Origin: Bimastos eiseni
Taxonomy: Eukaryota > Annelida > Clitellata > Crassiclitellata > Lumbricidae
Assembly (NCBI GenBank): GCA_959347315.1
Contig: OY365815.1
Span: forward strand, 14,675,459-14,739,458
Direction: 5' to 3'
DNA: 64,000 nucleotides
The notes beneath the pieces were generated by a model. That model was not told where the DNA came from, ran no database searches, and worked only from the letters and a program-made list of their open reading frames with translations. Of the stretch, positions 1-64,000 are shown piece by piece. Positions within the stretch are counted from its first letter, which is position 1. Each line of letters opens with the position of its first letter. Both the position numbers and the translations under genes were made by a program.

Positions 1-3000
1 CTGTTAAATAATTTAGTAGTTTGTTAAACTTTTGATGTGATGTGGTGAAATATTGCTCATCATTAGTTTAAATAGTTTAATTGGAATGACTCAAAACCCT
101 AAAATAATTGGGGGGAAATTGTAAGTTTTTTAACCTATTATAGTATTATACATTGTTCTGAATTTCTTTCTAAACACAAAATATCTCTATATGCTTGTAT
201 TACCAAATTGTACACTGTCATACTAGTTAACATCATCGTCAGTCAGTTCATTTATGGGGACAATGTTGTAACAAGCAGTCACTTGTACTGGATTCTGGTC
301 CAAAAGGTTAGACTCATGACAAGTGGGTTCCTATCTGTTCCTCACCTCTTGCTATCTCATCACATTCAAAACTAAAACACTGCTTTTTCACAAATCCTAT
401 CCTGATTCATCCGCTTCCCCATACCTCCAACGTTGCTTCAACTCCAAATCTTGACCTCTGCCCATCGAGTTTGGTTATATTAAGCGACTGTGAATAAGGT
501 GATTCCCGCGACTTCACTTTCGTGGGCGCTGTATAAATGTTGAGTTTACGATTACGATACTAATACTTTATTTGAACAAGATCAAACTTGTGATTCCAAT
601 CAATCGCGGACCGGTACCGGGCAGCGGATCAGTTTAAATAACATTGAATGAGAGTATCAAGAATCCTACCGATGATTTCCCTGCGCCGTGTCTTGTGGGG
701 CTCCTCAGTGTACACCCACTCGAAGTCATTCTTCGATACTCGCTGTCCCATTGTGTTGAAGAATCAGATGCCTGTACGGTCTTCCGCGTTGTCGGTTTCT
801 CTTACTTCTTTCTCTTTCTTAATTCTGATCGTATTTAAAATGCCACTTATCACAACCCAAACCGCATCTTACCAGCATCTGTAGTCGTAGATTCACCATT
901 ATGAGAGGCTACATACGAGACGCAACAGATTTAATCAAGAGCGCCATCTTGTGTCTCATGAGACAGTTGAAAACTACATTACGGCAGTGAAAACAAAATT
1001 CTGGCGTAAAATCTTAGTTGCTTTTGTTTACTATGAGAATGAGTAACACTTCTTGTGTTTAATAAACCCTTTTACACAATGGGAATATTTGGTGTACCAT
1101 CAACTGCTAGATGGCAGTAAAGTTTCCTTTATGAAAATGACGTAGTACATATCTGATTCACGATGTCTAATCATGTCTGGCGGTTAAAGCACGACACCAG
1201 CACGATCGAGACGACGTTTAACCACGTGACGTGATGTACTAGACTGCACTACTTTGGATAAGGAAGTGGCAGTGTTAAAGACAAACGAAATAGGCCCTCC
1301 ATAAAACTGAAACTTCCATTAAAACTTTAGAAATGGAATGAATAAACGATGCGCCCCATTTCTATAGCGTCCTAGATTCTGGTAGCATCCTGTTCGATCC
1401 TGCAATAATTAGGCTAAATTGGATAAGGCCTAGATCCTCCACTGCAGTTCCTCTGTTTGATTGGGTGCCACGTTCTTTAAGGTCTCATAGTATGATCTTG
1501 GGAGCACGTGATTTAAAACTAGCCAATCCATCATGGATTAATATTATCGGAATAGTGAATCCCTCATTCATGATAGGCCTAATCATCCCACTCCACAAGT
1601 TGTCAGTAAGCCCTTAGGCCTACTAAAATTACGAAAGAAATTGGACTGTGAAAATAATATAATATTACGATGTCGGTCTTCAAATCAAACCATTTTTATT
1701 TTTAAGCATCAATCAGCACAGGTTAAAAACATCAAGGTAAGTGAAGAGACGAATACAGTATCATAAATGCAGAAGAAAAATCACAACAAATGACAGATGA
1801 GGTCTAGGCCTACCTGCTGTCGAGCAGGTACAGACCTTAATAGAAAAGAAGAAACAGCTAGGCCTAGGTTGTTGAATAGGAGGAAACTTTAAGGCTTTTT
1901 AAAAGAACCAATCCTATTGTAGGCAATCCAACCACTTCACCAGGTTATTTGCTCATTGGTTTCATACATAATTAGACCTATATAATTAGCAATCGATCAA
2001 TATATTTTTATTGTAACCAACCAGATTAACAGCAGTAGGATAAATTTTTTCAAGGTTCCTGTGACAATGTCACAATAGTAACAATTGGGAGCCCTGAAGT
2101 GATCCTAGAGTCCTAGAGCCTGCTAGCCAGGGTCACCTAAAGTACTTACTAATTATATTATACATGAATGACAGACGACTACCATAATTCGAAAATGATG
2201 AACAGTTTATTTGTCTTTATACTCGACTCAGTGTAATTGTCCCTTTACAGATAAGCATGCGTCAACCCACTCTGTCGTAAATGACCCGTGCATCATTAGC
2301 ATATCATTTGCATGTGCAACAACAATCAAAAGCCTAATTAGGCGCATTATTTACTGGAAAGGTTCAGTAAACACGGTCGTAATGCACTCAGCGCACGCAG
2401 GTTTAAGTTGGTTGATCCTGTCGAGCAGCTGAGGGGGTCCTACTCATTTGATCGTAGTCCTACCCACCCTACCGATTAGTACGTACTGCGTTTAGCTTTG
2501 CCTAGGCAATTAGGGCCTACCTGACTGGGTTGGAACTTGGATGTCTACCTGTATATGGGCCAACCCAGAAAACTGTGCAAATGGCAAATGCACGAACTAC
2601 CGGGCAGGCCTATTACCCCAAATCTTTCAATATCAACTGCGAATTTCACCACACTCGGAACAGCACTATGGGTGTCACGATATCATGTGAGTCTTCCCGA
2701 CCAGAGGCGTCTACACCATAAAAATCTTGGAGCAAATGCTCTATTCAAGAAATAGAGGAAGATCTAATATCTACAAGCATATGATACTAATTAGAGTAGG
2801 TCTAATTGAATTTCTTCATAATAATTATAGGCCTACCATTAAAACAATATAGTAGTCTTTGCAGGTGAGCCATTCTGCTTTATTCTGTAGAGCGCCAGTG
2901 TATGTGTTATTAGCTAGGTTCAATCTATCATTCATCCTTGGAAAATATTAGTCCATCTGTTAGATGTAATTGGGGCAGTTGTTTCGATGAATTAGGGGGG

Positions 3001-4060
3001 ATAGACGCCCCTATCCCCAACAGTCTAACCCCGGACTGAAATAATGTCTACCTCAGAGACTGATGTAAACCTGTCTGCATATTGAAATGCAGTTTTCCTA
3101 ATTAACGATACAAGGGCGACCCGACAAATATAAGTCGCTCCCCATTTCGCTTGACATTTAAGTTTAACTTTCAAGGATTTAAAATGTATATTATTGATGT
3201 CATTAATTCGATTCGATGCCTTTGTTTGTTCAATTGGACTGATTCATATGCAAGTAGCCTCTAGAAATTCGTTATAACTTATAACATTGGCTCTAGAGGC
3301 CCTAGAGTCCTCGACCCACTTGAATTTTCTTCATTATGAGTTGATATAATGCAACCATAAAATGATGTCGTGCGCGATCATGCATGCATGTCATCAAACG
3401 CGGCGGATAGGATAGAACACGTTCTTTATAGGCCAAGGCCCATGTCATTAAGAAAATGACCGTCGCCTTTAATTAGAATGCGCTACTGGAAAACGAATTA
3501 ATTATCTTGCTACATAACTATCTATGCATAGACAATGCATTTCAATTACAAGTTTGCTACCGGATAAGCTGGTTTCTGAACGATCCTATGGTCAGAAATG
3601 CTTATCTAATTCACTCGTTGGCAGTCACTTCCTTAAACCGGCTAACACCAGCGTCAATGTAAATCTTTGCGGATTAGACTCTCATTCAAATGGTATTAGC
3701 TAGGCCTAGGTCACGATGATGGACCATTTATTGCTATTCGTCTCAAGTATATAAATGGTCACTCATAGACAATTAGGTTGTTGGCAGATACAAATTATAA
3801 GGAACTAGAATAAATAAAACAACTCACTTCCTGATACGAGTGAACACTCTTTGGCTTCATCTTGATCCTACTTTGCTGACAAATCTTATCATTATTAGTA
3901 TAAATAATTAGTCACCAGCTTACCATTATAGCCTAATAATAATAACAATGATAATGGGGATCATGTATAGGCCTACCTCGGGGCCTAAATTTTTTAAAAA
4001 TATAATAACAATAATAGCGCGAGGCTTCTTTTCTTTTCCAGCGTTTATCTATCTGTATTC
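1..4060. other. Intergenic region upstream of the array, no gene seen
   Basis: Only short chance ORFs occur here. The DNA is AT-rich with frequent AGGCCTA/TAGGCC words. Apart from the retroelement tail near 330-560, I recognise nothing. Confidence 0.6.
330..560 (+). mobile_element. LINE-like 3' tail remnant
   Basis: The segment ends CTGTGAATAAGGTGATTCCC, then GCGACTTC, GTGGGCGCTGT and an ACGATTACGAT tail. The same ending recurs at 10971-11050 (CTGTGAATAAGCTGGTTCCC ... GGGCGCTGTAGAAATG ... ATTACGATTACGAT). A short tandem TTACGA tail is typical of CR1/L2-type non-LTR elements. The 5' part translates to a degraded peptide rich in F, N and P, like other LINE tails in this window. The element is severely truncated. 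Confidence 0.5.
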
Positions 4061-4203
4061 AACGGTATAATCTTGTGGCCTTCCAGGACACCTTCCCTCA
4101 CCCCCAGAAGACGAGGCCTGACCATCCGGACAACGGTTTTAACATAATAATAGTAATCTCTAAGTCCTTGGGGAGATGGAGTACTTCAGGGCAAAAGAAA
4201 TAA
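4060..4203 (+). mobile_element. 3' end of a TAA-associated retroelement (R4-like)
   Basis: AATCTCTAAGTCCTTGGGGA ... TTCAGGGCAAAAGAAATAAA runs straight into a TAA tract. The reverse complement of 44707-44770 reads AATCTCTAAGTCCCCGAGGA ... CTCAGAGCAAAAATAATAAT. The two are therefore 3' ends of one family, and both abut TAA repeats. Confidence 0.5.
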
Positions 4204-4265
<62 letters not shown>

Positions 4266-4340
4266 TGATAATAATAATAATAATTATTATTATTATTATT
4301 ATTATTTTATTATTATTATTATTTTTGTTACTATTACTAT
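4203..4340. repeat. (AAT)n followed by (ATT)n, self-complementary tract
   Basis: About 75 bp of AAT repeats, interrupted by GATGAT, pass into about 45 bp of ATT repeats and then GTT repeats. The AAT and ATT halves can pair as a long AT hairpin. Confidence 0.9.
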
Positions 4341-4926
4341 TGTTGTTGTTGTTGTTATCAGGTGTTTGCTAGTCATAAGACTATAGAAATTGTTTTGATT
4401 ATACTGACGAAGAAAAGAAAGAGTGATCGGGAGTCGGTGAATCCAATGATCCCCTCCCCATCCATTCCCATATATCGTCCTTCCTTGTCCAACCCTGTCT
4501 GCCTGCCTATCCTCTGCTACTTCACCTCCCCTTCACATTGCTCCTCCGGGATCTCCTTTCCCACCGCTCTCTGTCTCCACGACATGCATTTCTGTTATAT
4601 TAATAATTATTATAATAGAAAATAACTGTCTGTAATGACGTCAATCTGTCCGGTGACGCTGCTTCCTCATCGCGTCATTCGCCAGAGGGCGACAGCGCAC
4701 GTGATGCCAGTTCTTCGATCAAATCGTTGAATCAGGAATGCCATCGTATACCATCGATGCCATCGTGGGGTGTGCATTTTGGGCCGGTGGGTGGGGGTAC
4801 GGTGGAATGGCATGGGTGAGTATGTCACTGACTGACTGAGAGGGTCAGTGAGTGCAATAGCTCGAAATTCACGGTGATTCGTTGAGCAACATTGGTTGCC
4901 CTAATTACCCACACTGGCCAACCGGA

Positions 4927-5321
4927 TGCATAAAAAGTCAGTGTTTAGCTGTTTTGGGGACATCATTACGCATGTAACTCGTATATTGGAATATGCAGGC
5001 GTAACAGATAACAGAAACAACGTATTTCGCTTACACATCTGAGAGACATCGACAGAACAGCTACGAACAGCAACATTCAGAAATCTCTGATGACTAAGTG
5101 AAAGTTTTTCCCACAGGACTTCAGAGGGATCATCGAAAGACGAAAAAAGTCTGCCTACAAGCTGTCCTGCTGGTTTTCCACATTCTATCGAGGCCCGTAC
5201 CAGACAGCTTTGTCAAAAGGTCATAGATGTCTGACAAAGCATAGAATCTTTACATACATTGCCGGACACTATAAAGAATTCTTGGAACACGGGGCATTAG
5301 AATCAAGACCACTGTGTGGAA
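4927..5321 (+). promoter_or_regulatory. Candidate gene A core promoter and 5' UTR
   Basis: GCATAAAAAG at about 4929 is a TATA-like box some 390 bp before the gene A ATG. The intervening leader contains very short upstream ORFs, for example the ATG TCT GAC ... TAG that begins in TCATAGATGTCTGAC near 5227. The transcription start is not visible from sequence, so this is a weak call based on position and on the similar distance seen for gene B. Confidence 0.3.
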
Positions 5322-5838
5322 ATGGCTCTAGACGACAAACAAATCACAGGCCTGATTTTCGATGAGTTAAAAGAAGTGGATGAGACACGAAACGAACGAA
5401 CAGATGTTTCTGCAGGAAGAAAGCTCCATTCTCTTCCACCTGGAAAACTCTATCACATTTTCTTTTCTTATTGCTCTGAAGATCAAGATTGGGTGAGGGA
5501 AATGGTCGATAAACTCGAATCATCAGAGTATGGCTTCAAGTGTTGCTATGCTGACAGAGATTTCGACCTTGGGATTCCAGTGTTTCAGAACATCACGAAA
5601 TGTATCCACACCAGTAAGAGAACGGTCATCGTTATGTCTCCGGAATTCCTTCAAAGTCCTTGGTGTAGCTACGAAACACGAATTACACTGGAACTGGACT
5701 TGGACACCAGACAAAGATTACTTATTCCAGTGATGCTACGCAGTTGCAGGGTTCCAGACTACATCGGGAGACTGACTTACATGGACGTACAGAACGAACA
5801 TTTTATTGGACGATTTGTGGCAGCAATTGAAGAGGACG
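5322..5838 (+). CDS. Gene A exon 1: N-terminal leader plus TIR domain
   Basis: The exon encodes a 43-residue acidic, low-complexity leader with no signal peptide, then the TIR domain. Box 1 reads LYHIFFSYCSED, the box 2/BB loop reads YADRDFDLGIPV, and the alpha-helical SPEFLQSPWCSYE segment follows. The domain ends at HFIGRFVAAIEED, where TLRs carry the FW of box 3. The proline of the usual RDxxPG BB loop is replaced by leucine (RDFDLG). Glu118 in WCSYE sits where TIR NADases have their catalytic glutamate, but signalling TLRs share this residue, so activity cannot be claimed. The exon ends one base into a codon at a strong GTAAGT donor (5839). The core is almost identical to the gene B exon. 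Confidence 0.93.
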
Positions 5839-8800
5839 GTAAGTTTATATTCCAGCAGCATTTCACGTGATGTAAGTTAGACCCGAATATTGATAAGTAA
5901 ACTGTTGTCGGCTAATTGCTAATTTTTATTGCTAATTACCACTTCTGAAAGACATAGTGTAGGAATGAACAACACCAATTAAAGTCATAGTTGAAAGGCA
6001 GCCCCTGAGATGAGGGAGCGGGATATCACCCTAAGTTGCCGAAGCTGATTGTAGCAGCTGCGGAAAATGAAATTGCTATGTTGGACAAATATGTGCTAGC
6101 TCCTAGTCTAAGGTACTTTCAAGTCTAGGACTGAGGATCAGAAGGGGGCTGTTGGTATTTCAGGACGAATAAACAGCACAAATTAAATAATAAGTCATGG
6201 TAGAAAGACGGTGGAAAGACATCAAAGCAAATGAATAGGTGTTGGAAACTGCAGATGTGGAAAGAAAATTCTTAGGTGCAGTAAAAGAAGCGAAGATGAA
6301 GTATTTTGGACATGCTATGAGGAAAGAAGGGGGAGGTATAGAGAAAGAGATAATACAAGGAACAATAGAGGGTGCTAGAGGAAGGGGAAGACCAGGAAAA
6401 AACTGGCTGGATAATATCAGAAAATGGATGGACACGTCAACAAACAGATGATGAAGGCTACAGAGATCAGGCAGAATTGGAGAAGGATTGTGCATGAAGC
6501 GGACTACCTTCGTACCGAATACGGCTAAAGAACAGAACAGAAGAAATGCAGCACCTTGGACGGGGAGCGGGATATCATATCACCATACGTTGCCGAAGCA
6601 GCTGCGGAAAATGAGATTGCTACGTTGGAGAAATTTAAGCTCCTAGTCTAAGATTATTTTCATGTCTAGGACTGAGGATGAGAAGGTGGGTTGCGGATAT
6701 TTCAGGGCGAGTTGCGAATCAAAGCATCTACTGAGTAAGTTGGACAGCAACAATCTAACTACTTGTTTCGGTATGACCACATGCCAAAATTGCAGCTTAT
6801 CTCTTACGTTGAAAGCATAATTCTGCCGCAAACCTGAGGCTTGACACAAATGAAGTGGTTGGGTGGTATGTGCAGATGCTACCAGGAGTACAACCACCAA
6901 GTCGACAAAAATCGAACATCTAATGGTGTAAATTAAAGAATTGGCTATTCAATGCACTGGTAGCAATGATGACGACGATGATGACAACGACGATGTGTGA
7001 TAATGATGACAGAATTCATTTGCGATGAATACAAGCTGAAAAGTCTAGCAGCTGGAGTCGTGTCATCCGCTTCAGGTGCAATGAAGTTAGCCTACGGGAT
7101 AATCAAGCAAGGTTGAAATGTAGATATTATCTTGATTCTTGGTGGACACTGTGCTATATTAAAAATAGTCATCTTAAGCTATGGTTTTGTCGTCATAGAT
7201 GTCTCTTATGGGTGTCTCTTAGCTGAGTTCACGCATTTATTTGCTTGGGCTACGAAACTGGTAGCCTACGGTTTTAAATGTTAATTATGCCAATGTAATT
7301 ACAGCTTCACCCAGTTCGATGCTGCAAGAAACTATCGGTAGTTCCGCAATTATGGCAGGCATTCCATTCCAGTACAACCCATGTAAGTAATGTCCTTTTA
7401 CATGTTTTGAAATAGTCACATCCCTTCATCCCAATGGTAGTCGATTGATTATCATTGTGGAATAATTATAGATACTGCGACTCTATAAATTCATCATTGT
7501 CCTGAACCTCCATTAGACGCTATACCATATCCTTAACATCCTATAATTGTCCATAAGTATATCACACATCTAATTCGTAACTGGGATATAATTTATATGT
7601 GTTGCAAAGCCAAACTCCGCCATTGGTTGTACCCTGCCATTGCCAATCCCAAGTCTGGATAAAGAAGTAGGGCGACGCTAATGGTCTTTGTTATCACGCG
7701 GTGTCGTTAAACTGCAACTACCACCACATGTAGCAATGCGAAGATGCACTGAAGGCGATGAGGAGGAGAAGAATATTGTTGTTTTCGTTGTTGTTGTTAT
7801 TGTTGGTGGTGGTGGTGGTGGTGATGATGATGATGATGACGACGACGACGAGGAGGACGTTGACGATGACGTTGACGACGATTCTGCCTGAGGTTCTAAT
7901 GGCCTGGGATCCGGGTACCTGCTGGTCGTGGTTGGTCATAGTTATCCGGCGCAGTCGCTTTTTGAGGCATTGACCGAATTTGTGAATCTGCTTCTACGTG
8001 TCCGCGCGCGGTTTGACGAATATTGTTTGGAGGCAATATGATTTCCCTCAGTAAAAAGTCCGCGGATTGAGTTGTTTCAGTTTAACGGCGCTGTATGATC
8101 GCAGAGATCATTAGCGTCGCCCTCCTTCTTTATCTAGGATTGTAACTGGCACTGGCTAATTGCAAACCTTTGCATTAACTTAAAATGATTGAGTGTCTAC
8201 TATCTAGGCCCAACTGTAGACGTTGAGGCTAATGAACGTTTGTTATGTTTGGAGATTCCCTATCTGTTGGCTCATTTGGCAGCTGGGTCCTTATCTCCAG
8301 CAACAGAAGACGTTCGTTCATCACGAACAATTCTTGTTTCCGAATTGGCCAGAAAAAAAACAATAAGATAAATTAGTTGAATAATGATGATCTGTGCTTT
8401 CACACAGTGTCGTTAAACTGCAACTACTATTATTTTAACTGGTCAGAGTTCAAAATTTACATAACAATGAGCCCTATGTGAGAAAATTGCTTGCTGAATA
8501 GTAAGCCAATGCAAGGTTTTGAGCATATGAGTTGGATGCTGATATGTCATATCTAACATACCCCAGATATCGTATCGTATCTGGTTATTCATATAGCGCT
8601 CCTTGCAGTATTAGCTATTCGGAAGCGCTCTCAGCGTGACAACCCAGAGTAAATAAGAGTCTTCAGGCAACGAAGGGATGCTCGTGGGAGCCCGATTAAA
8701 AGCTTGCTACGGATAATGGAGGGGAGGTCATTCCACATAGAAGGGTCCACGATGGCAAAGGCACGGTGTAGCTTTACCCTGTTGAGTTCTAAGGACAGAG

Positions 8801-11800
8801 AGGAGTACCGGATCCAGTTCACAGGACTTCTGGTTTGAAGAACTGAGAACTCGACGAAGTTCATCCTTGGTGATGGGGTGAAAGTCATCGAACTTAAATT
8901 TAGCAATAGAGAAGTAAGGTAGTGGAGCGTCAGAAGTAGAAGCACGCACACTTGCTATTTGCTCAGTCACCATCTTGAGGAAGTCGTCGGCAGAGAAGAC
9001 GGGGAGGCAGGCGAGCGGGAGGAATGGCCCATGAGGCCAGAGATGGAAGACCAAAGGCGTTTCGGGTTATTTTCATTTCGAGCGACGAGGTGCCCCCAGA
9101 ACTCGACCTCTTTGTGACGATAAAGACGATGTAGTGACTGCAGTTGAATGACCCATGTCAGGCGGTCAGCAGGGTCCCGTGAGCGACGGTGGTGTCTTTC
9201 GAGACACCGCGTGCGACGACGAACAGGCGACATTCACCATCGAATTAAGCTGCAAGAGGTCGAATACGCGTTTTAAACGTCTTCAGAGGCAGTAAATTAT
9301 CCACCAGATCGCTATATCATATAGCCTAACCGGTAGGTCTTAATATTGTTCGTTACATTTTTCTTCCTGCACCCACCAGCCCCTATCCTGTTACCGGTAT
9401 GCCAGAAATCTGTTAATTTTAGCGGACAACGCGCAGCATATTAGATTTTTGTCTCTGTCAGTGATTCGTAAATGAGCGCATCAGACACCTCTGCTTTTAA
9501 GGTTGTCAAAAATGTTAAAATCACGGTCCGGGCACCCGTCGACCCGCAGACATTTTATTAGAAAATGTAGGGAATTGCGCATTTTTACGGAATGTCGGGC
9601 ACTCGAGACCCGATTTCATTGCCCGGGCAGTCAGCTAATATGACCAACGGAACAGTTTTGGGTATACATTTAGGTAAAATCGCGCATTTTTACCGAATGT
9701 CGGGTACCAGAGAATCGATTTCATTACCCGGGCAGTCTGCCTCGAGCAGGTACCCATTAAAGCAGCCTTACTCTGCTTATCACTCGTCTCAGTCGTGTTT
9801 CAGTTTTACACAACAGGCTTTTAACACCAAATTGAAGTGACGTCTCACCTCTTCAGGAATCCTTACCATAAATTTCCTAATTCATTCAATTTTTTTCGCT
9901 TTCGAGGCTTCGTCGTTCTCAGCAGCCACTCTGTCTCCCCCTGCATGATCTTTTAGGCAACCGGACTCGATCTCCACTAGATATCGATCTATGGACTCTC
10001 CCTGTGATACGGTGAAGCGCTGGTGAATAAGTTGGAACCCTGTGCTTAGCTATAGAATAGCGATTTAGATAATATGAGTTTACAACGATTATGAAACGCT
10101 CTTAATTATGCGATTTAAAGATTTCCACAACACGGATGAAGTCGTTGAAGTGACCATCTATAGAGGATGTGACTTTACTTCAGGTTCTCAGCATGAACTT
10201 ATGCCAAATGAATTGATGCGAAACGGGCTGCAGGTAGGACTCTAATTACTTATGATAAATAAATAAAATAGACCCTAACGTTTATCTCCCGAACTAGATA
10301 ATCTGCTTGGGGTAAAAAAAAGTCGTGCTTTTGTAAGGCATCACTTCACAAATAAGACTCATTTACGAACTGGAATCAACAATGCCATGAAGTGTGTCTA
10401 TCATTCACGATTACGTGCAGCTACTTCTGTATTCAATTAAGATGTTTAAGTAAAGGTTACTCGTCTTATCCCTATAATACAAGACCACCTTGCCTCAGTT
10501 CTCGGGACATCATTAGCCACTGCTTACGTCATAATTGTTTAAATGGATCTGTAGCCTATCTATAGCCCGAAGGGTCATTCAAGACGGCGTCCAACAAGGC
10601 AGCCGATAGCAGAAATTGTCAACATTTCAAGAACCATTCGACTTAGAAAGATGTTTTGGTGACAAACCGTAGACTTCAATGCATGCTTATGAACAGAATA
10701 ACAATCTACCCTATTATGACCACGATAGAAAGGTCGCTTTCAAAATGGCGTAATACTCCACCCAGAAGGGAGTGTTTTGTGTAAAACTCTAGGTTATCTT
10801 GTATGTTTATTAACAGAGTAACAGTTTACCTTATTAAGACCACAATCGAAGAGGGATATTTTAAATGGCGTCCAACATGGCCGCCGAAAGCTAAAATTGC
10901 CAATATCTTATAAACTGTTATATCCAAAAGGGTTACGTGTTTTCCCCCATTAGATTGACGCGACTTTACCGCCTGTGAATAAGCTGGTTCCCGCGACTAC
11001 GCTTTTTTGGGCGCTGTAGAAATGCTGAGCTTACAATTACGATTACGATAAAACTGTGTGCACAATCGTATGATGTAGTTCGTAAATCGAATAAGATTTC
11101 TTAATTTCCGAAATGACTACGATAGATAATGTTAACATTCCACAACCCAATGACGTAAGCCTTTCCAAAGCTAAATGTTGGCACTTAATTCAGTAACACT
11201 GATTGCAGATTCAGCAATAACTTAATACAACATATTCCATTACTCTTAATAATTATTATTTTTATTTCAGATTACTCTGAGCGAATATCGAGAAATAATG
11301 ACATCTATAGCACGTATATTTTACGTGCGATGTCATGGATGTTTCAACAAAACGCTGTACCTAGTTCTTGGTGTAGGCATATTGATTGCCGCAACAGTTA
11401 CCGCTTTCATTTACTTTCCTAACGTGCAATTCTTCGACAAAACAATCGGAATAACTTCAGTAACTTTGTTCGTGTCTGTCATAGTTCTAATAGTCGTCTA
11501 CAGTATGTGCACATTGCTGGTAAGTTTCCGTTTTATGCTTATAGATGTAAACTCGTGTACCATCTAGCCGTAATGCAGTGTGCTGGATATGCACGTCTAA
11601 ACATTATACACGGACCTATGCACAGAACTGGAAAGTCCTTATGTAACGTCGTGTCACAAAGTTTTTGGCGAAAACTGTGAGCAAGAAATTTTAACATCTT
11701 GTTGACATGGGTCTACGCGTAGGAATCTTACAGAGATTCCTATAAAGCTCCACATAATTTCCTCAAACATTGCAATAACCGACATTTATAACCATAACCA

Positions 11801-14800
11801 TAACCAACCATTTTTATTGCAAGAAATGTGAAGTAAACTTAAGAAGCAGCATATAATATACATACAATGATTATTGGACTGATTGCATGTTATCAAAGGC
11901 ATCGACCAGGGTATCGAAGGCACAAGAAACTGGCAACAGAATCGCTTTCTCACGGAACCTGATGGTTGCTGTCAAACAATACGGCTGGTGTAGCTGTACG
12001 TGTGATATGATGATCGTATCCTTTCCACAATTTTGGCCAATCAACAATTATTATTCTCTTATACTCACAAAATAGACGCATCACAGTCTTCGTCACCATC
12101 ATTGTCTAAATATGTGTATTTAATATTCTAGAAAGTTCTAAGTTCGGTTAATATGTACGTATATATGCATGTAAGTAAGTATGTAATACTATGTATCTAT
12201 CTATCTGCAGTTGCGTCGGTGATACGTGTGTGCTTTATAAACGCCGAGTTGTATTGTATTGTGTATATTTCGTAACCTTATCCTGCATGCATATGAAAGA
12301 GTATCAATTTAAGTGAAGCTTATACTCTTTGCTAGTATATAGATCCAATTTTTAAATTTTTTTAATCACTGCAGTCAGTTTCTTCATTATCACCTAGTAA
12401 AATGCCTTTCTTTCACAAGTCCCTTAGGCTATGACGGATTCGTATTGCCAACCTTAATGACGCCTCTGAGAGATTGCTCCATTATTAAAATCCAAAAATC
12501 AAGTTACTTTGACTAAGATTAGAGCTAGAAAATGATACTTATTAGCAGAGTTGTGTGGTCTCTAGACAGTGTCTCGGTCTTGAGACATCTCGAGACAGTT
12601 TTTTAGTGTCTCGGTCTCGGAAGCTTGCTGTCTCGGTCTCGGTCTCGAGGCATTGTCTCGAAGTTTTAGAACTGTCTTGAAATGAAAGTCTTGTTCTGTC
12701 TCGAACAAGCGGTCTCGATAAGTTTCGCGTTAACTGTCGTAAAATCTTGCGCTAGAAACTGAAACCGGAATCTGCGAAAAACGGTGATTCTGGTTAACGC
12801 GCGAGTCACATGATATTGAAATCAATTCAATTGTCTTAAAGTGGAAAAATGTCTGAGAGAGAACCTGAAATTGTGAAGTTTGTGTTTACGCAATTGAAGT
12901 AAGGCCCATTGACAACCAATAGCTATGGCGTGCCGTTTGTCATTGATGTAAAACCACCATAACCGAAACGATCGGAACAACTTCGAGTTTCTCGGGGTGA
13001 GTAAGGATATGCGCAAATTTATAATTTCGTTTGGCATTTGGTATCGAATTTGCTTGTTTAAAATCGTCTAGATGACTTCAGACGCGCTATTACTTTACTA
13101 TTCAGTAGATAGGCCGAAGAAGAAATATAGAAAAAGATAAAACTCGGCAATATAAAAACTGTTCTTGGGAATTGGCACAATATTCCTTATAATTAAGTTT
13201 CTAATTGAAATTATAAAATAACCTTATTCCCGAAAACTGATACAATGGTATTTTGCAGCCTTTTATATAGGATCACTTGTCTTTTACTGTCTCGAACTGT
13301 CTTGAACCTAGTGTCTCGGTCTCGGTACATCACTGTCTCGGTCTCGGTCTCAGCATCTCACTGTCTCGGTCTCATCTTGGTCTTGAAGTTTAAAGTCTTG
13401 CATACAACACTGCTTATTAGAACAGTAATAATGTGTTAGACTGCTAATGAAGCAGTACCAGTACCAGTATCCCACTAGAGAGCATTATTGTCTCAATAAC
13501 GTAATAGGCTACTACAAGAATGCCCGGGCAGCATCATGTTATTCCTATCCTAAGATCAATTAATAATTTTTTAGTGAATTCACAACTAAGTATTATCACC
13601 AATCTACAACTCCCTACTGCACTTTCAAATGTAGACTATTCGTGAATTTTTTACCATCCAGCCAACTCGTTCTACCTGATCAAGCTCCTGTCTCAGTCTT
13701 CTCACCAACGAGCGATATCCCACACTGCACCACGTCTCTGAAACGCATGACGACCTTCCTCTCGCATCTTTTCGTTCCTCTATGTCATTGTCAATCAGCG
13801 ACCTTTATCTGTCCCATACTCATCTATCATCTCTCAAATTTTCCACTCAGAACTGAAGTCTAATCTCTTCAAGAATCCTACCCGGCCTCATTCGATCCTC
13901 CAACTTTCAATTCTAAACGACATCCATTGTTCCGGAATGGATCTGCCCGGGACGCGGGACATTTTGATCAATTCCGGCCAATTCGGGACATGTGGTCACC
14001 CTATTTGGCTTATGATTAGATCAAGTTAGTACATTCACAGTGCGCGTACAATGTTGATAATACTTAGTTGCGGAACGGGTCGAGTGGTCATGTAGGCCTT
14101 TCTCAGAGTCTGTGTAGAACCAACTGTCAAAGTCTTCGGGTACTAGACTCTTACCTTCAGTATAAATGGTCATCTAATTGTTACAATCGTCCTGATGAAC
14201 TAATAAAATGCATTATGACCGATAGTTTTAGAGGCCACAGAACCAGTCACAGATTAGTTAGGCAGACTGGTTGAACTCAAAAGTGTTAACTTCTGCGACA
14301 GGTAAAATATAGAACTCGGATAGTAACTGTGTGAGGTGAAATATCAAATTTCAATTACTTTTCTGGTGGTGATAAGGTCAATGTCAGAACCTACGGTATC
14401 TGAATGAATCTAACTTATCGGAACTACACCCAGCATCACCAAACAGACAATGAGCCTAATTGCAATTAAATTGTAGTGACCACAGACTGAACCTCTGTAC
14501 TTGAATGATAAAAGCGCTAAATGAGTCATTAGACAGCGTACCATATATTGCATTGGCGCCTCTCGACCGATTGTCTTGTCAAACTTAAATTCTGCTCTCT
14601 TCTCAAGTAAAATCTCAGGATACCTCAAATTTTCTACATTTTAAAAGAGTAGAGACAATAGAGTCCTTAAAGTGTTTTCAATCAGCTGATGTTTTACTAT
14701 TACGACTGGAAACCTTGTCATGTAAGTACCGAATAAATTATGTAATAACTGTCAATTGTCGAAATCACACGTGTTCGACACATCTATCGTGATTATCTTA

Positions 14801-17800
14801 ACATAGTTTATTTCACTCACAGTAATGGTTGATGGTTTTTCATCAAATTATGATACTGCTATAATTAGTGTTATTTACTTATTTCAAATGATAGTCTTAA
14901 TTACTGGCTATTTTTTATTATAGTTGCTGCATCCTTTACTATAAGGCAATGCGAAATTGCTTACTGACTGATAGTGACTGCAGAATTTATTGCGACGCGT
15001 TGCACTATTTGCTCAGATATACAATGGGTGTATTCAGCATCCTGAATGCACTTATGCTTGATGCTAATATTTCATAAATTTAGGTGATGAGAGGTAGTCA
15101 TTTCAGGGTAGTCTTCACCCTGTTTAGAATAATTTTTGTCAGTTCAAAAAGTTAGGAATTAAACTAACCCTATGATTTTTATTATAATTATAAGCAGTAG
15201 GCCTAACAGCATTCAATATATATAGATGTAGTCTATTGTTCCTCAGTCTCGTAATATGAGATAATATCTCATCATTATGTCACCATGAATACCTCGTTAT
15301 GTCTCATAATTGCATCGAAGGATGCTCGGCTATTTGAATCACTTTTGTTAAATGCATGATACATAGTTCATTCTCTGTAATGACACATAGAGACACAGAC
15401 AACGAACGTTGTAGAGCTCGTTAAACTTAATTACCAGACATAATATTATTATTGATAAACACAGCCATTGGTAGCGTTGAGTCTGCTAATTTTACTGCAC
15501 ACTAATATCTTCCAAATTTTGGTTGTTTGTCACTCCCTGTGGCTCAGACTTCTTTGTGTGTATATATGCATATATAGGTGGATGTAATGTTTGTAATGTA
15601 AATTTATCACAAGAGCAAAGTCAGGTCAACGAGCTTAACACCGGCCCAAACCAATCAAGTCAAGCTCCTAGTTCCGTTCGGGTGCCGGTGTCAAAGTGAA
15701 GTCGATGAGACAGAATGGTTACGGTACATGTAGTAGTTTGTGGTGATGGATGCATGGTGATGCATCATGCTTGGGATGAAAATGATCCGTGTTTTTACCA
15801 GCCATGAGCTCACCACAATCATCCCCTCACTAACTAACACCAAACCACTGATCATACACGAATTTATATTCGTACTTGATATGACTTCATGCAGAATTCC
15901 TACGAAATATCTTTGTATAATGTTGTTTACAATGACTATTACTTTCTGCGAATTTGCGATAGTCAACTTAGCTCACATACTTATAAAAACATATATAAAG
16001 TTTCAATCAATCAGCTTTTTCATTTTTTCTTTCTTACACATTTTTTCACCACACCAGTACAGTGATGCATCATATAATGGTAGATGCACAGCCAGTAACA
16101 ATGGGAGGACCCAAAGGAACATTAGTTCCTCTTACACGATCTCTCTAATACTATATAATACATCCGGTGACCAAGCTATCTTGTTAATTAGATTACGCAT
16201 TTATTTTCAGTTCATTATGTGTTTCTTTTTGCTTAATTATGTTACATTGCTGCAAAACACAAACTATTATTTCATCGTTATCTACGGCAAAACCACTTTT
16301 ATTAATTATACTGTACATGCAATGTGCAATAAAATAAGATAATTTATTATTGAATGTTTTTATTTCTGTCCATTCAGAGGAGGCAGATTGGAATTGATGG
16401 GGCAGGAGAGGGGTATTTTCCATAGCCTCAAGATTTTTTAAAGTAACAACATAACAATGATCATTTGTTTGTGACGATGCCGTGATGATCATGCAAAAGT
16501 GGTGCCATGCAAAGAGGGGAGTCACCGGTTATTGATCATACTTACAGTGGGCTAGTGCGCATTTATGCAACGAATATCACGTAGGAAACCTCTGCTTCCG
16601 CAGAATAATTATAGCAAGCTGCTAGCAGTCTCTGCGATGACGCCTAGGTAGCCAGGCGGCTTAGCTTATTTTTCAATAAAAAAAGTATTTAAACAAAAAA
16701 ATACTAAAAAAATCAGTGGAAGGCATGTGCCTCCGCGACTCAATGGTGGCGACATAATATTCCATTCTATTTTACATATTGGTTGTTAGGGAAATGAACC
16801 AAATTAATGGCACGGATATTTTCAGATGTCTCTAACGAAATACCGTTATTGGGTCTAGGATTGATACACTTTTCATACCAGAAGGAACAAGTTTTTTTAG
16901 TGATTGCAAATTTAAACACCTCAACCTTGTGGATGTGTTCAAAAATATAACGTTCGACAGGTTTCTTTCTCTGACATCATGCAGCTTATTCTCATATTCC
17001 CTTGATATTCTTTCGAAATTCTCTTCGTGGTTATCATCTATGCAGTTACTCGCATTATGTGATAGAGACATTTGGAAGACGGTACTAAAGGGCTTTTTAT
17101 AAACTCTCCTAATCAAATAGTTTCGAATTTCTAGCATCAAGCTTAGGCTGATATAGAAAACAGAAAATAATATTTAATTACAAAGTCAGTAAATCAAAAA
17201 AAATGCCTGAAACACGAAAAATCGATGTTACGATCATTTGTACTCCTTTGAGAACTAATAAACAAATTATTCGTAGATTCTGTGTTTTCTTCCTAAGAAC
17301 TCAATTTCATTTAATTGATTCTGTCTAGATGAACTTCTTGGTTTCCTCAAATCAGTGAAATTGCATAGGCCTACCCATTATACGAAATATGTAGATGAAT
17401 TTCAGATACGTCTGACTCAATTCCTCAATGAGCGCAGCTCCAGAAATGATGATGGGGTAAGTTTAAAAAGTCAGTTCCGCTTGCGTCACTCTTATACAAA
17501 ATGGGTCTATTCTGTAGGTTTGCATGAGTGCGTCACTGCGTGTAAGCATTTTTGCACATTGTCCATCGCATTGTCGGGCATTATGCAGCGCTTGTTAAAT
17601 AGGGTTCACAACTGACTTTCTCGCAATAAATTCCTAAGCACCTGCTCCTGGAAGGATGGTATTTCAACCCGCATAATTTGTTTTCTAAGTTTAAAATTCA
17701 GTGTAGCAGCTTGTAACATTCAAGTGACGGTCAGCTTAGACTGATACTGAACTGGAATCGTGACATAAACAAACGGATACTCGATATTCGAAAAACTGCC

Positions 17801-18646
17801 GATAGCAGAGAATAAATACTGAAGAGTAAGGGCACGAGTCGATTAATGGAATAATGGATGTCTAAAATAATATTTTCCATCAATGAATATTTTTGTGCTT
17901 TTGTTGCTGTACCAATAAACAGCAGAAGTCAGAAATCGATATAGAACTAATATGCTAAATGTCTATTAAGTTCATTACCTTGTCTGTTGAATCCTTCAAT
18001 AGTTAGATTAGACGCGATTTTTTCAGAGTTAACTGAAGCCTTATATTTGTTTTAGGAAATAGGTTACAACTCTCTTCTAGAGCAAGCAGAAAGAAACTCA
18101 GTGACACTAGAGGTGAGATTTGTCAATTTTGCCCTGCAACGCTATTACCTATTTCCGTTTAATGTGGCTATTGCAGCGTATAATATATCGACGTAGTTGA
18201 TAGTTTTTTAGCTTGTAGGGAAAAACACAAAAGGAAGTCCGTGGAGATTTTAAGAATAGCGTTACGCCAATTCAATTTCCTTTTGCTTTTATACGAAAAG
18301 TGACATTCGCTGCTGATTTTTAAGACATGGAATCTAGCATAATCAACTGACGCTTTGCAGTTCAAAATCATAAATTTTCTTAAACTCGCTTGGGTCCAAA
18401 AATTGTATGATATATTGAATTTTGAAGACTGAAGTTTGGGATTTGCTGGTGAAACACGCCACTGAATACTGTCAACTTCTACTCAACAGACGATCAAAGA
18501 CTCCGAACGAACAAAGACATACTCGACAGGGAGAATGTCTGTGTCAATTTGTAGAAAGTATTCTGATCTCCGAAGAATGGTCATGCTGCGACTGCATCTT
18601 TGGCGTCAGAAGTCGCCATCCATGGAGACGCTACTGCGTCTTCTGA
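5322..18646 (+). CDS. Gene A: TIR-TMEM268-like fusion protein, nine exons
   Basis: Predicted 478 aa protein. Exons: 5322-5838, 7305-7382, 10121-10233, 11271-11519, 11899-12015, 14686-14721, 17406-17456, 18056-18112 and 18428-18646. Each is bounded by AG and GT, and the lengths (517, 78, 113, 249, 117, 36, 51, 57, 219) keep one reading frame to the TGA. Residues 44-172 are a TIR domain. Residues 237-319 hold the conserved FYVRCHGCFNK block and a two-helix hydrophobic hairpin. Residues 320-478 are the soluble TMEM268-like tail with WCSCTCD, FYYYDWKPCH, LTQFLN and GECLCQFVES motifs. I start at the ATG at 5322 because it has a purine at -3 and G at +4; an in-frame GTG six bases earlier is not a plausible eukaryotic start. 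The likely role is a membrane-anchored cytosolic TIR protein; this is inferred from domains only. It is the first of four tandem copies. TIR identity is very secure. TMEM268 homology rests on motif order recalled from the vertebrate protein. Confidence 0.85.
5997..6712 (+). repeat. 165 bp direct repeats flanking a LINE fragment, gene A intron 1
   Basis: 5997-6164 and 6549-6712 are diverged direct copies. Both carry GGGAGCGGGATATCA, GTTGCCGAAGC, CAGCTGCGGAAAATGA, GCTCCTAGTCTAAG and GTCTAGGACTGAGGAT. The LINE piece at 6239-6530 sits between them. Confidence 0.8.
6239..6530 (+). mobile_element. Non-LTR retrotransposon ORF2 C-terminal fragment
   Basis: It translates to VERKFLGAVKEAKMKYFGHA, then a basic GARGRGRPGKNWLDNIRKWM stretch. 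After a frameshift near 6445 it continues ATEIRQNWRRIVHEADYLRT to a stop. The KYFGHxxR...GxRxRGRPxxxWxDxI pattern is the usual C-terminus of invertebrate non-LTR retrotransposon polymerases. It is 5'-truncated and dead. Confidence 0.8.
7625..8150. repeat. Fold-back element with trinucleotide array in its loop
   Basis: The left arm (about 7625-7712) contains GATAAAGAAGTAGGGCGACG, CTAATGGTCT and GTGTCGTTAAACTGCAAC. The right arm (about 8065-8150) is its diverged reverse complement (GTTTAACGGC, ATTAGCGTCGCCCTCCTTCT, TTATC). Between them, 7779-7885 is a GTT/GGT/GAT/GAC repeat. A third arm-like copy is at 27395-27490, and GTGTCGTTAAACTGCAACTA recurs near 8407. It is inside gene A intron 2. The chance ORFs here are poly-Asp or poly-Val artefacts of the repeat. 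Confidence 0.7.
8640..9243 (-). mobile_element. Internally deleted CR1/L2-like LINE
   Basis: On the minus strand, a pre-RT region (DRLTWVIQLQSLHRLYRHKE, then NPKRLWSSISGLMG) is followed by the start of RT (FSADDFLKMV ... ITKDELRRVL). It then jumps directly to the C-terminus (LNRVKLHRAFAIVDPSMWND, LPS). The polymerase core is deleted. Lies in gene A intron 2. Confidence 0.8.
9570..9735 (+). repeat. Two-copy tandem repeat, unit about 98 bp
   Basis: GCGCATTTTTACGGAATGTC ... GATTTCATTGCCCGGGCAGTC recurs as GCGCATTTTTACCGAATGTC ... GATTTCATTACCCGGGCAGTC. No coding signal is seen. Confidence 0.75.
10570..10935 (+). repeat. Diverged tandem repeat with ATGGCGTCCAACATGGC motif
   Basis: Words such as GGCGTCCAACA(A/T)GGC, AACAGA(A/G)TAACA and TTATGACCAC/TTAAGACCAC recur two or three times. 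Near 10971-11050 it adjoins a LINE-like tail matching 488-560. Lies in gene A intron 3. Confidence 0.6.
11271..11519 (+). CDS. Gene A exon 4: FYVRCHGCFNK block and transmembrane hairpin
   Basis: This phase 0-0 exon of 83 codons follows a good polypyrimidine-AG acceptor. It starts with ITLSEYREIM, matching the ADQYRSLAE-like helix before the first membrane segment of vertebrate TMEM268. The paralogue-invariant FYVRCHGCFNK follows, then two hydrophobic stretches: LYLVLGVGILIAATVTAFIY, and a second starting IGITSVTLFVS and ending VLIVVY. A short polar loop, PNVQFFDKT, separates them. The hydrophobic segments share little sequence with genes B and C, although length and pattern are kept. The short loop suggests a hairpin with both termini on the same, presumably cytosolic, face. 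Confidence 0.85.
12546..13412 (+). mobile_element. Non-autonomous hAT-type element, GTCTCGG-rich, copy 1
   Basis: Terminal inverted repeats are CAGAGTTGTGTGGTCT at the left and the reverse complement of CAGTGTTGTATGCAAGAC at the right. Flanking 8 bp target duplications CTTATTAG at 12538-12545 and 13413-13420 are perfect. The ends are built of degenerate GTCTCGG repeats. No transposase is present. A related copy lies inverted at 51156-51793; this copy has about 250 bp of extra internal sequence (about 12740-13000). Lies in gene A intron 5. Confidence 0.85.
13697..14010 (+). mobile_element. LINE C-terminal tail plus dispersed GGGACGCGGGAC repeat
   Basis: 13697-13925 is homologous to 61475-61690 (GATATCCCACACTGCACCA, ACGACCTTCCTCTC, CACTCAGAACTGAA, CTTCAAGAATCCT), encoding a HSELKxDLFKNP-type LINE tail. 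13930-14010 (CCGGAATGGATCTGCCCGGG, ACGCGGGACATTTTGATCAA, TGTGGTCACCCTA) matches 62150-62215. The two segments are neighbours at both sites. Confidence 0.65.
14722..17405 (+). other. Gene A intron 6, nothing recognised
   Basis: AT-rich. It contains the longest chance ORF of the window (15767-16342) and a minus-strand ORF at 16832-17140. Neither has a recognisable domain, codon bias or paralogous counterpart. No repeats were identified beyond short AT tracts. Confidence 0.5.
18428..18646 (+). CDS. Gene A exon 9: conserved cysteine-rich C-terminal domain
   Basis: The terminal exon encodes 72 residues and a TGA stop. The sequence runs EVWDLLVKHATEYCQLLLNR, then RHTRQGECLCQFVES, a CCDCIFG cluster and the basic tail RHPWRRYCVF. 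The order LL....YxxLL...RHT....CxCQ(L/F)(I/V)E...CC matches the C-terminus of vertebrate TMEM268, which has PCPCQLIEAYILGTGCC. It begins after AAG at 18425-18427, in phase 0 after exon 8 (18056-18112). A candidate polyadenylation signal AATAAA lies at 18988-18993. Confidence 0.88.
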   Translation, partial: TEVWDLLVKHATEYCQLLLNRRSKTPNEQRHTRQGECLCQFVESILISEEWSCCDCIFGVRSRHPWRRYCVF

Positions 18647-19059
18647 TTCCTGTAGGCCTGCATTATATTTCCAGAGTCTAACTAAAGCCTACGTTCTACT
18701 TCACGTGACTCTAAGAAAATGCTTGAAATTTTTTCGTGAACAAGAATTCTCTCTGACTTCAGCGCCTTGGCAAAATGATATTATATGCATGTCTGACTTC
18801 CTTAATGTGGGGAGTAGATTTTGGAACGGTAGTTACTCAACTATTTACCTGCAATTATAACTTAACTGCTACTTTTACGTTGTTGATGAAAAGTAGTAAC
18901 TTTAGCCAAGTGTTTATAATAATGACAACACTTAATTAGGATATATACCTAGACCTACATAATATTTTGTCGAGTCATTTCTTTTGAAATAAATATTCAC
19001 CAGGCTCCAAATCTGCCTTATATCGTGAGGCTCTTATGTACTAGGGTTCACTATAAGTG

Positions 19060-19256
19060 TTCATATACATAAATACATACATACATACATATATACATAC
19101 ATGTACATACATACATATATACATACATACATACATACATATATACATACAAGTACAGGCATACATATATACATACATGTACATACATACATACATACAT
19201 ACATACATACATACATACATACATACATACATACATACATACATACATACATACAT
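19060..19256. repeat. (ATAC)n tetranucleotide array
   Basis: Nearly 200 bp of ATAC/ATAT repeats, perfect over the last 70 bp. All the long ORFs here (YVCM or YIHT repeats) are artefacts of the array. Confidence 0.95.
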
Positions 19257-19860
19257 GTTTATGGGCACAGTTAGTCTGTTGATCTAGTCATCCAGCTGCC
19301 ATTGAATCTAATTTGAGAGGAATCAATGCTACTCGTGAAATATCCTTGTACATCCAACGATGGTGTGCGAGCTGAACGACTTCTTGCATTGGAGTTGTAA
19401 AGGCTTGTGGTCAAGTAAGTTAACACGTTTTAGAGAAGCGATGCGTACAGATATTTGTTGAACGAATTCCACGAAAAACAAACAAATTTCTTTCAGTTTC
19501 TAAGGAATAAAAAAGTCACTTAACATTATTATGAAGATAGTTCTAATGGCTTTCAATTACATGATCTAAACTGTGGAGATACATGTATGTATTGGGCATA
19601 GTAATCATCTTCACGCTGTTGAGTGTTGACCCAAATGCATGCTGTTGCAGTCAATCGCAGCTAACATCTAATCCGATAGAGCAAAAATCTACGTTATATT
19701 TTTTAACTTTTATTTAATAACAAGTTAAAGTTACTGGCAAGTAACTTAAAAGTAGCAGTATAAATAGGTTTCAAGCAACGTAAACCTTACAAATAAAAGT
19801 CAAATATGTACACTGTTCGTCGTAATCTATGACGCGTCTGCCTCGTCTAATCAGTCAATT

Positions 19861-19863
<3 letters not shown>

Positions 19864-19925
<62 letters not shown>

Positions 19926-20440
19926 CAGGGTCTTCAATTAAACTTAATGGTGATGTCGTCCGAAGTAGCCCTGCTCGTTGGACTCCTGAGCAGTGAAAGT
20001 TCCCTTGAAAGCAACTGCGTTATAGCGTTGAATAGTCATCGAGATGCGCTGGTAGAGGAAAGTCGTCTCCCTCTGCTCCCCAGTGACGGCGGTCAGTTTA
20101 TGTCCCAGTTCTGAAAGGAAGCTTTGGCCTTCGGAATTGATGGGGAAAGGTTTCGAATGCCACCGGTGTGAAGACGTACCTGGTGGCTAGCTCGGCGTAT
20201 TTCTGAGTTTTGAGGTTCGCCGCCCTCTCGGCCGCTGCGCCCGCTCTTTGTGACGTTTCTGGCAGATACGACATTGCCATTGTATCTGACACTGTCGCGT
20301 CCCATATCAAACACCGCCCCGCCCGCTTTGGTATATCGTCTGGTCTTTTTCCATCAGATCGGGTCAAGCCCATCGGCTCTTTGATAGTGGGGATCCCTGC
20401 ACGGATTAGACTACTATAAATAAGGTCATTCAGGGCCGCG
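19864..20440 (-). mobile_element. R4-like retroelement C-terminus next to an (AAT)n tract
   Basis: On the minus strand, RSDGKRPDDIPKRAGRCLIW, DATVSDTMAMSYLP, GAAAERAANLKTQKYAELAT and later LYQRISMTIQRYNAVAFKGT form the conserved C-terminal region of a retroelement polymerase. The KRPD...WDxT pattern fits a PD-(D/E)XK (restriction-like) endonuclease. (AAT)n fills 19864-19925. Elements of the R4/Dong clade are known to insert into TAA repeats and to carry such an endonuclease; the clade assignment is inference. It is truncated. Confidence 0.65.
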
Positions 20441-22149
20441 TGTCTGGGCCAGCGTCTCAGGCCCAGGCCACATGATAATGGTTATATTTGAACTGACGAT
20501 TTGTGGTAAACGTATTGGCTCAGCTTTACTTGAACAGGCGCTTTAACAAAGTGTTGCGAGCAATACATTTTTAATCTCATGGGTGCAATATATAAATAAA
20601 ATGGTTCAACACATAGGCAGTTACATATATTTGTTGACAGTAATGAAGAACACTGAACTGAAAGCTGAACTAAGCCACGTGACCTAAGTAAAAGACTCCG
20701 ATGAAGCTTGATAACAATTAAGCTCTGTATTTGGACAAGCAGTTAATTCTGGCAAGAAGCAGCACTTGCAGTCCATAAAGACTCGTAAAATTAAGTTAAT
20801 TTGACCTTACATATTTTTGACACATAGTCTGAATCCGCCAATAGGCTAGATGGTGCATTCTTGGGAAGTCAAGAACACTCTTCCAAGCAATCATCCAGAG
20901 ACTACAAAACATTTGTCACGTCAAACCTTGTGGGGACTGTGGGATATATAATTGTCTCGCAACATGTGACCGGATTCTTGTGAGAGAATTTGTAATTATG
21001 ATGTAGCCTTTTGAATTGGCAACCAATTATGTGCAATGGAAATCCAGGATCTCTCTCACCAATGCTTTCCGATTGCGCGAGGTCTAATTTCAAACTGCCT
21101 AAGACAGATGTCACCAATTATATTTCCAAAATTCTATGCAAGCGTTAGCTCTATTATTTACTTAATTTTATGATCATCCTTACTCTCTCTGTAACTAATG
21201 GTGATCAATTTTGTCCAACTGATCTATTAAACGAATAAAATATATGCATCTTGAAATGATTCATAAGTTTTGATGATATATTGACAATTAAAGTCGTAAG
21301 TCTGATGAGGATCTAGACAGATTCATCTTTTTGAGACACTGCTTATCCTTCAGGATGAGAAAGAGACATTCATAGGCAGGTGAATGATGCACTTCATAAA
21401 GCTACAAATTTCCACTGACAGACCTACACTTGGCACGTCTCTTTGGGAAGGCAGAAGGAAAAATACACTGAATTTGAATTCGCCAATAGTATTATTAAAA
21501 TTGTTTTAAACTATTAAAAATAATGGATCGCGCATATAGGCTTTTAAAAAAATAAATTCGTTAAGACAACGATTCCAAAATGGCGGGGGTTCCCGGGGCC
21601 GGGCCACCAAAGAAAAATACCAGTTCGCCTAGATATTTTTATTTAATATTTGATTTCATTCATTCACTAATTAAAAAAAATTATTTAGCGGATTCGAAGA
21701 TTCGGTAGAAGGCCGACAGATTGTTCCTAGGGAGTATGCGGCAGTCAATTCAAAATGGAGAGCCGACATTAATTTTAATTAAACTAAACAAATAAAAAAG
21801 ACGATTGTATACTACAAGCAGTCAGTCACTCCTCGGCAAGTAACTAGTCATCAAAATACACGAAATTTATGTGGATACCGATATCTGTTTTATTTTGCCA
21901 ATAGGCCAGAGATAAAAATATTTTGTCGGGCACGAAGGAGACGCATACAAATTACACCGGATAAAATGGTTGAGAAACGCTGCATCAAAGCCTGTGTTCA
22001 CTGTTGTATTTTTGTGACAACGCACACATGTACAAGCAGGCAATTTAACATCAAGGTTAGATTTTCAAAATAAACCAATTTTCTGAGAAACCGCCTACGT
22101 CCTGCGGCAAAATTCCCGTACAGGATATTTAATGCCATGCATCAGACTT
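20441..22149. other. Intergenic A-B, nothing recognised
   Basis: No ORF over 75 codons and no repeat that I recognise, apart from AT-rich tracts. A GC-rich patch (GGGGTTCCCGGGGCCGGGCC) sits at about 21588. Confidence 0.5.
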
Positions 22150-22374
22150 AGACGGTGAGCATAGATCTAGCCTGGCATGTAGACTGTACAAGCTTGTATT
22201 TCAGTGTAGCAGACAAAAATGCCTGTTGCCCAGATCGTTCTGTCGGCACTTCCTACAGATCCTGTGCCAATTCTTTGGCCTGTATAAAGAGCAGAGTTGT
22301 GACGAAATTAGTTGTGACTTAGACCTCGCAAGTTGTTTTGCACATATACATTGCATCCGGTAAATAAGCAATTA
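22150..22374 (+). promoter_or_regulatory. Conserved upstream block of gene B, with TATA-like box
   Basis: This block is homologous to 38275-38515 upstream of gene C. Shared words include TTGCCCAGATC/CTGCCCAGATC, CCTGTGCCA/CCAGTCCTGTG, AGAGTTGTGA/AGAGCTGTGA, CAAGTTGTT and TTGCATCCGG. TATAAA at 22283-22288 is the best core promoter candidate. Without the inserted MITE, it would lie about 455 bp from the gene B ATG. Conservation between duplicated genes may simply reflect common descent. Confidence 0.4.
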
Positions 22375-22922
22375 CAAGGTGAACGAAAAAAGCGAACCTC
22401 TAGAAATACTGAAATATTTTCAGTATTAACCTATACGTTTTATAGAAAATGGTAAACCTTCATCTTCATTATTATGAGGTGCATATTTATAATCTATTAG
22501 TTAACATTTGTGTTTAAAAAGTCCTCCTTCGGCCACAACACATGCGCCAGGACACACTCGCCATAGAGCAATTGCTGCATCGATTACAATTTAATCAAAT
22601 TCGTTCCATGTGTATGATGCGTTGACACTGTTCACCGACGTCTCGAACCTTTGTCTTGTAAACGTTTTCTTGCATCACAATCCAGATTTTATAGAAAAAC
22701 GAGTTGTTATAGAAAAGTTTTGATCAAGTTGTAATTGATGCAGCAATTACTCAATGTTGAGACCGAAGGAGGACATTTAGAACATACAATATAACCAAAA
22801 ATTATAAATATGCGCTCCAAGTTCATTAATCTGAAATTTTGCCATATTTAATCAAAATGCATAATTTATTGGAGGAATTATTATTGTATTTCAAGAGACT
22901 CACTTTTTATCCGTTCACCGTG
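22375..22922. mobile_element. Mariner/Tc1-type palindromic MITE in the gene B 5' region
   Basis: The outer ends, CAAGGTGAACGAAAAAAG and CTTTTTATCCGTTCACCGTG, are inverted repeats, and TA dinucleotides flank them (22373-22374 and 22923-22924). Inner arms are also inverted: GTCCTCCTTCGG / CCGAAGGAGGAC, and CAATTGCTGCATC / GATGCAGCAATT. No transposase is present. The homologous gene C flank lacks the element, giving a paralogous empty site. It separates the conserved upstream block from the gene B start by about 550 bp. Confidence 0.8.
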
Positions 22923-23285
22923 TATACGTAGCATTCTTGATTTACAGTGTGATAAGCTATGTATAGTGGACTAATGTCATCAGGCTCTCCAATAAACCGG
23001 TTAGGTGCATCATTCGCTTAATAGAGACTACAGCTTCAGACACGACTGCTTAAGATGAAGGAACCTGAAACTTCAGCTCTGGAAAAAAATCAAATGAATT
23101 TGAGGATTGAAGATTCTTCTTACGGATTAAACAGTAGATCTCAGAACTCTTAAGCTTGCAGTTACAGAAAATTTATTTCGAAGATTGGGGATTGTGGTGG
23201 ATCCTTGTAAGAACGTTAGGACGTTTATGATCTAAGCGCGTATGAGATAATAACAGAAGAAGAAAAGCAAATCAAAATTTGACTC

Positions 23286-34792
<11,507 letters not shown>

Positions 34793-37060
34793 TTCACATT
34801 TCTTATAATTAACTGACTTATTTGTTACTTAAAGACTAAGACCAGGAGCAAGTTTTTTAAAGTCTACTCAGATAATCCAGAAGTCACGCTATTACCTATA
34901 CTTAAATGCCAACAAATGATAGTTCTATTTACATATTATTATGCTTTTATCATTGTTTATTCTTGCTCGAGTCTCAGGTTGAAAGCCATTCTAATGCAGC
35001 TTTACCAGAGGCTAAATGCAAGAATCTATTTATCACAGAATTGAGCTAATATTGTGTTTTCTTGAGCTTATTAATCGACGACTAGAAACTAAATAATTAA
35101 AAATCTATTGTCGTCGATTTCTGTGCACTCCCGTTGATATCTAAGAAAACAGCAGTTATACGAATGTCAGGATGCGTAGCAAGTGTTGCTTTCCTTTTCA
35201 CCCTTTTATCTAAATTGGAGACCCTTTCATAAATCACTATTAAAAGTTAAAACAAAGCCATATCGTTGACCAGTTCCAATTTAAACAATTCCTTCGGTCT
35301 TTTGCAAGGCTAATAAGATGACCAGACCTATAGCCCCTTAGGATATTATTTACGAGGGATAATCTCACTCACGTTACATTACTCGTAGACTCAAAATAGT
35401 ATAAGATGTTTTCACACAGTGTATGTCTTTATTAAACTAAAATAAATAATAAATAAAATTATTACAGATGCTTATAGTAGTAATAAATAGAGACATGCAT
35501 AGTAGACCTGCACACCACAAGATTTAACTAGCGATATATGTGCACGACTGCACGTGTCTGCGTTCAGATCGTTTTCTGCTAAGCACCTCAGGCAAGTGCC
35601 TTTCGGGGACTCCAACCGACCACAAACTCTCATACATAGACGCAAGAGAGCTCCAGTGAAACTCTGCGCTGACCGCAGCTAGAATTGAGCCGGCCTTTTG
35701 GGTGGCGAGTTCGGGCACTGCCCGAGGGCGCCGACAAGTTGGAGCGCCGACAATAATTTATGTCGCCGAAAGGGCCCATGTTATATATTTTTGTAATTTT
35801 GTGTTTCATAGTTGTTAAAACCATTGTTTTCTGCTTCTTATTTTGTGTAATTGAATTTTTTTAATGTCCCTCATGTACGTTGTTTCCATACTTTCAAGCA
35901 TTCAGCTATTTTACGTCACTAATAAACGTCATCAAATGACGGTCATCATGTTGAAAACAAATTACATAATGAAGAAATAACACTTTCAAATATAATTTAG
36001 TCTTGAAAAAAATAGTAATTTATATAAAGAAATTTGCAATGTCTGAGCAAAATTAAAATGTCAAAAAACCGTCTGGCTGCGAAGACCCTATGAAAAAACA
36101 TGAAGAACAGAGAAAGGGCAAGAGTTTGACCAAAATAAAAAGTTTATGAGCATTGTAAATTTTGTAATAGGCTTACAAAATAGCAAGAAAGCAAAAAAGC
36201 AAGACTCAGAAGAACTATTTACACAAAAACATATTCAAGAGTTATATCCGAATATATGGATTGCCGTGCAAATTTTACCAAAGATTCCTGTAACTGTAGC
36301 AAGTGGAGTACGAAGTTTTTCCAAACTGAAATTAATCAAGACTTAAGCCTATCTAAGGTATAAAATGTCACAACATAGACTTTCCAGTTTAAGAACTCTA
36401 TCCATTGAAAATTATATGTCTAAAAGTCTATAATCAAAGAGTTCGCTGATAAAATAGCCCGAAAAGTTTAATATTAAATAAAGTAGCTCTGTGTTCTTGT
36501 TTGTGTCAAATGTATTCTTTGTACTAATTTGTAAATTGCAATAATCCTGAATTTTTTATTCTAAAATTATATACTTGTATCTCTGGAGTCTGGACATGAT
36601 TAGTCAATGTACTTTTTTATACCAATAATTAATCAAATAGTTCCATTTTCTCTATTTGAAAGAGGCGCCTGAAAAACTCTGCCCGAGACGCCAAGGAGGC
36701 CAAGGTCGGCTCTGCGTGAGACCGCTATCTTGACTATTTTAGTCAATTTTTCGCTGTTCAAAGCATCAAAATCGCGAATGAACTTTATCCACTGCCTATG
36801 GAATTTTTAAAATATAATCCTCTATGCCGAAATTAATTCATATGAAGAAAAAAAGCTAAGCAAAAACATGAAAAACAGGCATTTAGATTTGAGCTCTGAA
36901 AATTAAATGTCTGATTATGCCAAACTTTACTGCGTGATTAATTGAGAAGCAACTGACCTACAACTTAATTATAAACTTTGCAATGACTCATTGGTATCAT
37001 CTGCATCTGCAATTACATCCTTAGCGATCACAAGTGCAATTAACAGGCCAATTTTTTTTT
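34793..37060. other. Intergenic B-C, no gene seen
   Basis: AT-rich. A GC-richer patch at about 35560-35770 (GGGCACTGCCCGAGGGCGCC, TGTCGCCGAAAGGGCCC) and another at 36660-36730 (GAAAAACTCTGCCCGAGACG) look like transposon ends. I could not pair them convincingly. Confidence 0.4.
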
Positions 37061-37067
37061 AAATATT

Positions 37068-37285
37068 TGGTGCTCGACAGTGTAGTGGTTAGCATGCTGG
37101 ACTGCCAATCAATCGAAAGGTCTTGGGTTCAAATCTCCGATAGAAATATTAGCTGGAGATGTCTGGTCCATTTGCAGCCATTGCCAACTCAGCTATACGA
37201 GCAAATGCGCTTGACTGCGCACTGTCAGTGCGAATAAAAAATGGCGAGGAAAAAGAGTGTCATCCGCCCTAAAATGCGGAGAATC
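37068..37285 (+). mobile_element. tRNA-derived SINE
   Basis: The 5' part contains an A-box-like TGTAGTGGTTAGCATGC, then GGACT, and a B-box-like TTGGGTTCAAATCTCCGAT at the right spacing (about 35 bp). This is the structure of a pol III tRNA-derived head. A non-tRNA body follows, with no cloverleaf 3' end, so it is a SINE and not a tRNA gene. At 37285 a CAGTAGCGGCGCTAC hAT-like end begins. Confidence 0.65.
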
Positions 37286-38274
37286 AGTAGCGGCGCTACA
37301 CTAGGGCAAGCCAGGGCAATTGCCTTGGTAAAACCGTATCTGCCCTGGTCACAGCCCTGCCACTTGCCACTAGCCGCCAGACTTCAATACTTTTGTTGCA
37401 TTCTGCACACAGGAGTCTAGCTCTAATTGCATGCACAGTCCTTCGTCGATCTAATTCTTCCCAAACAATTCGCTCTCTTGACGTCGCACTCATTATCTTC
37501 AACTCTTTGATTGGGTACTCCATATCGGCATCATTCCAGTTACATCTGCTCAATCAATGCACTCATTCAATTGTCTCAAACTATTAAAGACACACTTGAG
37601 AAGAATAAGGCTCGATGAAAGATTGTCAGGTGTAGCAGTTTTTCAATGTATTCTGCCATAGCCCGTTCATTCGATTTTGACAAAGTTTTGGACACAGTTA
37701 TTGCTGTGTAAGTGTGTAATACTATTGCCGCATGCAACTGACATTATAAGTCCTAACTAGGCTAATTGATGTCAATTATTTCCAGTATGACACGACTTAG
37801 GCCCCTACTTGAGCGTTGGCATAAATAATACTTGACTCTGAAGCCCTATTTCTTAAACTTTTTATCAGTAAGGGAGTTGGCCGCTTTGGCGAGCTCATGA
37901 TACAGTAACTAAAATTTGTAGGTCGCGATTAACTGCTATTATTTCCCTAGCCATGAATCGACCTACACTGGTTACAGACATGGCTGCCCTTGCATTGCCA
38001 TGGTTACCAAACGAGTCTGGTCCCGTCACTACCGAGGATATGAAATCGCTATCACTGCATATCCATGGCTGCCTATGGCAAGCTTAAAGGGTGCCTCTTC
38101 TTCTTCTTTCCTCTTCTGATTCGTCTTAAATATAGTAATAACACTGATATTAATACTAATATGCATGACTATGTCCATGTCGTATAAAGTCTATAACTAT
38201 TGTCAAACTAGGTTCCTGAGAAAACTATTTCTATTCTAGCAGCCTGCACCCAGCGGCAAATTTCCCCAGCGATA

Positions 38275-38515
38275 ATTAGAGCCAGACATCAGTCGCTGTA
38301 TAGATACCAGTTTAGCCTGACATATAGACCCTAGAGTTGCAGACATAATAATTATGCATGCTGCCCAGATCTTTCTTTCGACATCTACTGCACATCTTAT
38401 GCCAGTCCTGTGTACGCAGAAAACAGAGCTGTGAGCAATTATACTAGTTATGAAATTTGACCTGACAAGTTGTTGGGCAAATTGAGCTTGCATCCGGTTA
38501 AATAGCTATCAAACA
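38275..38515 (+). promoter_or_regulatory. Conserved upstream block of gene C
   Basis: Paralogous to the gene B block at 22150-22374. The TATAAA of gene B is not preserved (TGTACGCAG here), while AACAGAGCTGTGAG and TTGCATCCGGT are. Its 5' part (TATAGACCCTAGAGTTG, then AATTATGCATG) also matches 52125-52175 upstream of gene D. It probably marks the 5' boundary of the duplicated unit. Confidence 0.4.
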
Positions 38516-38860
38516 TAGCATGAAATCTGTCATCGTCCAATCATTTCATAGACTCTCATATAAACAGTTCCGCTTAGGATAGACTGTTGTTTCAAACTCG
38601 ATAGTTGAAACGTTAAAGAACATAAAATTGCTGTTTCTTATTGGACAATCTTAAAATTCTTCCTACGGATTCAACAGTCGATTACAGAGCTTTCAAGACA
38701 GCCAAAGGCCTATTATATTGATCTGAAATATTCTAACTGGGATCTTTATGACCTAAATGTTACTCAGTAAATAACAGAAGAAAACAAGCAGATCAAAAGT
38801 TGACTCATAGATGAAGTAAAATATAAAGATCTTACTCAAAGCAATCCAGCGAATCTCGTT

Positions 38861-39287
38861 ATGCAGACTATACCTCGATCTCTTCCAGCTGGAAAGCTCT
38901 ACCATGTTTTCTTCTCACACTGTAATGAAGACGGCAAATGGGTGAGGGAAATGGTAAATAAAATGGAATCGCCAGAGTACGGCTTCAAGTGTTGCTACGC
39001 GGACAGAGATTTCGACCTTGGAGTTCCAGTCTTTCAGAACATCACGAACTGCATCCACACTAGTAAGAGAACGGTAATTGTCATGTCTCCGGAATTCCTC
39101 CAAAGTGCTTGGTGCAGCTACGAAACACGAATTACGCTGGAACTGGACTTGCATACGAGACAGCGACTCCTTATTCCAGTTTTGCTGCGTAGTTGCAAGA
39201 TTCCAGATTTTATTGGGAGACTGACGTACATGGAAGTGCAGAATGAACATTTCTTGGAACGATTTGTGGCAGCAATTGAAGAAGATG
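38861..39287 (+). CDS. Gene C exon 1: TIR domain with short leader
   Basis: MQTIPRSLPAGKLYHVFF begins the exon almost at box 1. The BB loop is RDFDLGVPV, the WCSYE glutamate is residue 88, and the end is HFLERFVAAIEED. It differs from genes A and B at many silent positions, so it has not been homogenised with them recently. The 5' flank is homologous to that of gene B, including GATCTTACTCAAA about 30 bp upstream, but a base change removes the B-type ATG. Confidence 0.92.
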
Positions 39288-42200
39288 GTCAGTAAATTAT
39301 TTAGGCCCTAATAGATTAAGATTTTTATTAAATAAGATGGTGTCTATATATTATGACGCGGCATTAAAGATTTATGATGGCGTTAAAAGATGTAACAATT
39401 TTGAGGTAATGCGGTAGGTATACTCGTAGGCATAGGCTAATACACCAATGTGGACTATGGTAATGCTATTTTAGATGACGGGCTTTAGGTCCGTCTTAAG
39501 TTACTTTGCAGCTCAGTTTATTGGTGGAATCCAGATGTATAGGCGTACAGTCTCTATGCGGGTTAAAAGAATATACCCATTACATAACTGTGGAGGCCTC
39601 TTCAGACAAGTCTAGGTATTGTTTTGAGCATATACAACGCGCAAAAGTCAAAACACACGAACAGACAAGGTAATTCGCTTTTGTTCTTTCGTTACGGTTG
39701 TGTGCCCAAAAAATGCAACATGGAAGCATTGAAGCTCATTGTGGAATAAGCGCCCATGCTCTCTATCACAATTTCATGAGCTGCTACCTTTCCAAGCGTC
39801 TATCCCGCAAGGGCTGCATATCGAATTTTAATGTTCATCATTTTTTAATGTCTATTATCACAAAAATTATCACACAGACTACTTCAGAAATGTTGATTTT
39901 GTAAAGCTGCTACTTAATTGACTTACTGTTTCGCTATAAGCAATTATCAACGGCGATCTGCATGCGACTGAGTGATATGACATGTATTAAACAATATGCG
40001 TGATGATGTCATTTTGAAAACATTGTAAGCTGCTATAACGAAAATAATTGTTGATTGCAGATTCATCCAGTTCGGTTGCGCAGGCATGCATTGGAAGTTC
40101 TGCAATCTTGATTGACGTTCCATTTAACTTCAACCCACGTAAGTATATCTTGCTTAGTTATCTGGATAATGTCAGTCTAGTGGCTCCAATTGGACTACGA
40201 ATATTTGATATCATGCATAATACGACACAACTCTACTTTAATTGCCTTCCATCGATAGTTTTGAAGTTCGCGCGCGACCACCAGGACAATGCAGGAATGC
40301 AAACAATCAAGCAGTATCCGGGTTTTTGTTAAATGTTCAAGTTGACACAGTCGCAACTTGAGAGCAATAATGTTATTAAAAGAATTGCATCATTACGCTA
40401 AATGTCTTACTTGTTATCACGACTCTTATATAATACTTATAATTACAGTATGTGTTTGTTTATTTATTAAATTGAAGATTTTCACAACACAGATGAAATC
40501 GTTGAAGTGACAATCTATCAAGGATGTAACTTTTGTTCAGTATCTCCAACTGACTTTGTGCCCAACGAATTATTGAGAAATGGATTACAGGTATGCTCTT
40601 GGTTGGCCATTATGGCAACTAATAATATTATGTTGTGTCTCTCTGCTAAAGCGCCTTTTCCACAGGCTACCTCACAAGCGCCTGTGTTAACCTATGTGGT
40701 GCTAAAGACTTTTTTCGCAGCCGGCAACGGCTGCCAACGAGCAGTAGTGTCCCACGTATATTAGAACCGTCAAATTCAATCTACGAACTCTTTTGCCTTC
40801 CAAATACAACGTTCCTTTTGGTTAATACAATAGCCTGAACCCCTTAGGCGGATGAGTCCATGACTAGCGCACGAAACCACGACAATTATTGACAACAGCC
40901 TAACGGACGCTGTTCAAAGCACTACGAATTTCAGAATAATTATTGTGCGCAATAGATTAATTTCACGCATAAGAGAATAGGCCAACGAGTCCTGCATGTG
41001 CATTAAAAGGTGCATGTGGCATATTGGCATTGTTTTTTTTTATTTCAGCGGATATTTCTTATGTTTTGGACAAGTTTAAATTTATCTGCATAAGCATACA
41101 ACCTTCTGCGAATTATTTTTACATCTTGCCTGATTGTATTCTAGTATTTGTCATCTGTCGTCAGGTATATTGAGATAATGAACTCAGTATCATGACAAAT
41201 GATGACATGCGATGCCATGCTGCACCTTGTCAGCTTGTTCTTTGTGTTGCCAAATTTCGTAGCAGTCATAATTATGATGGGCTGTGTGTTGAAAACATTC
41301 GAGAAACCCAATCTGGTTGTAAGGCATTGCAATGTATATCATGCCCTCTTTTCAGGTTACACCGAGTGAATACGGAGAAATGGTAACAGCCGTATCACGT
41401 GTTTTCTATGTTACATGTCACGGATGCTTCAACAAAACGTCCTACGTGTTACCCATTTTAGCCAGTTATTCCCTGGTGGTTCTTTTCACGTGCCTTGCTG
41501 TCACACTAGACACCACTCCAGAGACATATCTCTTCGTATGCGGTGCTTTGGCGATGCTTGTGCTCGGCTCTTCACTTCTGATCGTCTATAAAACGTGCAC
41601 ATTAGTGGTGAGTATGACACACCATGACTCTTTCTGCGATAGATTGGCTGCCAGTGTCCCAGCAAATTTCATCCCTCATTGCTGCTCTTGTTTCGCGTTG
41701 CATTTTTGGTTGTACTTCATCTTACTTGCGTGATCTCTGCTGCCCAGTGTCTGACGTTGCAGCGCGTCGGGTGCTTCGCTCTGCGACGAGGGGTGAGCTT
41801 CCAGTTCCACGTGCTCACTTGGCTATTAGGCAGCGCCGTTCTTTCTCAGTTGTGGGCCCTTCATTATGGAATGAGCTCCCATTCGACCTCCGCTCATTGC
41901 TTGTAGCCTAACCGTCAAGTTTTTATTAGAGCTGTGGAAATTAACGATTAATTAATCGATTAATCGTTAATTTATTTTAACGATTAAGAGATTCGATTAT
42001 TCCGCCCATCTCGATTACATGAACTTTTGGATTTAAATTATTGGCTAACGGAAATATCGAAAATGCTGATAACGTTTATTGCATTCATTGCGACAAATCG
42101 TTTGCATACCATTGATCTAACACTTCAGTATGAGCAATAAAACCGTCTGTGTTATTTTCTGTATATAACTAAATTAAGTAACTGAGGATTTTAATTGAAA

Positions 42201-44399
42201 TGTCATTAATTTATTTGACAAATGTAATTATAACAATTTATCTGATTTTATCGAAATTAACTATTAACTAAGTGTTAATTTTCCAAAAGTTAACTATTAA
42301 AATTAAATTAATCGTCAACAGCCCTAGTTTTTATAAGTCCTTTAAGTCTTTTTGAAGGCTGTTGAATTTTGCAAGCTTGATGTTTATCATGTCACAGACA
42401 TCATGTATGTACACGTAGCCTATGTATGTTTGTTTGCCTGTATGTATGTATGAATGTGCTAATGTAGGCCCTGTATATGTATGTATATACGCATGTATCT
42501 ATGTATGTATGTGTGTATGTATTGTATGTACTAATATGCATATGTATGTATGATTGCATGTGTTACATGCGAACTTAAATTCCTCTGATAGAATCCCAAA
42601 AGTGCAATCAACACGGCCGTCTTATATATCTGACTAATTTATATATAATTATATTCTTCTCAACATAGCCACAGAAAGTTATTTTAAATCAGTTATAAAG
42701 CGATACCCGGGCCAAAAGTGACCCGACAGACCTCAAAAAGTGGCCCTCAGTCCATCAAAGATATTTGACAGAATAATTATTTTCTATTATAAATTATTAT
42801 ATTTTGTTGACGTTTATAAGTAACATCAAATGTACTATTGTAGTTCAATTTTAGCAATTATATAGGTCTATGTTTTAGTACATTTATAGTCACGAAGTTA
42901 CATGTATAATCTATGCCAGCAAGCAGCCGTTAATACTTATAAGTATTCTTTCTTGCGTAAGCGCCTCTATGTTCTTCGGTTATGCCAACACATGTATTTT
43001 GTATACATTTGATCAGGGGCGTCAATCCCTCTGAGTGATGGAGGCAAACCCCCGGTCCCATGTGTCAGGAAGGCAAGATATTGCCTCCCCTGAGACTAAA
43101 AAATATCCCCTACATGAAATTGGAGGGATTTGACCCTTTCTGGACGCCCCTGCATTTGATTCGCTAAATGCCGATGTAACATGTTAAACGAAAAAAAGGA
43201 TTAGCGACTTAGCCTACTATATAGATTCACTTTTGGTGTCGGTTCGGTTGCACATACAGATGTGAACAGGCACTTTCTGCAATGAAATTGATTAAATATT
43301 CGGCACCAAAAATCGCATTAAAAAGTATCAAACGATTAAACATTAAATAAATATTATTAATATAATATTGTTATAAAACCTGAATTTATCCATGTGTAAT
43401 TTGATTCCATTCAAAAATAAAAATGTTGCAATTTAAAATAATTATTTTTAACCGCGTGGACCATCATGTCCTCCAACCAAATAGAGGTGGAACTAAGTCG
43501 AAAAGGGTTGGGAACCACTGAGTTATATTAATGCGTGCCCTACACACTTATGCAAGAGTAGTATGCCTGACTTCGCTTATTTTTTGTTATAGCTCGCTAT
43601 TCACTCGGGGCTATTAAAAGCAAATGAATAATTTTACCTTACAGTATGTGTAAACATGATATATCTTAAAACTTGAATTCCTTCTATAGGCAATACGCAG
43701 TATTTCGCGAGCAGTAGCAAATGCCAACATGATCGCCTACACACGAAATCTCATTGTTGCCGTCAAAGAATACGGATGGTGCAGCTGCACTTGTGACAAA
43801 ATGGCCGTATCCTTTTCAATATTTTTGCACAGCATTCTCTCCAAAGTATTTGTCATTGTTTTATGATGTTGATTCTTCAGAAACCAAAATGTCAAATGAT
43901 TTAATTCAATCAATTCAATCGATGCCAACTAAAAAATAAATGTGTGTCCATAACCTTTTTGCATTTTACAGCAAGGACTAAGATTTTAGACTATTGATGA
44001 CTTTGTTTTGATAATTGTCAGCCACACGTCTTTCACTCCTCCGTGCACTCTGACATCCAAGTTCACTTCACCGTCCGATCGTTTCTTTGTCTGAAATATA
44101 CTCCGTTTTAAATCGAATAGCACTCTACCGGTCTACTTGGTGTTTTCACTCATTATTAATTAAAATAATCAACTCAAGAACGCGATGAATTCGACGACAT
44201 TATGACTGAATCTAAGTACATGTATAGTTTAAACAACGATCATCTCGACTACATCAGCATCTCTTAAAATCGCCTTGCTAGCAGCACACGTGCGTGCGTT
44301 AACCTACTATACACAGCACTTACCTACATGTATACGCATGATAAATCAATACGTTGCCTAGCAACTTAACTTCGCGCTAATCTCTTACAACTATCCTAG

Positions 44400-44446
<47 letters not shown>

Positions 44447-47400
44447 AATCATATGGCCTAACTTATACATTGTCAAATAATACGTTCACATTAATGGTTC
44501 AATTTCTGGCTGCAATATGTTTCACGAGAAATCAATGAAGTCAGTGATTAGTGTGTATATATAAGTATATTTATATATATTTGTATATATGTAAATCCAT
44601 CGATTCCAATGCAAAATGTATTTAGCTTGTCACACCACAATTCGAAGGCTGAAGTGGTATTTTATGTAGCACCTGTTTGCACGCTACACCACTGTTTGTG
44701 TAATTATTATTATTATTTTTGCTCTGAGGTATACAGGATTCCTCGGGGACTTAGAGATTGCTAACTATTTATGCAGTTTGTCTGGAAATAGCCCTACTCG
44801 TCGTTGTTGTCCTGGTTGGTAAAAGTGCCACGAAACGCGACAGCGTTAAAGCGTTGCATGGTTAACGAGATGCGTTGGCAGAGGCAGGAAGTATCTCATG
44901 GTTTCCCTCCGAGACCATGCTGAGTTTTTGTCCAAGGTCGGATAAAAAGGCCTTCGTTGTTTAGCGAGCCCACAATCTCAAAAGCCAGAGGGACGAACAG
45001 GTGGGTGCTAACAATTGGAAGGTATTTTTCGTGCTTGCGGACCTCTGCTCTATCAGCCGAAATACACTGTCTGAGATGTGTATGAGATATACGACGAGTA
45101 TTATTATTATTATTTATTAATATTATTATTATTATTACTATTATAATCATCATCACATTATTATTACTATTACTACTATTGGCATACACTACCAGTGATA
45201 TCATTAATACTGGTAGAAAATATTATTATTACTACTATCAGTACTGTTGTAACAATTACTACTATTGCCTTTATTGCCACTATTACTACAACAGCAACGA
45301 CTACACCTGCATCTTCTTCCCCCACTACCACTGCCACTTCCACCACAACTACTACTTCCACTTCTTACAAAATGCTACGATCGCCAGAAACGTACACTAT
45401 ACAATGTAATCTTACGGCTTAGTCAGATGACATTAACATATTATCTTTAATACCGACGACACCTAGTCTCTTCTTCGTGGTCCAGCTTCCTCTGCCATCC
45501 AGATGGTAGGACTTTAACTGCAGGCTTTAAGAGTTTATCTGCCTTGGGCGCTTGGCTCACCTTTTATCGCTCCGACTGAGCCATAACAAAAACAATTCGT
45601 GTTACTTGGTGGCAGTCTTCAGCTGCATAAAATCGATGCAGATTGACTCTATTATTTTGACGTTCACCTCATCCAGTTTTCGTCTTCTGGTCGTTGCTTG
45701 GGAATTGTTTTTGATCCAACTATTACTTTCATTGATCAGGTCAGCTCAGTTTCCAGATTCTGCTTCCACCATCTGCGCCAACTTCGTTACAGAAGAATAT
45801 TCTCAGATCTTCCTCCCTCCGTGCCTTCACTACCCTATTACAGTGCACGTCATGATTTTTATTAGGGATGACATTTAGGAATACTTTATGCATTGACCTC
45901 TTGACCTCTCGTTCTCCAGTACTCTTTAAAGTCAGTTTATCTTCAATACTGTTGTTCGACTCATAACGACTTTTTAAAGTCGCTAATATCTCATTCTTCA
46001 TTCATTACTCTCTTCACTGGTTCTCTATTGAGCAGCGTATGCAGTTCAAAACCCGTTCCCGCTGCCGATAACACTGCCTACCACATGCGCAACTGCCTCG
46101 ATGGGATGACCATGACCAACCTGAGGTTTATCTGTTGACAGAACAACCGCGGCAAGGACACTGAGGTAGGTCTTGGTGCAATCGGTATAGGAATGCGCGA
46201 TAACTTTCAGTGATGTTCAAGATCTCAGCCGGTAAAGAACGGTCAGACATGAACAGAAACCTATATGTACATGTATAGGGAACGCTTCGGTTTATTGACG
46301 GGCGATTCACGACTGAACTCGTTGGAAGTAAACCTCATGCGTCCGGTCGATCAGAATGCCAGCGACACACTGCAACATAGTTTCGTTGAAATCGACGAAG
46401 CATTATTTCGGGTTCAAAATATTTTGATCTTAGTGTCGCTATATCGCGCCTCAAATTCATTTCCACTTCATTGTTTCATTTAAGTCAGTTATTGCATCTT
46501 GAGAACAGCATACATATATATATATTATATAATTATATATATACACATATATGTATATATATGCATGTTTGTTTATATATAGATATTATATACATATACG
46601 CCATTTTACCATCGGCAATAAAGGGCAGATTCAAGGACAGAAGTTCCACTCCTATGACACAATAAAAAAATGGACAATGACGATAATTAATTTAAAATAT
46701 TTTTATTGGATCTAATTCTAGATTAGTTGTAATAATCGATGGTGACTAATACTATAAATTGAAGTTGCAAACCAAATCTATTAATTTTTATGATGTTCAT
46801 CGAAAATAATCTCACAAAATAGGAAATACACGTAGACTTTGTACTTCTCGTATTACAAAACAAATTCACAATTTCTACCTGTTGGCGAACTCCGTCCGTT
46901 TAGCATTTCCACTTCAATACTACGTGTGTCACCCAACTTTGCTTTTGACCATATTTCAAGCATGCAGTTTGAAGGCCGATGATCAAGGTAACCAGAAACC
47001 ACATGATTCCACTGCCTGGTCAACCTCGAGGTCTGTTCCATTTCCCCAAGCGTGTTCATTGTGTCGTCCTTATGGCTCTCCAGAAAGTGGTGATCGTTTG
47101 TTAGATCACGTTCAACATGTCGGAAAAGTGCGTCCGTAATCAGCGTTTTCGGTTATTACTTTAATATCAGCAAGTTAACTGAACCGTTTTAAATAGTGTA
47201 TTACTAGTATGCCAGGAATCGAAAGCTAAAGTTAAATAACAGCGGTTTTATTATCCTTAAAGACTAGATCATCTTTTACTACTACGACTGGAGACCTTGT
47301 CATGTAAGTTATGATGACCGTTCTGTGTTGGCCAATTTTTAACACAAATTGACAAAGCTTACGCTTGCTGCCTCGTCCATTCATTCATTCATTCAGTCTG

Positions 47401-50011
47401 AGCACTTATATAGCACTCTTTAATAAATCTACGCAGGTGCGCTTCCATCCACCGCTAAAGACAAAGACTTTACGATTTATAAAACCTGGTTTCGTCGACT
47501 GAGGTAACAAGCACAGTTCCAAATGGAGGTCATTCCAGATGGAGCGCACGAGAAAGCTCGCTGTTGCCTGGCAGACAAGCGAGCCCGTGGAACTGTTGTC
47601 GTGGAACAAAGCTGTCGCCAAGCTGCAACTCTGGACACTGGCCGGCAACGATCACACTGACAAAATGCATCCCACTTAGTACAGGCAATGATAAGTTTAG
47701 CGTGAAAATAAAACAACAAGACGATATGAGATCCGGCGGGCAACAATCAGAGACAGAGACGATTATGGGAACTTTCCAATAAAAAAGCTGAGCGTTCGAG
47801 ACCCCGAGGTGAGAACAACGAAGTTCGGGCAGCAGCGCTTTTCACTGCATCTAATAGATCTAGCAGTACTTCTTAGTTTAGCTATATTCAGTATTGATTA
47901 ATTTAGTACTTCCATGATTTAAGAGAGTTAAAAAAAATTATAATGCTTTTATTGCGTCCCGAAATTCAAACTGATTATAGTCTAATCCGAAAATTTACTC
48001 ATCGTGAGCGTATGTTAGAGGAAGCTATCTACTAAATACGAATAATGTTGTGTGTCTAATGCTAATATTTTATGTTCTAATGATTAGTTGATGTGTTGAG
48101 GTATAATATTATAGAATAATAATATATCTCTCAGCACAGAAACTTGAAAACAAGATTAAATAACACTGCAAGGATAACATGTATAATAAAATGCTTTCCG
48201 TGCAATGCCATTGAATCTGATCTAAAAGCCTATAATCAGTTTTCCTTTTATAATATAACTGTCTTAATAAGTAGGCTATATATTCTGCTTTTCAATTTAT
48301 ATCATGCCAATTCCAGACTTTAGTTTTAAGAAAGGATTTCATGCAGACTTCTGAATGTGAAATAACATTGTGTAATTTCAGTCACAACTGGCTCAATTTC
48401 TTACTGACGGATACAGAACAGCTGATGGGGTAGGTCTGATGGTCCAGCTTAGGCATAAATAGGAAGTCACATTAAAAAGTGAAAACATAACATATCCTAA
48501 CGCGATTGTCATCAATATTTCAGGTCAATGAAACGGGGATAATATAAATTACAGATCCACACTCTAATAATTATGTGGATACTCATTGTCATCTCTATAG
48601 GGCCAACGTATGCTTTGGAACTCCAAATTCTATACCACCAAAATAGATAGTGTAATAAGATGAGGTTCTATATACATCTGAGCCGATGCCGAACAGTGTG
48701 CCACCTACCGTTTATTAGGCCTATAGTATACGTAGTACATGTACATTACGGAGTTTTCAAGCGGTCATTTGGTAGATTAGAGATTTGTATCAAACGACAA
48801 GTGCGGTGATGCATATACCATCATTGGAACTTTTATTTTCTCCATAGTACATTTTATCTGGTTTATTACAAATGCAGATCTACAAATTATGCTGCAGATT
48901 ATATCAATCAATATAAAATTAAACCGTAAGTTTTCGATTCCCTCAGTGCGATATGCAAACAGTTCAAGCAGGTCACTCTTACGAAAAGCTTCAACAACAC
49001 TATCATGCAACTGAAGTTAAGCACATTGAACACTTAAGAATTTTTTGACCTTTTACCTCTGGCTAGGATCATTGACAATCGCACTGAAACTTATTAGTTG
49101 GTCTTTGACTGAAATGCGTTTCTCTTTCTCAGATCTCGTCACGTGTTTGTCGTGATCAAAGATCACTCATAAATGACGAAGAAATGTTTTCGACAAGCAT
49201 TCAGGTTGGATATTTCATTGCTACTCAACTCAATTTCTTAGTTTCGAATCCAGATATGGTGAACTAATATCGTGTAGCCGTTTTAACACTAACGATAAGC
49301 TTACTTGACTCTCTTTGTTTTAGATTGCTGTGTGCAGTTCAGTTTTAATTTAGGGTGCAGAAGTTTAATGGTCAGCTTACTGCAGGCTTAGTGTCTATCG
49401 AAAGATTAATGTTCAAAATTCCTATGACGGCTGGCTATTTTCAAGTGGTTATAAAGTGCACATTGTCGTATACTCTCAATGGGGATGTCATGCAGTGTGG
49501 AACATTAAGGCGGCTGTCTTCAATCATCATGCCTCGATGCTAAATGAAGAAATCACCAAAACTTCATGCTCATTGCAGGCTTATGGTACGAGTTGTATTA
49601 TTTCCTCTTCTTTGGCTCGGTGTCTGCCAATGTCACAGATGCAATTTATGGCTGGCCTATTTTACATTAGCGTGATTATTTTATCTAACCATCTAATTAT
49701 ATGTAATCGGTATTCAAAATTTGTATAGTTCTTGAATATAATACAATGCCTATAACTGACTGCGTCGGTTGATTGACTTGATGTCTTCGAAGGATGAAGC
49801 CTGGGATTTGTTAGTGAAACACGCAACTGAATACAGCCAACTTCTGGTCAACAGACGATCAAAGACTCCGAACGAACAAAGACATACTCGACAGGGAGAG
49901 TGTCTTTGTCAATTTGTAGAAAGTATTCTGATCTCTGGAGAGACGTCATGCTGCGATTGCATCTTTGGAGTCAGAAGTCGTCATCCATGGAGACGCTACT
50001 GCTTATTCTGA
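38861..50011 (+). CDS. Gene C: TIR-TMEM268-like fusion protein, nine exons
   Basis: Predicted 453 aa. Exons: 38861-39287, 40061-40138, 40478-40590, 41356-41607, 43690-43806, 47268-47303, 48382-48429, 49133-49204 and 49793-50011. Lengths are 427, 78, 113, 252, 117, 36, 48, 72 and 219, in a single frame. TIR spans residues 12-142, the hairpin exon 207-290 and the TMEM268-like tail 291-453. The exon 1 donor is GTCAGT rather than GTAAGT; reading through it gives a stop two codons later. The start corresponding to the gene B ATG is destroyed (see findings), so the N-terminal leader is only 11 residues. No disabling lesion was seen in the rest of the frame. Confidence 0.86.
41356..41607 (+). CDS. 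Gene C exon 4: transmembrane hairpin
   Basis: 84 codons after TTTTCAG. VTPSEYGEMVTAVSRVFYVT is followed by CHGCFNK, where gene C has TCHGC instead of RCHGC. Hydrophobic segments are YVLPILASYSLVVLFTCLAV and one starting YLFVCGALAML and ending SSLLIVY, with the loop TLDTTPET between them. The exon ends CTLVV... with the splice after ACATTAGTG at GTGAGT. Confidence 0.85.
41624..42380 (+). mobile_element. CR1/L2-like LINE C-terminal fragment, split by a MITE
   Basis: DWLPVSQQISSLIAALVSRC, then CPVSDVAARRVLRSATRGEL, PVPRAHLAIRQRRSFSVVGP and SLWNELPFDLRSLL form a well-preserved polymerase C-terminus (41624-41910). The reading resumes after the MITE as FYKSFKSF from 42327. It lies directly behind gene C exon 4 in intron 4. 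Confidence 0.85.
41927..42326. mobile_element. hAT-type MITE nested in the LINE fragment
   Basis: The ends are TAGAGCTGTGGAAATTAACG and the reverse complement of CAACAGCCCTA, that is TAGGGCTGTTG. A perfect 8 bp target duplication GTTTTTAT flanks it at 41919-41926 and 42327-42334. The interior is AT-rich with ATTAATCGATTAATCG-type palindromes and no ORF. Confidence 0.9.
42416..42560. repeat. Degenerate (TATG)n tract
   Basis: TATGTATG words with interruptions over about 145 bp, in gene C intron 4. Confidence 0.8.
43014..43152. mobile_element. Short hAT-type MITE, 139 bp
   Basis: Termini CAGGGGCGTCAATCC and the reverse complement of TGGACGCCCCTG are inverted repeats. Perfect 8 bp target duplications CATTTGAT lie at 43006-43013 and 43153-43160. 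No coding capacity. Lies in gene C intron 4. Confidence 0.9.
44395..44446. repeat. (TA)n tract
   Basis: A nearly perfect TA run of about 45 bp in gene C intron 5. Confidence 0.95.
44707..45097 (-). mobile_element. R4-like retroelement 3' end inserted in TAA repeats
   Basis: The minus strand encodes LCQRISLTMQRFNAVAFRGT, the same motif as at 19990 and 55500, then a 3' UTR with AATCTCTAAGTCCCCGAGGA and GCAAAAATAATAAT. ATT repeats lie on both sides (44702-44717 and 45098-45140), as expected for insertion into a TAA microsatellite. Confidence 0.65.
45098..45375. repeat. Imperfect ATT/ACT trinucleotide repeats
   Basis: ATTATT passes into ACTACT, ACTATC and CCACTTCC-type triplets. All overlapping ORFs are compositional artefacts. 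Confidence 0.85.
45640..46060 (+). mobile_element. LINE polymerase fragment with broken frames
   Basis: Pieces readable in shifting frames are LGIVFDPTITFIDQV, then FCFHHLRQLRYRRIFSDLPP and HYSLHWFSIEQRMQFKT. This is the order found in CR1/L2-like polymerases between RT and the C-terminus. Lies in gene C intron 5. Confidence 0.7.
46505..46605. repeat. Imperfect (TA)n tract
   Basis: ATATATATATTATATAATTA-type sequence with ATACACATATATG interruptions, in gene C intron 5. Confidence 0.8.
47406..47746 (-). mobile_element. LINE C-terminal fragment, minus strand
   Basis: Two overlapping frames read TVPRARLSARQQRAFSCAPS and SFLVRSIWNDLHLELCLLPQ. Together they give the same PRARLxxxQRAFS...WNDL signature, split by a frameshift. 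It lies 100 bp after gene C exon 6. Confidence 0.75.
49793..50011 (+). CDS. Gene C exon 9: conserved cysteine-rich C-terminal domain
   Basis: DEAWDLLVKHATEYSQLLVN begins the exon, so the cysteine of EYCQ is serine here. RHTRQGECLCQFVES, the SCCDCIFG cluster and the RHPWRRYCLF tail follow. The acceptor is preceded by TCTTCGAAG, a weak pyrimidine tract compared with the other exons. No close AATAAA was found downstream. Confidence 0.87.
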   Translation, partial: DEAWDLLVKHATEYSQLLVNRRSKTPNEQRHTRQGECLCQFVESILISGETSCCDCIFGVRSRHPWRRYCLF

Positions 50012-50139
50012 TCACGATCAGACTTTAAGTGCTTAAAATAAGGCAAATTTTACTTTTATAGACTTCAAATGCAAAACCCGTTGGCTTTGTTTAAAGCTTT
50101 GTGACTTCTGGTTCTTTGCACTCTCAAAATCCACAAATT

Positions 50140-50213
50140 TGGGTATCCAATGTGGCCCCATCCCGGGTCCTCGACCCCCCTTTACCCCTAGAAAAACCTA
50201 GAGCCGCCACTGC
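50140..50213 (-). mobile_element. Solitary hAT-like terminus
   Basis: The minus strand begins GGCAGTGGCGGCTCTAGGTT, then TTTCTAGGGG. CAGTGGCGGCTCTAG is a common hAT-type inverted-repeat start. I found no partner end or target duplication. Confidence 0.35.
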
Positions 50214-51155
50214 CTAAACGACATGAACGGAACTAGTTGAACGAAACCTGCTATGAATTTCAGATACTGTGCTCGACGACAGAGAAGGACTGACAGCTCA
50301 GAGATCTTCTACAGTTATTGTTTGGTTGTATGCTCGTCAACTCCACATTTCTAATGAGTTATTTTGTTCTTGTGTGAGCTGTTAGACCTTTTTCTTTGAG
50401 TCGCCACTGTCGCCGGTTGTGTCTGCTTGAGTGTCGTATTCTTCGCTAGATAGATCCGCGGTTGAAATCATATGAATTCGACATTAAAATTTTGGTAGGG
50501 GGCAAATGTTTAGTTTACAAAAATATATGCTCACAATTTCCGGTTAAATGGAAATTTATTTTCTGTGCCATGTCACATCCGCAACACCCTTTTCGTAGTC
50601 CATTGGTCCTACTCTTTGTTCCTCTTCCCGAGTGTAGAGTTTAGTAACCTTCGACCATTTATATACACTGTGTCCCATTGAAAATTAGACCCCTAAACGT
50701 TTGACCACGTGATCATCGACCAGGCCATTACAACAGTGGCATCCACATCTACGATTACATGTACGGGACCGAGGAGTACATTTGGAACACCAGCTGGAGC
50801 TAAAATACTTTCTTAGGGGCCTGTCGCTCTTGCATGTTGGACACTTTTCGGTACTTCATCTCAAACGTTTATAAACCTGACAGAATCACCAACATTTCCA
50901 AACGGAATTAGTATTTTGTGCTAATATGCTTATTATTGCTGTTCTCAAAATTTCAGTCAAGTGCTACAAGTTTTGACCAAGTTATGATACTTCTTGTTAG
51001 GGTATATTTTTTATAGGGAGAAAGTGTATTATGCGTGTAGACTTTCTTCTCTGACCTGTGAGATAATTTCTTCTCAAATGTGTGTATGTCCCATGGTCCT
51101 ATAATTATTCTAATTCTTCTGCTTTATCAATCGTATGTGTATGATATTCTCGATC

Positions 51156-51793
51156 CAGTGTTGTATGCAGGACCTTCATCTTCAAGACCAAGACGAGACC
51201 GAGACAGTGAGGTACCGAGACCGAGACAGTGAGGTACCGAGACCGAGACCGAAACCGAGACACTAGGTTCAAGACAGTTCGAGACAGTATAAGACAAGTT
51301 TTCCGATATAAAAGGCAGTAAAATACTAAATTATCAGTTTTCGGAAATAAGGTTCATTTGTAATTTCAATTTGAAACTTAATTATAATGTATATTGTATC
51401 AATTCCCAAGAACAGTTTTTATATTGCTGAGTTTTATCTTTTTCGATATTTCTTCTTCGGCCTATCTTCTGAATAGTAGGCTAAAAAAAGCATGTCTGAA
51501 ATCTTCTAGACGATTTTAAACAAGCAAATTCGATACCAAATACCAAACGAAATTATAAATTTGCGCATATCCCGCAAAATTTTAGGACAGTTAACGCGAA
51601 TCTTATCGAGACCGCATGTTCGAGACAAAACAAGACTTTCACTTCAAGACAGTTTCTAAAAATTTGAGACACTACCTCGAGACCGAGACCGAGACAGCAG
51701 GCTTCCGAGACCGAGACCAAGACCGAAACACAAAAAAATTGTCTCGAGACGTCTCTCGAGACCGAGACACTGTGTCGAGACCATAAAACTCTG
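51156..51793 (-). mobile_element. Non-autonomous hAT-type element, GTCTCGG-rich, copy 2
   Basis: It starts CAGTGTTGTATGCAGGACC, ends CCATAAAACTCTG and is inverted relative to 12546-13412. Shared internal sequence includes AGTTTTCGGAAATAAGGTT. The 8 bp flanks TCTCGATC (51148-51155) and GCTCGATC (51794-51801) match at seven positions. Lies between genes C and D. Confidence 0.8.
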
Positions 51794-53645
51794 GCTCGAT
51801 CTGTCAATTTTCTCACATAGACTTCTATCCGTTCAATCGTTTGTGTATGACATGCTCGGTCTATCAATTTCTCACTACAATTAAACATTCTGCCAGACAC
51901 AATACCATGCACAGTGATAACACACCGTTAAACCTCGACAACATCAAAGACTACAATGGGAACCGTGGGCGTCCGCAGAAATTTTTCCAGAGGGGATAAC
52001 AATTTCAAATAGTTGTCTTGACTCATTGGGCTTAAATAGGATGTCGAGGGCAACCGAACGCTCCACGTTCGATGTTCGCTCCCTCGCTCCCTAATTTAAG
52101 TACCGTAAGCAGCCAGTTGCCACTGTAGACCCTACAGTTGACATTTCAGCAGTTGTAATGATTATGCGTGTGCACGCCTTACGTCACGCACAAAATAAAC
52201 CTTGTGACGCGCAAGGCATGTATTAGGCCTTGTATTATAATATTATAATATTTATTATATATTTTTGTCCTTGCATTCAAAGTTAAAAGTCGGCGCCTAT
52301 GACATAGGCCTACGCAGCCAACACAAAGAGAGAAAAAAACAGTTGATAATTAGTTTATTATATTTAGCTTATTTGTCACGAAACTGAGAGTAGAGGCCAA
52401 ACACCGGCACACACTGTCAATTTTACTAAAGATCTAATACTCACCAAGCTCATTTTGATATAAAGAAGCTGTGGCTGTCATAAATAATTTTGATAAGATT
52501 AAGGCCTATTACACCCAGCTTCAGAATTGGAGAAGAGTTTGGCGCAAATATTAACCTAGGCCTACTGTATTTCAATCCCTCAGAGTAGGCCTAACATGAG
52601 CAAGCCTACCTTCCCAATCGAAGGCGGGATTTCTTTCAGGAACAGCAAGATAAGACACATAAAACGGCGACGTGGTTGACCTTGTTGAGCGCTCAATTTC
52701 AGGAGTCGACCTTCACAGATCTTACGAAATTGTCCTACTCAAAAGTGCTCGTCTTCTCAGTTCCTATGATGCTACCCGCCTGACTCACAAAGACTAGCAC
52801 TATAGGGCCTACGTTTCAGTTTAACGACCTGTTTGATAACGAAGGTCAACGGATTTGCATTCCTCCCTCATCCATGCATGGACTTGTTCCGAAGCTGGTG
52901 GGGACTCGGGAGGTAGGCCTATATCTAAAAAGTTTGGCAGAACCAGTGTTAGGGAAGAATATGGATAATTAATAAGGGACAGTCAGGGTCAATAATGTAT
53001 GTTTATATACATATTAATTTTGATATACTTGTATATATGTATGTATAATGTCCTGTCTAAGCGATTCAATTTTGCTATCTCGCAGCCATCTGCTAAAATC
53101 AACAACTTGTGAGTTGCTGGTAAAAGAAATGCGATACCAATTAAATGTAGGCTATATCCGATATGACTGAGTCACTGAGAGCCTCTCGCCGTCTAGGTGT
53201 TGACAAAATGAATTTCCATATTACCAAGATAGGACTCCAGCCTAGGCGTTAAACTTTAGAAAGAATGCCTACACAAAGATATACACGTACATGTAGGTCC
53301 AACTTGTACAGTGCTGTAGGACAATATTTCAACGGTCGGTACACCTTAGGGACTATCAATTATTAATTCTACGCTTCTATTGTTAATTTTAAATAATTGC
53401 CTAAAGACTTAAGAGTTTTCCGATCATCACGTTGAAAAATGTGTGTTAAAATAATCATTATAACCAAATTATCAAATTTCGCTGCAATCTCTGCAAATTT
53501 ATGCGCAAAATCCAGCGGGGCGCACATGCGTCCCCTTGCGCCCCCATGCGGACACCCATAATGGGAACACAGCACTTGGAATAATATCAGGGCACTATGT
53601 TATTTGGTACATGTAATTGATTGTGAAGCCGGAGAGACAGGAGAA
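51794..53645. other. Intergenic C-D, no gene seen
   Basis: 52125-52175 matches the upstream block of gene C (TAGACCCTA, then AGTTG and ATTATGC). The rest is AT-rich without a recognisable element or ORF. Confidence 0.45.
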
Positions 53646-54234
53646 ATGGATCTAGAGAAAGCTGATCCTGAAACCGAAATAAACAGTCAACTGACGACAG
53701 ATTCTGGAGTTGCTTCAAATGCATGTCTAATTTCTTTAATGCCTGAGATGACCGTCACTCCAGAGTGTAGGTCCATAATCAACAACGGCTTAGCAAGTGT
53801 CAATAGACCTTTGCCTTCTGGAAAGCTGTATCGTGTTTTCTTTTCACACTTTCACACTGCAATGAAGACCGTGAATGGGTGAGGGATATGGTGGAGAAAC
53901 TTGAATCACCAGAATTTGGCTTCAAATGTTGTTATGACGAAAGAGACTTCGATCTTGGTGTACCAGTGTTTCAGAACATCACGAAATGCATCCACACCAG
54001 TAAGAGAACGGTCATCGTTATGTCTCCATAATTCCTCCAAAGTCCTTGGGGGGGGGGGGTGTAGCTACGAAACGCGAATAACACTGGAACTGGACTTGGA
54101 TACCAGACAACGTTTACTCATTCTAGTAATGCTTCGCAATTGCGAGCCTCCACAATACATTGGAAGACTAACTTACATGGAAGTGCTGAATGAACATTTC
54201 TGGGGGCGTTTTGTCGCTGCACTTCAAGAAAATG
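53646..54234 (+). pseudogene. Gene D exon 1: broken TIR exon with longest leader
   Basis: An open leader of about 60 residues (from MDLEKADPETEINS) precedes PLPSGKLYRVFFSH. The 8 bp duplication then throws the frame into a TGA at 53880-53882. The TIR resumes in another frame (EKLESPEFGFKCCYD, RDFDLGVPV). It is broken again by TAA in place of the glutamate codon of SPEF and by the G run before CSYE. The +8 and +10 insertions add to 18, so the downstream part returns to the original frame. The box 3 equivalent is HFWGRF, the only copy here that keeps the aromatic FW pair of TLRs. Confidence 0.85.
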
Positions 54235-55439
54235 GTAAACTAGTTTCATTTCCAGTAGCTAAGTTAGCAACTACAAAGTGATATATATATGCGTATCAAT
54301 ATACCCGATGAATATGTTGCTTCTTTTTTGACAACACTGAAACAATACTTACTGAAACAAATAATTACTGGCATATTTTATAGGTCGATATCATGGTGAT
54401 TACCTGTTGTAATGTATTATCATTATGGGGTTGGGAGGGACACGACCACGTGACCGTTTGGTGACGAAATCAATGGCCATGTATAGAAGAAAGTTCAAGA
54501 AACCACCGTAACGCATATATCAATAATGGTCAGTAACTTAAGGAAAAAAAACGAAACGTGTAGATGGTACATCTGGCCAGTGTGTTGGCTTGATTAAGTT
54601 ATCGACATTGACCTATTTGCTATGTTGTTCATGCAAGCATTCATATCAAACATTTTTATAGCGACCGTGCAGGCAAATTAGTCTGAGGCGCTCCAAACTC
54701 CACCACGGCAAAAAGAAAAGTCCTATAGTGAGAAATTTGCATAAGATAGCGGGTCGGAGAAAGAGACGAAGCTCATGAGGAAGACTATTCCTGGTCCACC
54801 ACCGGGTCCACCACCGAAAAAACGCTATTCTGCCTATTGGAGGTATGGGAAAAGGATCAAGGAGTCGGCCATGGTCAGGTGAGCGGAGGGATTGAGAGAC
54901 TCTATCATTTAGGACAGGACAACAGAGCTCACGAAGATAGACAGAAGCGAAACCTAATAAACAGCGTCAGACTATGGTACCATTGCGCAGAAGTGATCCA
55001 TTGGACAGCGTGCTTAATCTAATGTGTCAAGCTTAAGGCTATTTATAATATAGAAATTAACATAATTATTCATAGACTCAATCTCAACATAGAAGTCAGT
55101 GAATGAAAGGATGCCCCGCTGGCATTATTTCACAATGTTGTGAGCTCTACATATTCATTTGAATATAAATGATCCAGACAGTTATAATGTTGTGTATTTA
55201 CAGATTCAACTGATTTGATTCCACAAGCAGATATAGGAAGTTCAGCAATTATGGCTGGTGTTCCATTCCAATTCAACCCACGTAAGTGATCAATCTGACT
55301 TTCCTAGTCAATCATTTTAGTCGTGCAATTCACTTATTAATACCGGATAGTCTTGTATGCATATTAAATTCGACTTCTGTAATGACTTGTCGCTATTCGT
55401 TCATACTGTATCTGTAGTCATATTGCGACTTGTCAATTT

Positions 55440-55885
55440 CAAATTAAACGAAAATAATAAAAATTATTATTATTACTTGCCTTACTATTATTACTATCAA
55501 TGAGCAATTTTGTGTTGCTATGGTTGCTCGAAAGAGCCTCTGAAGGTAACGGTATCGAATCGTTGAATGCAGAACGGTAAACTTTGAAAAGGTAGTTAGT
55601 TTCTATTGGGTCCCTGGTGACCTGTGTCAGGCGGCAACACAAGTCTCTAACAAAAGCCATTTCATCGTGTTGACTGGGTCCAATGGAACAATGAAATAGG
55701 TGGCAGCGAGCTGACTGCATTTGGCGTTCTTTCTGGTGGTTGCACTTCCGCTACCTCTCCCGCCGAAGATGACGTCGCTTAGAGATACGATGTATCCACG
55801 GTGTCAATCACCGTCGCATCCCAGATCAGGTTCCTACTCTTCACAATGGACTCTGCCAATAATAATAATAATAATAATAAAATTC
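55440..55885 (-). mobile_element. R4-like retroelement remnant between AAT tracts
   Basis: The minus strand reads LPFCIQRFDTVTFRGSFEQP at about 55565-55505, equivalent to QRxSxxxQRxNAVAFxGTF in the other copies. Upstream degraded pieces include NRNLIWDATVIDTVDTSYL (about 55845-55790). TAA/ATT-like tracts flank it at 55455-55495 and 55858-55881. Lies in gene D intron 2. Confidence 0.6.
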
Positions 55886-56399
55886 ATTTTATTATTTTTG
55901 TAATTATAATTAATAAGTGGTCAATGACTTAAGTTTAAAACTAATCTGTCAGCCTAAGTTAACAATATCTAGTAAATTTTACCATTATTCATGGAGAAAC
56001 TTGGATAGGTTTTCACTTTATTTTCCGTAAGACGGGTTTTTCATTTATTATGAGTCCTTATTTCCACATAGTGATTAGTAAATTTTTACCAGGTAGTGTT
56101 ACTTGTTGTAAATAATCAATTGCAGACTTCCAAAACACAGATGAAGTCGTAGAGTTGACAGTGCATCAGGGATGTCACTTTTGTTCAGCCCCTCCAACTG
56201 AGTTTGTGCCAAACGAAATAATGAGAAATGAACTACAGGTGAGCCTTGGGTCGGTCGAATTATATCAATCAACCATATGACATAAACATCAAGTCTGAAA
56301 ACATCTGTAGGGCATGCAAATTGTACAAGAACTTCCAGCGTACAGACTCAATTTAGAACGGAGTTGACCTCAGTTCGAGAAATCTAGACATAGGAACCT

Positions 56400-56480
56400 A
56401 TTACTCCGCGTTTAAGGGGATTTGAACCTTCCCACTGGCTGCCAGCTAATCGCTAGGTTGCGTAGGCCTACTGTAGGCGT
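56400..56480 (-). mobile_element. Possible tRNA-derived SINE head
   Basis: The minus strand contains CGATTAGCTGGCAGCCAG and, further on, AAGGTTCAAATCCCCT, resembling A and B boxes of a tRNA-derived promoter. No complete cloverleaf was found. Weak call. Confidence 0.3.
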
Positions 56481-58467
56481 ATGCATCCACCAAACACGTA
56501 CAGTTTTAGATATGAAAAGCATACATTTTGTTATTTCAGGTAACACCGAATGAATATCGAGACATTGTAACAGCTGTGACTAGTACCTTTTATGTTAGAT
56601 GCCACGGATGTTTCAACAAGTCTATATTTGTTGCCAATTGGATCTGCTTTGATTGAGGCGTTTGCTTTGATCATCGTTACAATCGGATTCTCTGCGCGGG
56701 ATGCCTTCTTCATGTTTGGTTTACAAACACTTATATATCGTCTTCTACTATTACGACTGGAGGCCTTGTCATGTAAGTAGTGTTTGATATTTCGCGTAAT
56801 ATTATGAACATGTATACGTATGTGTTTTAGGTCCCTGAGGTCAGAAATATGCCTTAAGTAGGCCTGGGTAGGATGGGATATGACTTCTACCTATTCTGAG
56901 TTATAAAAAATCTATCAATTCAGATAATTTTTTTATTTACATGATACATTGTTTTACCATCATTATAAATGTTATTATTATCATCATCAATGTTATTCCT
57001 ATTATTATTGTTGCTATTAACTTATTATCATTATTAACGAACTCTCTCATACGTCCATATCAATATTCGCCATTCGACAATAGCAATCGTAGTCGCATTA
57101 TATAGTGTATAAACTGTCGTTATCTTTCTAATGGTTGTGTCCGGTGAATTTATGTAAATGAGTTTGAATAGACTTAGGTTTAATCGTAAACTCAAAATTT
57201 CTAAAGCGCAACTTTATAGCTCAGCACAGAGTAGCCTACCAATTTCAAATCAAATCAAAAGTTCTTTGTTGTTCACCAAATCAAATTTGAAAGCAGCAGA
57301 AACATGAAATGATACAAGTGAGTATATAAACTATAGTTAACACATTTGCATAATAGCAAACAAAAGGTATGCCCCAAATTAAGGAACGAAACGTTCCGCT
57401 AGAAGGGGCTGCCTCATTACACCAGATAAATTTCAATGTAGTGATTACAGCAATATATGTACCAATTATGGGTTCATTGAAGTGCTTTAACACACTTATT
57501 CAATTACACTGTTCTACAATAAACAGCCAAAATTCACAAATTATAGCGCAGTGAATTTAATTATGCACTTACACGTTTCATACTATTGTGCAATTACACG
57601 ATGATATAATAATATTATACAGTCATAATATGCAAAAAGCCTTCCGTGAATTAACAAACTCAGCAATGCATATGAAATACGATAATGACAATAGAACCCT
57701 AGGCAGAACGGATCATACATTCAGCAGGTAGTGTTTTAACTCGCGTTTAAACGATTGCAAAGATGAGGAGCTTGTCAATACTTTTGGCGATGAATTCCAG
57801 TAGCTATAGGGCCATATATTTGTATGCTATGCTGTCTAAGGGTAGTACGAACAAGAGCTGATGATTGTTGTCGGAGGAGCGCGTGAAATAATTATGTAGC
57901 TCCGAAATTTTTTTTAACCAAGGCTGGAATCTGCTACAGTGGTGGAACTTGTACATGAATTCCCCAATCTGGAACTTGCTAATGCATTCGAATTTATTCG
58001 CGGCATAATTTATTCACGAGCTTTGCTAGTATCAGAAGGGTTGTCCAGAGATCAATGTCCAATGGAGTTTGGTAACCGGTTTACAGAGAGATCATAGAAA
58101 GGAGACGGAGCCAGAGCACTTGCTAATAAGAAAATGACAACAACCTTGTTCATACAACTTGATTTTTATATCTTTATTTTACGCTTACTTACCTAATTGC
58201 AATCTGAAATCTCGAACCTGCATATTTCTTGTATGCGTGTATGATACATGCGAGTGTTTGTGAAATTTCAGTCGTAACTGACGCAATTTCTTACTGAGCA
58301 TTACATAACAGATGATGAGGTAAGTCTGCAATTTTATTCTACCTTACAAATTGACATATCTTTTGCCAGCGGTATACATCATCGATTGCGCCACCGCTAG
58401 AGCGGAAAATATTTGTACGGATATTCGCACGGTGCATATGTAAAAGTAACTCTCTCAAACTTCCATA

Positions 58468-58590
58468 TATAATATATATATAATATATATATAATATATA
58501 TAATATATATAATACATATATATAATATATATAATATATATAATATATATAATATATATATAATATATATATATATTATATATATATAAC
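58468..58590. repeat. (TAATATA)n / (TA)n tract
   Basis: About 120 bp of ATATATAATATATA-type repeats in gene D, between exon 7 and the expected exon 8. Confidence 0.9.
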
Positions 58591-59019
58591 ATCAATAATC
58601 GCCATTCGACATTGGCAATCGCAATCTCATTATTTAGTTTCTAAACTGTCGTTGGAATCTGTTTCTCACAGAAGCTCGTCAATAACAAAGTTGAATAGAC
58701 TTTTCACTGCCCTACAAAATTTAATCATCTTTAATTCTGAGATAGATCCTATTTACACTTTTGAACAATAGTGTTCTTTGCAATATTTCTATATTTCATT
58801 GATAACTCAGCAATAATTACATTTTGATACTTTTATATCACATTGCAGGTGTAATTTGTTGTTACAATCGCGTCGGTGTCAAATGCACACTGCATCAACT
58901 GATGGTGATGGTAGCATTAGCCCAAGCAGTAGTCCGGTGAATGTCCATCAGATCAGTCCATAAGACAGATAGTAAAAGATAAGCAATTTGAAAAAGTCAA
59001 GACTGGGATAATGAACAGA

Positions 59020-59100
59020 TATATGTATATATATATGTATATGTATATAAATGACGTATGTGCGTTTGTGCGTGCGTGTGTGTGTGTGTGTGAGAGAGAG
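59020..59100. repeat. TATG, GT and GA microsatellite
   Basis: ATATATGTAT words lead into GTGCGTGCGTGTGTGTGTG and GAGAGAG. It sits about where exon 8 of gene D should be. Confidence 0.85.
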
Positions 59101-59676
59101 ATACATGTATGCAGAGACAGAGAGGGGTGAGAACGAGGTAGTGAGCCAAGATAAGTCCTCTTGACTTCTCAACCATGGATCTTAGGACCATAACTATGGT
59201 CGATTTTGTGAACTTCTGATGGCAGTTGTAAATGCGCATTACATGCATGAAACAGGAACATTTTATTAAGTTTAATTGATTGCCTGCCTAGTAGCTAATG
59301 GAGCTTGAGATGTTGATATAGCCTATGTCAGCTGAGGAATGCATCGGCCTACTTACGAAAACGGTGTTGCTCTGTTTGGCTGTAAAATTTACCGGAGATG
59401 AATTTGCTTCTTTGTGAAATTGCGTAGGCGCTGCAACAGTGTTTTATTTTTCAGTAAACGGCAATTAGCCAACCTTCTGATCCACATTTTATTTTAGGAC
59501 GCAACATGTAGCCGACATCAACAAATAAGCGTTTCTTTTCTTCAAAGAACTCCCTGCGACTGTGACAGGGCGTCTCTCAGTAGATACTCTGGAAGGCATA
59601 AAAATGCTCTCATTCAGTAGATAATGGTGTCAATGAGGGACTAACCGGGCAGTTCCTATAAGTAAAAATAGGCGGC

Positions 59677-59955
59677 GCCAGTATGCACATAAGTCTAAGC
59701 AATTTTTTGGGATATTGGCCACGCGTTGTTTGTTTATGTTGTTCCGGTCGATGGCTGGCGCAAGAATTAAAATTTGATTCCATTATGGATGAATATATAA
59801 ATTTTATAATCTGGTTGACTTCTAAGTAATTTTGCGTGAAGAAGCATACAGCATAAAGCAACCAAACAACATCAAGCACCCAATTTAACCTCGGGTAGCC
59901 TACCCACATTTCATCCTGGCGCCATCTATAGCAGCCATGTTTCTAGAGTCCCCCA
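59677..59955 (+). repeat. Dispersed repeat, copy 2 (mate at 25111-25555)
   Basis: Carries the same ordered blocks as 25111-25555 (ATATTGGCCACGCGTTGTTT, CGATGGCTGGCGCAAGAATT, GGGTAGCCTACCCACATTTC, CTGGCGCCATCTAT) without the internal insertion. Lies in gene D just before exon 9. Confidence 0.75.
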
Positions 59956-60203
59956 TTCAGTAATAAGGTGCTTTAAGCTTATCTTGCATTTTGATGTGAT
60001 GTCTACGATTCATAGCGGGTCTTGTTATGACTCTGCAAGTCTACCATGCTTTCTGCAAGTTAAAAAATTTCCTACAGTTAAACAAAATTCATATAGGCTA
60101 CCGTTAATAATGTTAGTTTTAATGTTGAAAGCATTATGTAAATACGTTATACCTGTCAAAAATATGTAACCTTATATATAACTCTCAACTGTGTCATTGA
60201 AAG

Positions 60204-60422
60204 GACGAAGCTATTGATTTGCTGGTGAAACACGCAACTGAATACTGTCAACTTCTACTGAACAGACGATTAAAGACTCCGATCGAACAGAGACATACTC
60301 GACAGGGAGAATGCCTCTGTCAATTTGTGGAAAGTATTCTGATCTTCGGAAAAACATCATGCTGCGACTGCATCTTTGGAGTTAGAAGTCGTCATCCATG
60401 GAGACGCTACTGCTTGTTCTAA
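60204..60422 (+). pseudogene. Gene D exon 9: intact terminal exon of the broken copy
   Basis: It begins DEAIDLLVKHATEYCQLLLN and contains RHTRQGECLCQFVES, the SCCDCIFG cluster and the RHPWRRYCLF tail, ending in TAA. It is open and near-identical to the exons of genes A-C despite the upstream wreckage. This points to recent death of the gene or homogenisation by conversion. An AATAAA lies at 60571-60576. Confidence 0.82.
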
Positions 60423-61474
60423 TTAAGTTCACCATTTAAGGGCCTGCTATGCGCAAATTTCACCAAGACAGACTTTGAATACAAAATCCGTTGGATTTAT
60501 TTTACGTTTGATCGATTGTGTTTTTCTCACGCAATTTGCATGAAGTTGCTAGATTTTAATTATAGGGTTTAATAAATTGCACAGTACGTTGATTGCTAGC
60601 CTAACTTATATTTTGAGTTAGGCTGCTACTGCCATGACAACTTAATTTTGCAATTAGTTGTAGCCTGCAATTTAACTGGGGAACTATAGTACCTGTTGCC
60701 ATTTATTAAGTTGAATTCTATATTTTTATAATAATATTAGGCCTGCTCGAAATCAAACGTATGCTTTCTACTTTCTGATATCGCCATATTCACTTCATCA
60801 AGAGCTTAGCCATTTACATTATAAGAAATTGCATGCTTGGGCAGCTACATGTACTTCAGGTTTACCTCTTGTACTGCACACTTGGACTGAAAATCTTCTT
60901 GAATTTCTCTTTTCTCTTGATTTCAATATCCACGCTGCAACCGTTGCGATCGCTTGCATCCCGTTTTATGCCTACCTCACCGCATATAATATACGCACCT
61001 ACAAGTTTGTCACCCCGTAGAAATTCAGCATTATTTCTGATTTAGTCACCATTAATGTCTCACCCGGTTATCGCCAATTCTCAGTTTTAAACTCAACTCA
61101 TCACTTATTTAATTAATAGCCCATGTTCATTAAAGTTATCGTGAGCTTCGTTCACGATTTCTTCATTTGTTCAGACACAGTACAGACACAGACACAGTCT
61201 GATGGCATAGTGGGAATGAGAATGCTTGCCCTTCAATACACCTTTTAACTTTCTTTCTCTGTTGTCGCGCTGGAGTCCTTTATGTAACATAAAGCGTTCG
61301 TAAGCGGTCTCGACCGCTGGTAAATAGTGCATCAGGAGTAGGCCCATAGGTGTGGCTTTAAAAGAGAGAGGAGGATCAAAGATCAAGTTTGACTGCATCG
61401 ACCTAGAGAGGATCAAGAAGCCATAAACGAGCCATAAAGCGCCGTTGCAACCGTACAGCTATGAGCTTGGCCTT

Positions 61475-61860
61475 GGATATCCCACACTGCACCATGTTTC
61501 TGAAACGCACGACGACCTTCCTCTCAAATTTGTCTGCCCCTCTATGTCTTTGTCAATCAGTGACCGTTATAGATCTGTTCCAGATTCTTCTATCATGCCT
61601 CGAACATTTCACTCAGAACTGAAATCTGACCTCTTCAAGAATCCTTGCCTCGCCTCATTTGATCATCCACCTTTCAGTTCTAAACGACATCCACCTAAGC
61701 AGCTGCTATGCCTCCCGTTACCCTCAGGCAGCCAGACTCGAACCTCATTCGGACAACCCTCTTGGACAACCATTCTGACTTGACGATAATTAACGGTGCC
61801 ATGCGCTTGCGTTCGAGTGGCACTTTAATAAGTTCAGAGTTAACGATTATGTTTAGGGCC
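61475..61860 (+). mobile_element. LINE C-terminal tail and 3' UTR
   Basis: TFHSELKSDLFKNPCLASF is encoded at about 61605-61660. The sequence matches 13697-13925. The 3' part (TGCGCTTGCGTTCGAGTGGC, ACTTTAATAAG) resembles LINE 3' UTR ends. Lies downstream of gene D. Confidence 0.65.
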
Positions 61861-62127
61861 TACATGTACGTTTAGACATATAAACCTATTAGCACATGTT
61901 GGAGAATGTACAAAGGAGGCCAATAATTATCGTTATAAATAGAGAACGCCGAATGAGTTTGTCAGATAGAATGAACTAGTCTTGTTCATTTTCTCACTTT
62001 GAAAGGAGTGTCCTGAAAAACTAAGCTCGAAGGTGTAAAGAAGACTAACTTCGGCACTGAATGTTTTTTCTGCTGTCAGATTTGGTACATTAAAATGGCA
62101 TCTTCTACATGTTTGATCATAGAAACA

Positions 62128-62215
62128 CCATTCCGGGACGTTACATTGTCCCGGAATGGACCTGCCCGGGACGCGGGACATTTTGATCAATTCTGGGATA
62201 TGTGGTCACCCTAGC
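62128..62215. repeat. Dispersed repeat with a perfect 12 bp hairpin
   Basis: CCATTCCGGGAC (62128-62139) and GTCCCGGAATGG (62148-62159) are perfect inverted repeats with an 8 bp loop. The downstream GGGACGCGGGACATTTTGAT and TGTGGTCACCCTA match 13950-14005. Confidence 0.65.
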
Positions 62216-64000
62216 AGCCACTTTACTTAAAGACTTCGACCATTCTCGCTCCTATACTCTGGCTAAGATCATCATCAATTTATTTCTACCAATTGAGACT
62301 TCAAACCCAACTTTCTCTACGAACTGCATAAAATTTAACGTCGTCCAAATGTTAAATGTCTCGATCATTCTCCTCCAAATTGTGTGGGAGAGAGGGATAT
62401 ATGTATTCACTCGCCTCACTGGCAATCTCACCTCTAACTGCCTCCTAACATATGGTCAACCAATGTCTTAACAACAGATTTCACTCCTCATCGAATAATT
62501 CTTGCATGACATACTTCTTCAGTTGATTCTTTTGCTGTTGTGTTGGCCGTTATTACTTTTTGTGTGTGTCGTCACTGTCGTCGATTGCACCTTCTTCAGT
62601 CTCGTAGTCTTCGATAGATGGACCCTTGGGACCGATTCTGAAAAGAAGGTTCAACGGTACCTACGTACATCATCGTCGTGGTCTGTACCGTGTTCTGGCA
62701 GAATGTTTATTAATAATGCTGCCTGGTTTGCTGTGTGTTGCGATCGTCCAAATAGTTAAGTTAATCAAATGCAATAGAATGAATCATAATATATATTTCA
62801 ATGTAATCCTTTTTCGTTTTCCTTCTAACGGGCAATATCTAAATTATTCTTTTGCTTACAGAGAATTTCGTTGATTTCGTTTGAAGCACATTTAGCAAAA
62901 TGGTCCTGAAGTTGTGAACTCACTGAAGCGAAACAGATTTTATCACGACGACTATCACGACGATATTATGCTCTAATAAATTTGAACCATCTTGGCCGCC
63001 CGCTTTCTCGGATGTCAGCGATATTCGTATCTGTTTGTAATGCACGTGACTGAACTGTTTTAATAGCTGCAGCCTACATGTACTTGCTTTATAAACTGTT
63101 TGACCAATAGTCGGCCTGTTTTGAAATAACTTTGTCGTGCCTGGATGACAAGCACCTGTAATGCAATTGCAAAAGGACCGATAGTAATAATGCACGTGAC
63201 CGGACTTTTTCATCTGGCTTAAGTTGGCACTCCTCGCCAACTTCAGAAGCTGGGTTTCGAACGTTCTCCTCTCTGAAAAGTTTAACTTATCTTTCTCGTC
63301 AAGTGTTCCAGATCTGGGTGTCACAAACTTGACCTCTTGGTTCCTTGTATTAGAACTGCTAGGGTTCAGTCTCGATCCTTTGCTTCAGTTGGGGCCTTTC
63401 TTTGTAACAAGCTTTCTTCTTCTGTTCTCTCTTCAGTTCTATTTGTATCTGACAATCCAGATCGCGCAAATATCTTTCGCTACGAAATTTATATCGATCT
63501 TCAGCATAGAGGGCGCATATACAATCAGGTTGCCTAAATCGAGATCGAACAGATTGTGAACTCGAACTGCTATAAACTTTGGACATGCTGTGCAACATTG
63601 CACTATCAACTGGTTGCATCGGCTTGTGCAATTAAACAAATAGGTAGCCATAGAATGCAAGACTTCTCTGACATTGTGAAAAAGAGCAGGGCCTAAGAGC
63701 AGAGTTAAGAGCCATAGGTATGAATTGCTGGTGATGTTGCTTCTTGGCCTCGGCACGGTAGAACGGGAGACGAGTCCTTGGCCTCGCCGCTAGCATATAA
63801 ACACATTAAATATTTTCTTAGAACTTAGCTTACAATAGGGCTCGAAAATGGAACAAACATCTCGAAAGATTATTCTGCCTTTATGGAGATTTGAACCACA
63901 CCTTTGGGTTGACGGCCTAAAGCCGTTATAGTGGGATTGCATGGTGCAATCACACACAAAATTCAGTTTAAAATGAAAATTTTAAAAACACATTTTCATT
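62216..64000. other. 3' flank, no supported gene
   Basis: Open frames of 80-134 codons occur on both strands (62920-63324 minus, 63359-63631 minus, 63224-63559 plus). They overlap each other, have no recognised domain and no clear splice context. The minus-strand pair has a charged composition (LKREQKKK, ERRTFETQLLKL) and could be a retroelement or an exon of a neighbouring gene. Near 63880-63920 the minus strand has GTGTGGTTCAAATCTCC, a B-box-like motif of a possible SINE. Confidence 0.4.

Follow-up and report, generated by a model that had tools for sequence, protein, structure and literature searches.

The window (the whole stretch of Bimastos eiseni DNA that was analysed, 64,000 nucleotides) contains a tandem array of genes in which a Toll-type TIR exon is joined to the exons of a TMEM268 (DUF4481) protein, and we regard this fused TIR–TMEM268 family and its homology as practically certain. 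Taken as a whole, our explanation is that these are membrane-anchored TIR proteins, multiplied in tandem, which would act as a TIR scaffold on integrin-bearing or endosomal membranes, and to this we assign a probability of about 0.5. Among the papers searched, none combined TIR with TMEM268 or C9orf91.

Splice models gave three intact genes, A (5322–18646), B (23286–34792) and C (38861–50011), lying head-to-tail on the + strand, each with a TIR exon followed by seven or eight small exons in matching phases (Table 1). Every intron of the three is bounded by GT–AG, exons 2 and 3 are entered in phase 1 and the remaining exons in phase 0, and the conceptual proteins (459, 469 and 453 aa for A, B and C) have no internal stops. 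Nine exons were delimited in each of B and C and eight of the nine were located in A, where exon 8 was not found; A remains in frame because exon 8, which is of phase 0, has a length divisible by three in B (75 nt) and C (72 nt). The TIR starts at residue 16–46 in A, B and C versus residue 83–146 in the nine TIR-bearing relatives scanned, and a search for an upstream exon encoding the missing N-terminal leader gave none that was convincing (the best candidate, in A, was weak at E 0.26). The first-pass annotation had described four + strand units, each a TIR exon followed by the named small exons in order, and this layout held, with the positions given there, apart from exon 8 of A; its reading of all four as genes did not, as copy D is a pseudogene, leaving three intact genes and one decayed copy. 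In D, exon 1 has a broken frame with a G-run and an in-frame stop, the frame of exon 4 is broken as well, there is no exon 5, exon 6 lacks a preceding AG and exon 7 has an in-frame TAA. The array outruns the window to the right, where remnants E, F and G and a tail fragment extend up to about 60 kb; on the left, 62 kb of sequence could be read and yielded no copies. Neither Rfam nor tRNA scans found matches in the 64-kb window. Eight transposon-like ORFs were also scanned: one gave a reverse transcriptase match under the cut-off, five had no match, and the weak matches of the other two (MVP_shoulder, 0.009; zinc finger, 0.047) were discounted.

Table 1. Exons of the array units (positions within the window).
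Feature	Position	Strand	Basis
Gene A exon 1, TIR domain	5322..5838	+	splice model; Pfam TIR_2 6.4e-22 on spliced protein
Gene A exon 2, linker, phase 1-1	7305..7382	+	splice model
Gene A exon 3, VEVTIYRGC strand	10121..10233	+	splice model, relatives-only profile
Gene A exon 4, FYVRCHGCFNK + predicted two-helix hairpin	11271..11519	+	splice model, hydropathy, relatives-only profile
Gene A exon 5, WCSCTCD	11899..12015	+	splice model, relatives-only profile
Gene A exon 6, 36-nt micro-exon, FYYYDWKPCH	14686..14721	+	splice model, relatives-only profile
Gene A exon 7, IRLTQFL	17406..17456	+	splice model; by-eye match to B, C exon 7
Gene A exon 9, CLCQFVE tail + stop	18428..18646	+	splice model, relatives-only profile
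Gene B exon 1, TIR domain	23286..23766	+	splice model; Pfam TIR_2 2.5e-21
Gene B exon 2	27140..27217	+	splice model; similar peptide joined to TIR in P0014
Gene B exon 3	29428..29540	+	splice model, relatives-only profile
Gene B exon 4, predicted membrane hairpin	30476..30718	+	splice model, hydropathy, relatives-only profile
Gene B exon 5	30984..31100	+	splice model, relatives-only profile
Gene B exon 6, micro-exon	32011..32046	+	splice model, relatives-only profile
Gene B exon 7	32494..32541	+	splice model
Gene B exon 8	33496..33570	+	splice model
Gene B exon 9, DUF4481 C-tail + stop	34574..34792	+	splice model, relatives-only profile; best DUF4481 stretch = residues 394-440
Gene C exon 1, TIR domain; start Met uncertain, B's ATG = ATA in C	38861..39287	+	splice model, Pfam
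Gene C exon 2	40061..40138	+	splice model
Gene C exon 3	40478..40590	+	splice model, relatives-only profile
Gene C exon 4, predicted membrane hairpin	41356..41607	+	splice model, hydropathy, relatives-only profile
Gene C exon 5	43690..43806	+	splice model, relatives-only profile
Gene C exon 6, micro-exon	47268..47303	+	splice model, relatives-only profile
Gene C exon 7	48382..48429	+	splice model
Gene C exon 8	49133..49204	+	splice model
Gene C exon 9	49793..50011	+	splice model, relatives-only profile
Copy D exon 1, TIR, frame-broken (pseudogene)	53807..54234	+	relatives-only profile
Copy D exon 2	55204..55281	+	
Copy D exon 3	56126..56238	+	relatives-only profile
Copy D exon 4 remnant, frame-broken, runs directly into exon 6; no exon 5	56540..56772	+	relatives-only profile
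Copy D exon 7, in-frame TAA	58272..58319	+	
Copy D exon 9, open frame + stop	60204..60422	+	relatives-only profile

A profile built from 16 public relatives, with the window sequence excluded, was used as a control for chance. Of the window ORFs, 26 matched it at E<=0.02, every one on the + strand, and 25 of these lie on exons of the four units, in order (the exception, 40346–40507, has E 0.018); exons 2, 7 and 8 gave no single matches to it. The reversed window and 20 Markov windows gave 0 matches to the same profile, and on these results a chance origin of the exon series is ruled out.

The public relatives also bear on whether the TIR and TMEM268 parts belong to one gene. Nine of the 16 are full-length fusions (P0001–P0006 and P0011–P0013), six carry the TIR part alone and one (P0010) the DUF4481 part alone. 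P0001 has 493 codons on a contig of 1,841 bases, leaving room for introns of at most about 360 bases versus a span of 11.5 kb for gene B, and P0014 (928 bases) joins the TIR to an exon-2-like peptide, so that the join of exon 1 to downstream exons claimed in the first-pass annotation is seen in transcript-sized relatives. A profile search of public proteins with the DUF4481 half returned four, the fusions P0005, P0006 and P0011 together with P0010; the collection searched may lack vertebrates, and the comparison to vertebrate TMEM268 was made through the Pfam profile. The alternative that a single-exon TIR gene stands beside a separate TMEM268 gene, the two having been duplicated together, could draw on the length of the introns after the TIR exon (0.8–3.4 kb between exons 1 and 2 of A, B and C, 15 kb in the dispersed gene described below) and on P0007, P0015 and P0016, which apparently read past the exon 1 donor into short tails. 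Against this, the GT donor after the TIR exon coincides in position and phase across A, B, C and the dispersed gene, and given the nine fusions in public data (one of them on a contig of transcript size) and the exon 1–exon 2 join of P0014, we consider separate neighbouring genes extremely improbable. Among the relatives, P0006 and P0011 lie on contigs of 28,607 bases each and P0002 and P0012 on contigs of 12,541 bases each, the equal sizes suggesting that each pair shares a contig.

By sequence the family TIR is TLR/MyD88/Hydra-TRR-like. Pfam TIR_2 (cut-off 28 bits) scored 78.8, 76.9 and 65.7 bits in A, B and C and 42.2 bits in the dispersed gene, and the nearest sequences to the TIR of B were TLR15, TLR1, oyster TIR-STING, Hydra TRR-2 and MyD88. 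The structure models were poor (pLDDT 54.8 and 55.6); their Foldseek matches, led by the Hydra TRR-2 TIR tied with TLR1, fell mainly over residues 114–246, which is the TIR, and hardly covered the DUF4481 half. Pfam gave no leucine-rich repeat or death domain match at E<=1 in A, B or C; with an N-terminal TIR and no leucine-rich match the proteins are not Toll-like receptors, and with no death domain match they are not MyD88-type adaptors, although their TIR is of the same class. The BB-loop proline also differs, being replaced by L or I in 17 of 18 family TIRs. For a membrane-anchored TIR protein that is no TLR, as proposed in the first-pass annotation, Hydra offers a precedent, a membrane-anchored TIR protein without a ligand-binding domain (excerpts of PMC7075850). 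Hydra TRR-2 resembles the array proteins in being membrane-anchored without a leucine-rich ectodomain and in its TIR (4w8g/4w8h); no DUF4481 is mentioned for it in the available text. Oyster TIR-STING (6wt6, 6wt7; TIR match E 4.8e-14) is likewise a metazoan TIR fused to an immune module, but its STING module is not DUF4481, and 6wt7 is titled as a cyclic-dinucleotide complex. The ecTIR-DC families comprise TIR proteins of invertebrates that vertebrates lack, for which roles as adaptors or regulators have been proposed; the available part of PMC6321704 names no DUF4481 member, and the array family possibly overlaps one of them. That the TIR is instead an enzymatic effector, a membrane-anchored NAD hydrolase, seems very improbable to us. 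The catalytic Glu position is conserved in 17 of 18 TIRs, being lost in P0004 and also in the TIR of the dispersed gene. NCBIfam gave nothing except a sub-threshold TIR match to a retron-TIR model in 3 of 3 proteins.

Homology of the second half to DUF4481 (PF14800, Pfam cut-off 25 bits), proposed by eye in the first-pass annotation, was borne out by profile search, with B above the cut-off (26.7 bits) and C (23.1) and A (20.2) individually below it. Seven relatives with the region were scanned, four of which (P0001, P0002, P0003 and P0006) were above the cut-off and three (P0004, P0005 and P0010) below. A consensus of window and relatives, which outscores natural sequences, reached 58.6 bits, and without the C-tail (exons 3–7) the consensus, again outscoring natural sequences, still gave 31.4 bits (1.6e-7) over DUF4481 positions 18–178, collinearly. 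Exons 3–7 of gene B alone matched positions 26–178, also collinearly (0.0084); of the six single sequences treated in this way P0001 gave 0.0034, P0002 a weak 0.074 and the other three no match. In all nine proteins examined for hydropathy the hydrophobic stretch suffices for two helices (two separate peaks in five, a single run of 54–67 residues in four) and the N-terminus is not hydrophobic. The two-helix hairpin is predicted to leave the TIR and the C-terminal part of DUF4481 in the cytosol; in several proteins its N-side flank holds acidic and basic residues in equal number, which makes for a weak positive-inside signal at that point. The window genes have a predicted non-cytosolic loop of just a few residues, which gives an adaptor better support than a sensor.

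Elsewhere in the same genome, on the minus strand of contig C1, lies a TMEM268-like gene of more typical form. A TIR exon (16145451–16144932) stands upstream of it, in phase, and is followed by exons 3 (at 16129955), 4, 5 and 9, open throughout; its exon 3 has the 113-nt length seen in A, B and C, and the phases run 1 then 0 as in the array. As a single unaveraged sequence it scored 48.2 bits against DUF4481 when whole, 51.3 without the TIR (exons 3, 4, 5 and 9) and 30.2 (positions 2–148) without the C-tail. Its TIR is 25–36% identical to family TIRs, has Hydra TRR-2 as best match (E 5e-4) and also lacks the WCxYE motif. Exons 2, 6, 7 and 8 were searched for and not found, a GC donor is needed at exon 4 and 15 kb of intron follow the TIR, which means that the TIR exon could be part of a different gene; we nevertheless think it quite probable that the gene is truly spliced to it. 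When the genome was searched with PF14800, 10 candidates were scored and a single match, the tail of this gene, was listed; the search is insensitive, since the window's own exons were absent from its matches. At a third locus (C13) a tail match (45% identical, E 1.4e-4) was confirmed on reading, and the 10 kb read there, which stops short of the TIR region, held a weak hairpin-like ORF (E 0.14). The lineage-specific expansion suggested earlier thus applies to the copies and not to the architecture, since the dispersed gene also has a family TIR exon upstream.

The regions of ITGB4 and CD11b that TMEM268 binds are cytosolic. In excerpts of PMC6748091, human TMEM268 (C9orf91) has helices at 104–126 and 130–152 within DUF4481 (38–328), and its residues 104–342 bind ITGB4 1356–1756. 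In those of PMC11169502, residues 1–152 bind the C-terminus of CD11b, CD11b goes to endosomes and lysosomes on loss of Tmem268, and septic mice without Tmem268 have a higher bacterial burden; both mentions of MyD88 in the available text sit in the reference list. The array proteins and the dispersed gene follow DUF4481 collinearly from its N-terminal part through the hairpin to the cysteine tail, but no TIR is named for the human protein in the available text of PMC6748091, whereas in the array, which has no counterpart there, the domain comes after a TIR and a linker exon. In the mechanism we propose, a TLR/MyD88-type TIR fused ahead of a complete TMEM268 protein would be anchored by the hairpin with the TIR and the C-terminal DUF4481 part facing the cytosol; the TMEM268 half would bind the tails of integrins or similar receptors, giving plasma-membrane or endosomal placement as for mammalian TMEM268, and the TIR half would nucleate or recruit MyD88/TLR-type assemblies at those membranes. 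The result would be a scaffold connecting phagocytic or adhesion receptors to TIR signalling. We infer the integrin link of the fusion proteins by carrying it over from mammals, and likewise we infer the immune role of the array proteins; the scaffold role itself is tentative and somewhat short of an even chance.

Two other roles deserve weighing. Hydra TRR proteins carry the TIR C-terminally behind a single helix, a domain order reversed relative to the array proteins. The array proteins might nonetheless be the signalling half of a split receptor, pairing through the hairpin with a separate ligand-binding membrane protein as in Hydra TRR, with a fast-evolving hairpin picking the partner of each paralogue. 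The Hydra precedent favours this, as does the position of the TRR-2 TIR in the searches (first in Foldseek, tied with TLR1, among the first for B and first for the dispersed gene), and of the exons of A, B and C that were measured none diverges more than exon 4, which encodes the predicted hairpin (36–46% amino acid identity versus 79–82% for exon 1, exon 8 being left out). As dN/dS for exon 4 stays below 1 (0.35–0.63), relaxed constraint also explains the divergence, and with the TIR N-terminal to a two-helix hairpin here we think the split receptor unlikely. TLR2 mutants of the P681H type are defective in signalling, and the structure of that mutant (1fyx) was among the TIR matches. Together with the loss of the BB-loop proline and the missing WCxYE of the dispersed TIR, this would fit a negative regulator or decoy, in which a proline-less TIR caps MyD88/TLR assemblies and the TMEM268 half directs bound receptors to endosomes. 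Some TIRs without this proline still signal, however, TLR3 being an example. LPS lowers Tmem268 expression in macrophages, as cited in PMC11169502, in keeping with a decoy, but in the available text of the same paper mouse Tmem268 acts positively on CD11b, and on balance we hold a decoy to be still less probable than a split receptor.

For invertebrate immunity, the family brings to the few known non-TLR membrane TIR proteins a two-helix architecture with an N-terminal TIR. TMEM268 has been little studied, and its repeated fusion to a Toll-type TIR offers a guilt-by-fusion hint that it works in or next to TIR signalling; that the dispersed gene appears to share the front domain of the array proteins hints that TMEM268 and TIR work together in immunity. 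Loss of mouse Tmem268 already weakens the control of bacteria via CD11b, so mammalian macrophages offer an immediate test of the idea. A more doubtful extension is that a TIR before TMEM268 is an old state of the gene in this animal lineage, which the dispersed gene has retained, the array has multiplied and vertebrates have lost; this would make TMEM268 an ancient membrane platform for TIR signalling. If this were true, the unfused TMEM268 of vertebrates may still contact MyD88, TIRAP or TLRs, and may tie integrin-driven phagocytosis to Toll signalling.

The window carries a tandem array of genes in which a TIR exon (exon 1) is fused, through a linker exon, to a DUF4481/TMEM268 half (exons 3–9). 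It comprises four plus-strand units arranged head to tail, with all nine exons delimited in genes B and C and eight of nine in gene A; in all three the introns are GT–AG with compatible phases, exon 6 is a 36-nt micro-exon and the conceptual protein is uninterrupted (A 459 aa, B 469 aa, C 453 aa). The fourth unit, copy D, is a pseudogene: an in-frame stop and a G-run mark its frame-broken TIR exon, exon 5 is missing, the frame-broken exon 4 continues straight into exon 6 and an in-frame TAA interrupts exon 7. The first-pass annotation had proposed four TIR–TMEM268 copies at 5322..60422; four units do lie there, but all nine exons were recognised only in B and C, D is no longer intact and further pieces extend up to 60 kb past the window. 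A profile made from 16 public relatives, with window sequence excluded, hit 26 ORFs of the window at E<=0.02, every one on the plus strand; 25 of these coincide, in the expected order, with exons of the four units (the other is 40346–40507, E 0.018). The same profile gave zero matches on the controls, which were the window reversed and a set of 20 Markov windows, and exons 2, 7 and 8 gave no single matches to it in the window. The exon series is not due to chance.

In a Pfam search the proposed TIR domain was recovered in all three intact genes (TIR_2; A 6.4e-22, B 2.5e-21, C 7.3e-18). The proposed TMEM268 homology fared less evenly: gene B passes the DUF4481 cut-off of 25 bits (26.7) but C (23.1) and A (20.2) fall below it, and four of the seven scanned relatives that include the region score above it. 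Exons 3–7 alone match DUF4481 in gene B (model positions 26–178, E 0.0084) and weakly in relatives P0001 and P0002, with no match for C, P0003 or P0006. Combined into a consensus, three window sequences and seven public ones give 8.7e-16, and 1.6e-7 without the tail (positions 18–178), although, as a consensus outscores natural sequences, these values show collinearity and are not fair E-values.

The alternative that TIR and TMEM268 are not fused is opposed by the public relatives, nine of which (P0001–P0006, P0011, P0012 and P0013) have both parts, as the fusion claim would have it; six of the 16 have the TIR part only (P0007–P0009, P0014–P0016) and one the DUF4481 part only (P0010). For P0004, P0005 and P0013 precomputed Pfam calls give TIR only, the DUF4481 part being seen by alignment. 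P0001, whose contig of 1,841 bases holds 493 codons, looks like a transcript, judging from contig size. In P0014 (928-base contig) an exon-2-like peptide is joined to TIR. The segment ahead of TIR in the relatives is conserved and unnamed; an LTxxDxI motif occurs there in eight of the 15 TIR-bearing relatives, three others show looser forms by eye, and the segment's consensus has no Pfam match.

The genome's best match to PF14800 (DUF4481) lies elsewhere, on the minus strand of contig C1, and the TAA reported within it sits in the intron preceding the exon. Exons 3, 4, 5 and 9 of this dispersed gene (see table) have the phases of the array, and a TIR exon lies 15 kb upstream of exon 3 on the same strand; joined, the five read openly throughout. 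The natural sequence scores 42.2 bits for TIR_2 and 48.2 bits for DUF4481 (30.2 bits, model positions 2–148, without TIR and tail). Its TIR is 25–36% identical to the family TIRs, lacks WCxYE and has Hydra TRR-2 as its best solved structure, at only 5e-4. As exons 2, 6, 7 and 8 were looked for at the locus and not found, the TIR exon may belong to a separate TIR gene; if it is joined, TIR–TMEM268 would represent the older arrangement, amplified in the array. On the minus strand of C1:16094000–16183999 a glutamine- and glycine-rich stretch precedes this TIR, and an AT-rich tandem repeat directly follows its donor.

Features of the dispersed TMEM268-like gene (contig C1), the window and the array to its right
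Feature	Position	Strand	Remark
C1 TIR exon	16145451-16144932	minus	phase-1 GT donor, like array exon 1
C1 exon 3	16129955-16129843	minus	113 nt, same as A, B, C
C1 exon 4	16128681-16128418	minus	GC donor
C1 exon 5	16126604-16126494	minus	
C1 exon 9	16124059-16123904	minus	
Reverse transcriptase fragment	24212-24481	plus	within gene B intron 1; match to PF00078 under the cut-off (E 9.1e-6)
(ATAG)n array, 312 bases	33074-33385		intron 7 of gene B
ATAC array	19065-19256		similar to (ATAG)n array
E	right of the window		exon 5/6 fragments
F	right of the window		TIR (with in-frame stop) and exons 3, 4, 6, 9
G	right of the window		exon 4/5-like piece and exon 9
Tail remnant	60 kb right of the window		

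The surroundings were scanned over 259 kb around the window (C10:14675459–14739458, in a genome of 660 Mb in 118 contigs), and no array pieces were found to the left, where the last 3,459 bases of the scan are N. With the exon 9 peptide 12 candidates were scored genome-wide; of the nine matches listed, six are array tails (A, B, C, D, F and G), two come from pieces of the remnant and one lies on contig C13 (45% identity, E 1.4e-4). This third locus with a DUF4481-type tail (C13:1719000–1728999, minus strand; ORF 1719000–1719368) has a weak hairpin-like ORF at 1725729–1726091 in the 10 kb examined.

For A against B, exons 1 and 9 show synonymous divergence of 0.20 and 0.28, respectively, against 1.0–1.65 in exons 2–7. 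The TIR of B at ~23445–23745 is 94–100% identical to the matching part of 5322–5838 in A, whereas the adjoining intron has 36% identity; the pattern probably reflects recent gene conversion confined to exons. The high-identity stretch stops at the exon border, and the introns are hardly alignable. Exon 9 divergence is also comparatively low for A/C (0.38) and B/C (0.47). The hairpin exon 4 (A 11271–11519, B 30476–30718, C 41356–41607) is the most divergent measured, exon 8 being outside the comparison, with 36–46% identity and dN/dS below 1. The (ATAG)n array yields long repetitive minus-strand ORFs. A minus-strand ORF between A and B (20098–20481), which we take to resemble the end of a retroposon polymerase, has no Pfam match.

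Each of the nine proteins examined has a hydrophobic stretch that could form two helices (separate peaks in five, one 54–67-residue run in four), none has a hydrophobic N-terminus, and the hairpin is flanked by 1–4 basic residues on its N side, partly offset by 2–4 acidic ones in the proteins where these were counted, and 2–5 on its C side, from which TIR and C-tail are both predicted to be cytosolic. The CD11b C-terminus and ITGB4 1356–1756 are cytosolic tails. TMEM268 1–152 binds the former (PMC11169502) and TMEM268 104–342 the latter (PMC6748091), and these mammalian data are consistent with the predicted topology. On our best reading the membrane-anchored TIR protein would work as a scaffold, its TMEM268 half attaching to tails of integrin or similar receptors and governing their trafficking and its TIR half linking those receptors to MyD88/TLR-type assemblies. 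The fusion, its domains and the array are established here, whereas partner binding and an immune role we infer from mammalian TMEM268, loss of which in the mouse worsens sepsis and lowers CD11b (PMC11169502). Rival readings make the protein part of a split receptor, as Hydra has, a decoy or an NADase. The literature searched, with most subscription papers (including that defining ecTIR-DC) outside it, held no TMEM268 or C9orf91 together with TIR and had DUF4481 in a single paper, which concerns human TMEM268; TMEM268 and MyD88 are mentioned together in two, PMC11169502 (MyD88 in its reference list) and PMC9404936. We file the TIR–TMEM268 proteins with the membrane-anchored metazoan TIR proteins, a known class, and as their architecture is already visible in public precomputed domain calls, what is new is their recognition as a family.
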